Shown: positions 1 through 42,770 of the stretch, in pieces
How positions within the stretch are numbered: the first letter of the stretch is position 1
Layout: the number at the start of each line of letters is the position of its first letter
Assembly: GCF_028864145.1 (NCBI RefSeq)
Contig: NZ_JARBHJ010000022.1
Coordinates: forward strand, 1-42,770
Source: Actinotignum schaalii
Lineage (GTDB): Bacteria; Actinomycetota; Actinomycetes; Actinomycetales; Actinomycetaceae
DNA length: 42,770 nt
Reading direction: 5' to 3'
The notes under the pieces: generated by a model
Told to the model about the DNA's origin: nothing
Database searches by the model: none
What the model saw: only the letters and a program-made list of their open reading frames with translations
Translations under genes and position numbers: made by a program

Positions 1-1
1 A

Positions 2-76
2 CAAGGCGTGCAGGGCTGGCAGAAAGTACTGGGCGAGTTATCCCTTCACTACCCGGACCGATTCCCAACCAACTAA
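2..76 (+). CDS. 3' end of an unidentified gene (partial)
   Basis: The window opens inside a + strand reading frame that runs from base 2 to a TAA stop at 74-76. It gives a 24-residue C-terminus ending HYPDRFPTN. The composition (GWQKVL, acidic-aromatic tail) looks like real coding sequence, and the other two forward frames give less protein-like peptides. The family cannot be named from so short a tail. It converges on the small minus-strand gene ending at 87. Confidence 0.55.
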   Translation, partial: QGVQGWQKVLGELSLHYPDRFPTN

Positions 77-86
77 ATAAAACCAT

Positions 87-195
87 TTACACAAAAAACT
101 TGACAAGCCCCGAAAATCCGGAGTCAATCAGCTCCCCAAGCAACTGTAAATGTGCCGCAAACTCGTTAGCGAGCTCATCCAATCGTGCGTTCACC
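87..195 (-). CDS. Very small protein (35 aa), overlaps the preceding gene
   Basis: A GTG at 195-193 opens a 35-codon frame (NARLDELANEFAAHLQLLGE..., ending VKFF-V, TAA at 87-89). It overlaps the last 21 bases of the 175-405 gene, an arrangement typical of translational coupling. The first two thirds form a charged amphipathic helix and the end is hydrophobic. I recognise no family. It could be the second half of a two-gene accessory module or a decayed longer gene. The overlap and helix periodicity are the only support for it being expressed. Confidence 0.4.
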
Positions 196-405
196 ACGGT
201 AGTACTCCTCGAAGCGATCCAGGATTTCCATTTCGAAGTAGGCGTTAGTCTCCTTCGGTCCGAGCTGGTAGTCATCAGCGCGCTGGTCGAATTCTTCCCG
301 GGTCATTCTGACCTCACGCAAGATTTCTTCTTTGCGCTCGAGAATCTCTTCCAGCGAGTTGTAAACACGGTCTGGAAAGCACAACCGATCCTCAGCAATA
401 TCCAT
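175..405 (-). CDS. Small acidic helical protein, possible antitoxin-like
   Basis: This is a 76-residue protein if translation starts at ATG 405-403, where GGAG lies 8 bases upstream; an ATG at 426 would add 7 residues but has a poorer upstream site. It is rich in Glu/Asp/Arg. It has a helical first part (residues about 14-35, EEILERKEEILREV) and a second segment with MTREEFDQRADDY and EILDRFEEYY. No signal peptide or membrane segment is visible. Size, charge, the overlap with a second tiny gene and an upstream palindrome (464-480) recall an autoregulated toxin-antitoxin pair, but no known family motif supports that. Function unknown. Confidence 0.6.
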   Translation of the reverse strand: MDIAEDRLCFPDRVYNSLEEILERKEEILREVRMTREEFDQRADDYQLGPKETNAYFEMEILDRFEEYYRGERTIG

Positions 406-463
406 ATGTCTCACTCCTTCAATCACCTTATGGCGAAGTAGTTACGTGTGCTTTTCCGTCATT

Positions 464-480
464 CTTGCATGGTATGCAAG
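464..480. promoter_or_regulatory. Perfect 7-bp inverted repeat, candidate operator
   Basis: CTTGCAT-GGT-ATGCAAG is a perfect palindrome with a 3-base spacer. It lies about 60 bases upstream of the small minus-strand gene start (405) and 130 bases before the TRIC gene. A second palindrome, CCACA-ACC-TGTGG, follows at 497-509. Their position between divergent genes suits repressor sites. That is inference from symmetry only. Confidence 0.4.
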
Positions 481-607
481 CGCAAAAAAGACCGATCCAC
501 AACCTGTGGAAAAACGCGGAGTAATTCTGCGGATAACTCCGGACCCGTTGCTGTCATATCCCTTCACCATCTACCCCCAATCCCACTCCTTGAAAACTTC
601 CGTCACC

Positions 608-613
608 TAGAAT
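608..613 (+). promoter_or_regulatory. Candidate -10 box (TAGAAT) for a leaderless TRIC gene
   Basis: TAGAAT overlaps the first ATG (612) of the TRIC gene and is followed 7 bases later by GTG 621. There is no Shine-Dalgarno sequence before either start. In actinobacteria such spacing is typical of leaderless mRNAs, which would make GTG 621 the real start. Confidence 0.4.
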
Positions 614-1496
614 GGGAGACGTGGATTTGGATACGCTCTCGGAATGGTCTCCGGTTGTTTTTGACCTCTTAGATATTTTCGGGGTGTTCGTGGCGGCCAT
701 CCTTGGCGGCATGGTGGCCCGCGAAAAGTCCTTCGACATCGTTGGTTTCGTTATCGTGGCGATTATTAGCGCCCTGGGTGGCGGTATGCTGCGCGATGTC
801 CTCATCCAGCAGGCGCCGCTTCTCAAGGAACCGCCGGTGGCGCTTACCAATCCCTACTATCTCAGCTGTGCTCTGCTCGGGGCGCTGGTTGCTTATCTGC
901 TGCGCTTGCGCGGGAAATGGGTGCGGCGGTTTATGACGGTCATGGACGCTGCCGTTATGGGTGCCTGGACCGCCACCGGTGTTATCAAAACTCTCAATGC
1001 CGGATTGGGCGTGATGCCGGCGGTCATGATGGGCATGATTACCGCGGTGGGTGGCGGGCTTATCCGCGATATCACGGTGGGCCGCACCCCGGTGATTTTC
1101 GGCGGTAATACTCTTTATGCCACGGCATCGCTTATCGCGGCGTTCCCCGCGGTGGTTCTCTGGTACAACCACGCGCCGATGCTGGCGATGGCGGTTTCTA
1201 CCCTGCTCGCTTCGCTGCTGGTGATCCTGGCTCGCGTTTTCGAGTGGTCGCTGCCCGTGAATCGGGACTATTCCGTGAACGATACTCTCCAGCACGTCAG
1301 TTCTTCGCTGAGCCGGCGGATGCGTAGGTTGCGGGACGAAGAGCACCGTCGGCTTGCGCGCGCGGAACGCCAGGAACGTGCGGTACGACGGCGCAACCAA
1401 TCCCGCCAATCGCTTCGCGCGCGGGCACTGAGCAAGAAGAGCCAAGCGAATTCTTCCGGCTCGGGCGGCTCCGGAGATGCTGGCTCAAATGCTTAG
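612..1496 (+). CDS. TRIC/UPF0126 family membrane protein
   Basis: This integral membrane protein (up to 294 aa) has two repeats of the UPF0126/TRIC domain. The repeats carry the hallmark glycine-rich, arginine-containing motifs GGMLRDVL (about residues 57-64) and GGGLIRDI (about 140-147), plus RTPVIF and about seven hydrophobic segments. Family members form trimeric cation (K+) channels in crystal structures; glycine transport has also been proposed for some bacterial members, so the substrate is open. After residue about 225 a cytoplasmic tail follows, very rich in Arg and Ser/Gly (RRMRRLRDEEHRR), longer than in typical 200-residue members. The ATG at 612 lies within a likely -10 box, so GTG 621 is an alternative start. 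The stop overlaps the convergent ABC ATPase stop (1493). Confidence 0.85.
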   Translation: MGDVDLDTLSEWSPVVFDLLDIFGVFVAAILGGMVAREKSFDIVGFVIVAIISALGGGMLRDVLIQQAPLLKEPPVALTNPYYLSCALLGALVAYLLRLRGKWVRRFMTVMDAAVMGAWTATGVIKTLNAGLGVMPAVMMGMITAVGGGLIRDITVGRTPVIFGGNTLYATASLIAAFPAVVLWYNHAPMLAMAVSTLLASLLVILARVFEWSLPVNRDYSVNDTLQHVSSSLSRRMRRLRDEEHRRLARAERQERAVRRRNQSRQSLRARALSKKSQANSSGSGGSGDAGSNA

Positions 1497-2353
1497 TAAA
1501 TCGCGACCGGGCCGCAGGGGCCGGGAATCACATCAATCTCCGCGTCGAAAATCGCGGAAAGGCGTTCCGGGGTCATAATATCCGTCGGGGTGCCCGCGTC
1601 CATGACGATGCCCTCCCGCATGGCAATAATGCGATCCGAGTAGCGTGCCGCGAAATTAATATCATGGATAACCAGCACGATGGTGCGGTGGAGCTCATCC
1701 GCCGCCTGGCGTAGGTGGCGCATCATCTGCACCGAATGCGAAATATCCAGATTATTGAGAGGCTCATCCAACAGCACGCAATCGGTTTCCTGGGTGAGAA
1801 CCATCGCCACGTAGGCACGCTGGCGCTGCCCACCGGACAGCTCATCCAGGTAGCGCCCTTCCAACTCCGTGAGCCCCAGGAAATCAATATAGCGGGAGAT
1901 AATCTCCTCATCTTCGGCGGTCAGGCGCCCATTGGAATACGGGAACCTCCCGAAGCCAACCAGCTGGCGCACCGTCAGGCGAGTAACGAAGTGATTTTCC
2001 TGGCGTAGGATCGCGAGAATCTTGGCAAGATCGGCGGATTTCGTCGTCGTCACATCAAGACCCGCCACCGCAATCGCGCCCGAGTCCATACGCATGAGCC
2101 GCCCGATCATTGTGAGCAGTGTGGACTTACCCGCACCATTCGGGCCCACCAGCGCCGTGACCCCACCGTGCGGAATATCCAAAGTCACCGGGCCGATCCG
2201 CACCTCCGAACTGTAGTCGCGGCGGGTGCCCTCCATGCGGATCATCGGATCCGCGCAACTAAGGTCGGCCGCACGCAGATGCGGGGAAACCACCGGCGGT
2301 ACCGGTGCGGGAACCTCGATATGTGTGCCTGCTGTTTTCTTGCGGTGGCGCAT
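1493..2353 (-). CDS. Siderophore ABC importer, ATP-binding protein
   Basis: This cytoplasmic ATPase energises Fe3+-siderophore uptake by the neighbouring permeases (FecE/YclP/CeuD-like). Visible motifs are Walker A GPNGAGKST (70-78), signature LSGGQRQRA, Walker B CVLLDEP and the H-loop histidine in VLVIHDINFA. The ATG at 2353 overlaps the permease stop as TAATG, which favours coupled translation from here. The protein then carries about 36 extra N-terminal residues before MIRMEGT, the place where relatives usually begin. The extension is Pro-rich and of unknown use. It is the last gene of the operon and its stop overlaps that of the convergent TRIC gene. Family assignment is firm; the exact siderophore is not readable. 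Confidence 0.9.
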   Translation of the reverse strand: MRHRKKTAGTHIEVPAPVPPVVSPHLRAADLSCADPMIRMEGTRRDYSSEVRIGPVTLDIPHGGVTALVGPNGAGKSTLLTMIGRLMRMDSGAIAVAGLDVTTTKSADLAKILAILRQENHFVTRLTVRQLVGFGRFPYSNGRLTAEDEEIISRYIDFLGLTELEGRYLDELSGGQRQRAYVAMVLTQETDCVLLDEPLNNLDISHSVQMMRHLRQAADELHRTIVLVIHDINFAARYSDRIIAMREGIVMDAGTPTDIMTPERLSAIFDAEIDVIPGPCGPVAIY

Positions 2354-3408
2354 TACAACCGCCCCTTTCTCAGAACGACGACGAGGAACATCAGGCCGCC
2401 CACCAGTTCAATAATGATGGAGACCACGCCTTCCGCCGAGAAAATATTTTTCATCACGAAGAAGCCACCCATGAGTACCGCGTAGCCGATCACGGCGGCC
2501 ATGGGGAAGAGGAAACGGTGGTCGTAAGTATCCGCAGCTTGGTAGGTGAGGGTAGCAACCAGGAAACCGAAGAAGGTCATGGGCCCCACCAGCGCCGTGG
2601 ATACCGAGATAAGCACCGCGATAAGCGTGAGTGAAATAAGGAGCATCCGCAGGTGGTTGACGCCCAGCGACACCGCCACATCCCGCCCCAGCGCAATCGC
2701 ATTGAGGGAACGTGAAATGAGGAGGAGTGCCACCCCCGCGCCCAGCGCCAGCGGGAGCGCCGCCACGAACACATCCGAGCGAGCATTCGCGATAGTGCCG
2801 AACATGCGCGCAGAAAGCACATCGAATTCGGAAGGAGTAAGCATGCGTTGCATAAAAGCGGAAAGTGAGCCCAACCCGGTGCCGATAATAATGCCGATCA
2901 GCAGCATAATATGAAGGCTGCCGAGTTTGCCGCGCAGCAGCCACCCGTACAGTGCCAGCGCGCAGGCCACCATAATCGCCACCTGGATAAGGAAAGCCCG
3001 TACCCCGGTGAAAGCCACGAACCCGGCCACCCCGAAGAAGAAAATCGTGGAGGTATGAATCACTGAATACAGCGACTCAAAGCCCATAATCGACGGCGTG
3101 AGAATCCGGTTAGTGGTGACCGTCTGGAACGCGAGGGTGGCCAGCGACTGACAGAAGGCCACCAGTAGAATGGAAAACACCGCCTCGGCGCGCATCCGGG
3201 TGATAATCCAGAAACCTTCGGAGCCCACCGCCACCGGAATATTCCACACAAAGTAGAGCGCGGTGCAGGCTAAGCCGAGCAGCGCGGTGCCGATGAGCAG
3301 CAACCAGTAGCGCCGCCGCGCCCGCGGGGTTGCGAAAGCGTCCGCGTGGCGGGGAGCTTGTCCAGGAACGCATGATTTTTCGGGAGATTGTGGTACGACG
3401 ACGCTCAT
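2353..3408 (-). CDS. Siderophore ABC importer permease (YclO/CeuC-like)
   Basis: This 351-residue FecCD-family integral membrane permease has about nine to ten hydrophobic segments after a 35-residue cytoplasmic N-terminus. Characteristic stretches are TNRILTPSIMGFESLY, the internal LGVNHLR loop that couples to the ATPase, and VGPMTFFGFLVATLTY near the C-terminus. It should form a heterodimeric channel with the product of the upstream permease gene. The start ATG (3408) overlaps the upstream stop by 4 bases (ATGA). The dispersed word ACGACGACGC (3395-3404) lies across the first codons and encodes the VVV of MSVVVPQ. The two-permease arrangement matches enterobactin/petrobactin-type CeuBC or YclNO importers. 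Confidence 0.9.
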   Translation of the reverse strand: MSVVVPQSPEKSCVPGQAPRHADAFATPRARRRYWLLLIGTALLGLACTALYFVWNIPVAVGSEGFWIITRMRAEAVFSILLVAFCQSLATLAFQTVTTNRILTPSIMGFESLYSVIHTSTIFFFGVAGFVAFTGVRAFLIQVAIMVACALALYGWLLRGKLGSLHIMLLIGIIIGTGLGSLSAFMQRMLTPSEFDVLSARMFGTIANARSDVFVAALPLALGAGVALLLISRSLNAIALGRDVAVSLGVNHLRMLLISLTLIAVLISVSTALVGPMTFFGFLVATLTYQAADTYDHRFLFPMAAVIGYAVLMGGFFVMKNIFSAEGVVSIIIELVGGLMFLVVVLRKGRL

Positions 3409-4406
3409 GAGAGCCTCCGACGCTGCCGCAGAATAAGGAAGATGAACACGGCCGCTCCCAGGGTGCCGAGGATCAGGGACACCGGGATTTCGAAGGGAGC
3501 AATGAGAGTGCGGGACACCAGATCACAGACCGTGAGGATTCCGGCTCCGAAAACGCAGACCCAGGGGAGATTAGAACGCAGATCGTCCCCGCGCAGCAGC
3601 GAAATAATATTAGGGACGATAAGCCCGAGGAAGGGAATACGGCCAATCACCACGGTGACCACGCCGGTGGTCAGGGCGATCACCCCGGTGCCGAGCAGCA
3701 CGATGAGGTTGTAATTCACGCCCAGCCCGGTAGCCACATCCTCACCTAGGCCTGCCACGGTGAGGCGGTCGGCCAGAATGAAAATAAGCACGGTGGCGAT
3801 AAGGACAATCCACAGTGGTTCGTAACGCCCGGCCACCACATTCGCGAAACTGCCCTGGAACCAGACTCCCAGGGTCTGCAGGGTGTCAGTTTTGAGGGCG
3901 AAGAAGGTGGAAATAGCGGATACTACCGCGCCGAGCATAATTCCCACAATCGGCACAATCACCGAGGAACGCAGCGTCACCCGGCGGAGGAACAAGAAGA
4001 AAATAATGGTGCCGATAAAAGCGAAAAGGATAGCTGCCAGCATCTGCTCAATAAGTGAAGTATGCGGGACCAGGAACATGACCACGAGCAGCCCGAGGCC
4101 GGCCCATTCGGTGGTGCCCGTGGTGGTGGGTTCCACGAATTTATTCTGGGTCAGCAGCTGCATGACCAGCCCGCACATCGCCATCGCGGCACCGGCCAGC
4201 ACCAGGGAGGCGGTACGGGGAATACGGGTGGCGAAATACATGAATTCGCCGCCTTCGTGTTCGGCGATATTGTAGGTCCCCGTGGTCATGGATAGGTAGA
4301 CGAGGCCCGCCAGAATCACGACGCCGAGGGTGAGCGGTAGGGCTCGCAGCAGTCTACTCGCGGTAGGCCTGCGTGAGGAAAGAGAACTCTGCGGTGGTGT
4401 TGTCAT
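3405..4406 (-). CDS. Siderophore ABC importer permease (YclN/CeuB-like)
   Basis: This 333-residue FecCD-family permease is the first of the two channel subunits. Family features are RIPRTASLVLAGAAMAMCGLVMQ near residues 60-85, the TTGTTEWAGLG stretch, the coupling loop around GLGVNYN, and GRIPFLGLIVPNIISL. It has about nine to ten hydrophobic segments. It lies 63 bases downstream of the binding-protein gene, separated by a strong hairpin, and overlaps the next permease by 4 bases. It is therefore part of one operon with the lipoprotein, second permease and ATPase. Confidence 0.9.
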   Translation of the reverse strand: MTTPPQSSLSSRRPTASRLLRALPLTLGVVILAGLVYLSMTTGTYNIAEHEGGEFMYFATRIPRTASLVLAGAAMAMCGLVMQLLTQNKFVEPTTTGTTEWAGLGLLVVMFLVPHTSLIEQMLAAILFAFIGTIIFFLFLRRVTLRSSVIVPIVGIMLGAVVSAISTFFALKTDTLQTLGVWFQGSFANVVAGRYEPLWIVLIATVLIFILADRLTVAGLGEDVATGLGVNYNLIVLLGTGVIALTTGVVTVVIGRIPFLGLIVPNIISLLRGDDLRSNLPWVCVFGAGILTVCDLVSRTLIAPFEIPVSLILGTLGAAVFIFLILRQRRRLS

Positions 4407-4418
4407 GAGCGTACATGC

Positions 4419-4446
4419 TGCGGGGGCCGGGTTACCGGCCCCCGCA
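4419..4446 (-). promoter_or_regulatory. Intercistronic stem-loop in the siderophore operon
   Basis: A perfect 12-bp GC stem with the 4-base loop GTTA lies between the stop of the binding-protein gene (4470) and the start of the first permease (4406). No T-run follows it on the minus strand. Such hairpins after the binding-protein gene commonly protect the upstream message from 3' exonucleases or attenuate read-through, so that more lipoprotein than permease is made. The structure is seen; the role is inferred. Confidence 0.7.
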
Positions 4447-4469
4447 GGTTAGTCAACCGTTAGCCTGAG

Positions 4470-5522
4470 CTACTTGGCGGCCTTGAAGGCCTTGGCCAGG
4501 TCGTTGAGGAATTCGATGTAGGTTTGCGGACCTTCATTGACGTAGGTATCCGCGGGCATGGTCAGGATCTGCTTCTTCTGCACCGCCGGCACATTGGCCA
4601 TGGCCGGGGAGTTGGTCACCAGATCCGCACCGTGGGCCTCACTGCCTTTACCGACCGCGGCATCGCGATCCATAATGAGGATCCACTCGGGGTTGGCCTG
4701 GGCCAGGGCTTCGTCGGAAACTTCGTCACCCTTGTGGTTGGCGGTTCCTTCACCCAGATCGAAGGCCGGGGTGAGGTTGAGGAGCGGGTAGAGCGGCCCG
4801 AGGGTGCGGCCCACGCCCGGGGCGAGGTAGCCCATCTTACCACCGTTGGTATTGATGGAGAGGACCTTCTGGCCGGCAGGGTAGGCGTCACGCGCGGCCG
4901 CAATCGCCGCATCCAGATCCGCGTTGAGCTTAGCGGCTTCCTTTTCCTTGCCGAAGATCTTGCCCAGATCCTCAACGTCCTTCTTCATGCCGTCCATGAG
5001 GAGTTCGCCGGACTTATTGGCGTCCGCATCCTTTTCTTCCTTGGGTAGCACGATATTCATATCGATAATCGCGGCATTCGGAGCGGCAGCCTTGATCTTG
5101 TCATAATGCTGGGCGAAGCGCTGGCCCACGATAACCAGATCCGGGTTGGCCGCGGTGATGGCCTCAAAATTCGGTTCGCGGTGATTGCCGATATTCACGA
5201 CCGAGTCATCCTTGACGTACGGGTCATCCTTCGGCATCACATCCTTGGGCGCCGCGAGGAGCTTGACGCCCCAATCATGCAGAGTTTCGAAAGTGCGGTT
5301 ATCCAGGGAAACCACGCGCTCCGGGTTGACCGGAACTTCCTGGGTGCCATGCGAATCCGTGATCGAAACGGTGCCGGCGGCCTCTGTGGTGGCCTCAGCG
5401 GCAGGTTCCGAAGCGGCGGCGGAAGGTGAGGAGGTATCCTTGGCCGAGTTATTGGAGCAAGCGCCCAGCGCGAGGGTGCTGGCAGCCACAAGCGCGAAAA
5501 AGCCGCGAACTGTCTTCTTCAT
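4470..5522 (-). CDS. Siderophore-binding lipoprotein of the ABC importer
   Basis: This 350-residue extracytoplasmic binding protein is tethered by lipid. The signal peptide (MKKTVRGFFALVAASTLALG) ends in a lipobox with Cys at about 22 (LGAC), followed by a Ser/Ala/Glu linker to about residue 50. The class III (FecB/FepB/YclQ) fold is indicated by GTQEVPVNPERVVSLDNRTFETLHDWGV, by VNIGNHREPNFEAITAANPDLVIVG and by the C-terminal VTNSPAMANVPAV. Members bind Fe3+-catecholate or petrobactin-type siderophores and deliver them to the paired permeases. It is the first gene of the operon, and the DtxR-like box lies 30 bases upstream of its start. Confidence 0.92.
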   Translation of the reverse strand: MKKTVRGFFALVAASTLALGACSNNSAKDTSSPSAAASEPAAEATTEAAGTVSITDSHGTQEVPVNPERVVSLDNRTFETLHDWGVKLLAAPKDVMPKDDPYVKDDSVVNIGNHREPNFEAITAANPDLVIVGQRFAQHYDKIKAAAPNAAIIDMNIVLPKEEKDADANKSGELLMDGMKKDVEDLGKIFGKEKEAAKLNADLDAAIAAARDAYPAGQKVLSINTNGGKMGYLAPGVGRTLGPLYPLLNLTPAFDLGEGTANHKGDEVSDEALAQANPEWILIMDRDAAVGKGSEAHGADLVTNSPAMANVPAVQKKQILTMPADTYVNEGPQTYIEFLNDLAKAFKAAK

Positions 5523-5551
5523 TGTTTACCTTTGCGTAGAGTAAAAATACG

Positions 5552-5570
5552 TTAGGGAAGGAAGTCCTAA
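5552..5570 (-). promoter_or_regulatory. DtxR/IdeR-like iron box
   Basis: The 19-bp site has TTAGG and CCTAA arms separated by 9 bases, exactly the arm sequence and geometry of the DtxR/IdeR consensus (TTAGG-N9-CCTAA). It sits between the predicted promoter and the start codon of the siderophore-binding lipoprotein gene. An iron-loaded DtxR-family repressor would block transcription of the four-gene operon. The interior is less symmetrical than the consensus. Confidence 0.75.
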
Positions 5571-5617
5571 CCCATCCATGAGTGTACTTATACGGGACAC
5601 CTTAATTCAAGGCTGTG

Positions 5618-5645
5618 CGTATAGTGCGGTAATTTCCCAGTTCAA
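5618..5645 (-). promoter_or_regulatory. Candidate promoter of the siderophore operon
   Basis: On the minus strand TTGAAC (5645-5640) and TATACG (5623-5618) are separated by 16 bases. This would start transcription near 5611, upstream of the iron box at 5552-5570. A second possible -10, TATAAG, is at 5592-5587. Confidence 0.45.
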
Positions 5646-5753
5646 CCCAGTGTACAAGCCTTAACTAATGTGGCAGATTTTAGCGACGCTGTCACGAAGG
5701 TGGAGTTTTTGTGCGGGTGTGGTGCTGGTGCTATAGGACCTCGGGCCAGCGGC

Positions 5754-5779
5754 CCGCGCGGCAGCGCGGCGGCGTCGTC
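5754..5779 (-). repeat. Copy 1 of a 26-base dispersed repeat with stem-loop
   Basis: The minus strand from 5779 to 5754 is identical over 26 bases to the plus strand 24165-24190. It begins GACGACGCCGCC and continues into a GC-only stem-loop with loop TGCC. Both copies are in intergenic DNA. The head is a variant of the ACGACGRCGC word found throughout the window, so this may be the longest form of a REP-like element. Confidence 0.7.
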
Positions 5780-5803
5780 ACCCTACATGGCACCGGGGTA
5801 GAA

Positions 5804-5848
5804 GCACCTCGGCAGCAAGATGTGGAACGGATCTTGCCACCGAGGTGC
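5804..5848. repeat. Long imperfect inverted repeat (hairpin)
   Basis: GCACCTCGG (5804-5812) and GCAAGAT (5815-5821) pair with ATCTTGC (5831-5837) and CCGAGGTGC (5840-5848). This gives 16 bp interrupted by one symmetric CA/CA mismatch, around a 9-base loop. No T-run follows on either strand, so it is not a classical terminator. It could be part of a small RNA or an intergenic repeat unit. Confidence 0.65.
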
Positions 5849-6022
5849 AGTCGCTGTGGTGTATAGCCACTGGCGTACGGGATACCTATGCGCTCCGTTG
5901 AGAATCCGGGAGACCCCGCGCCGCGGTACTACTCTTCAAGGTTACGCTACCGAAAGTTACCGCGGCGGTAAGGGCGCTCTGGGATATCTCACAAATGTGG
6001 ATATCTCAACAAACCTTGACTG

Positions 6023-6077
6023 GTCCCGAATCTCGGTGCTGGCCCTTTCCGTTTCGGGACGCTTAGTCTCAGCACCG
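6023..6077. ncRNA. Interleaved inverted repeats with pseudoknot topology, 3' of gnd
   Basis: GTCCCGAA (6023-6030) pairs with TTCGGGAC (6053-6060), and CGGTGCTG (6034-6041) pairs with CAGCACCG (6070-6077). The order A-B-A'-B' means the two 8-bp helices form either an H-type pseudoknot or two mutually exclusive hairpins. It begins 3 bases past the gnd stop codon. It may be a terminator with alternative folds or a structured RNA. The pairing is seen; the function is unknown. Confidence 0.45.
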
Positions 6078-6079
6078 CC

Positions 6080-7537
6080 CTAGTCCCAGCGTTCTTCCGG
6101 GCGCGAGGGATCCTGCCAGACGGTGTGGAAAACGCCCTCGGTATCGAGCCGGCGGTAGGTATGCGCCCCGAAATAATCACGCTGGGCCTGAATAAGATTG
6201 GCCGGGAGGCGCTCGGCGCGCACGCCATCGTAATAGGCCAGCGAGGACGCGAAGGCCGGGATCGGCACCCCGCGCTGCGCGGCGAACACCACAATCCGAC
6301 GCCAGGCCTCCACGGCCCCGGAAATCTCCGAGCTGAAATAGGGATCAGCCAGGAGCAGCGGCAAATCGGGCTGGCGAGTATAAGCCTCGGTAATACGGTC
6401 GAGGAAAGCCGCGCGAATAATGCACCCGGCCCTCCAAATCCGCGCCATCGCGCCCAGGTCGATACCCCAGGAATTCTCCAGGGAGCCCTTGCGGATGAGC
6501 TCGAAACCTTGGGAGTAGGCCACCATCTTCGAGGCGTAGAGAGCCAAGCGAATATCTTCGATAAAGCGCTCGCGATCCTCCACCGCTACCTCGGTGGTGT
6601 GCCCGGGCAGGCTGCGGCCGGCAGCACGTTCCGAGCTATCCCCGGACAGGCTGCGCGCGAAAGTGGCTTCGGCAATACCGGTGGCAGGAACCCCGAAAGC
6701 GGCGGCGTTTTGCACGGTCCAGGCCCCGGTGCCCTTCTGTGCGGCGGCATCCTGAATCACGTCCACGAGCGCGCCCCCGGTGGCGGTATCGCGCTGGCGC
6801 AGCACCTCGGCGGTGATCTCAATCAGGTAGGAATCCAGCTCGGTGGAATTCCAGCGTTCGAAAACGTCGCCAATATCCGCGGCGCTCATGCCCAGGGCGG
6901 TGCGCATGAGGTCATAAGCTTCCGCGATGAGCTGCATATCCGCATATTCGATACCGTTATGCACCATTTTTACGAAATGGCCGGCGCCGTTGGGGCCCAC
7001 GTAGGTGCAGCACGGCTCACCGTTTTTACGCGCGGCAATCGCCTCAAACATGGGGCCGAGGCGATCGTAGGATTCGCGGGTGCCACCGGGCATAATCGAG
7101 GGGCCCTTGAGTGCGCCCTCTTCGCCGCCGGACACCCCCGTGCCCACAAAATGCAGCCCGCGCGCGGAGATCTCCGCTTCGCGGCGCATGGTATCGGTGA
7201 AGAGCGAATTCCCGCAGTCCACGATAATATCGCCCGGTTCCATGAGATCGGCGAGTTCCTCAATAACAGCATCGGTGGGCTTGCCGGCTTTGACCATAAT
7301 AATGGCCACCCGGGGGCGGGCCAGCGAAGCCACGAAATCCGCCATGGATTCGCTCGGGTAGAACTCCCCTTCGCTGCCGTGCTCGGCCATCACCCGCTCG
7401 GTTTTCGCGGCGGTGCGATTATGGATAGCGACTTTGTAGCCGCGGCTGGCGAGGTTGCGGGCCAGATTCGAGCCCATCACCGCCATTCCAGTTACTCCGA
7501 TATCTGCAACGCCAACGGGCGGGGTGGGAATAGACAT
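6080..7537 (-). CDS. gnd: 6-phosphogluconate dehydrogenase (decarboxylating)
   Basis: Gnd oxidises 6-phosphogluconate to ribulose-5-phosphate and CO2 with NADP+, in the oxidative pentose phosphate pathway in the cytoplasm. The 485-residue length is that of the long, dimeric form. The Rossmann motif GVTGMAVMG is at 14-22, the substrate segment GVSGGEEGALKGPSIMPGG in the middle of the N-terminal half, the catalytic-lysine motif in HFVKMVHNGIEY, and the all-helical C-terminal domain ends in AHTYRR. The start has AGAAGGA 5-6 bases upstream. It appears to be transcribed alone, diverging from the lipoprotein gene. Confidence 0.97.
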   Translation of the reverse strand: MSIPTPPVGVADIGVTGMAVMGSNLARNLASRGYKVAIHNRTAAKTERVMAEHGSEGEFYPSESMADFVASLARPRVAIIMVKAGKPTDAVIEELADLMEPGDIIVDCGNSLFTDTMRREAEISARGLHFVGTGVSGGEEGALKGPSIMPGGTRESYDRLGPMFEAIAARKNGEPCCTYVGPNGAGHFVKMVHNGIEYADMQLIAEAYDLMRTALGMSAADIGDVFERWNSTELDSYLIEITAEVLRQRDTATGGALVDVIQDAAAQKGTGAWTVQNAAAFGVPATGIAEATFARSLSGDSSERAAGRSLPGHTTEVAVEDRERFIEDIRLALYASKMVAYSQGFELIRKGSLENSWGIDLGAMARIWRAGCIIRAAFLDRITEAYTRQPDLPLLLADPYFSSEISGAVEAWRRIVVFAAQRGVPIPAFASSLAYYDGVRAERLPANLIQAQRDYFGAHTYRRLDTEGVFHTVWQDPSRPEERWD

Positions 7538-7659
7538 GCGGTTCCTTCTTCTGAGATTTCTACGAACGCCTGATTGAGGTTTCTAACGTGTCTATTCTAG
7601 AGTCCCGCGTGGACGTGGTGGATATGTGTTTCGTTCGATTCATAGCGACCGTGTGGAAT

Positions 7660-7690
7660 ATGACAGCAGGATGAGAGTCCTGTCATTTTT
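7660..7690 (+). terminator. Hairpin followed by TTTTT upstream of the lipoprotein gene
   Basis: ATGACAG and GGA (7660-7671, with a 2-base bulge) pair with TCCTGTCAT (7678-7686), and five T residues follow. It has the shape of a Rho-independent terminator reading to the right, yet no + strand gene lies upstream. It may stop transcription coming from outside, or be chance. Confidence 0.4.
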
Positions 7691-7723
7691 CCTTGAAATA
7701 AGGCCGGTTTCGTGGGTGCTTGT

Positions 7724-7729
7724 TAGGGT
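7724..7729 (+). promoter_or_regulatory. -10 box (TAGGGT), leaderless start
   Basis: TAGGGT ends exactly 6 bases before ATG 7736 and no Shine-Dalgarno sequence is present, so transcription should start at or next to the start codon. Confidence 0.5.
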
Positions 7730-7735
7730 GGCAAT

Positions 7736-8317
7736 ATGAAAAGAACACGTTTCGCGGCCCTGATCGCCGCCACCGCTACCGCCGCCGCGCTGACCCTGAG
7801 CGCCTGCTCGAATGACACTGCCACTACCGCGGATGCCACTACCGCGAATAGTAGCGCCACGCCCCAGGCCAGTGCCGTGGCACCGAGCTCCGATGCTCAT
7901 AATGGAAAGAACGACGACGCCGCCGCTGCCGCGGTGGGAGCCTGCGGGGCAGCCCATCTGGCCGCCACCTTCGAAGCCGGCAGCGCTGCTGGCACCCATA
8001 TCCTCACCCTCACGAATTCTTCGCAGGCGGCCTGCGCCCTGCATCCGGATGTGGAGATCGAGCTGAAAGACGCCGCCGGGGATGGCGTCTCTGAGAATCT
8101 GGAACTGAGCTCCCAGGCTGGCAGCATCGCTCCGGGTGCCAGCGTGAGCTGGACTGTGGCACTGGCCGATGCCGCGAGTGTGCCCGGGTGTGCTCCCACC
8201 AAGCCCGCCACCCATCTTGAGGTGGATATCGAGGATGGCGGGGAGGATATTGACATACCCGTCAATCTCACGGGCTGCCAGGATGATGATATCGACCTGC
8301 TGAGCGAAATCCGCTAG
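7736..8317 (+). CDS. DUF4232-type lipoprotein
   Basis: This 193-residue secreted lipoprotein has a signal peptide of about 22 residues ending LTLSAC, with Cys about 24 as the lipid site. A low-complexity Thr/Ala/Ser linker runs to about 65, where the dispersed word (7911-7920) encodes NDDAAA. The C-terminal domain resembles DUF4232: a conserved Cys after the linker (VGACGAAHL), LTLTNSSQAACALHPDVEIELKD, then GASVSWTVALAD and two later Cys residues. Function of the family is unknown; it is common in actinobacterial cell envelopes. It is monocistronic between divergent gnd and convergent pgm. Confidence 0.8.
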   Translation: MKRTRFAALIAATATAAALTLSACSNDTATTADATTANSSATPQASAVAPSSDAHNGKNDDAAAAAVGACGAAHLAATFEAGSAAGTHILTLTNSSQAACALHPDVEIELKDAAGDGVSENLELSSQAGSIAPGASVSWTVALADAASVPGCAPTKPATHLEVDIEDGGEDIDIPVNLTGCQDDDIDLLSEIR

Positions 8318-8330
8318 CGGGGAATCAACC

Positions 8331-8360
8331 GGGGGGGGGGGGCCCCCCCCCCCCCCCCCC
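8331..8360. repeat. G12-C18 homopolymer palindrome between convergent genes
   Basis: Twelve G are followed directly by eighteen C, 13 bases after the lipoprotein stop and 34 bases before the pgm stop. It could fold as a pure G-C hairpin and terminate both genes, or it may be an assembly artefact at a hard-to-read hairpin. A further G11 run occurs at 32279-32289, also between convergent genes. Confidence 0.6.
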
Positions 8361-8394
8361 GCGTCGTCGTCGTTCCTATGTAGTGACGTACTTA

Positions 8395-10065
8395 TTAGTT
8401 ACCCAACGCGGCCGCAACCACGGCGCGTGCCTCCTCCTGGACCTGGGCCAGGTGCTCCGGGCCGCGGAAGGATTCCGCGTAAATCTTGTAGACATCCTCC
8501 GTGCCGGAAGGTCGGGCCGCGAACCACGCGTTTTCCGTGGTTACCTTGAGGCCGCCAATCGCTGCGTGGTTCCCGGGGGCCTCCACCAGCTTCGCGGTGA
8601 TCGGCTCGCCGGCCAGTTCCGTTGCCGTGACGTCCGCCGGGGAAAGCTTGCCGAGCTTGGCCTTTTCTTCCTTCGTGGCCGGGGCGTCGATCCGGGCATA
8701 AGCCGAGGAACCGTACCGTTCCACCTGCTCATTGTGAAGCTGGGAGGGAGATTTGCCGGTCACCGCGGTGATTTCCGCCGCGAGGAGGTCGAGCACAAGG
8801 CCGTCCTTATCCGTGGTCCACACCGAACCGTCCTTGCGGAGGAAGGAAGCGCCGGCGGATTCTTCCCCGCCGAAGCCGATTTCCCCGCTCACCAGGCCGG
8901 ATACAAACCACTTGAAGCCCACCGGGACCTCCACGAGAGTGCGGCCAATGCCGGCCACCACCCGGTCGATAAGCGAGGAGGACACCAGGGTTTTCCCGAC
9001 GTTCACCCGCTCGGACCACTGCGGGCGGTGGGTGAAGAGGTATTCAATGGCCACCGCGAGGTAGTGGTTGGGGTTCATGAGGCCGGCATCCGGGGTGACA
9101 ATACCGTGCCGATCGGAATCGGCATCGTTCCCGGTGGCCAGATCGTAGGGGGCGTGGCCGCTTGCATCCGGCTCCATGCGGTGGAGCAGGCCCGCCATCG
9201 CGTAGGGTGAGGAGCAATCCATGCGGATCTTGCCGTCCCAATCCAGGGTCATAAAGGGCCAGGCCGGATCCACGTCGGGGTTGACCACGGTCAGGTCAAT
9301 ACCGTAGCGGTCCGCAATTTCCTGCCAGTATTCGGCCGAGGCGCCGCCCATCGGGTCCGCGCCAATGCGCACGCCCGCCTTGCGGATCGCCTCGAAATCA
9401 ATGATGGTATCCAGCGCGGTGACATACGCATCGCGGAAATCATAAGTACCCACCTTCGCGGCCGCATCCTCATAGGGCACGCGGGCGATGTTCTTCCATC
9501 CCGCGGCGATGAGTTCATTGGCCCGCGCCGCGATCCACTTCGTGGCATCGGTATCCGCCGGGCCGCCATTGGGCGGGTTGTACTTGAACCCGCCATCGCG
9601 CGGCGGGTTGTGAGACGGTGTAATAACAATGCCGTCCGCCAGACCCGGGCCGTCCAGGCGCAGCGCGTGCGGGGCGCCGTTCGCCTCCAGGATGGCCAGC
9701 GAGACCGCCGGGGTGGGAGTCCACGAGCCGCGAGCATCCACCCGCACATCAGCGCCGTTAGCTACCAGCACCTCGATAGCGGTTTTTTCCGCCGGGAGGG
9801 ACAGCCCGTGGGTATCACGGCCCACGAAAATGGGGCCGTCATAGCCTTGCTTGTTACGGTAGTCCACGATCGCCTGTGTGGTTGCCGCGATATGGGCTTC
9901 ATTAAAGGCGCCATCGAAAGCGGAGCCGCGATGGCCGGAAGTTCCGAAAACCACCTGCTGGAGGGGGTTGGTCGGATCGGGTTCGATATCGTAATATGCC
10001 GCCACCAGCTCATCAACATTGATGAGATCTTCGGGGCGGGCCGGGGTTCCTGCGCGTTCGTTCAT
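8395..10065 (-). CDS. pgm: Phosphoglucomutase (alpha-D-glucose specific)
   Basis: Pgm interconverts glucose-1-phosphate and glucose-6-phosphate, linking glycogen and cell-wall sugar nucleotides to glycolysis. The 556-residue length fits the bacterial Pgm family. It shows GTSGHRGS (41-48), the phosphoserine loop ITPSHNPP (Ser about 151), a metal-binding [11 protein letters not shown] and the phosphate-binding [15 protein letters not shown] near the C-terminus. The frame stays open upstream for another 98 codons, but that part is Arg/Pro-rich shadow of the neighbour. ATG 10065 overlaps the upstream stop as ATGA and is where family members begin. Translation is probably coupled to the upstream reductase-like gene. 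Confidence 0.95.
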
Positions 10066-11258
10066 ACATTGAGTATCCCACGAATTGCGCTCCAATCGCG
10101 GGACTTGTTCCGCGGGTGGATAACATCGCCGTTGCTGCCGTGCGTGCGGCTGTGTTCGGTGCCCTGCGCGCGGCTGTCCGCGGCTTCTGTGGCGCGCGCG
10201 AGTGCTTCGTGGAAATTCCCCCAGTGCCCGGCGCGCGCGGCCTGTGGAACTTCCTCGCCGGGGGCGACCGGCCCGGGCGCGGTGGAGCGTTCCCCACGGG
10301 TGGCCGGCCCGCCGAAAGGCGAGCCGCCTAAGACTTCGCGGCCGTGCGGGCTGAGCCATCCGGACGTATCCGGGCCTAGTGGCACGATCTGGTTGGGGTT
10401 CACATCCAGGTGGACTTGGTAATAATGCGAGGTGATGTGCTCAAAATCCACGGTGTCCCCGAAACCGGGGGTCTGGAAAAGATCGCGTGCGTAGGCCCAG
10501 AGTACCGGCATCTCGGTCAGTTTCTTTTCATTGCATTTAAAATGCCCGTGGTAGACGGCATCGAAACGCACCAGGGTGGTAAAGAGGCGCACATCCGCTT
10601 CGGTCATGTGATCGCCCATGAGGTAGCGGCGCCCCGCCAGCAGCTCGGAAATATTGCGCAGCGCCGTGAAAAGGCGCAGGTAAGCGCGGTTATAGGACTC
10701 CTGGCTGCCGGCGAACCCGCAGCGGTAGACGCCATTATTAATCTCGGTGTAGATATAGCGCATGAGCGCGTCCATGGGTTCGCGCAGTTCCGCGGGGTAG
10801 AGGTCCGGGGCGCCTTCGCGGTGGAAATCGCGCCACTCGGTAGAAAAATCGAGCGTCATCTGCGCAAAATCATTTGTGACGACGGCGCCGCTAGCAAGAT
10901 CCACCAGAGCTGGAACCGTAATTCCCAAGGAGAAATTCGGGTCGCGGGCCAGGTAGGCATCACGCAGGAAATGAATTCCGAGCACTGGATCCACCCCTCC
11001 CTCATCGCGGTCAAAAATCCAAGACCGCTCATCGTGGGTGGGGCCGGGGATGCCCAGCGATATAGCATTTTCCAGCCCGAGCAAGCGGCGCACAATCAGC
11101 GTGCGATTCGCCCACGGGCAGGCGCGCGCCGCGATGAGGCGGTAACGGCCCGGCTGCACGGGGAAACTGGCGCTGTCGCGGCTCACGCGCGTGGTGATGT
11201 AGCGAGCGTCGCGGCTGTAGCCTTCGCCGCGGCGAGTAAATGTTGCTCCGATGGTCAT
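10062..11258 (-). CDS. Glutathionyl-hydroquinone reductase-like (Xi-class GST fold)
   Basis: The first about 320 of 398 residues match the YqjG/EcM4 family. They have an N-terminal thioredoxin-like domain with the catalytic ACPWANR (Cys about 47), then VPALVD, the xi-class N-terminal features THDERSW and DPVLG, and a C-terminal helical domain with [26 protein letters not shown]. The enzyme family reduces glutathionyl-hydroquinones. Actinobacteria generally use mycothiol, so the thiol partner here may differ. After the usual end (HGRE) there is an unusual Pro/Gly/Arg-rich tail of about 85 residues. The start has GGAGG 5 bases upstream. It overlaps pgm by 4 bases and is expected to be cotranscribed. 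Confidence 0.88.
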
Positions 11259-11598
11259 TTCGCCTCCCTGCGCGTCGGTGAGTGTTAGGTGTTGATCGGG
11301 ACAGCGGTCGCTGATGACCCCTGATCGTTGAAGAATATATCAGATTGGGTGGGTGGGGGCCAGGTCTTCACACACCACGTGCTGCCGCCGCGGTTCGAGC
11401 CGGGCCTGTTGGCGGGTGGGGGAGTATTTTCTGAGTTGTACTTCGCGTGCGTTACGAGCGCAGTACAGGCGTGAAAACACGCAGGGCCTCCGTGGAAAAT
11501 AATGTGCTTTCTGGGGGAGCTGAGGTTTATGTAATCGCGGGGTTGTGGGTTGCGGAGATTCTCCATGCGCCTGGTAATTTTCATTGACGTTTGGGGTT
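11259..11598. other. Gap without a convincing gene
   Basis: This 340-base stretch contains GT-rich and G-rich runs, no sizeable coding frame, and no clear hairpin. Near its right end TGGTAATT occurs twice (11572-11579 and 11600-11607), perhaps in the promoter of the following small genes. Base composition is AT-richer than the metabolic genes. Confidence 0.5.
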
Positions 11599-11703
11599 GT
11601 GGTAATTATTGTTGACAACGTGGAGATAGAGGGCAGCGCGTACCGGCACGGCATTGAAGCCGAAGATATTCGGCATGCCGCCCGTAAAAATTTCTGCGAG
11701 TGA
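11599..11703 (+). pseudogene. Truncated small toxin-like gene
   Basis: A frame from GTG 11599 (or GTG 11620) to TGA 11701-11703 encodes about 34 residues containing SAYRHGIEAEDIRHA. This looks like the N-terminus of small toxin-like proteins of about 80-90 residues that begin with an HGI..EDI.HA motif and precede HTH antitoxin-like genes. The remaining two thirds of such a protein are missing. The sequence right after contains MPPVK in another frame, close to the HAMP.R.K ending such proteins have, suggesting an internal deletion. This is judged by eye and needs an alignment. Confidence 0.45.
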
Positions 11704-11716
11704 AAGGCGATTTCTC

Positions 11717-11971
11717 GTGAAACGCTCTATTGAAGAGATGCTTGATGAAGTGGAAAACGCGAACGGTGGCGAGGGGCCGGATCCTATTGCGACCGTTGAT
11801 GACCCGTATCTCGCGCAAGTTGCAGTTGCTCAGATAGAGCTACGCGCGGCGGACAATCGGCTAGACGCGGCGGTCGCTCGGGCTCGCGCAGCCGGTAAAA
11901 CATGGCAAGCCATTGGTGATGTTTTGGGTATGACACGCCAGGGCGCTAACCAGAGGTTTGCGGCTGCATAA
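11717..11971 (+). CDS. Small HTH protein, antitoxin-like
   Basis: This 84-residue protein starts at GTG 11717 (VKRSIEEMLDEVEN), preceded by AAGGCGA. The frame is open further upstream, but that part overlaps the truncated toxin-like gene. The N-terminal helix is acidic. The C-terminal half, AAVARARAAGKTWQAIGDVLGMTRQGANQRF, is a helix-turn-helix of the type that follows small toxin genes in actinobacteria, where the antitoxin usually represses its own operon. Since the upstream toxin seems broken, this may be an orphan antitoxin. DNA binding is inferred from the motif. Confidence 0.65.
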   Translation: MKRSIEEMLDEVENANGGEGPDPIATVDDPYLAQVAVAQIELRAADNRLDAAVARARAAGKTWQAIGDVLGMTRQGANQRFAAA

Positions 11972-12032
11972 TCCTTGACGGCTTGAGTGTTCTGGACCGG
12001 GAGTCCGCCGGCTCGTGGTCCTCTACCCGGCT

Positions 12033-12392
12033 CTACCCGAGCGCCAGGCCGGCGAAGAACGCCGCGATGCCGAGGAGGAAATTCCCGAGCAGGAGGCTGA
12101 TGCAGGCCCAGTAGCGGCGCTTTTCGAAGAGGCCGAGGGCATCGGTCATCGCCGTCGAAAAAGTAGTGAAACCACCCAAAAAACCGGTGGTGACGTAAAG
12201 ACTGTACGGACCGATCCAGGCGGAAAGTGCCCCGCCGCCGGTCACGAGCCCGAAGAGGAAACAGCCGATCACATTCACCGTGAAAATCCCGGCCGGCCAC
12301 GTCGGCTTGAGCCGCGCGCTGAGGAAAGAATCGAGAATCCCGCGGCACAGGGCACCCAGCCCACCGGCTAGACTAAGAAGTAGGAGCGTCAC
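12033..12392 (-). CDS. crcB: CrcB/Fluc fluoride channel subunit (second of pair)
   Basis: This 119-residue protein has four hydrophobic segments of the fluoride exporter family. It shows the first-helix Gly/Arg pattern (GGLGALCRG), NVIGCFLFG (the conserved Asn of the pore) and TGFLGGFTTFST (the Phe-box and Na+-site region). Fluc channels are dual-topology dimers; where two genes occur in tandem, as here, the products are thought to form a heterodimer in antiparallel orientation. It overlaps the upstream paralogue by 4 bases. No fluoride riboswitch is evident upstream of the pair. Confidence 0.92.
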   Translation of the reverse strand: MTLLLLSLAGGLGALCRGILDSFLSARLKPTWPAGIFTVNVIGCFLFGLVTGGGALSAWIGPYSLYVTTGFLGGFTTFSTAMTDALGLFEKRRYWACISLLLGNFLLGIAAFFAGLALG

Positions 12393-12829
12393 GCTGCATC
12401 ACCACCCGCGCGCCGGCGCGTCGCGAGGAAGCGCCGGCCCAGCGCGCGCCCGCAGGCCATCCCGGCGAAAGCCAGCAGAAAACCACCGAAAAGAGTGCCT
12501 CCCGCAGCCAGGCCGGCCAGGCGCGCCAGCTCGCTTGGTGCCCCGCTGAGGACTTCGCCGGTGGCCAGGTGGGCGCTGAGCGCCACGAAACTCGAATAGG
12601 TGGTGAAACCACCGCAGAAACCGGTGCCGAGCAGTAGGCGCAGTCGGGCCCCGTACCGATGCGTGCCCGTGGTGAAGAAGCCGGTGATGAGGCCAAGGAA
12701 GAACGCCCCCGCAAGATTGACGATAATCGGCGCCGCCACGCTCGGGACAAGTGCGCGGGCTACCGTGCCGGCCCCGCCACCGAGGAAAACGAGGAGCAGC
12801 CCGGTCGCGTCGCGATAGAGCGGGCGCAC
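12389..12829 (-). CDS. crcB: CrcB/Fluc fluoride channel subunit (first of pair)
   Basis: This 146-residue paralogue of the next gene has NLAGAFFLG and GTGFCGGFTTYSSF, the conserved pore Asn and Phe-box of Fluc proteins, with four membrane helices. The C-terminus is Arg-rich (RRFLATRRRAGGD). GTG 12829 starts 34 bases after the stop of the DUF2079 gene, so it probably belongs to the same transcript. It protects the cytoplasm from fluoride by passive F- efflux. Confidence 0.9.
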   Translation of the reverse strand: MRPLYRDATGLLLVFLGGGAGTVARALVPSVAAPIIVNLAGAFFLGLITGFFTTGTHRYGARLRLLLGTGFCGGFTTYSSFVALSAHLATGEVLSGAPSELARLAGLAAGGTLFGGFLLAFAGMACGRALGRRFLATRRRAGGDAA

Positions 12830-12863
12830 GGAAGACGTTGAGGTAGATCTAGATGCAGCCGTG

Positions 12864-14486
12864 TTATTTTCCTTCCTCGCGCGCGGGGGCTTCGCCGGGC
12901 AGCACGGTCACATAGCCGCCTTTGTCGCTCGCAATATGCCAGGTGCCCCCGAAGGTGGTGCTGGCCCAGTCGAGAATCTGCTGCGCATCCCCGTGCTTGG
13001 CCTTCGATTGGGGCGCGAAGACCACCGCGTTTGCCCAGGCATTCCCGCGGGTTCCCTCCCAGTACACCGTATTATTCGGCACCAGGTAGGCGAGCATATG
13101 AATATCGGTAACCACGTGGGAACCATCCGGCACCGCGGCCAGGGCTTCGCGCGCGCCGGCGCGCTCCTCTGCGCTTGCTCCGTCATAACGCCCTTGGATC
13201 CACCAGCCCACCGCGTTGGTGCGGGTACCGATCACCGTGGCAATCACGCTGGCCGCCAGGGCGAGCGCGATCAAGCCGCGCTTGACGTGCCCGCTGTACT
13301 TGATGCGCCTGCTGCGCGTGGCGCGTTCGCCGCGCGGGGTGCGCCCGCTAGGCTCCGCGTGCTCGGCACGTCCCGCAAAGGCCCGCAGCTTCGCGTAGCG
13401 CTCCAGTCCATCGAGCAGTGCAATGGTGGCAATTGGCATGAGCACGGCGGAATAATGCCATCCCAGGCCCCAGTAGTAATCCACGTTTCCCGTGAAACGC
13501 CAGGCCAGGGTCGGGAGCATAAGCAGAATCCACGGGCTGGCCAGGCCCACCACCCCGGCACTGCCCAGCAGTACCGCCAGGGTCATCAGCTTCGTAGACG
13601 CACCGGTGAAAAACCCGGCATCGCCCGTGAGGCGATCCGTGTAATCCCAGGCGCCGTCCGGATTGAAAGCCGGTAATAGCACTGCCACGGAGAGTACGAA
13701 CCACAGCGCGCCCCATACCGCCAGGCCCGCAGCCCAGCGCCCCGCGGGGGTGCGCCACGCGGTGGATAAGCGCGCTCGCGGTGCTGGCCCGCGCCGCTGC
13801 GGCGCGGCGTCGTCGTTCTGTTCCGCCACGCCGCAGACCGCCCGCCTTTGCGCGAAAAACTCCGCCAGCAGCGCGGCCGCACCGAAAGCGATGAGCGTGA
13901 GGCCGAGGTCTTCTTTGACGAAAACGAGCGTTCCGAGCGGGAGCGCGGCGCGGCGGTAGCGGCCTTCCACCCAGGCCGTCAGCCCGTAGGCGAGGAGGGG
14001 CACCGCGAAGGCGATCTCGTGGAATTGCGCGGCTACCGCGGCTGAAAGCCCCCAGGACACCGCGTAGAGCAGGCCGAGAGCGGTCCCCGCCCCGGCCCCG
14101 CAGCGCGCCCGCGCCAGGCGGGTGAGCGGAATCGCGGAGATCGCGAAGAGCGCGTTTTGCACAATAAGCAGGGTGGCACCGCTGGGCCACAGCGCGAAAA
14201 TCGGGCCGAGTACCACGAGGATGGGGTGGAAATGATCGCCCCACAGGTTGAAGCCGGGGCCTTTAATATCCACGATGGGGGCTTCGAGATGCGCGTAACG
14301 CTGGGCGAGCTGCGTGAAAATACCCAGGTCCCAGGAGGACGTCTGCAAAGAAGCCCATTGGTGCAGCGAAAAAGCGGTGAAAAGAATGAAACTGCCGAGC
14401 GCCACCAGGTAGGGAGCCGGGTCGGTGCGCAGCGGGCGGTACCAGGTCGCGGTGCGAGCCGGCGCCGTGCGGCGAGCCATCATCAT
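12864..14486 (-). CDS. DUF2079 multi-spanning membrane protein
   Basis: This is a 540-residue protein if translation starts at the first of three consecutive ATGs (14486), with AAGG about 11 bases upstream and 7 bases after the neighbour's stop. The frame extends further upstream but only through the neighbour. The DUF2079 signature SSWDLGIFTQLAQRYAH plus DIKGPGFNLWGDHFHPI is at about 50-90, followed by ten or more hydrophobic segments and an extracytoplasmic C-terminal part with DGSHVVTDIHMLAYLVP and YVTVLPGE. The arrangement (an acidic motif in the first loop, many helices, a soluble C-terminus) resembles GT-C glycosyltransferases, but no activity is established. It is a paralogue of the next gene upstream. 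The dispersed word lies in a cytoplasmic-type loop (13807-13816). Confidence 0.88.
   Translation of the reverse strand: MMMARRTAPARTATWYRPLRTDPAPYLVALGSFILFTAFSLHQWASLQTSSWDLGIFTQLAQRYAHLEAPIVDIKGPGFNLWGDHFHPILVVLGPIFALWPSGATLLIVQNALFAISAIPLTRLARARCGAGAGTALGLLYAVSWGLSAAVAAQFHEIAFAVPLLAYGLTAWVEGRYRRAALPLGTLVFVKEDLGLTLIAFGAAALLAEFFAQRRAVCGVAEQNDDAAPQRRGPAPRARLSTAWRTPAGRWAAGLAVWGALWFVLSVAVLLPAFNPDGAWDYTDRLTGDAGFFTGASTKLMTLAVLLGSAGVVGLASPWILLMLPTLAWRFTGNVDYYWGLGWHYSAVLMPIATIALLDGLERYAKLRAFAGRAEHAEPSGRTPRGERATRSRRIKYSGHVKRGLIALALAASVIATVIGTRTNAVGWWIQGRYDGASAEERAGAREALAAVPDGSHVVTDIHMLAYLVPNNTVYWEGTRGNAWANAVVFAPQSKAKHGDAQQILDWASTTFGGTWHIASDKGGYVTVLPGEAPAREEGK
13796..13816 (-). repeat. Dispersed word with GC stem-loop inside a DUF2079 gene
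   Basis: Minus-strand ACGACGACGC (13816-13807) is followed by a GC-rich inverted repeat of the form GCGCCGC-AGC-GGCGC, resembling the 26-base repeat at 24165. It encodes a DDAAP linker and sits in a Pro/Arg-rich hydrophilic loop between hydrophobic segments, where insertion would be tolerated. Confidence 0.5.
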
Positions 14487-14493
14487 GCGTTCT

Positions 14494-16152
14494 TCACCTT
14501 CCGTCCGTGCCGTCGCGAGCCACCACCACATAGCCGGCTTCTTCCGTGACAATATGCCACTGTCCGCCAACTTTCGCGGTAATCCAGGCCACCACCTGGG
14601 CGCCGTCGCCGTGGTTGAGCCGGTTGGAGAACACCACCGTGTCAATATACGCGCCGCCGTAGCTGTGCTCCCAGTACACGGTATTACCTGGGACAACGTA
14701 GGCCATCATGACCACGTCGGCGAGGATATGCCGCCCGGTGCCGGCCGCCGCGACCGCAGCCCGGGCACCTTCGCGTTGCTCGGCGGTCTGGGTGGCGCCG
14801 TAATCGGAAAAATACACGTATTGCTGGGTATTGGAACGCCCCGTGAGCCAGGACCCGAAGCCGTTGGAGGCGGTGCCGAGCACACTGGAGCTCAGCGCGA
14901 GGGCGAGGGCCGCCGCGGCCAGGCGCGGGCGGCGAGCCAGCACACCTAAAGTTTCGCGTTGCGTGGTTGCGGCCGAGGGAGCTTGAGATTCTTGCGCCTC
15001 CGGTAGTGGTACGACGACGCCGCGCGCACCCGCCCGCGCGAGCCCATCGGTCAGCGCGACGGCGATCATCGGCGCGAGCACCGCCGAATAATGCCACAAA
15101 ATAGTCCAGTAATAGGGATTATCCCCCACGAAACGCCAGGCGAGAGTGGGTAGCAGCAGCGCCGCCCACGGGCTGCGCAGCCCCACGATTCCCAGGGCGG
15201 CCACAATATAGCAGAGGGTGCCCCAGCGGTTAGGTTCGAGGAGCATGCTCGCCAGGTCGAGGCCTTCGCGCACCCGCCCGGCGTAATCCCATTGCCCGGA
15301 ATTATTGAAAGCCGGGAGGATGACCTGGGTGGCGGCCAGGAACCAGGCGGTGCCCCAGGCGGCCAGGAAAGCGCCAATGCCGGCCAACTCGCGCCAGTCG
15401 CGCGCTCCGTGGCTGCCGCGCTGCCGGGCGCTGCCGGCCGCAGCCGCGCTACCGGTGCTGGACGCACCGTCGCGCCCGCGTGCTCCGCGCCAGCTGAGCA
15501 GCGCTACCAGCACCCCGAAGCAGGCCACCGTGAGGCCGAGGTCCTCCTTGACGAAAACCAGCAGGGAGATGAGCACGGCGGCGCGCCGGTAGCGGCCCTC
15601 CAGCCAGGCGGTCAGCCCGAAAGCAAGCAAGGGCACCGCGAAGGCGATTTCGTGGAATTGCACCACGAGCGCGGAGGTGAGCCCCCAGCTGGCCGCGTAA
15701 GCCACCCCGATGAGGGTACCCGGCACGGCCCCCACCCGCGCCCGGGCGAAACGCGCGATGGGATACACCGACATCCCGAAGAGCACCGCTTGGAGGGTGA
15801 GCAGGCTCAACCCGGAAGGCCAGAGCCAGAACAGCGGCCCGGTCAGCAGCAAAATGGGATGGAAATGATCGCCCCACAGGTTGAAGCCCGGGCCTTTAAT
15901 ATCCACGATGGGTGGGAATTGCCGGCGGGCGTACCGGTCGGCCAGCTGGGTGAAAATACCCTGATCCCACGAAGGGGAGGAGAAGTTCACCCAGGTATAC
16001 CAGGAAAAGAACATGTATACGGCGAAAGCACCCGCGGCCAGCAGCAGCGCCGTCGTATCACAGTGGTTGCATGCCCACGCGCGCACCACGGCCGTTCGCG
16101 AAGGTGCCCGCGCCCCGCGCGCTTCTATCTCCCGCGCCGGCCCGCCGCGCAT
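14494..16152 (-). CDS. DUF2079 multi-spanning membrane protein (paralogue)
   Basis: The 552-residue start at ATG 16152 overlaps the flippase stop as TAATG. It has the same DUF2079 signature: SPSWDQGIFTQLADRYARR, then DIKGPGFNLWGDHFHPI. It has about ten to eleven hydrophobic segments, FVKEDLGLT between helices, and a soluble C-terminus with HILADVVMMAYVVPGNTVYWEH. It is a tandem duplicate of the 12864-14486 gene: the two share long identical motifs but differ in loops and termini. Both a loop (15011-15020) and the N-terminal region (16047-16056) carry the dispersed word. The genetic link to a flippase-like protein suggests a role in building or exporting a cell-envelope polymer; this is inference. 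Confidence 0.88.
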   Translation of the reverse strand: MRGGPAREIEARGARAPSRTAVVRAWACNHCDTTALLLAAGAFAVYMFFSWYTWVNFSSPSWDQGIFTQLADRYARRQFPPIVDIKGPGFNLWGDHFHPILLLTGPLFWLWPSGLSLLTLQAVLFGMSVYPIARFARARVGAVPGTLIGVAYAASWGLTSALVVQFHEIAFAVPLLAFGLTAWLEGRYRRAAVLISLLVFVKEDLGLTVACFGVLVALLSWRGARGRDGASSTGSAAAAGSARQRGSHGARDWRELAGIGAFLAAWGTAWFLAATQVILPAFNNSGQWDYAGRVREGLDLASMLLEPNRWGTLCYIVAALGIVGLRSPWAALLLPTLAWRFVGDNPYYWTILWHYSAVLAPMIAVALTDGLARAGARGVVVPLPEAQESQAPSAATTQRETLGVLARRPRLAAAALALALSSSVLGTASNGFGSWLTGRSNTQQYVYFSDYGATQTAEQREGARAAVAAAGTGRHILADVVMMAYVVPGNTVYWEHSYGGAYIDTVVFSNRLNHGDGAQVVAWITAKVGGQWHIVTEEAGYVVVARDGTDGR

Positions 16153-18947
16153 TAGATAATGTCCTTCTTCTGGAGGTGACGCAGCGCGAACCAACCGATG
16201 GGCACCCGCGCCCAGAAAGTGAGCAGGCGGTACAGGATCGCGGTGGAGAAGGCCACCGAATACGGCAGGCCCGCGATGGTGAGCCCGCCGGTGAGGGCCG
16301 CTTCCACCGGGCCGATACCGCCGGGGGAGGGCACCAGGGAGCCCACCGAATTAGAAACCAGGTAGGTGATCGCCAGGGTGACCACCGGCAGGGTCTCCCC
16401 GAAGGCCGCCAGGGAGAAACCGAAGGCCGCCACGAAACTCACCGTCATGAGGAGGGAACCGCTGAAACCGGCAAGAATCCGGGAGGGATGGGTGGCGAGC
16501 CACACCACGCGCGGCCACACCTGCTCGATGGTGGGGCGCACCAGCTCGATAACCTTGCGGCGCAGCGGGCGAATAAAGTAGACGGCCGCGCCCAGGGCCG
16601 CCACCGCCGCCACAATGAGCATCACGGAGGTGCTCGGGATGGAAAGATTCCCGAAGTCGCCGGTGAGCAGCCCGAGGGCCAAAAGCAGAAGCACCGTGGT
16701 AATAAACTGCGCGATCTGTACCAGGGACACGGTTGCTACCGCCACCGGAGTGGCTACCTGATTGCGTTGCAGATAGCGCAAATTGAGGGCGAGCGGCCCG
16801 ATACCGGCCGGCATAACCAAGCCCAGCACCGAGGCGGCGATCTGCACCTCGCTGGTTTCCCACAGCGGCAGGCGTTCGGCCGTGTAGGCCTTCAGGCACA
16901 GTGCCGCGCCCACGTAGGTCGCGAAACTGGCGATAAATGCGGCGAGCATCCACCACGGGTTGGCGCTGCGAATCGTTTCTTGCAGCTCGGTGAAATTAAT
17001 GGAGCCGAGCAGAATAAAGATGGCAAGCACGCCGATGACGATGGTGATAATCGTCTTCGCGGAGAATTTGCGCAGCTGGATGGTCTGGGTGGCGGTGCCA
17101 ATATCCTGCGGGAGGGCTTCCAGCAGGACTTCACGCATGCGCTGCACGCCTTTTTTATCCTCGAGTTCGGCCAGGGTTTGCGCCGGCATAATGGTGCGTT
17201 GCACGGTCGGTGCCACCGAGGAAAGCCGGTCGCGGGAAATGCAGCGCAGCGCGGAAGCGACGGCGCGCTCCGGGCCCACCGCCACCGCCTGGAGTAGGTA
17301 CAGCTGCGCCAAATCAATATGCCGGGAAAGCTCATTGGAAGAAAAACTACCGTTACGCCAATGGGTGATGAGGGCTTCGTCCCCGCGCACCGCGACCACC
17401 CCGGCGCGAATATCGTGGTGGGTGAGACCGCGTGCGTGCGCGCGTTCGAGCGTGGCCCACATGGAGTCCAGCGCCGCGTCGGAGATCTCTTCGGGCTCCA
17501 GATCCGTGAGGGGAACGGCCTCGATATCCGCAAAAGCGACGACGGCGGACGCGCCAGCCGCCGCGTAATGTGCATCGCGCCGCGGGGCCACCCCGGCGTG
17601 GACAGCCAGGGCTTCCATGAGGAGGGTGCGCTCGGCGGTTTCCTCCACGTTATCCCCGGTCCGCTGGGTGACCTGGGTGAGGGTGGCCCGCTGCCAGGCA
17701 CTGGCCAGGCGCCCGAGGACCGCGCGATCCGAGTCAATAAGCGCGGCAACGTAATGGGCGCCGTTGGCCAGGGTAACCACGTAGTGGCGGGAATTGACAT
17801 CCCCGATAAGCGGGTGGACGTCATGGCGGGCCCGGGTAATGAGGGCGCGCACGTTAATATCGTCCTCCGGTTCGCCCAGCGGGTCGGCACCCGTAGCGCT
17901 CGCGGGAAGCGTGACCTCCTGTTCCGCGCTTGCCGCGGTGGTGAACGCGGCATCAGCCTGCCCGATGTGCCCGATGAGGGCCTCGCGTAGCTCCTTGAGA
18001 ATCGCGGTATCCACGTATCCGAGCGGGCCGGTCACGGGAACGGACCACGCGTGCATATCGGCGTCGTCGCCCGCATCCACGCGGATAATGCTGTGCGCGT
18101 CCAAGCCAGCGCGGCGAATGAGAGTGACGACGGCGGCGCCGGTGGCGCGGTCGGGCGAATCCCCAAAAGCATAGAGAGCGAAATAGCCGCAGGCCATCCC
18201 CACGAACACGGTGGTGAGCGCGCCGGTCAGGGTTTGGGCACCCTGGAGCACGGAAAGCACCAGCACTATTCCCAAGGCCCACCAGCCGGTGCGCACCAGC
18301 CGGCCCTGACGTTCGGAGGCCGCCACCACCAGGATGGTGGCGATAATCGAAACGTAGGGGAGCATGCCCACGGCTGCTTGTTCTTGGATGGTATCCGAGA
18401 GGTCGATGGTGATTTGGGAGGTGGGCATGAAGCGCTCGAAAAGCCACAGGGAGCCGTAGCAGATGGCGAGCGCGCCGCCCATGGCCACCAGCGCGGTCAC
18501 GAGGGTGCGCCAGTGCCGGTAGCGGATGATATCGAAGAAAAGCAGGAGGGGGAGGAAGAGCGAGACGAGGCCCTCGAGCACGTTAATGGGCATGGAGAAA
18601 ATGGTGCGGAGGGTATCCGGGGCGGCGTTGGCGACGTCGTGCGTGACGGCCACGGTGGTGGTGTAGCCGAAGCGGGAGATGAGGAGCATCCCGACGATGG
18701 CCAGGGTGAAGAGGATGCCGCGCAGCAGGTTGGCGGGGCGGCGGGTCCAGCGCGCAATTTCGTCCACGAGGAGGACGCGGTGCACGGCAGGTTCGGTGTG
18801 CACGGCAGGTTCGGCGCGCGCTTCGGGCGCGCTTACCGCGAGTGCAGGTGCGGCAGCGGAGGCCTGCGTTTCCGGCGCGTTTACCGCAGCCGGGGCGGGT
18901 TGTACCTCCGCCGGCTGAACCGGGCTCGTTTCCTCGTTGTGGCGCAC
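16152..18947 (-). CDS. Membrane protein: pseudokinase-like domain plus LPG-synthase/UPF0104-type flippase domain
   Basis: This 931-residue multi-domain protein has a Pro/Ala/Glu-rich cytoplasmic tail to about 50 and a bundle of about six hydrophobic segments to about 260. A soluble domain follows (about 280-620) that keeps a kinase-like core, with THHDIRAGVV at about 509-518 in the place of the HxDxxxxN loop. The C-terminal half (about 630-931) is the lysylphosphatidylglycerol-synthase transmembrane/UPF0104 domain (GIGPLALNLRYLQRN; PSPGGIGPVEAALTGGL). It has no aminoacyl-transferase domain, so lipid flipping or glycolipid transport is more likely than LPG synthesis. GTG 18947 is the start: TAGACT lies exactly 6 bases before it, so it is probably leaderless. 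It heads a run with two DUF2079 genes and crcB. Confidence 0.85.
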   Translation of the reverse strand: MRHNEETSPVQPAEVQPAPAAVNAPETQASAAAPALAVSAPEARAEPAVHTEPAVHRVLLVDEIARWTRRPANLLRGILFTLAIVGMLLISRFGYTTTVAVTHDVANAAPDTLRTIFSMPINVLEGLVSLFLPLLLFFDIIRYRHWRTLVTALVAMGGALAICYGSLWLFERFMPTSQITIDLSDTIQEQAAVGMLPYVSIIATILVVAASERQGRLVRTGWWALGIVLVLSVLQGAQTLTGALTTVFVGMACGYFALYAFGDSPDRATGAAVVTLIRRAGLDAHSIIRVDAGDDADMHAWSVPVTGPLGYVDTAILKELREALIGHIGQADAAFTTAASAEQEVTLPASATGADPLGEPEDDINVRALITRARHDVHPLIGDVNSRHYVVTLANGAHYVAALIDSDRAVLGRLASAWQRATLTQVTQRTGDNVEETAERTLLMEALAVHAGVAPRRDAHYAAAGASAVVAFADIEAVPLTDLEPEEISDAALDSMWATLERAHARGLTHHDIRAGVVAVRGDEALITHWRNGSFSSNELSRHIDLAQLYLLQAVAVGPERAVASALRCISRDRLSSVAPTVQRTIMPAQTLAELEDKKGVQRMREVLLEALPQDIGTATQTIQLRKFSAKTIITIVIGVLAIFILLGSINFTELQETIRSANPWWMLAAFIASFATYVGAALCLKAYTAERLPLWETSEVQIAASVLGLVMPAGIGPLALNLRYLQRNQVATPVAVATVSLVQIAQFITTVLLLLALGLLTGDFGNLSIPSTSVMLIVAAVAALGAAVYFIRPLRRKVIELVRPTIEQVWPRVVWLATHPSRILAGFSGSLLMTVSFVAAFGFSLAAFGETLPVVTLAITYLVSNSVGSLVPSPGGIGPVEAALTGGLTIAGLPYSVAFSTAILYRLLTFWARVPIGWFALRHLQKKDII

Positions 18948-18953
18948 CAGCCC

Positions 18954-18959
18954 AGTCTA
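18954..18959 (-). promoter_or_regulatory. -10 box (TAGACT), leaderless start of the flippase-like gene
   Basis: On the minus strand TAGACT ends 6 bases before GTG 18947, with no Shine-Dalgarno sequence in between. It would drive the membrane-protein/crcB run. Confidence 0.5.
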
Positions 18960-18996
18960 GTAGATGGGTAGTACTTTCTTCTGTGACCTGGCAGGG

Positions 18997-21492
18997 CTAC
19001 TCAGCCCGGCGCAGCCGCAGCGAATTGAGCACCACGATAACCGAGCTGGCAGCCATCGCCGCGGCGGCCAAACCCGGCAGGATAATCCCGGCCACCGCCG
19101 CCGGAATAGCAATGAGGTTGTAGCCGAAAGCCCAGGCCAGATTCTGGCGGATAACCCGCAAGGTGGCGGCGGAGATGCGCAGCGCCGCTCCCACATTGCG
19201 CAGATCGGAGTTCACGATGGTGATATCGGAGGCGGCCTTGGCCACGTCCGTGCCCGAGCCCATGGCGATGGAGAGGTCCGCGGCGGCCAGAGCTGCGGCG
19301 TCGTTCACACCGTCCCCGACCATCGCAACCCGCCGGCCCTCCGCGCGGGCCGCTTCCACTACCCGGACCTTGTCGGCGGGGAGAACCTCGGCGTGCACGA
19401 TCTCGATTCCGGCGGCCCGGGCCACCGCCCGCGTGGTGGCAGCGTTATCCCCGGAGGCCAGAATCGGAGTGAGGCCCAGGTTTTTGAGCTCGGCGACGGC
19501 CGCAGCGGAGGTGGGGCGTAGCTGGTCACGCACCGTGATAAGGGCGAGCGCCTCATCGCCGCGCGCCAGCATCACCAGGGACGCCCCGCCGCTCGCGGCT
19601 TCTTCCAGCGTGCTCTCCCAACCGGACACATCCACTCCGGCTTCGCGCAAGGCACGTGGCGAGGCCGCGTAGCAGTGCTGCCCACCGATGGTGGCGCGCA
19701 CGCCCCGCCCGGCCAGATTCTCAAAATCGGTGGCAGGGCTAAGCTCCATGCCTTCCTTGCGGGCCCGGGCCACGATGGCGCGGGCGAGGGGATGCTCGGA
19801 ATAGTTCTCCACGCTCGCGGCCAGGGTGAGAGCTTCTTTACGAGCGGCGACGGCGCCGCTACCGCCACGTGCCCCGGCAGGCGGGAGAATCACCCGGTCC
19901 ACGGCCATGGTTCCGGTGGTGAGGGTTCCGGTTTTGTCCAAAATAATGGTGTTGACGCTGTGGGCGCTTTCCAGGGTTTCCGGGCCGTGGATAAGGATGC
20001 CGCGCTGGCTAGCCCGCCCGGAACCCACCATAAGCGCGGTGGGAGTGGCCAAGCCTAGAGCACAAGGGCAGGCCACCACCAGCACCGTAATGGCGGTCAT
20101 GATGGCCAGGTCCAGGGGGTTACCGAGCGCCAGGCGCACCCCGAATGTCGCGAGCGCAATGAGGATAACGGCGGGCACAAATACCGCGGAAACCCGGTCC
20201 GCCAGCGCCTGCACCGGGGCTCTCCCGGATTGGGCGCGGGTGAGGAGGCGGCCCATCTGCGCCAGGGTGGTATCGCGGCCCACCCGGGTGGCCCGTACCC
20301 GGATCGCGCCCGCGGTGGTGAGGGTTGCCCCGGTGACTTTATCGCCCGGGCCCACGTCAATGGGGGTGGATTCGCCGGTGAGGAGGCTGGCATCCACCGC
20401 GGTAGTCCCGGAGACCACCACCCCGTCGGTTGCAATTTTCGTGCCGGGGGCCACGAGGAATTCGTCCCCGACGGCCAGGTCGCTGGCAGGAATAATTTCA
20501 TCAACATCCGCGCCGGAAGCGGTGCGTACCCGGCGTGCGTCGTCGGCCCCTAAAGCGAGGAGGGATCGCAGCGCATCTCCCGCGCTGCGGCGTGAGCGGG
20601 TTTCGAGCCAACGCCCCAGCAGCAGGAATGTAACGATCATGGCCGCGGTTTCGAAATACACGTGGGAGCCGTGCGCGGCGCCGGTGGTGAGCGCGTGAAT
20701 CCCGGTCATGGACATGCGGTAGTCCGCGCCGCCTGCCCCGCCCCACAGCAGCGCCCAGATGGACCAGCCCAGCGAGGCCAGGGTGCCTAGTGAGATCAAC
20801 GTGTCCATGGTGGTGGAGCCGTGGCGGAGCGCGGCGGCAGCCGAAAGGTGGAAGGGCCAGCCGCACCAGAGCGCGATGGGGAGGGTGAGGGCGCCGATGA
20901 CCCACTGCCAGTACGGGAATTGCAGGGCCGGGATCATGGAGAGCGCCACCACGGGGATGGAGAGGGCTAGCGAGATCCAGAAACGCTGGCGCAGCGAGGC
21001 GATGCGGGCGCTTGCCTGGGCGTCGGCTGCTTCACGCGTAGCGGCTGCTGCGCGAACCGATTCGGCGTGCGTGTTGGGGTTGGTGGTGGCCGGGTGTGCG
21101 GCGTCGTGCGGATCGGTAGTGCCCGCGCGGGCGCCCGCGCTTGTAGTGGTACCGCTCCCGGCCCTCGGGGTGAGTTCCGTGCGGGAAATGAGCCGGGCTT
21201 CGTAGCCGGCTGCGCTCACCTGGGCGAGGAAATCGGCGGTGTCCAGCTGTGCCCCGGTTTCGCTGAGTTCGAGGCGGGCTTCGTCGGTGGCGAGGTTGAC
21301 GGAGGCGCGCACCCCGGGCATTTTATTGAGTTTCTTTTCCACGCGCGCCACGCAGGAAGCGCAGGTCATCCCGGAAATCGCGAGGTTTACTTCGGCAACG
21401 GGGGCGACGTCAAGATTTTCGCTCGCGCTGCTTGTGGTGTTGCGTGCGATGGGGTACGACGGCGCAGCTGCGGCCTGTGGGGGCTCGGACAC
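18997..21492 (-). CDS. copA: Copper-exporting P1B-type ATPase
   Basis: CopA pumps Cu(I) (possibly Ag(I)) out across the cytoplasmic membrane using ATP. The 831 residues comprise one N-terminal metal-binding domain with GMTCASC (41-47), a linker, eight predicted membrane helices, the actuator motif LTGEST, the intramembrane CPC (475-477), the phosphorylation site DKTGTLT (Asp 519), SEHPLA (the HP-locus) and the hinge GDGVNDAAAL. CPC with a following ALGLATPTALMVG supports Cu(I). Translation starts at GTG 21492, with AAGGAG 8 bases upstream. It lies 113 bases downstream of copZ and is probably cotranscribed with it. The linker after the signal-like N-terminus carries the dispersed word (21456-21465). 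Confidence 0.95.
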   Translation of the reverse strand: MSEPPQAAAAPSYPIARNTTSSASENLDVAPVAEVNLAISGMTCASCVARVEKKLNKMPGVRASVNLATDEARLELSETGAQLDTADFLAQVSAAGYEARLISRTELTPRAGSGTTTSAGARAGTTDPHDAAHPATTNPNTHAESVRAAAATREAADAQASARIASLRQRFWISLALSIPVVALSMIPALQFPYWQWVIGALTLPIALWCGWPFHLSAAAALRHGSTTMDTLISLGTLASLGWSIWALLWGGAGGADYRMSMTGIHALTTGAAHGSHVYFETAAMIVTFLLLGRWLETRSRRSAGDALRSLLALGADDARRVRTASGADVDEIIPASDLAVGDEFLVAPGTKIATDGVVVSGTTAVDASLLTGESTPIDVGPGDKVTGATLTTAGAIRVRATRVGRDTTLAQMGRLLTRAQSGRAPVQALADRVSAVFVPAVILIALATFGVRLALGNPLDLAIMTAITVLVVACPCALGLATPTALMVGSGRASQRGILIHGPETLESAHSVNTIILDKTGTLTTGTMAVDRVILPPAGARGGSGAVAARKEALTLAASVENYSEHPLARAIVARARKEGMELSPATDFENLAGRGVRATIGGQHCYAASPRALREAGVDVSGWESTLEEAASGGASLVMLARGDEALALITVRDQLRPTSAAAVAELKNLGLTPILASGDNAATTRAVARAAGIEIVHAEVLPADKVRVVEAARAEGRRVAMVGDGVNDAAALAAADLSIAMGSGTDVAKAASDITIVNSDLRNVGAALRISAATLRVIRQNLAWAFGYNLIAIPAAVAGIILPGLAAAAMAASSVIVVLNSLRLRRAE

Positions 21493-21605
21493 AGAAAAAT
21501 CTCCTTACGTGGGCGCACTTAGGTGGGCTGCCGCGGGTGGTGGTCCGCGGCAGCGTGTTTGTCAAGGCAGCGGGTGCCTAAATTATTTGTGCGAGTGGGT
21601 GGTGT

Positions 21606-21851
21606 TTAGCGGATGATCTCGGTCACGGTGTAGTCGCCGGCTTCGGCTACCGCGGCTTTGAGGTCTTCGTCGGAAAAATCGTGCGGGGTGTAGACGAGTA
21701 CCGAGGAGGTGCCTTCCGGGTTCAGGGTGACGAGCACGCTGTTGACATCCGGGAGAGCATCGAGTTCTGCGCTCACGTGTTTGACGCAGTTTTCGCAGGT
21801 CATCCCGGTGACTTTCAGCTCGATAGTGCGATCAAATTCTTCTGTTGCCAT
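21606..21851 (-). CDS. copZ: Copper chaperone, heavy-metal-associated domain
   Basis: This 81-residue single-domain protein has GMTCENC at 16-22 and the beta-alpha-beta-beta-alpha-beta ferredoxin-like pattern of the HMA family. It should bind Cu(I) through the two cysteines and pass it to CopA. A strong GAAGGAGG site is 5-6 bases before ATG 21851. A GC palindrome upstream (21869-21890) is a candidate copper-responsive operator. No csoR gene is in the window. Confidence 0.92.
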   Translation of the reverse strand: MATEEFDRTIELKVTGMTCENCVKHVSAELDALPDVNSVLVTLNPEGTSSVLVYTPHDFSDEDLKAAVAEAGDYTVTEIIR

Positions 21852-21868
21852 GGTGCGCCTCCTTCTTC

Positions 21869-21890
21869 AGCCCCGAGGTGGGGTGCACCC
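21869..21890 (-). promoter_or_regulatory. Candidate CsoR-type operator upstream of copZ
   Basis: The minus strand reads CCCC-ACCTC-GGGG next to the perfect 10-base palindrome GGGTGCACCC (21881-21890). Copper-sensing CsoR repressors recognise G/C tracts of this kind in front of copZA-type operons. The match is loose and only the location argues for it. Confidence 0.35.
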
Positions 21891-22059
21891 GGTTTAACAC
21901 GAATCTACGCGGTGCTATTCCCGCTTATCCGCAAGCCCAGCAGTGGCGAATCTTTCTGCTCGAGTAGTTTTTATCCATGTGTTTCATTGTATGGCCCGAG
22001 GAATCGCTTGCTTCGAATTCGCGATCGCAGCGCGCCTAGGCTGAGCGCCGTCGCCGCAT

Positions 22060-23310
22060 TTACGCTCCCAACAATGCGAGGGGGATAACGTAAATTCCGT
22101 CGGGGCGGCGGTATGCCTGGGTGCCGGTGTTGAGGACCATGAGCAGCGGGTCCTGTTCGGGGATTTGCTTGCGTAACCACAGCAGGTGCTGCACGTCATG
22201 CTCGCTAATCGCGTTGGCGAGTTTCACCTCGACTCCGGCGATTTCTCCGCTCGGGCCTTCTGCTATCAAGTCCACCTCGTGGTCTCCGTTGCGGGTTCGT
22301 AAGTGGAATACGCGGGCCCGGTTGGCTTCGGCTGCGACTCGCACGCTCAGCGCGGCTAGGGACTCGAATAATTGCCCCAAGAACTTCTGCCCGCGTGTAC
22401 CCAGCAATGTGGTTTCGTTCAGATTGAGTAGCCGCAGCGCCAGTGCCGGATCAGCGAGCTGGTGTTTCGGGGCGAGCTGCAGCCGCTTCAAAGCATTGCT
22501 GGCGGGTGCCCAACCGGCGATGGGATCCAGAATCCACAGTGCGGTCAGGTGTTCGCGGTATGTAATCGTGGTACTTTTTGCGGGCTGCGTGCCATCCCCA
22601 CCGGTGGTGGCATCTAATAAATTCGCGTACGACGTTGTGAGGGAACTTGCCGCCGCGTACGCGGCCAACCAGCGGTGCAATACTTCCGGGCGGCGCACCG
22701 TTGCTCCGTAATCGGGTAAATCGCGGTCGATAATCAAGCGCAGATACGAATCCAGTAACTCTTGGGTCACTTCAGCCGATTTCGTCATAATCCCAGGGAA
22801 GCCGCTCCGGGCTATGGCGCGGCAATAATCCGGCAAAGCGAAATCCGTATGGCCGGCTATGCCTTGATTGGGGTTCCTGAGCAGTTCGCCGAAACTCACG
22901 CTAGGTTCAACAAGTTCGCGTTCGAATAATGCCATCGGGCGCAGCCGTAAAGAGAGCACTCGTCCGGCCCCGCTGTGCAGCCCGCTGGCATCGAAAGGTG
23001 TGGCTGAGCCGGTCAGCAGGAATCTTCCCGCAGGTGCACCCCCATCTACCTGGCGCCGCACAGAATCCCACACCGCTGGGACTTTCTGCCATTCGTCCAA
23101 TAAGAGGGTGCCGGGCGGGACGGTGGTGAAATCTGGATCCGCGGCCGCCACATATTGAGTTTCGGGGCGGTCAAGCAGCCATATCGTGTTTGCGCGCTGC
23201 AAGGCGGTGGCAGTTTTCCCTACGCCTTTCGCGCCGTCAATCGCGATTGCGGGAACTTCGGGAAGTAATGCGTCTAGCCGCTTATCGATCGCTCGCTTAT
23301 GGTAACGCAT
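22060..23310 (-). CDS. AAA-family ATPase with DUF4143 domain
   Basis: This 416-residue protein has an N-terminal AAA_14-type P-loop domain (Walker A GAKGVGKT at 26-33; Walker B TLLLDEW; FLLTGSA) and a C-terminal DUF4143 domain related to PD-(D/E)XK nuclease folds (DHEVDLIAEG...AGVEVKLA keeps the D-ExK pattern). The cellular role of the family is unknown; members are patchily distributed and have been suspected in defence or DNA transactions. ATG 23310 is preceded by TAGGAT with a 6-base gap, implying leaderless expression. That box lies within the first of four 23-bp tandem repeats, suggesting autoregulation. It stands alone between copZ and dedA and is less G/C-biased than its neighbours, consistent with acquisition. 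Confidence 0.88.
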   Translation of the reverse strand: MRYHKRAIDKRLDALLPEVPAIAIDGAKGVGKTATALQRANTIWLLDRPETQYVAAADPDFTTVPPGTLLLDEWQKVPAVWDSVRRQVDGGAPAGRFLLTGSATPFDASGLHSGAGRVLSLRLRPMALFERELVEPSVSFGELLRNPNQGIAGHTDFALPDYCRAIARSGFPGIMTKSAEVTQELLDSYLRLIIDRDLPDYGATVRRPEVLHRWLAAYAAASSLTTSYANLLDATTGGDGTQPAKSTTITYREHLTALWILDPIAGWAPASNALKRLQLAPKHQLADPALALRLLNLNETTLLGTRGQKFLGQLFESLAALSVRVAAEANRARVFHLRTRNGDHEVDLIAEGPSGEIAGVEVKLANAISEHDVQHLLWLRKQIPEQDPLLMVLNTGTQAYRRPDGIYVIPLALLGA

Positions 23311-23319
23311 AGCCCCATC

Positions 23320-23402
23320 CTACCGTTAGCAGGCGCCCTACGCTACCATTAGCCGGGTTTCTATCCTACTTTTAGCCGGACTTCTACACTACCTTGAGCC
23401 GA
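23320..23402. repeat. Four 23-bp tandem iterons upstream of the DUF4143 ATPase
   Basis: Copies begin at 23320, 23343, 23366 and 23389, exactly 23 bases apart. On the plus strand the cores read CTACCGTTAGCAGG, CTACCATTAGCCGG, CTACTTTTAGCCGG and CTACCTTGAGCCGA. On the minus strand the consensus is CGGCTAANGGTAGNRTAG. The array ends 10 bases before the ATPase start codon, and the promoter-proximal copy contains its TAGGAT -10 box. A DNA-binding protein, perhaps the ATPase itself, is expected to bind here. Confidence 0.9.
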
Positions 23403-23424
23403 AATTGCTTGAGGGTTCCACTTT

Positions 23425-24108
23425 CTAACGTCCGCGCCGGTTCACAACCACGCGGTGAATAATCCATCCCACCGCGATCACCAGGCAGACCACCGCCACG
23501 ATCTTCGCGAAAATCCCCACGTAATCTTCCACGATGGTCCAATTCGCACCAAGCAGGTAACCGGCGTAAATCAGAATCGTATTCCAGATCGCCGAGCCCA
23601 CCGCCGTCAGCGCGGTAAATTTCAGCATCCCCATATTCGTCACGCCGGCGGGAAGCGAAATAAGGGAGCGGAAAATCGGTACCATGCGCCCGAAGAACAC
23701 GGTCCAACTGCCGTGCTTATCGAACCAGGCCTCGGTTTTATCCACATCGGATTGTTTGGTGAGCGGGAACCACAGCAGAATTTTGCGGGTGCGTTCCCGC
23801 CCGAGCCAGGCGCCCAGCCCGTACAGCAGCCAGGCCCCCGCCAGCGACCCGGCGGTACACCACAGAATCGCGCCGATAAGCGTCATATTCGAGGTGGGGG
23901 AGGAGGCCGTGAACCCGGCCAGCGGCAAAATCACCTCGGAGGGCAGCGGCGGAAAAATATTTTCCAGCGCAATAAGAAGCGCCGCCCCGAACCCGCCGAT
24001 AGCGTCCATCACACTGACCACCCAGCCGGTGATCCCGCCCATCGCGCCCGGGTCACCGCCCGGCGCCGGTGCGGTCGCCAGGACACTCGTCCATGCTGCT
24101 ACGTTCAC
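23425..24108 (-). CDS. DedA-family membrane protein
   Basis: This 227-residue protein has the VTT/DedA (SNARE-associated) domain. It shows ENIFPPLPSEVILPLAGF (the family E-x9-G/P motif with its acidic residue), GRMVPIFRSLISLPAGVTNM (the conserved arginines and re-entrant region) and about five hydrophobic segments. Members support membrane homeostasis, and some act as undecaprenyl-phosphate or phospholipid flippases. GTG 24108 is preceded by GGAGGAG with 6-base spacing. It is apparently a single-gene unit downstream of purB. Confidence 0.9.
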   Translation of the reverse strand: MNVAAWTSVLATAPAPGGDPGAMGGITGWVVSVMDAIGGFGAALLIALENIFPPLPSEVILPLAGFTASSPTSNMTLIGAILWCTAGSLAGAWLLYGLGAWLGRERTRKILLWFPLTKQSDVDKTEAWFDKHGSWTVFFGRMVPIFRSLISLPAGVTNMGMLKFTALTAVGSAIWNTILIYAGYLLGANWTIVEDYVGIFAKIVAVVCLVIAVGWIIHRVVVNRRGR

Positions 24109-24162
24109 GCTTCTCCTCCGGTTGCGAACGCCGCGAAGTGCGGCACATATGCCGTATTTGTT

Positions 24163-24191
24163 ACGACGACGCCGCCGCGCTGCCGCGCGGC
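24163..24191 (+). repeat. Copy 2 of the 26-base dispersed repeat, with stem-loop
   Basis: ACGACGACGC (24163-24172) leads into a perfect 7-bp stem, GCCGCGC-TGCC-GCGCGGC (24174-24191). Bases 24165-24190 are identical to the minus strand of 5754-5779. The element lies between the purB stop (24213) and the dedA start, where the hairpin could also serve as the purB terminator. Confidence 0.7.
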
Positions 24192-24212
24192 CTGCCGGCT
24201 ACCTTAGCAGGC

Positions 24213-25667
24213 TTAGCTGGCTGCGGTCCCGGGCGTGTCCTCCAGGAAATCCACGAGGCGGGCAGCCAGGCCGGTGTACCCGGCCGGAGTGAGAGCAAGA
24301 AGACGTTCCTCTATATCCCCCGGCAAACCCAAGCCCGCTATAAATTCCCGCATATCTGCCGCGGTGACCTTCCGCCCGCGGGTCAGCGCCTTGAGGCGCT
24401 CGTAAGGATCTTCCAAATGCTCAGCACCACCCAGGGCTGCGGCCCGCATGGCCTGCTGGATCGGTTCGCCCAGCACTTCCCAATTCGCGTCCAGTTCTGC
24501 TGCGAGCTTGGCGGGATTGGGATCCACCCCGGCCAGCCCGCGCCGCAAATTATCGAGGGCCAGGTAGGAATGCCCGAGCGCCACCCCGATATTGCGTTTC
24601 GTGGAGGAATCGGTGAGATCGCGCTGCATCCGGGAGGTCACCAGAGTCTGGCTGAGCACCCCGAAAAGCCCGGAGCTGATCTCCAGATTCGCTTCCGCAT
24701 TTTCGAAGCGAATGGGATTGACCTTATGCGGCATTGTCGAGGAGCCGGTCGAGCCCTGCGCCGCCAGGTTCTGATGGAAATAATCCAGGGAAATATAGGT
24801 CCACATATCGGTGGCGAGATTATGGGCGATGCGATTGACGTGCGCGATATCGTCGAAAAGATCGGCGAGCGCATCATAGGATTCAATCTGGGTGGTGAGC
24901 GGATTCCAGGTCAGCCCTAAGGATTCCACAAAATCGCGGGCCAGTCCCGGCCAGTTTGCCTCTGGAATCGCGGTGGCGTGCGCGGAAAAAGTCCCGGTGG
25001 CCCCGGAGAATTTCCCATAATATTCGGCGGTTTCCACCCGGCGCAGGGAACGGTGCAGGCGGTGCGCGAAAACGGCGAGCTCTTTGCCAACGGTGGTGGG
25101 CGAGGCCGGCTGCCCGTGGGTATGGGCCAGCATGGGTAGCTCCGCGTGGGTGCGGGCCAGCTCGCTCAGATCTGAAACCAGGCCCCAGGCGCGGGGCAAC
25201 CAGCAGCGGCGCACCGCGTCACGCACGCCCAGCGCCCAGGCCAGGCTATTAATATCTTCCGAGGTGCAGAAAATATGGACCATCTCGCGCAGGTGACCCA
25301 GCCCGCCTACGTCCATACGCTTCTTGATGAAGTATTCGACAGCTTTGACATCGTGCCGTGTTTCCGCCTCGATGATAGCCAGCTCGTGTGCCGCGGCGTC
25401 GTCGAACTTTTCAGGAAGCGACCGCAAATATACGACGGCGCTGTCGGGCAGCGCCCCCACCCCGGGAATCACCGCGCGTTCGCACAGGAAAATCAACCAT
25501 TCGACTTCCACGTGAATTCGGTAGCGGTTGAGCGCGGCCTCGCACAGGTAGGGCTGCAGCGGGGCGGTGGCGCTGGCGTAGCGGCCATCTAGGGGGGAAA
25601 GCTGCCCGGAAATATTCAGGACGGGGGTGGATGCGGAAGTTGATTCTGGCGCGCGCTGCTCACTCAT
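24213..25667 (-). CDS. purB: Adenylosuccinate lyase
   Basis: PurB cleaves SAICAR to AICAR and adenylosuccinate to AMP, releasing fumarate, in purine synthesis. The 484-residue protein has the fumarase/aspartase-superfamily signature GSSTMPHKVNP, LSPLDGRYAS at the N-terminus, and TSEDINSLAW and AHTHGQPASPTT with the catalytic histidine region, all as in the E. coli type. The frame is open upstream, but ATG 25667 is the natural start. CAGAAT lies exactly 6 bases before it, so the mRNA may be leaderless. Within the gene, the dispersed word at 25432 is followed by a perfect 7-bp inverted repeat. Confidence 0.96.
   Translation of the reverse strand: MSEQRAPESTSASTPVLNISGQLSPLDGRYASATAPLQPYLCEAALNRYRIHVEVEWLIFLCERAVIPGVGALPDSAVVYLRSLPEKFDDAAAHELAIIEAETRHDVKAVEYFIKKRMDVGGLGHLREMVHIFCTSEDINSLAWALGVRDAVRRCWLPRAWGLVSDLSELARTHAELPMLAHTHGQPASPTTVGKELAVFAHRLHRSLRRVETAEYYGKFSGATGTFSAHATAIPEANWPGLARDFVESLGLTWNPLTTQIESYDALADLFDDIAHVNRIAHNLATDMWTYISLDYFHQNLAAQGSTGSSTMPHKVNPIRFENAEANLEISSGLFGVLSQTLVTSRMQRDLTDSSTKRNIGVALGHSYLALDNLRRGLAGVDPNPAKLAAELDANWEVLGEPIQQAMRAAALGGAEHLEDPYERLKALTRGRKVTAADMREFIAGLGLPGDIEERLLALTPAGYTGLAARLVDFLEDTPGTAAS
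25432..25455 (+). repeat. Dispersed word with perfect stem-loop inside purB
   Basis: ACGACGGCGC (25432-25441) overlaps GGCGCTG (25437-25443), which pairs perfectly with CAGCGCC (25449-25455) around TCGGG. It has the same head-plus-palindrome architecture as the intergenic copies, here within coding sequence. Confidence 0.5.
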
Positions 25668-25673
25668 AGCTCT

Positions 25674-25679
25674 ATTCTG
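25674..25679 (-). promoter_or_regulatory. Candidate -10 box (CAGAAT) for purB
   Basis: It ends 6 bases before ATG 25667 on the minus strand, with no ribosome binding site between. The first base departs from TANNNT. Confidence 0.35.
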
Positions 25680-25765
25680 GCAGATCCGCGCCCGGCTGGC
25701 AGAACCGCACGCCATGTACCGCTGCGCCCAGCGCCGGCGAGATACGCACGTCCGGCTAGCCGAGC

Positions 25766-26593
25766 TTAGAGGTAGGGCCGGGCGGCGGCCAGGGTTTCCG
25801 CGCCGTAGGAGCCGCCGAACAGCGCGGCGTGGAGGATAAGAATATGGAGGCTGTGCAGGCCGATGCGGTGCTGCCACCCGGAGGCAAGCGGGGATACCTC
25901 GTTATAGCCGGCGTAGATGTCCTCCACGAAAGGAGCGCGGAAGACCGTGAGGGTGGCCAGGTCGGTTTCCGCGTGCCCGCCGTGGGAAACCGGGTCGATG
26001 AGCACCCCGCCGCGTTCCGTCCACATCACATTGCCGCTCCACAAATCACCGTGGAGTAGAGCGGCCGGGCTACGCAACAGGGCCGGTTGGGGACTATCGA
26101 AAGTGCCGGTCCGTAGGCGTTCACATAACTGTTCCAGGGCACGGGAGCCGCTCGCCTCCAGCGCCCCGTTATCGCGGGCGGGGCGCAGATAGGGTTCGAT
26201 GCGATCCGCGGCGTAGAACTCCCCGAAGCTGCGCGCGGGAGAATTCGCCGGTACCACCGGTAAATCCCAGGAGCCCAGCCGGATCGGGCGGGAGCGGTGA
26301 GCGGTGGAGGGATCCGCCGCGCCGCCGGGAGCCTGCCCGAAAATCCGGTGCCCGGTGGGATCCCAAGCGTGGGTACGGGCCAGGCGCGCCCCGAATTCCC
26401 GGGCGGCCACCGCGGTGGGGCGCACGGAGCGCAAGCGCTCCTCGCGCAAGATACCGCGGTCGTGATCCGCGGCGGTGGATAGCAGCGCCACGACGGGCGC
26501 CCCACCACTCGGCGTGGCCTCGGCCAGCTCCGCCAGCGAAAGCGCCTCACCCCAGATCTCGGCCGGATCGCCGGTTTTCGCAAAGGTCTCCAT
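25766..26593 (-). CDS. Fructosamine kinase-family protein
   Basis: The 275 residues match the fructosamine/ketosamine-3-kinase family. They show an N-terminal TFAKTGDP (the beta-3 lysine), the catalytic loop LLHGDLWSGNVMW, and LIDPVSHGGHAETDLA with the metal-binding Asp. These enzymes phosphorylate sugars on glycated amines so that they fall off, repairing glycated proteins. The N-terminal lobe is short: the glycine-rich strand before the lysine is absent, which I believe is common in actinobacterial members. TAGGAT lies 6 bases before ATG 26593, suggesting a leaderless mRNA. It diverges from the aminotransferase gene. Confidence 0.85.
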   Translation of the reverse strand: METFAKTGDPAEIWGEALSLAELAEATPSGGAPVVALLSTAADHDRGILREERLRSVRPTAVAAREFGARLARTHAWDPTGHRIFGQAPGGAADPSTAHRSRPIRLGSWDLPVVPANSPARSFGEFYAADRIEPYLRPARDNGALEASGSRALEQLCERLRTGTFDSPQPALLRSPAALLHGDLWSGNVMWTERGGVLIDPVSHGGHAETDLATLTVFRAPFVEDIYAGYNEVSPLASGWQHRIGLHSLHILILHAALFGGSYGAETLAAARPYL

Positions 26594-26599
26594 ACCCGC

Positions 26600-26605
26600 A
26601 TCCTA
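26600..26605 (-). promoter_or_regulatory. -10 box (TAGGAT), leaderless start of the fructosamine kinase gene
   Basis: TAGGAT on the minus strand ends exactly 6 bases before ATG 26593. No Shine-Dalgarno sequence is present. Confidence 0.5.
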
Positions 26606-26760
26606 CGGCGCCCCGTGCGGAGTGGCGCACCGTTCCGGATAACGGTGCGCGGGGACGGAGCACGGTGCGGGCGGACACGGTGCGCAGCATGGAGGCACCG
26701 GTGCGCAGGCGGCGCGGAACGGCCCCGGGGTGGCTCGCGGTGATGGTGCACAATAGAAGA

Positions 26761-27867
26761 ATGCAATGGTTCCGCCCCGAATTAGCCGATCTGCCCAGCT
26801 ACGTTGCCGGGAAACGCCCCCGCAATGCCGATAGCGTCAAGCTCTCCAGCAACGAAGTACCTTTCCCACCCACCCCGGCGGTGGCCGCCGCGCTCGCGGC
26901 CGCGGTTGATCAGGGTGGGGAGCTCAATCGCTATCCCGATATGTCCTGCGCGCAGCTCACCGCCGCGCTCGCGGCCCATGAGAACTGGGATCCGTCCGGC
27001 ATCGTGGTGGGCAATGGTTCCACCGCCCTCATCGAAAAATTCCTGCAAGCCGTGGTCACCCCGGGCGGCGAAGTAGTCAGCCCGTGGCGTTCTTTCGAGG
27101 CCTACCCCATCGCCACCATTGCCGCGGGCGGGCGCTTCGTGGGCGTGCCGCTGCGCGCGGATGGCACCCATGACCTGGAAGCCATGGCCGCCGCCATCAC
27201 GGAAAATACCCGCGCTATCCTCCTGTGTTCGCCCAATAATCCCACCGGAACCACCATTCCGCACGCCGAGCTCGCTAGCTTCCTGAGCCGGGTTCCCGCC
27301 CGCATTCCGATACTCCTTGACGAGGCCTATATCCACTTCGCTCCCGCGGTAGGTGAGAGCCAGGCGAGCCGCGCCGTCGTACAAAACGGTAAGGAACTGG
27401 CGCGCCAGTACCCGAATGTGGCGGTGGCCCGCACTTTTTCCAAGGCTTTTGCGCTGGCCGGGCTGCGGCTGGGTTACCTGCTCACCAGCCCCGCGCTGGC
27501 CGAACCGCTGCGCCGTATCGCCACGCCTTTCGGTGTGAATCGCCTCGCTCAGGTGGCCGGCCAAGCTGCCCTCAGCGAAGCGGATATCGTGCTGGAGCGC
27601 GCCGCGCAGCTCGCCGGCGCCCGCGATGAACTGGCCGCCCAGCTCGCGGCGGCCGGCTGGCACACGCCTACCTCCCACGCGAATTTCCTGTGGATGTCCG
27701 CGGCTGAACTGGCTCGCCACGGGGTGAGCGCCGCACGTTTCGAGGATGCGTGCATGGATGCCGGGGTACTGGTGCGGGTGCTCGGCGAAGGGGTGCGCGT
27801 GAGCGTGGCCGAACCGGAAGGTAGCACCCGGGTGCTTGCCGCCGTGGGCGCGCTGGCCCGCAGCTAG
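26761..27867 (+). CDS. Histidinol-phosphate / aromatic amino acid aminotransferase
   Basis: This PLP enzyme of fold type I, family HisC, has 368 residues. Visible are KLSSNEVPFPP near the N-terminus, SPNNPTG, LDEAYIHF, the Schiff-base lysine segment TFSKAFALAGLRLGYL, and RVLGEGVRVSV at the C-terminus. It transfers an amino group between glutamate and imidazole-acetol phosphate or an aromatic 2-oxo acid. No his genes are nearby, so the phenylalanine/aromatic aminotransferase (Pat) role is as likely as histidine synthesis. ATG 26761 gives MQWFRPELADLP, the expected N-terminus. CACAAT precedes it by 6 bases, although AGAAGA could act as a weak ribosome site. Confidence 0.88.
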   Translation: MQWFRPELADLPSYVAGKRPRNADSVKLSSNEVPFPPTPAVAAALAAAVDQGGELNRYPDMSCAQLTAALAAHENWDPSGIVVGNGSTALIEKFLQAVVTPGGEVVSPWRSFEAYPIATIAAGGRFVGVPLRADGTHDLEAMAAAITENTRAILLCSPNNPTGTTIPHAELASFLSRVPARIPILLDEAYIHFAPAVGESQASRAVVQNGKELARQYPNVAVARTFSKAFALAGLRLGYLLTSPALAEPLRRIATPFGVNRLAQVAGQAALSEADIVLERAAQLAGARDELAAQLAAAGWHTPTSHANFLWMSAAELARHGVSAARFEDACMDAGVLVRVLGEGVRVSVAEPEGSTRVLAAVGALARS

Positions 27868-27905
27868 GATCCCGACGCTGCCGCTTCAAGGCACCCGTTA
27901 CGGTC

Positions 27906-27924
27906 AGCTGGCACGGGGCCAGCT
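27906..27924. terminator. Hairpin between convergent genes
   Basis: AGCTGGC (27906-27912) and GCCAGCT (27918-27924) form a perfect 7-bp stem around ACGGG, touching the stop codon of the minus-strand gene. It could terminate both the aminotransferase and the DUF6636 gene. There is no T-run, as is usual for high-GC genomes. Confidence 0.45.
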
Positions 27925-28720
27925 AGAACAATTCTTCGGCGGCCCGCCGCACCGTAAACCCGTGGCCGGTCAGCTCCGACCAGCAGGAAATGCCGGCGTA
28001 TTGGTCGGCGGTGCAGGCGAAGCCGTGCGCGGCTACCACGCTGCCGTAGGGCACCTCTTTGGCGGTGCTCACCTGGGTGGAACACCCGGCGGTGGTGGTG
28101 CCCGTCAGACCCACGGTGTAATTGGCAGGTTCGCCTTCGCAGCCGGGCGGGGACACGTAGTCATAGGTGAAAATCGTGCAATTGACGGCTTTTTCGTCAA
28201 GGGAGCAGCGCACGTTATTCATCGGGGTGGTGAAAGATTCCAGCCGGGTGGCCTCCGGTGGTGCGGGCCGCACCAGTTTCCACCACTGGCGCGAGGCCGC
28301 GAAAGATTGGAAATCCGCCGGTGCGGCAATATCGCCGAGCGCCGTGCTCAAGCTCAGGGTGTATTCGGCCCCGCAGCTGGAGGAGAGGGTGCGCAGGGCC
28401 TCGGTGAGGAGCGGTGCCTCAGCGGTATAGGTGCCGCCCGCGGCCGCCGCGGTCGCGTAATCGGCCAGGGTTGCCGCCGCGTTCTCCGGATTTGGGCAGG
28501 CGCCCGAGCGCAAGTCGTGGACCTGGTTGCGCAGCTGGGTGAGATCAGCGGAGGCGCTGCGCCCGGGTTCGGGGCCCGCGGTGGTGGGTGCCGGTGCGGC
28601 GGCGTCGTCGCTAGAAAAATACGAGACCCCCACGAGGGCGAGCACGCCCGCAAGAACGGCAGCCGCGAAGAGCAAGAAATACAGCGGCCATCGCGCCGGG
28701 CCGTGCGCGCCGTGTTTCAT
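27923..28720 (-). CDS. Membrane-anchored protein with DUF6636-like domain
   Basis: This 265-residue protein starts at ATG 28720 with AGGAG 5 bases upstream. A short basic N-terminus is followed by one membrane helix (WPLYFLLFAAAVLAGVLALVG, about 12-32), then a flexible DDAAAPAPTT linker and an extracytoplasmic region. The C-terminal about 100 residues (NNVRCSLDEKAVNC...YGSVVAAHGFACTADQYAGISCWSELTGHGFTVRR) match the Cys-rich DUF6636 pattern, with Cys pairs and GHGF near the end. Function unknown. The linker coincides with a variant of the dispersed word at 28602. It lies downstream of the Nudix gene. Confidence 0.75.
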   Translation of the reverse strand: MKHGAHGPARWPLYFLLFAAAVLAGVLALVGVSYFSSDDAAAPAPTTAGPEPGRSASADLTQLRNQVHDLRSGACPNPENAAATLADYATAAAAGGTYTAEAPLLTEALRTLSSSCGAEYTLSLSTALGDIAAPADFQSFAASRQWWKLVRPAPPEATRLESFTTPMNNVRCSLDEKAVNCTIFTYDYVSPPGCEGEPANYTVGLTGTTTAGCSTQVSTAKEVPYGSVVAAHGFACTADQYAGISCWSELTGHGFTVRRAAEELF

Positions 28721-28787
28721 GCGTACTCCTTGTGCTGGGGATTGTCCTCCTAGGTTACGGCACCGCGCGCCGTGCGTCATCTTAGGA

Positions 28788-28803
28788 ACGACGGCGCAGC
28801 TAG
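28788..28803 (+). repeat. Dispersed word, intergenic copy
   Basis: ACGACGGCGC followed by AGCTAG lies in the short gap between the Nudix gene (end 28841) and the DUF6636 gene (start 28720). The 14 bases ACGACGGCGCAGCT also occur at 21456 in copA. Confidence 0.6.
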
Positions 28804-28840
28804 GGCGCCTGCCCGCCGCGGCCCCCACCGTAGCTTTCGG

Positions 28841-29356
28841 CTAGTGCCCACCCAGGGCGGCGCGCAGCACGGGCAGAATCTGGATATCGCCGGGCAGCCA
28901 CTCCACGCTATCGAGCTCCGCGGCGGTGAGGACGCGGGCATCGCGGTGCGCCGGGCCCAGCGTGATTTCCCCGAAGGGCCGCGCCAGCCACACCATCATC
29001 CGCAACCCGGCGTTATGTTCCCCGGAACTCAGGTCCCAGGAGCCGTCCGGGCTATCGGGGTTGGCCAGCTGCCGGCCGATATCAATACCGCAGCCCAGCT
29101 CCTCGGAAATCTCCCGGTGCAGGGCCTCGCGCGGGGTTTCGCCGGGTTCCACTTTTCCGCCGGGGAATTCCCACAGGCCGTCCGCCCATTCGGGGTAGGA
29201 GCGCTGGGTGGCCAGCACGCCGCTGGGATTAGTGAGGTCAGCAACGAGGGCCGCGCCCACCACCAGGTGGGGAGCGGGTTCCGTGCTGGAGTCCGGTGCC
29301 GGGGCCGGCTCAGCTACCGGCGCTGGGTGAGATGCGGATTCGGATTCAGATGTCAT
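28841..29356 (-). CDS. Nudix hydrolase (MutT-like)
   Basis: This 171-residue protein starts at ATG 29356 (MTSESESASH), which has AGGAGG 8 bases upstream; ATG 29380 would add 8 residues with no better site. After an acidic/Pro-rich tail of about 30 residues comes the Nudix domain. The Nudix box is GGKVEPGETPREALHREISEELG (GX5EX7REUXEEXGU pattern, written here with the box split at EELG), preceded by DGLWEFP. Members hydrolyse nucleoside diphosphates linked to X, and MutT types remove 8-oxo-dGTP. The substrate cannot be told. The Pro/Ala-rich N-terminus is not typical. Confidence 0.88.
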   Translation of the reverse strand: MTSESESASHPAPVAEPAPAPDSSTEPAPHLVVGAALVADLTNPSGVLATQRSYPEWADGLWEFPGGKVEPGETPREALHREISEELGCGIDIGRQLANPDSPDGSWDLSSGEHNAGLRMMVWLARPFGEITLGPAHRDARVLTAAELDSVEWLPGDIQILPVLRAALGGH

Positions 29357-29542
29357 ATCGGATGCCTCCTCGCCGCCCATATTAATTCTTGAGGCGAGCG
29401 GCGGGGATGTCCGTTCACCTTGTGAGTGAGATCTGCCACCGGATAAACTGGCCGCGCATTGCCTCACCGTACGGGCGCCGTTCACGCACCGTCCCCGCGC
29501 GTATCCGCACCGCTCCCTTTTTGCCGATCACAGGAGATCACC

Positions 29543-32239
29543 ATGACCCACCACTGGAGTTCTAAGGCGTTTTTCGGCTCCGGGGAGTTCCTCGTTCCAT
29601 CAGTTAACCGATCTTTGCTTGCCTGGCCCGCGGAGCAGATAGCGGAGGGTGACCGCTTTGAGCTGTGGGCCTGCCCGGATGGAGCCGGCACGCTCGGGGA
29701 TCGGGAGCGTGGTGATAGGAGCGCAGAACAGCTCGGCATCAAGCGGCTTTGCACCCTCGCGGTGGATCCGGACGGTATCCCGGCCGCGGCTATTTCCACG
29801 CGCGCACACCTGTCCGGCTATGCCGCGCTGCGCCTGAGCGGCGTGCCCTCCCACCAGTTGCGTGAGGCGCTGCGCGGGCAGCTTCTGGTGGCGCGCCGTA
29901 ACGGTGCCGGGGAACTCAGCGCTCTCACCGGGGTGCAGATCGCCGGGATGATTGATGATCTTTACGCGGGTGCCCGCCAGGCATGCCTCGGTGTCACGTG
30001 GAACGGGGATGCGCCCGCGGTGGCACTGTGGGCGCCCACCGCCCGCCAGGTTCGTATTGAGGTGACGGGTGCGGGCAACGGCGCTGGTGTGGGGCCCGCT
30101 GGCCCCACCACGCACGCCATGACCCGCGATGAGCTGGGTATCTGGCACGCCAGCGGTACTCCGGCCTGGAAGAACGCCAGCTATCTTTTCGAGGTCGAGG
30201 TTGTGGAACCCCGGGCGGGCACCGTGGTGACTTACCGGGTGACCGACCCCTACGCGGTGGCCCTCACGGTGGATTCCGAGCGCGCGGTTTTCGTGGATCT
30301 GGACGACCCGGCCTACCAGCCAGAACTCTGGCGCACTGCCCCGCGGCGCACCCTCGCCAACCCGGCTGCCCACACCATTTACGAGTTGCACGTGCGCGAT
30401 TTTTCAATGTCGGATCCCACCGTTCCCGATCACCTGCGCGGGAAATACGGTGCGTTCACGCTGCCGGACTCGGCCGGGATGCGCCACCTGCGCGCCCTGG
30501 CCGAGGCCGGAATGACCACCGTTCACCTCCTCCCCACCTTCGATATCGCCACCATTCCCGAACGCCCCGAGAACCAGAAGACTCCGCGCATCCCGCCGGC
30601 CGGCCCGGATTCCCCGGCCCAGCAGCAGGCCGTGAGCGCGGTGGCGGATTCCGACGCCTATAACTGGGGCTACGATCCGTTCCACTACCTGGCACCGGAA
30701 GGTAGCTACGCGGTGGAGCTCAATGGCGGGGCACGCATCAAAGAATTCCGTGCCATGGTGGGAGGGCTGCATGCGGCTGGCCTCGGCGTCGTACTCGATC
30801 AGGTCTACAACCACACGGCCGCAGCCGGCGGGGATGCCGTCTCCGTTCTCGATAAAGTGGTGCCCGGTTATTATTACCGTCTGGACGCGCGCGGCACTAT
30901 CGCTACGTCCACCTGCTGCCCGAATGTGGCGACCGAAAACCTTATGGCGGAGAAACTCATGGTGGATGCGGTGGTGCTGTGGGCCAAGCACTATCGCGTG
31001 GACGGGTTTCGTTTCGATCTCATGGGCCACCATTCGCGCGCGAATATGGAGGCGGTGCGTGCCGCTCTCGATGCCCTGACGGTGGAGCGGGATGGCGTTG
31101 ACGGTGCGCGTATCTACCTCTACGGGGAGGGCTGGAATTTCGGGGAGGTGGCCGATAACGCGCGTTTCCGCCAGGCCACCCAGCTGGAGATGAACGATAC
31201 CGGTATCGGGGCTTTCAATGATCGCCTGCGGGATGCCGTCAACGGTGGCGGGCCTTTCGATTCCGATAAACGCCACCACCAGGGCTACGGCACCGGCCTG
31301 TTCACCGACCCGAATGGCCACAGCCCGTGCTCCCCGCAGGAGAACCACGAACGCCTCGGGCACGCCACCGACCTGGTCAAACTCTCCCTGGCCGGGGCCC
31401 TGCGCGATTTTAGTTTCCTCACCCACACCGGGGAATGGAAAAGCGGAGCCGAGCTGGATTACGGCGGACGGCCCGCCGGTTTCGCCTCCCAGCCCCAGGA
31501 AGCCGTCAATTACGTGGACGCGCATGATAACGAAACCCTGTGGGATAGTGGTGCCTACAAACTGCCGCTCTCCCTCAGTACCGATGATCGTATCCGGATG
31601 GCGCTGCTCTCCCTGGCCACGGTGGCGCTCGGCCAGGCCCCGGCTTTCTGGCACGCGGGCACCGAGCTGCTCCGCTCGAAGTCCCTGGACCGAGATTCCT
31701 ATAATTCCGGGGACCATTTCAATCGCCTGGATTTCTCCGGGCAGAGCAATAATTTCGGGGTGGGCCTGCCGCCCGCCAGCCGCAACGAGGCATCCTGGCC
31801 GGTCATGAGGCCGCTGCTAGCGCGCCCTGAACTGCGCCCCAACCCGGAACAGATCGCCCGCGCGGCCGCCATCGCCCGCGACCTGCTGCGCTTGCGCCAC
31901 TCCAGCCCGCTCATCACCCTGGGAAGCGCGGAGCTCATCCGCGCGAAAGTCACTTTCCCCAACGGTGGGCCCGGCGCCACCCCCGGCCTCATCATTATGC
32001 GCATCGACGATACCGCCGGCCCGGATAGTGACCCGCAGCTCGACGGCATCATCATCGCCTTCAACGCCTCCCCGCGCCCCATCACGGAAAAAATCGAGGG
32101 CGTCACGGAAACCTACGCGCTGTCGCCCATTCAGCGGCATGGGTACGACGACGCAGTTCGCGGCGCCACGCTTATTGGCGGCACCGTTACTGTGCCAGCG
32201 CGCTCCGTCGCGGTCTTTCTGCTGGCCCAGCGATCCTAG
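29543..32239 (+). CDS. pulA: Pullulanase-type alpha-1,6-glucosidase (GH13)
   Basis: This 898-residue enzyme hydrolyses alpha-1,6 branches in pullulan, starch or limit dextrins. ATG 29543 has AGGAG 6 bases upstream. No signal peptide is seen, so it is cytoplasmic. An N-terminal CBM48-like beta domain (about 130-270, ALWAPTARQVRIEVTG) precedes the GH13 barrel. The barrel has the pullulanase hallmark YNWGYDP, VVLDQVYNHT, the nucleophile motif DGFRFDLMGHH, the acid/base YGEGWNFGE and VDAHDNETLWD. It belongs to the pullulanase-type subfamily rather than GlgX. Partners such as phosphorylase are not in the window; Pgm would handle the Glc-1-P. The dispersed word (32145-32154) lies near the C-terminal end, encoding YDDAV. 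Confidence 0.93.
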   Translation: MTHHWSSKAFFGSGEFLVPSVNRSLLAWPAEQIAEGDRFELWACPDGAGTLGDRERGDRSAEQLGIKRLCTLAVDPDGIPAAAISTRAHLSGYAALRLSGVPSHQLREALRGQLLVARRNGAGELSALTGVQIAGMIDDLYAGARQACLGVTWNGDAPAVALWAPTARQVRIEVTGAGNGAGVGPAGPTTHAMTRDELGIWHASGTPAWKNASYLFEVEVVEPRAGTVVTYRVTDPYAVALTVDSERAVFVDLDDPAYQPELWRTAPRRTLANPAAHTIYELHVRDFSMSDPTVPDHLRGKYGAFTLPDSAGMRHLRALAEAGMTTVHLLPTFDIATIPERPENQKTPRIPPAGPDSPAQQQAVSAVADSDAYNWGYDPFHYLAPEGSYAVELNGGARIKEFRAMVGGLHAAGLGVVLDQVYNHTAAAGGDAVSVLDKVVPGYYYRLDARGTIATSTCCPNVATENLMAEKLMVDAVVLWAKHYRVDGFRFDLMGHHSRANMEAVRAALDALTVERDGVDGARIYLYGEGWNFGEVADNARFRQATQLEMNDTGIGAFNDRLRDAVNGGGPFDSDKRHHQGYGTGLFTDPNGHSPCSPQENHERLGHATDLVKLSLAGALRDFSFLTHTGEWKSGAELDYGGRPAGFASQPQEAVNYVDAHDNETLWDSGAYKLPLSLSTDDRIRMALLSLATVALGQAPAFWHAGTELLRSKSLDRDSYNSGDHFNRLDFSGQSNNFGVGLPPASRNEASWPVMRPLLARPELRPNPEQIARAAAIARDLLRLRHSSPLITLGSAELIRAKVTFPNGGPGATPGLIIMRIDDTAGPDSDPQLDGIIIAFNASPRPITEKIEGVTETYALSPIQRHGYDDAVRGATLIGGTVTVPARSVAVFLLAQRS

Positions 32240-32258
32240 TACGCACGCCGGGCCTCCC

Positions 32259-32289
32259 GCCGGATCCGGCGCACCCGCGGGGGGGGGGG
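32259..32289. terminator. GC palindrome plus G11 run between convergent genes
   Basis: The 12-base perfect palindrome GCCGGATCCGGC (32259-32270) is followed by eleven G (32279-32289), between the pullulanase stop and the AAG gene stop. It is a likely termination region. The pure G run resembles the G12-C18 tract at 8331. Confidence 0.4.
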
Positions 32290-32312
32290 ATCTCTTCAGG
32301 ATGGGTGCTTTC

Positions 32313-32963
32313 TCAACGCCGCCCACTCACGGTGGGATCCCCCGGCAACCAGAAGCGCAACGGTGCATCTGTATTTCGGGAAATCCCGATACGGGGACCC
32401 ACCCGGTAGGGTAGCGGCGCCGGTGGCAACTCCAGCCACAGGCACCGCTCCGATAATCCGGCGGGATCGGGAGTGATGGCAGGATCGAGCACCCCGCCAT
32501 CCGTATCCCGCACCGTAAGCGGCAGCCCGCTCATGGAAGTATCCAAACCGAGGACCTGGCCCACGTTGCCCGGCCCGCGCGCCAGGGCCTGGCGCGCGGG
32601 CGGAGCGGCGCCTGGCCGGGTTCGGCGCCGCAGGGCTTCCTCCAGCCCGGCCACAACCTCCCCGGCGCGCAAGAGCACCGCGCTGGCCTGGCCATCCGCC
32701 CCGCACACGATATTGCCGATGCGATGGATGCCGTAGCTGAGGTAGACATAAAGGTGGGCGGGTGGCCCGAACATAACGCGGGCGCGCGGGGTGGGCCCGG
32801 CGAAAGCATGCGAGGCAGGATCGCTCGCCCCGAGGTAGGCTTCCACCTCGGTCAGGCGCACCGCCACGGCGCCGTCGCCCACCACCGCGCCCAGCAGCAG
32901 CGGGGCCAGCTCATCGGCCGGCCGGCTCAGATCCGCGATGCTCGCCGCACCCGTGCGCGCCAC
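32313..32963 (-). CDS. DNA-3-methyladenine glycosylase (AAG/MPG family)
   Basis: This 216-residue base-excision repair enzyme removes alkylated purines such as 3-methyladenine. Motifs include LTEVEAYLG with the catalytic Glu, DPASHAFAGPTPRARVMFG, YVYLSYGIHRIGNIV with the intercalating Tyr region, and LARGPGNVGQVLGLD. GTG 32963 is preceded by GGAGG with 4-base spacing. It ends convergent with pulA and starts 20 bases after the ldh stop, so it may be cotranscribed with ldh. Confidence 0.93.
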   Translation of the reverse strand: MARTGAASIADLSRPADELAPLLLGAVVGDGAVAVRLTEVEAYLGASDPASHAFAGPTPRARVMFGPPAHLYVYLSYGIHRIGNIVCGADGQASAVLLRAGEVVAGLEEALRRRTRPGAAPPARQALARGPGNVGQVLGLDTSMSGLPLTVRDTDGGVLDPAITPDPAGLSERCLWLELPPAPLPYRVGPRIGISRNTDAPLRFWLPGDPTVSGRR

Positions 32964-32983
32964 AGTCCCTCCTGCCGCTAGGC

Positions 32984-33955
32984 TCAGGCGTCGTCGCCCA
33001 TACCCTCGAGGTTCGAGAGCGCTTCACGGATCTGCGCGGCGCTGGCCCGTAGGGATTCCAGTTCCGCATCTGATGGTTTCATATCGATCTGCCGGATCGC
33101 GCCGCGCGCCCCCACGATGGTGGGCACGGACATGCACACCCCGGAAATTCCGTTCCACCCGGTCATGAGGCGGGAAACAGAGAGTACCACGCGTTCGTCG
33201 CGCAGCACCGCCTGGATAATCCGGGAGGCCGCCAGTCCGATGGCGTAATTCGTGGAGCCTTTCCCTTCGATCACTTCGTAGGCGGCGTTGATGACGCGGT
33301 CGGCGATACCGTCGAGGAGTTCATCGGTGACCGGGCCGGAACGCAGTTCCCATTCGCGGATCGGTACCGTGGAAATCGAGGCCATCGACCACATGGGAGT
33401 CTCGGAATCCCCGTGTTCGCCGCACATATAAGCATGCACATTCGAGGTTGCCACGTGGAACTTCTGCGAAATAAGCTGGCGCAGCCGCGAAGAATCCAGC
33501 ACGGTACCGGTCCCGAAAACGCGTGCGGGCGGCAGCCCGGAGATTTTGAGGACGGCTTGGGTGATCACGTCCACAGGATTGGCGACGATGACGAAAATCG
33601 CGTTGGGGGAGAGCTCGACCAGCGGGGGAACAATGGAACGCATCATCGCCACACTCGCCCCGGCCAGGTCCAAGCGGGACTGGCCCGGCCGCTGGCGCGC
33701 CCCGGCGGTAATCACGATGACATCGGAATCCACGGTGGCCTCCACGTTATCGGTGCCCTCAATTTTGGCGGTCGGCATGAACTGGCCGCCGTGCATAAGA
33801 TCGAGGGCTTCGGCATGCACCTTCTGTGCGTTGATATCTTGGAGAACAACATGCCGGGCGACGCCTTTGATGAGCATGGCGTAGGCGAGGGAAGTCCCCA
33901 CCGCCCCGGCGCCAATAATAGAAACCTTTGAGCCTTCAGTGCGCTGGTCAATCAT
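32984..33955 (-). CDS. ldh: L-lactate dehydrogenase
   Basis: Ldh reduces pyruvate to L-lactate with NADH, closing the fermentation redox balance. The 323 residues show the NAD motif GAGAVG (15-20), Gln 89 in ARQRPGQSR at the substrate-specificity position (Gln favours lactate over malate), the substrate Arg in SRLDL, the VANPVDV loop, and the catalytic His 181 in CGEHGDSE. Only 18 bases separate it from acuI, yet no Shine-Dalgarno sequence is present. TAAAAT lies 8 bases before ATG 33955, so it likely has its own promoter. The C-terminus ends GDDA, coincident with a variant of the dispersed word. Confidence 0.96.
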   Translation of the reverse strand: MIDQRTEGSKVSIIGAGAVGTSLAYAMLIKGVARHVVLQDINAQKVHAEALDLMHGGQFMPTAKIEGTDNVEATVDSDVIVITAGARQRPGQSRLDLAGASVAMMRSIVPPLVELSPNAIFVIVANPVDVITQAVLKISGLPPARVFGTGTVLDSSRLRQLISQKFHVATSNVHAYMCGEHGDSETPMWSMASISTVPIREWELRSGPVTDELLDGIADRVINAAYEVIEGKGSTNYAIGLAASRIIQAVLRDERVVLSVSRLMTGWNGISGVCMSVPTIVGARGAIRQIDMKPSDAELESLRASAAQIREALSNLEGMGDDA

Positions 33956-33963
33956 ATTTAGTT

Positions 33964-33969
33964 ATTTTA
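33964..33969 (-). promoter_or_regulatory. -10 box (TAAAAT) for ldh
   Basis: TAAAAT on the minus strand ends 8 bases before ATG 33955, within the acuI-ldh gap. It allows ldh to be expressed separately from acuI, with little or no leader. Confidence 0.45.
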
Positions 33970-33973
33970 CCCG

Positions 33974-34975
33974 CTACAGGTTGATCCGCACCGCCGTGCG
34001 CCCGTAACGCTGGCCGGCGAGCAGCTCGCGCCCAGCTGCGGGAACATCAGCCAGCTCAATCACGTGGGTGAGAGAATCGAGCACGCTCGTGTCCACGTGC
34101 TCGGCCAGCAGTTTCCAGGCGCGCAGGCGCAGCTCGCGCGGGGCCCGCACTGAATCCACCCCGGCCAGGGTGATGCCCCGCAAAATAAAGGGCAGCACCG
34201 TGGTGGGAAGCGCGGTTCCGCCGGCCAGGCCGCAGGCGGCCACCGTCCCGCCCCAGCGGGTTTGCGCCAGCAGATTCGCGAGCACCTGCCCACCCACGGT
34301 ATCCACGCCGCCCGCGAAGCGGCTCTTTTGGAGCGGCCGCGCGGAAGGCTCCTCGAATTTCGAGCGCTCAAGCACCTCGCTTGCCCCGAGCCCGCGCAGG
34401 AAATCCCCGAAGCGCTCCGCCCGCCCGGTCAGCGCCACCGGTTCGTAGCCCAGCCGCGCGAGGAGATGGAGCGCGATACTGCCCACCCCGCCGCTCGCCC
34501 CGGTCACCACAACGGGGCCGTCGTGCGCCACCGCGTGATCGCTGAGTGCCAGCACACACAGCGCCGCCGTATACCCGGCCGTTCCCAGGGCCGCCGCCTG
34601 CGCGGCGCTGAACACTTCCGGCACCGGCACGCAGGCATCTCCCGGCACCCGCAGCTGCGGGGTGTAGCCTCCGTGCCGGAATTCGCCCAGACCCGCACCG
34701 TTTACACTCACCAGCTGCCCCGGGTGCACCGGGCTATCCGGGCCGGCTTCCCGCACCGTCCCCACCGCGTCAATGCCGGGGATAAGCGGGCTGATGCGGG
34801 CCACACCCCGGTCGCCTTTCAGGCACAGCGCATCTTTGTAGTTGAGGGAAGACCAGGAAATATCGAGGAGCACATCGCCTTCCCCGAACGGGGCTGCATT
34901 CGCTCCACCGGCCTGAGTATCGAACGTGAGCGTGGGCGCGGTTGCGTCGTCGCATCGCACAAAAATAGTAGCCAT
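33974..34975 (-). CDS. Acryloyl-CoA reductase/quinone oxidoreductase (AcuI/YhdH family)
   Basis: This 333-residue zinc-independent medium-chain dehydrogenase has WSSLNYKDALCL (substrate-side Asn/Tyr), IPGIDAVGTV, the NADPH motif VTGASGGVGSIAL (AxGGVG) and a C-terminal GRTAVRI. AcuI/YhdH reduces acryloyl-CoA to propionyl-CoA with NADPH; detoxification of acryloyl-CoA is the usual role. TACGCT lies 6 bases before ATG 34975 and no ribosome site is visible, so it is probably leaderless. The N-terminal DDATAP overlaps a word variant at 34944. Confidence 0.88.
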   Translation of the reverse strand: MATIFVRCDDATAPTLTFDTQAGGANAAPFGEGDVLLDISWSSLNYKDALCLKGDRGVARISPLIPGIDAVGTVREAGPDSPVHPGQLVSVNGAGLGEFRHGGYTPQLRVPGDACVPVPEVFSAAQAAALGTAGYTAALCVLALSDHAVAHDGPVVVTGASGGVGSIALHLLARLGYEPVALTGRAERFGDFLRGLGASEVLERSKFEEPSARPLQKSRFAGGVDTVGGQVLANLLAQTRWGGTVAACGLAGGTALPTTVLPFILRGITLAGVDSVRAPRELRLRAWKLLAEHVDTSVLDSLTHVIELADVPAAGRELLAGQRYGRTAVRINL

Positions 34976-34981
34976 GCATTA

Positions 34982-34987
34982 AGCGTA
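34982..34987 (-). promoter_or_regulatory. -10 box (TACGCT), leaderless start of the acuI-like gene
   Basis: TACGCT on the minus strand ends exactly 6 bases before ATG 34975. Confidence 0.45.
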
Positions 34988-35135
34988 CCGGCGCGGCACG
35001 CGAGGTGCTTTTACCGCTACTATCTGAAGTAGACCCGGCGCGTGAGCCGGGCACAAGGCGCAGATAGGGTCAGCCGCTACTTCCACGCATTCGCAACGAT
35101 GGCGGTCCCGCCCTATCCTGGCGGAAAGGTGATTC

Positions 35136-36350
35136 ATGATCAACATTAAAGAGGCGGTGGATTATTTCACCCCCTGGCAAGAAGAGCTTTATATCCACCT
35201 GCATCAGCATCCCGAACTCTCTATGCAGGAAAAAGAAACCTGTGACACTATCGACGCGGAACTAACGCGCCTCGGGTACGCAACGCAGCGGATCGGCGGC
35301 GGCGTCGTCGGTGTGCTGGAAAACGGGGAGGGGCCCGCGGTGCTCTTCCGCGCCGATATTGACGGGCTCCCGGTCAAGGAAGCGACCGGGCTCGAGTACG
35401 CATCCACGCAGACGCGCACGGACACGGACGGCAACGAAGTCCCGGCCATGCACGCCTGCGGCCACGATTTCCATATTTCTTGCGCCCTGGGCGCGGCACG
35501 TATTTTCGCGGAAAACCGCGAGGCGTGGGCCGGCACCTATATCGCGCTATTCCAGCCCGGGGAAGAAACCGCGGCCGGGGCACGCTCCATGGTGGCCGAC
35601 GGCCTGGTCGATAAGATTCCGGCGCCGGATGTGGCTCTGGGGCAGCACGTGCTGGCCGGGCCGATGCGCGCGGGGCAGGTCGGCACCCACGCCGGGGCGA
35701 TTCTCTCCACCGGTGCTTCCGTCAAGGTGACGCTGCACGGGAAGGGCTCGCACGGGTCCATGCCGCATCTGAGTATTGACCCGGTGGTGCTGGCCGCCGC
35801 CGTGGTGACCAGGCTCCAGAGCGTGGTGGCGCGCGAAATTAATCCCTTCAAGATGGCGGTGCTCACCGTGGGCTCCATCCACGCCGGAAGCAAATCAAAT
35901 ATTATTCCGGACACCGCCACCCTGCTTATTAATATTCGCGCGTACGATATGGACGTGCGCGAACAGCTCCTCGATGGCATTAAGCGCACCGTCACGGCCG
36001 AATGCGAAGCGGCCCGCGCCCCGCAGGCACCGGAATTTGAGATCTACGATTCCTACCCGCTTACTAATAACGACGACGCAACTACCGCCAAGGTCACCCA
36101 GGCATTCCTGGCACACTTCGGGGAAGAGCGCGTGATGGACTGCGGCGAAGTATCGGCTTCCGAAGATTTCAGCGTGATCCCGGACGCCTTCGGGATTCCC
36201 TACACCTACTGGGGCTTCGGTGGTTTCGCGGAAGGCGCGCCCACCTACCCCAACCACAACCCCGCCTTCGGGCCGGTTCTCCAACCCACCCTCGCCACCG
36301 GCACCGAAGCCGCGGCCGTTGCCGCGCTCGCCTGGCTGGCGCGGGACTAG
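35136..36350 (+). CDS. M20D-family amidohydrolase
   Basis: This 404-residue metal-dependent hydrolase is of the hippurate/N-acyl-amino-acid amidohydrolase group (M20D). It shows the metal-binding motif HACGHD (106-111), PGEETAAGA with catalytic Glu residues (143-144), HGKGSHGSMPH in the lid domain, and a C-terminal SASEDFS. It cleaves acyl or aminobenzoyl groups from amino acids; the precise substrate is unknown. There is no signal peptide. GGAAAGG lies 7 bases before ATG 35136. The MFS transporter follows 36 bases later on the same strand and may import its substrate or export its product. The word at 36070 encodes NDDAT in a surface loop. Confidence 0.9.
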   Translation: MINIKEAVDYFTPWQEELYIHLHQHPELSMQEKETCDTIDAELTRLGYATQRIGGGVVGVLENGEGPAVLFRADIDGLPVKEATGLEYASTQTRTDTDGNEVPAMHACGHDFHISCALGAARIFAENREAWAGTYIALFQPGEETAAGARSMVADGLVDKIPAPDVALGQHVLAGPMRAGQVGTHAGAILSTGASVKVTLHGKGSHGSMPHLSIDPVVLAAAVVTRLQSVVAREINPFKMAVLTVGSIHAGSKSNIIPDTATLLINIRAYDMDVREQLLDGIKRTVTAECEAARAPQAPEFEIYDSYPLTNNDDATTAKVTQAFLAHFGEERVMDCGEVSASEDFSVIPDAFGIPYTYWGFGGFAEGAPTYPNHNPAFGPVLQPTLATGTEAAAVAALAWLARD

Positions 36351-36386
36351 CGGGACCACATTTCCACGATGACAAAGGATAAAACT

Positions 36387-38078
36387 ATGGCTACCACCAA
36401 TGGCGCAAAGGCGCCGGCCGGTAACCCGCCGCAAGAAACCGGCTACCGCGGCACCGAAAAACTGCTGTGGGGCATCGTCCTCGCGGTGGTGACCTTCTGG
36501 CTGTTCGCCGGAACTGCCGCCACCGTGGCACCCAATATTATGGAGGACCTCGGCAGCGTGGACGCGGCCGGGATGAACCTCGCGGTGTCCATTACCGGCC
36601 TGTTCTCCGGCCTCTTCATGGTGCTCATGGGCGGCCTGGCCGATAAGATCGGGCGCGTACGCATCACCCTCCTCGGGATTGTGCTCAACGCCGCCGGTTC
36701 GCTGCTGCTCATTTTCGCGGCCGGGGGCGTGGCGCTGCCGCTGCTGCTGACCGGGCGCGCGATCCAGGGCCTGGGCGCGGCCTGCATTATGCCGGCCTCG
36801 ATGGCCCTCGTGAAGGCCTACTGGGATGGCCCGGCCCGCCAGCGCGCGGTGTCCATGTGGTCGATTGGTTCCTGGGGTGGCTCCGGCCTGGCCGCGATCT
36901 TCGGCGGCACCGTGGTGCAATTCGTGGGCTGGCGCGGAATCTTCATCGCCTCGATTATTATTTCCGTGCTCGCCTTCCTCATGATCCTGGGCACCCCGGA
37001 AAACCGGGTGGAAAGCACCGGCCCGCGCAAGAGCTTCGACGCCATCGGCCTGGTGCTCTTCATCGCCGGCACCCTCGGGCTCATGATCGTGCTGCTCTAC
37101 GGCTCGAAACTCGGCTGGGGCAGTGCGGCAACCCTTCTGCTCACCGCGCTCGCGGTGGTTTCTTACGCGCTCTTCTTCGGGTGGGAACGCAAGCAGGCGA
37201 ACCCCTTCATTGATTTCGCGCTTTTCAAGAACACCACCTTCACGGGTGCCACTATCTCCAACTTCCTGGTGAACGGCACCATCGGCATGCTCATTATTAG
37301 CCAGCAGGTCATCCAGCTGGCCGGGCACAAGGCGGACGGTTCGCTCTACACCGCGTTCGATGCCGGCCTGCTTTCGCTGGGCTACGGCGTGTGCATTATC
37401 GCCTTCATCCGTATCGGTGAAAAGCTGCTCCAGCGCTTCGGGCCGCGCAAGCCGATGATCTGGGGCTGCCTCATCACCATCGTGGCCTGCGGGCTGCTCA
37501 TGACCACGCACCTGCTTATCGGCCAGTACGTGCTCATGGCGGTAATCGCCTACTGCCTCTTCGGTCTGGGCTTGGCCTTCTACGCCACCCCGTCCACGGA
37601 CGCGGCGCTCTCGAACCTGCCGGCTTCCCAGGCCGGTTCCGGTTCGGGTATCTACAAGATGGCCTCCTCGCTGGGTGGGGCGATCGGCACCGCGATTTCG
37701 CTGGCGGTCTTCTACGGGCTGCAAGGTGCCCCGGTGCCGGACGTGATCGCGATGTCCGGGCGTACGGATAACTCCTCGATTCGCCTGGCCGCGATGGTCG
37801 CCTTGGGTGTTTCTTTGGTGTTCTTGCTGCTCGCCATTGTTTCTATTACGACGACGGTACCCAAGGGCGGGGGCTCTGCCACCGCGGGTGCTTCGGCTCC
37901 CAGCGCGGCTCCGGCCCCGCAGCTCGCCCCGGACGACGAGCGCCAGGAGATTATCGCGCGCCTGTCCGAGCTCCCGCTGCGTGACCTCCAGCGCCTGGAG
38001 CGCCAGCTGCTCGTGGACGAACTCTCCGGCTTGGACACCAAGGCTTTGCAGGCCCTGGTGGAGAAGCAGAAGGCGTAG
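36387..38078 (+). CDS. MFS transporter, DHA2 (14-helix) type
   Basis: The 563-residue start at ATG 36387 has AAGGA 7 bases upstream; ATG 36369 has no such site. It has fourteen predicted membrane helices, with the family motif A variant GGLADKIGRVRI after helix 2 and motif C-like GSWGGSGLAAIFGG in helix 5. DHA2 members are proton antiporters exporting drugs or metabolites. The C-terminus is unusual: after the last helix comes a low-complexity Gly/Ala/Ser/Pro linker of about 40 residues. An amphipathic helix of about 45 residues follows, rich in Leu/Gln/Glu/Arg (RLSELPLRDLQRLERQ), perhaps for oligomerisation. It pairs with the upstream amidohydrolase. Confidence 0.88.
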   Translation: MATTNGAKAPAGNPPQETGYRGTEKLLWGIVLAVVTFWLFAGTAATVAPNIMEDLGSVDAAGMNLAVSITGLFSGLFMVLMGGLADKIGRVRITLLGIVLNAAGSLLLIFAAGGVALPLLLTGRAIQGLGAACIMPASMALVKAYWDGPARQRAVSMWSIGSWGGSGLAAIFGGTVVQFVGWRGIFIASIIISVLAFLMILGTPENRVESTGPRKSFDAIGLVLFIAGTLGLMIVLLYGSKLGWGSAATLLLTALAVVSYALFFGWERKQANPFIDFALFKNTTFTGATISNFLVNGTIGMLIISQQVIQLAGHKADGSLYTAFDAGLLSLGYGVCIIAFIRIGEKLLQRFGPRKPMIWGCLITIVACGLLMTTHLLIGQYVLMAVIAYCLFGLGLAFYATPSTDAALSNLPASQAGSGSGIYKMASSLGGAIGTAISLAVFYGLQGAPVPDVIAMSGRTDNSSIRLAAMVALGVSLVFLLLAIVSITTTVPKGGGSATAGASAPSAAPAPQLAPDDERQEIIARLSELPLRDLQRLERQLLVDELSGLDTKALQALVEKQKA

Positions 38079-38136
38079 TTCTTCGCGCGGCGCGCTCGCG
38101 AATGGGTGCGTAGGCAACGCGGGATAGCTACATGGT

Positions 38137-38176
38137 TGTGGGTGCGTATTGCAGATTTCTGCGGTACGCACCCACA
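38137..38176. terminator. Bidirectional stem-loop terminator
   Basis: TGTGGGTGCGTA (38137-38148) pairs perfectly with TACGCACCCACA (38165-38176), with a second inner stem GCAGA-TT-TCTGC (38151-38162). It lies between the convergent MFS gene (ends 38078) and the ABC accessory gene (ends 38220), where a terminator is needed for both strands. Confidence 0.75.
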
Positions 38177-38219
38177 CCTCGTTAAAGCTGATGTGCTTTC
38201 GAAGCGGTCGGGCACTTAC

Positions 38220-38816
38220 CTACCGCTGGAGGTACCGCGGTCGGATGCCTTGGCAGTACAGTGCCGCGCATAATCCTGCCGCTACACACATGCCGGCAGC
38301 GATAAGCCACAGCGAGGGGCTATTGCTCCGCGATTGCACTAGATTCCAGGTGCTCTCACGATCGGGCGCAAAAGCTGCGCTCAGGAACACCAGCACCAGG
38401 GGAAGCGCCCACATGAGGCGCGCGCCGAAGCAGTAGGCACTCACGATTCCAAGTGCTAGCCACGCAACGTGAAGGCGGAGTAGGCCGAGCCCGGTAGAGT
38501 CGTGAGTGAGTAGTACCAGAATTCCGGTTAGTACTGTAGTAGCAGCGGCGATTCCGCACCCTACCGTCAGCAACATACCCGCCGGAGCTTTGCCGTAGTA
38601 GTCCTTTTCCTCACGCGGGGCGATGATACTGAGGAGGGCCAAGGGTATGCAGAAGGTGAGCATACGGCCGAGCGGCGTTGTCCCACCTGAGACCCACGAA
38701 TGGAAAGTGTGCTCTTCCCCGAGTAAATAGATAGCGATGAGGGCGGCAAGGGCGATACCGAAGGCCTTCAAAGCTCGGTGAGCGCGAAGGTAGATGAGCC
38801 ACGGGTGTGCGGTCAT
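38220..38816 (-). CDS. Membrane protein, last gene of ABC exporter operon
   Basis: This 198-residue protein has about five to six hydrophobic segments (AFGIALAALIAIYLLG, MLTFCIPLALLSIIA, GMLLTVGCGIAAATTVLTGILVLL, and others) and no recognised domain. It starts 4 bases after the stop of the 405-residue permease-like protein and is therefore translated as part of the same operon, probably as an additional permease subunit. Codon use is less G/C-biased than in the housekeeping genes. Confidence 0.7.
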   Translation of the reverse strand: MTAHPWLIYLRAHRALKAFGIALAALIAIYLLGEEHTFHSWVSGGTTPLGRMLTFCIPLALLSIIAPREEKDYYGKAPAGMLLTVGCGIAAATTVLTGILVLLTHDSTGLGLLRLHVAWLALGIVSAYCFGARLMWALPLVLVFLSAAFAPDRESTWNLVQSRSNSPSLWLIAAGMCVAAGLCAALYCQGIRPRYLQR

Positions 38817-38820
38817 CGTG

Positions 38821-40038
38821 CTACCTCTCTAAATCAGCAATAGATGCTGCATACGTTTTCTGAGCCCAGGCGCGCTGTTCCGCTTCTGGTAGTGCAGTGA
38901 TTGCTCGCGCGCGTTCCACTGTCGCGGAATCATGACCGTCGGCAATAAAGGAACTATCTGTTTTACTCGGGGCGCCTCGCATCATGAGCCATAGGTCAAG
39001 ATCATTACGTGCGGCATTCCCGGCATCACTGTTTGCTCCTCCTTCATAACTCCGATTCGTGAGGGGGTATACCAGCGCAGTGACGAGCATGCTTTCGTCA
39101 TCCATATCCGCGCTCGCAAAGTTCAAAGTTCGCCCGCCGTAGTGATTGCCGTTGAGAGCAAATTCTTCAAAGGTATCCGCAACTGGCATTCCTTCGGGGA
39201 TAAGCGGCAGGATACGGTCGCGGATATTCGTGAATGTTCGCAAAGCGGGCTCGTGTTCTTTCCATACGCACAGGAAAGGTTGAGACGTGGTGCATACCTG
39301 ACCTCCGCCCCGGCGTTGGCTCGGCTCCGGGAAGAGCGCGCTGGTAGCGATGAGGGTAGCAGCAGCAATAAAAACAAATATCAAACTGCCCACACTTTGC
39401 TTTTTATGCCATCCCGTACGCCGCGGAAGGAAAAGTGCGGGGATGAAGGCTAGTGCTGTCACTGCAATAAGGGCGTAGAGCTGGGGGAGTGAGACCTCCA
39501 TATAGGGTTCTAGAACCGTATATTGAGTAGTGAACATGGCAATGCCGAGCATTGCCCCGAAGCTAGCTACCGCAATAACGGCGCTAGATGCATCTATTCG
39601 CCCGATCATATGGCCAATAAGTACACCCAGGAATCCGAGGCATAGATACCCGATGATTGGATGAATATTGACCGGCGCGAGCTCCCCGCGTGCCATGGCA
39701 GTTACCCCTAGGGCGGCACCACTGAGAACCGCTCCCGTGAAGAGGACGGTAAGGAGCCCCGGCATAAGCGCGCTGGCGTTCTGCATGAGCACGCGACGCG
39801 GAGAATAGGGCACCCACGTGGGAAAATCTACCGCACGGATTCGTTCGGAGTGAATTGCCTGCACCGCAGAAACCAGCGGCATCGCGAAAATAAAACCACA
39901 GAGAGCGTAATTTGCCGTGGCACTCGTATAGCCCACCCAGGAATCACGTAGGAGCCATAACGCTATCGCTCCGACTATCAGGGTGAGGAGCGCGCTGATG
40001 AGATGGGGGTGACGTTTGAGGTAGGGCCAGAAAATCAT
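38821..40038 (-). CDS. ABC-2-like permease with extracytoplasmic domain
   Basis: This 405-residue protein has an N-terminal bundle of about six to seven membrane helices to about residue 240. A hydrophilic C-terminal part of about 160 residues follows, probably outside the cell, with two close cysteines (VCTTSQPFLCVW) at its start. The C-terminal domain has LNFASADMDDESMLV and no family I can name. It overlaps the ATPase gene by 4 bases (ATGA) and is the likely permease of an ABC exporter. Similar unusual permeases accompany peptide or lantibiotic immunity ABC systems; that comparison is inference from layout only. Confidence 0.7.
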   Translation of the reverse strand: MIFWPYLKRHPHLISALLTLIVGAIALWLLRDSWVGYTSATANYALCGFIFAMPLVSAVQAIHSERIRAVDFPTWVPYSPRRVLMQNASALMPGLLTVLFTGAVLSGAALGVTAMARGELAPVNIHPIIGYLCLGFLGVLIGHMIGRIDASSAVIAVASFGAMLGIAMFTTQYTVLEPYMEVSLPQLYALIAVTALAFIPALFLPRRTGWHKKQSVGSLIFVFIAAATLIATSALFPEPSQRRGGGQVCTTSQPFLCVWKEHEPALRTFTNIRDRILPLIPEGMPVADTFEEFALNGNHYGGRTLNFASADMDDESMLVTALVYPLTNRSYEGGANSDAGNAARNDLDLWLMMRGAPSKTDSSFIADGHDSATVERARAITALPEAEQRAWAQKTYAASIADLER

Positions 40039-40796
40039 GACGTGCTCCCCTGGGGAGTTTCTCCGGCCAATACCGCCATAAAGCCTGCCTCCGCCAGGCT
40101 CATATCTCGCGTATCAGTGCCAGTGTGGCTACCAAGGCTTTCCAGTTCCGCCACCGTTCCCGAAAAACGGATAGCGCCCTGGTCGAAGACCAGAACAGTT
40201 TCGGCTACATGAACAATGTCCTCAATGAGGTGGGTGGAGATAATAACGGTATCCGCCAGGTGTGCACCGAGGAGTTTTCGGAATTTTACGCGCTGCACCG
40301 GATCCAAGCCGGCCGTTGGTTCATCAAGAAGTAATATCTGCGGGTCGCCCACTTTGGCGGCGGCCAATCCGGCTCGTTGCAATTGCCCACCGGATAGACT
40401 TCCCATTTTCTTATTGGCGAGATCGTCAATATCGAAATCACAGAGGTTTGTGCGCACCGAGGTATCAATATTTGAGCGCGCTACGCCGCGCACCCAGCCG
40501 ATATACGAAGCGAATTCTGCAACGGTGAGTCTGGGATCAAATGTGATTTTCTGCGGCAGGTAGCCGATGCTTTGCCCCAGTTCGCGCCAGCTGAGTTTCT
40601 GGAGTGGTTTCCCGGAAATGTAAACGCTGCCGTCACGCGGGCGCAATTGGCCGGCCAGGGTACGTAGCAGGGTGGTTTTACCGGCACCGTTTGGCCCCAG
40701 CAAAGCGGTGACCCCGGAGGGGAACTCCGCGTCAAGTCCACTAAAGACGGGATTCGACGCGGAGTACCCCTGGGTTAGATGACGAGTAGTCAGCAT
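40035..40796 (-). CDS. ABC exporter ATP-binding protein
   Basis: This 253-residue ATPase of the multidrug/bacitracin (ABC-2, CcmA/EcsA-like) class has Walker A GPNGAGKTT, Q-loop YLPQ, signature LSGGQLQRAG, Walker B ILLLDEP, and STHLIEDI with the H-loop His. ATG 40796 (MLTTRHLTQGY) is the natural start, with GGGGTGGAG just upstream; the frame is open 25 codons further, which I reject. It heads a three-gene operon with the two membrane proteins. The operon's lower G/C content suggests acquisition. Confidence 0.9.
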   Translation of the reverse strand: MLTTRHLTQGYSASNPVFSGLDAEFPSGVTALLGPNGAGKTTLLRTLAGQLRPRDGSVYISGKPLQKLSWRELGQSIGYLPQKITFDPRLTVAEFASYIGWVRGVARSNIDTSVRTNLCDFDIDDLANKKMGSLSGGQLQRAGLAAAKVGDPQILLLDEPTAGLDPVQRVKFRKLLGAHLADTVIISTHLIEDIVHVAETVLVFDQGAIRFSGTVAELESLGSHTGTDTRDMSLAEAGFMAVLAGETPQGSTS

Positions 40797-40924
40797 AGTC
40801 TCCACCCCTGCCGCCAAAGCTATTGAAAGTTTCGTGTCCTCTTTGAGCCTACAACGTGACCTGGGATACATTCAATAGCTTAGGTTGGTTATTTATTTCC
40901 GAAGTAAAGCTCTTTCGGAAGGAA

Positions 40925-41725
40925 TCACAGCCGCGCATACTCCGCATTGCTCACCGGCTCAAGCCACTCGTTGGAGGTATCCGTGCCGGGAACTTCCACA
41001 GCGAGGTGGGAGAACCAGCTATCGGGTGCGGCCCCGTGCCAGTGCTTGGTGCCCGCTGGCACATTGATCACATCCCCGGGCAGCATTTCTTCCACCGGCT
41101 GGCCCCAGACCTGGTGGAATCCGCGGCCGGCCACGCAGATAAGGATTTGGCCGCCGCCGCTGGAGGCGTGGTGAATATGCCAGTTATTGCGGCAGCCCGG
41201 CTCGAACGTCACGTTGTACATGGGAACCTGGCTGGTGGAAACCGGCGCGAGGTAGCTCTGCCCGATGAAATACTGAGCAAAACCGTCATTGGGGTCACCG
41301 ATGGGGAAGAGGCATTCGCGCACGTGGCGTTCCTTGGCGCTCAGTGCATCCGTGCCAGGATTGGAGCCAGCGCTACCATCCGCACCCGCAGTCTCGGCAT
41401 CACTACTCCACACGTCCTTCGCCAGATTGAAAACTGCCCAAGCCTTCGGCCAGCCTACGTACATGGCCGCATGCGTAATAATCGCGGTGATCTCCTCCCG
41501 AGTCACCCCGTGATTCTTGGCGTTATCCAGGTGATAGCGCAGCGAAGAATCCGTGATCCCGGAAGCCATGAGAGCCACCACCGTCACCACGCACTTCGTT
41601 TTGAGAGACAGCGCGGGCTGATTCCACACCCGCCCAAAAAGAACGTCGTCATTGAGCTCGGCAAAAAGCGGGGCGAAATCTCCCAGCTGGTCACGGCCCG
41701 CGGTTTGGGTAATCTTCTCACTCAC
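40925..41725 (-). CDS. Carboxymuconolactone decarboxylase-cupin fusion
   Basis: This 266-residue two-domain cytoplasmic protein starts at GTG 41725 (AAGGAG about 10 bases upstream). Residues about 20-110 form an all-helical CMD/AhpD-like domain with LKTKCVVTVVALMASG and HLDNAKNHGVTREEITAIITHAAMYVGWPKAW. It lacks the CxxC of peroxidase-type AhpD. Residues about 150-266 form a cupin with NNWHIHHA, the Glu/Gln-containing GGGQILICV, and GDVINVPAGTKHWHGA, which give the metal ligands. Such fusions are widespread in fermentative bacteria; their reaction is not known. It stands alone between the ABC operon and the surface-protein terminator. Confidence 0.88.
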   Translation of the reverse strand: MSEKITQTAGRDQLGDFAPLFAELNDDVLFGRVWNQPALSLKTKCVVTVVALMASGITDSSLRYHLDNAKNHGVTREEITAIITHAAMYVGWPKAWAVFNLAKDVWSSDAETAGADGSAGSNPGTDALSAKERHVRECLFPIGDPNDGFAQYFIGQSYLAPVSTSQVPMYNVTFEPGCRNNWHIHHASSGGGQILICVAGRGFHQVWGQPVEEMLPGDVINVPAGTKHWHGAAPDSWFSHLAVEVPGTDTSNEWLEPVSNAEYARL

Positions 41726-41768
41726 CTGAGATCATCTCCTTCACATATGGCCGACGCCTTTGCCCAGC

Positions 41769-41819
41769 CAAAAAACAGACTACACCCCGGCGCATCCGGT
41801 CTCGGGTGCGCCGGGGTGT
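41769..41819 (-). terminator. Rho-independent terminator of the surface-protein gene
   Basis: ACACCCCGGCGCATCC (41782-41797) pairs with GGGTGCGCCGGGGTGT (41804-41819), 16 bp with one G-U, loop GGTCTC. On the minus strand it is followed by TTTTTT (41775-41770). It lies 41 bases past the stop of the Pro/Gly-rich surface-protein gene. Confidence 0.85.
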
Positions 41820-41859
41820 GGGGGGCGGGCCTTAGTGGCCCGGTCCGTTCATAGGTGCG

Positions 41860-42770
41860 TTACTTGCGCCGGTGGCGTTCCAGGGCGACGCCGCCGCCCA
41901 GGCACAGGGCACACAAAGCGATCACGCCCATGATCTTCGCCAGGGTGCTCAGCTTAATGCTCCGATCCCAGCCGATTGCCGAAGCATCGGCATTTGCGCC
42001 GGCAGTCGCCTGATTGCCCTGGCCTGCTGCGCTATTCGGCATGCCAACGAAGGCGGAACCGGAGGGTGTGCCGGCACCGGGCGTGGCACTCGCCGACGGA
42101 GTAGTGGAGGGTGCAGCCGCTTTCCCGGCTGCCGGCCCGCCCGCCTTCGCGGGTGCGGGGGAGATGGGGCGCGGTGCCGCGCCGCCACCGGGGCTGAGCG
42201 GTGCGTTGCCGCTCGGTGGCAGCACCTTCGCCCCGGGATTCTCCGGAAGCGGAGCGGGAGCGGGCGGCCCGGCGGGAGTGAGCGGCTTATTCCCGGGATT
42301 ATTTCCAGTGCCGGGTATACCCGGCTGCCGATTCGGTTTCTGTGTGCTATCTTGTCCCGGGGTTTCGGGTGTGGTCGACGGCTGCGGTGCGGGAGTGGTG
42401 CCCGGCGTGGGCGCACCACCCGGATTAACGGTGCCGCCCGGGTTGCCACCAGGGTTACCTCCGGGATTTCCACCCGGATTCGGCGTGCCGCCAGGATTCC
42501 CGCCCGGATTGGGCTTTCCATCCGGATTCGGATCCGCGGAGGGGTGATCCGCACCACCCGGTTCGGGAGCGGCGGGATCGCCGGGGATGCTCACGGTGCC
42601 CTGCTCGTAACCGGCGATCGTCTCATCCCCAACCAAGAAGACGAGGCGGCCCGCCCGATTGGCCCCGGCCGCGCCCGCATCAAACCGGCCCGGCGGGGGG
42701 CGCGCCCAACACAACCCCCGCCCCGTACCCGCCCGGGGCGGGGACGCCCAACCGGCGGGCGGCTTGGTGG
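41860..42770 (-). CDS. C-terminal part of a Pro/Gly-rich cell-surface protein (partial)
   Basis: The minus-strand frame is open to the window edge, so the N-terminus is missing; a TTG at 42714 is unlikely to be the start. After RLVFLVGDETIAGYEQGTV, which could be the end of a globular domain, come about 200 residues rich in Pro, Gly, Asn, Ala and Thr. These include NPGG repeats at about 42400-42530. The protein ends in a hydrophobic helix (LAKIMGVIALCALCLGGGVAL) and the basic tail ERHRRK. That is a cell-wall-spanning stalk with a membrane anchor. No LPXTG precedes the helix, so sortase attachment is not supported. HtaA-type haem proteins have a similar end. The GC-only stretch near 42690-42740 may contain sequencing error. 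Confidence 0.7.
   Translation of the reverse strand, partial: TKPPAGWASPPRAGTGRGLCWARPPPGRFDAGAAGANRAGRLVFLVGDETIAGYEQGTVSIPGDPAAPEPGGADHPSADPNPDGKPNPGGNPGGTPNPGGNPGGNPGGNPGGTVNPGGAPTPGTTPAPQPSTTPETPGQDSTQKPNRQPGIPGTGNNPGNKPLTPAGPPAPAPLPENPGAKVLPPSGNAPLSPGGGAAPRPISPAPAKAGGPAAGKAAAPSTTPSASATPGAGTPSGSAFVGMPNSAAGQGNQATAGANADASAIGWDRSIKLSTLAKIMGVIALCALCLGGGVALERHRRK

What the first reader, a model, noticed from the sequence alone, without database searches (positions are those of the whole stretch)
1385..36079. A 10-mer, ACGACGRCGC, is scattered through the window about every 3 kb
I find 15 exact copies on either strand. Plus strand: 1385, 3395, 7911, 10879, 15011, 21456, 24163, 25432, 28788, 32145, 36070. 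Minus strand: 8361, 13807, 16047, 27371. About a dozen near copies also exist (5773, 17539, 18061, 18126, 20537, 25396, 28602, 32989, 34944, 35303, 37849 and others). My hand estimate with independent bases at about 64% GC is below one exact copy. Copies fall in gaps, at gene ends, in signal/linker segments and hydrophilic loops, where they often encode DDA. Most exact copies have A or T before them. Mixed orientation argues against Chi- or KOPS-like polar motifs. The pattern (dense, both strands, tolerated positions) is that of a DNA-uptake-type signal, a REP-like element or a nucleoid-protein site. None is known to me for this group.
Basis: partly seen in the sequence, partly recalled or inferred. 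Interest (0 to 1): 0.75.

Follow-up and report, generated by a model that had tools for sequence, protein, structure and literature searches.

The report
Possible DNA-uptake signal in an actinobacterium
A short DNA word is repeated hundreds of times, in both directions, through the genomes of five related actinobacteria; it looks like the "take me up" tag that a few other bacteria use to recognise DNA of their own kind, although that job has not been tested.

Summary
All 15 copies of ACGACGRCGC are in the window (0.5 expected). The genome holds 537, against 50 for the reversed word. Codon usage does not explain them: in a 443 kb sample, 73 coding copies versus 6.3 under synonymous shuffling, and 36 intergenic versus 0.5. 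The full element is longer: an AT-rich stretch of about 10 bp, RGW, ACGACGNCGC, then a GC-rich flank. RGWACGACGNCGC occurs 251-321 times in 5 of 6 genomes of the genus, 4 times in the sixth, and 0-46 times in 145 other family members. Sites show no replication polarity, are enriched between genes, are absent from three prophage stretches, and are conserved base by base between two species (30 of 34 intact at 89% identity).

Best reading: a DNA-uptake-signal-like element, working like Haemophilus USS or Neisseria DUS but in an actinobacterium. comEC is in 6 of 6 genus genomes. The five word-rich ones carry a second Tad pilus cluster, a type needed for transformation in Micrococcus luteus; the sixth has lost it. 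That link is one loss, and many tad2-bearing genomes lack the word. Uptake itself is untested. A Chi-like or chromosome-protein site remains possible.

The parts
1385..1394 (+). ACGACGGCGC, 5' flank ggt, inside gene 612-1496
3395..3404 (+). ACGACGACGC, 5' flank ggt; intergenic by my gene calls, but inside the longest ORF 2353-3408 (-) at its junction with the next gene
5769..5778 (-). ACGACGCCGC, intergenic
7911..7923 (+). ACGACGACGCCGC (two overlapping copies, 7911 and 7914), 5' flank aga
8361..8370 (-). ACGACGACGC, intergenic, abutting a G12C18 tract at 8331-8360
10879..10888 (+). ACGACGGCGC, antisense inside gene 10062-11258
13804..13816 (-). ACGACGACGCCGC (two overlapping copies, 13804 and 13807), 5' flank aga
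15011..15023 (+). ACGACGACGCCGC (two overlapping copies, 15011 and 15014), 5' flank ggt
16047..16056 (-). ACGACGGCGC, in gene 14494-16089
18631..18640 (-). ACGACGTCGC, in gene 16152-18947
19295..19304 (-). ACGACGCCGC, in gene 18997-21492
21098..21107 (-). ACGACGCCGC, in gene 18997-21492
21456..21465 (+). ACGACGGCGC, 5' flank ggt, antisense in gene 18997-21492
24163..24175 (+). ACGACGACGCCGC (two overlapping copies, 24163 and 24166), intergenic
25393..25402 (-). ACGACGCCGC, in gene 24213-25667
25432..25441 (+). ACGACGGCGC, antisense in gene 24213-25667
27371..27380 (-). ACGACGGCGC, antisense in gene 26761-27867
28599..28608 (-). ACGACGCCGC, in gene 27923-28720
28788..28797 (+). ACGACGGCGC, 5' flank gga; intergenic by my gene calls (inside the longest ORF 27923-28828)
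32145..32154 (+). ACGACGACGC, 5' flank ggt, in the pullulanase-type gene 29615-32239
35299..35308 (-). ACGACGCCGC, antisense in gene 35136-36350
36070..36079 (+). ACGACGACGC, in the M20 peptidase gene 35136-36350

Best explanation
The word is the core of a genome-wide, oriented but replication-unbiased DNA signal of about 25 bp: AT-rich tract, RGW, ACGACGNCGC, GC-rich flank. Its most likely job is to mark self DNA for uptake in natural transformation. A surface receptor, which I would look for among the pilin-like proteins of the second Tad cluster or in ComEA, would bind the core. The AT-rich side would ease bending or opening of the helix, and the pilus with ComEA/ComEC would pull the DNA in. 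Uptake followed by recombination then spreads and preserves the word by molecular drive. Shown here: over-representation beyond codon and base composition, point conservation between two species, no replication polarity, intergenic enrichment, absence from the prophage stretches examined, lineage-specific form, comEC in the genus (comEA checked in one genome), and a second Tad cluster in the genomes that carry the word. Inferred: that a receptor binds it, that the receptor is in the tad2 or com system, and that uptake is biased.
For: Codon-aware excess in genes and between genes. 13-mer 251-321 copies in 5 of 6 genus genomes, controls 1-6. Between G000 and G017, 60 of 72 sites (both directions) keep all 9 fixed bases, versus 372 of 832 sites of 337 permuted words (p 1e-10) and 70 of 181 of 59 CG-keeping permutations. 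No replication polarity in 20 stretches of G017: 92 leading, 106 lagging for ACGACGNCGC; 32:33 for the 13-mer; 50:70 for the R word, p 0.08 (terminus assumed opposite dnaA). Intergenic share of the 13-mer 27 of 71 in about 19% of the sequence. Last 60 nt of genes hold 26 of 265 sites, about 14 expected; first 60 nt 14. One orientation is favoured in reading frames, 84:48 in G000 and 85:54 in G017, as reported for known uptake sequences (PMC2346458, abstract and Findings section). AT-rich flank on one side, 52% and 56% AT in coding and intergenic copies at -10..-6 versus 32-42% beyond -11, reminiscent of the AT-rich regions beside USS (PMC12616744, passages). Zero sites in 50.5 kb of prophage, 23.7 expected. 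comEC in 6 of 6; comEA next to comEC in G000. A second TadA-type ATPase is in the five word-rich genomes and not in G105; its cluster lies between prfB and an APH-family/AdnB-like pair in G000 and G017. In G105, which has 4 copies of the 13-mer, none of the seven cluster genes is found between the intact flanks. The same order with the cluster present in four genomes of three other genera (TadE1 not detected in two of them) implies loss in G105. M. luteus, an actinobacterium, needs tad genes of two clusters for transformation (PMC4322843, passages).
Against: No uptake experiment, no receptor. tadA2 is present in all 11 sampled genomes of g19, g20 and g27, none of which exceeds the reversed-word control for the 10-mer, so it is not sufficient. 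G105, without tad2, still shows a 2.2-fold codon-aware excess of the core CGACGNCG with other flanks, so tad2 is not strictly necessary for the core either. The tad2 link within the genus is one loss, in a genome that also differs in GC (51%) and lacks the ComEC Lactamase_B domain. The one-mismatch halo expected from molecular drive is seen only at the two end positions, not at the seven inner ones (0.3-2.0 x). Intergenic copies lean to the orientation opposite to the nearest gene (67 of 105, p 0.006), which uptake does not predict. Prophage stretches were examined because they lacked sites and had low GC, and one boundary was set with the sites in view, so that p value is not a priori. Prophage absence would also fit Chi. 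A 2025 paper names Neisseriaceae and Pasteurellaceae as the only families known to use such motifs (PMC12616744).
Confidence: 0.55

Rival explanations
1. A Chi-like site: the word is read by the double-strand-break resection enzyme (AdnAB type in actinobacteria) and switches it from degradation to recombination, so self DNA is spared.
For: Density (one 10-mer per about 4.1 kb) is of the order of E. coli Chi (recalled). Absent from the prophage stretches. A UvrD-type helicase with a PD-(D/E)XK nuclease domain (my label AdnB-like) and a second long gene lie next to tad2.
Against: No replication-direction bias (92:106), whereas Chi is usually biased (recalled). Strong intergenic enrichment and an extended AT/GC flank are unlike a short word read on a single strand. 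The AdnB-like gene is kept in G105, where the 13-mer is nearly gone (4 copies), though it has diverged there (44-56% identity).
Confidence: 0.17
2. A binding site of a nucleoid-associated or chromosome-organising protein, or of a global regulator, spread over the chromosome.
For: R-word copies in all 20 stretches of G017, 1 to 12 each, both strands, intergenic enrichment and a lean against the nearest gene (67 of 105), conserved sites.
Against: Sites are kept base for base inside genes in several frames and both orientations, and lie near 3' ends as well as 5' ends. The form changes sharply between lineages of one genus.
Confidence: 0.18
3. Codon usage and amino-acid bias (GAC GAC GCC, 'DDA') or base composition.
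For: One reading frame (xAC GAC GNC GCx) holds the largest share of coding copies (28 of 73 for the R word). GC-rich relatives show a milder excess of the core.
Against: About 11-fold excess over synonymous shuffles and about 70-fold between genes; AT-rich flank.
Confidence: 0.03
4. A dispersed repeat element (REP, MITE or other mobile short repeat).
For: Many copies, many intergenic.
Against: No repeat longer than the word and its soft flanks. No gap among 34 sites of G000 aligned to G017; of 38 sites of G017, the one opposite a gap is a copy in a perfect 39-bp tandem duplication. Few close inverted pairs: 1 in G000, 3 in G017.
Confidence: 0.02

Closest known systems
Uptake signal sequence (USS) of Pasteurellaceae
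   Same: Hundreds of copies, both strands, in and between genes, gene-end preference, one orientation favoured in reading frames (PMC2346458), AT-rich regions on one side of the core (PMC12616744), dialects between lineages.
   Different: Different word, actinobacterial host, density about a third of H. influenzae (recalled), no inner one-mismatch halo, no uptake experiment; Tad-type rather than type IVa pilus genes.
DNA uptake sequence (DUS) of Neisseriaceae, read by minor pilin ComP
   Same: Short word of about 10-13 bp, lineage dialects; frequent intergenic copies (the last recalled for DUS).
   Different: Few inverted pairs of the terminator-like kind; no ComP homologue was looked for or found.
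Tad/Flp competence pilus of Micrococcus luteus
   Same: A tadA-B-C-flp-TadE-like cluster together with comEA/comEC in an actinobacterium.
   Different: 'Uptake sequence' occurs 0 times in the M. luteus paper. Homology to the M. luteus genes themselves was not tested here.
Chi sites of RecBCD/AddAB
   Same: Short word, frequent, missing from the prophage stretches.
   Different: No strand polarity, long asymmetric flanks, intergenic enrichment.

Membership tests
DNA uptake sequence (DUS/USS) | Word far above codon- and composition-aware expectation | tested here: met
   (443 kb of G000); genome-wide only against the reversed word
DNA uptake sequence (DUS/USS) | Both orientations, no replication polarity | tested here: met
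   92 leading, 106 lagging in 20 stretches of G017; R word 50:70, p 0.08
DNA uptake sequence (DUS/USS) | Sites arise and persist by point mutation, conserved between sister species | tested here: met
   (one pair of species, 55 kb)
DNA uptake sequence (DUS/USS) | Excess of one-mismatch neighbours | tested here: inconclusive
   excess at positions 0 and 9 only, not at the seven inner positions
DNA uptake sequence (DUS/USS) | Scarce in recently acquired DNA | tested here: met
   0 versus 23.7 expected in 50.5 kb of prophage; stretches chosen after the count was seen
DNA uptake sequence (DUS/USS) | Competence machinery (comEA, comEC, pilus genes) in the same genomes | tested here: met
   comEC in 6 of 6, comEA checked in G000 only, tadA2 in 5 of 6
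DNA uptake sequence (DUS/USS) | Cells are naturally competent and take up DNA with the word preferentially | not testable with these tools
   needs an experiment
DNA uptake sequence (DUS/USS) | Word-specific receptor (e.g. ComP) | not tested
   three TadE-like proteins and a Flp-like pilin are candidates only
Chi site | Bias to one orientation with respect to replication | tested here: not met
Chi site | Recognised by RecBCD/AddAB/AdnAB | not testable with these tools
   needs purified enzyme
KOPS/FtsK-orienting sequence | Strong polarity towards the terminus | tested here: not met
REP/MITE repeat | Extended repeat, inverted structure, presence/absence by insertion | tested here: not met

The most novel reading that the evidence does not exclude
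An actinobacterial genus, and through related words perhaps much of its family, uses a self-recognition DNA uptake signal read by a Tad/Flp-type competence pilus: a third independent origin of uptake sequences, the first outside the Neisseriaceae and Pasteurellaceae and the first in a Gram-positive lineage, with its loss coupled to loss of the pilus cluster in one species.
Probability: 0.5. Interest if true: 0.92.

Novelty: new variant of a known kind. Interest (0 to 1): 0.72.

Why it matters
[quoted passage not shown] A third case, in actinobacteria and with a different pilus type, would show that such signals evolve repeatedly. It would give a new place to look for the receptor, and would make Tad-pilus transformation in this phylum directly testable. 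Even if the function proves to be different, a roughly tenfold over-represented, point-conserved chromosomal word confined in its full form to one lineage needs an explanation.

Tried and rejected
Codon usage or composition alone: rejected for the sample. REP/MITE: rejected. KOPS-like polarity: rejected. Terminator-like inverted pairs: between 10 and 60 bases apart there is 1 pair in 182 sites of G000 (inverted) and 6 in 198 of G017, 3 of them inverted. Family-wide correlation of the word with ComEC: useless, ComEC in 149 of 151. Family-wide correlation with tadA2: loose and confounded by GC. Of 17 sampled genomes, 14 with tadA2 have codon-aware core ratios of 1.2-4.5 and 3 without have 0.7, 0.8 and 2.2; for seven of the 17 only 28-55 kb was held. 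ComEC open-frame length looked related to the word, but open frames lengthen with GC; not pursued beyond G105. De novo words in other genera gave a parS-like palindrome in G135 and no clear equivalent in G042 or G138 (g10); G043 (g11) has a weak core excess (1.7 x). The genus could not be named: the closest listed named match of the 6PGD protein is Buchananella hordeovulneris at 71% in a list cut at 80. That G043 is this species, and hence that the family is Actinomycetaceae, is inferred from identical pattern counts.

Rows dropped and circularity: for the conservation count 22 of 39 alignments were kept (at least 600 columns, over 80% identity, and the comEC loci of three other species left out). 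The 13-mer was designed from the same 443 kb in which one search tests it, so the test of its spread that does not reuse the data is. Runs of N were removed. The gene caller is my own and its starts are approximate. In some searches palindromes are counted on both strands, so twice.

Literature: searches listed no report of an uptake sequence in actinobacteria; I saw listings and abstract beginnings, plus passages of PMC4322843, PMC6370729, PMC12616744 and PMC6452273, and the abstract and Findings section of PMC2346458. This covers only the held open-access library.
Full report
Check of the observation. The assembly that holds the window (G000, 2,208,209 bases in 77 contigs) has 281 forward and 256 reverse copies, against 27 and 23 for the reversed word. 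I took the window and 20 stretches of 20 kb (443 kb), called genes with a simple codon-score caller of my own (334 genes, 81% coding; starts are approximate, so the intergenic share is somewhat inflated) and built codon-aware nulls. Synonymous shuffling of codons gives 6.3 coding copies (50 shuffles, maximum 14) against 73 observed; order-3 Markov intergenic sequence gives 0.5 (maximum 3 of 50) against 36. For RGWACGACGNCGC, a form derived from the same sample, the figures are 44 against 1.6 and 27 against 0.1. The word is real and codon usage is not its cause.

Anatomy. Aligning 362 sites of ACGACGNCGC from samples of G000 and of the related complete genome G017 gives a rigid CGACGNCG core. 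A is strongly preferred before it and C after it; other bases there are 2.6-5.0 times above the shuffle in coding sequence, against 9.1 times for the consensus. At -3..-1 the commonest bases are R, G, and G/T/A. The 5' side is AT-rich: 52% and 56% AT at -10..-6 in coding and intergenic copies, against 32-42% beyond -11. The 3' side is GC-rich: 26% and 17% AT at +15..+19. Changes at the seven inner core positions are not clearly enriched (0.3-2.0 times). The excess is therefore sharp, without the broad one-mismatch halo that molecular drive would lead one to expect; I count this against my reading.

Position. In G000, 50 of 182 ACGACGNCGC copies are intergenic, as are 27 of 71 13-mer copies, in about 19% of the sequence. 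Intergenic copies occur near 3' and 5' gene ends and in both orientations, but lean against the nearest gene: 34 of 48 in G000 and 33 of 57 in G017, together 67 of 105, p 0.006. I have no explanation for this lean. Within genes of over 300 nt the last 60 nt hold 26 of 265 and the first 60 nt 14, with about 14 expected at each end. With dnaA of G017 at 1,531,748 and the terminus assumed opposite, 92 copies lie on the leading and 106 on the lagging strand in the 20 stretches; for the R word 50 and 70 (p 0.08), for the 13-mer 32 and 33. Spacing is close to random (coefficient of variation 1.0 and 1.1) and close inverted pairs are rare.

Conservation. In 55 kb aligned between G000 and G017 (22 of 39 alignments kept, 89.2% identical), 30 of 34 G000 sites keep all nine fixed bases, four differ by one base and none by a gap. 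In the other direction 30 of 38 are intact, three differ by one base, four by two (three of these are second, overlapping copies), and one lies in a perfect 39-bp tandem duplication of G017 that G000 lacks. Pooling both directions, 60 of 72 are intact, against 372 of 832 sites of 337 permuted words and 70 of 181 of 59 CG-keeping permutations (Fisher p about 1e-10; the two directions are not independent, and one direction alone gives 5e-7). Sites are thus maintained by selection or drive at single-base level, and not by insertion of an element.

Foreign DNA. Two whole stretches of G000 (L009, L013) have no site, and the third (L011) has none beyond its overlapping pair at 8,926 and 8,929. In these stretches 9 of 10 proteins tested in L013, 4 of 5 in L009 and 4 of 4 in L011 beyond 9.5 kb match phage families, among them DNA polymerase, primase-helicase, anti-repressor, DarB-like, minor tail, terminase, portal and head proteins. 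Taken as prophage, they hold 0 sites in 50.5 kb where 23.7 would be expected. I looked at these stretches because they lacked sites and were low in GC, and I set the L011 boundary with the sites in view, so the p value (5e-11) is descriptive only; other stretches were not screened for phage genes.

Distribution. In 151 family genomes the 13-mer occurs 275, 321, 251, 315 and 282 times in five genomes of the genus, and 4 times in the sixth (G105). The other 145 range from 0 to 46, highest in G031 (46), G094 (44) and G001, G118 and G125 (43 each); reversed-word controls in the genus are 0-6. In 110 genomes of 19 other families of the order (119 searched, 9 of them of the own family) the highest is 56. 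The milder excess of the 10-mer in GC-rich genera is partly codon-driven. A weaker codon-aware excess of the bare core CGACGNCG exists in several other genera: 2.2-4.5 times in G037, G031, G026, G024 and G109; 1.2, 0.7 and 0.8 in G042, G138 and G011. In G105 the core is 2.2 times up with different flanks. I read this as dialects of an older signal, but gene-specific codon bias could give part of the milder ratios.

Machinery. comEC is in 6 of 6 genus genomes and 149 of 151 in the family, so it does not discriminate. In G000 a comEA-like gene (SLBB + HHH) and comEC (Competence + Lactamase_B) are adjacent. Two TadA-type ATPases are present in the five word-rich genomes and one in G105 (a third, weak T2SSE match below cut-off in each genome is not counted). 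In G000 the second lies in a cluster prfB - three TadE-like or pilin-like proteins (two with weak Tad/TadE matches, below cut-off) - Flp-like pilin (my reading of a 70-residue ORF without a family hit) - tadC - tadB - tadA - APH-family gene - helicase-nuclease gene that I label AdnB-like. The same order is found in G017, G031, G037, G026 and G055, with TadE1 not detected in G031 and G026. In G105 prfB, the ABC gene, the APH-family gene and the AdnB-like gene are all there and none of the seven cluster genes is detected between them; tadA2 is missing from the whole G105 assembly. In Micrococcus luteus tad genes of two clusters are needed for transformation (PMC4322843, abstract and passages). 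Hence the hypothesis that tad2 is the competence pilus of this group and that the word serves it. The limits are plain. This is one loss; G105 also differs in GC and in its ComEC; and tadA2 is present in all 11 sampled genomes of g19, g20 and g27, whose 10-mer counts do not exceed control.

Interpretation. Uptake sequences explain most of the features together: many copies, both strands, in and between genes, gene-end preference, favoured reading-frame orientation, AT-rich side, point conservation, absence from prophages and lineage dialects. A 2025 paper names only Neisseriaceae and Pasteurellaceae (PMC12616744, passages), and my searches listed no actinobacterial case in the held library. 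The main rivals are a Chi-like site, which would also be missing from prophages but should be polar, and a chromosome-protein site.

Noticed in passing
window 8331-8360; window 32279; L020:101; L024:71: Long G/C homopolymers: G12 followed at once by C18 between convergent genes, G11, and C18 or C26 within about 100 bp of contig starts of this assembly. They may be variable tracts where assembly broke, or artefacts.
   Followed up: no
L063:7347-7554 (G105): The seven-gene tad2 cluster is not found between prfB and the APH-family gene in G105, with synteny otherwise intact.
   Followed up: yes
L029:511-2376 (G105): ComEC of G105 ends after the Competence domain and shows no Lactamase_B match, unlike G000.
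   Followed up: partly
L021:11617-12675 and L021:12623-16465: In the five other loci compared and in G000 the tad2 position is flanked by an APH-fold gene (below the cut-offs of all NCBIfam resistance models shown) and a UvrD/PD-(D/E)XK helicase-nuclease gene; the conserved neighbourhood of pilus and resection genes is suggestive.
   Followed up: partly
L168-L169 (G135): Nine places with TTTCACGTGAAA in 40 kb, parS-like by recall; suggests that the word search finds known chromosomal sites.
   Followed up: no
L055-L064, L213-L222 (G105): A different enriched word, TTTTTCGACGACGA-like, in the AT-richer sister species.
   Followed up: partly
intergenic copies of G000 and G017 samples: Intergenic copies lean to the orientation opposite to the nearest gene, 67 of 105; unexplained.
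   Followed up: no
L050:7267 and 7306 (G017): A perfect 39-bp tandem duplication carrying one copy of the word in each unit.
   Followed up: no
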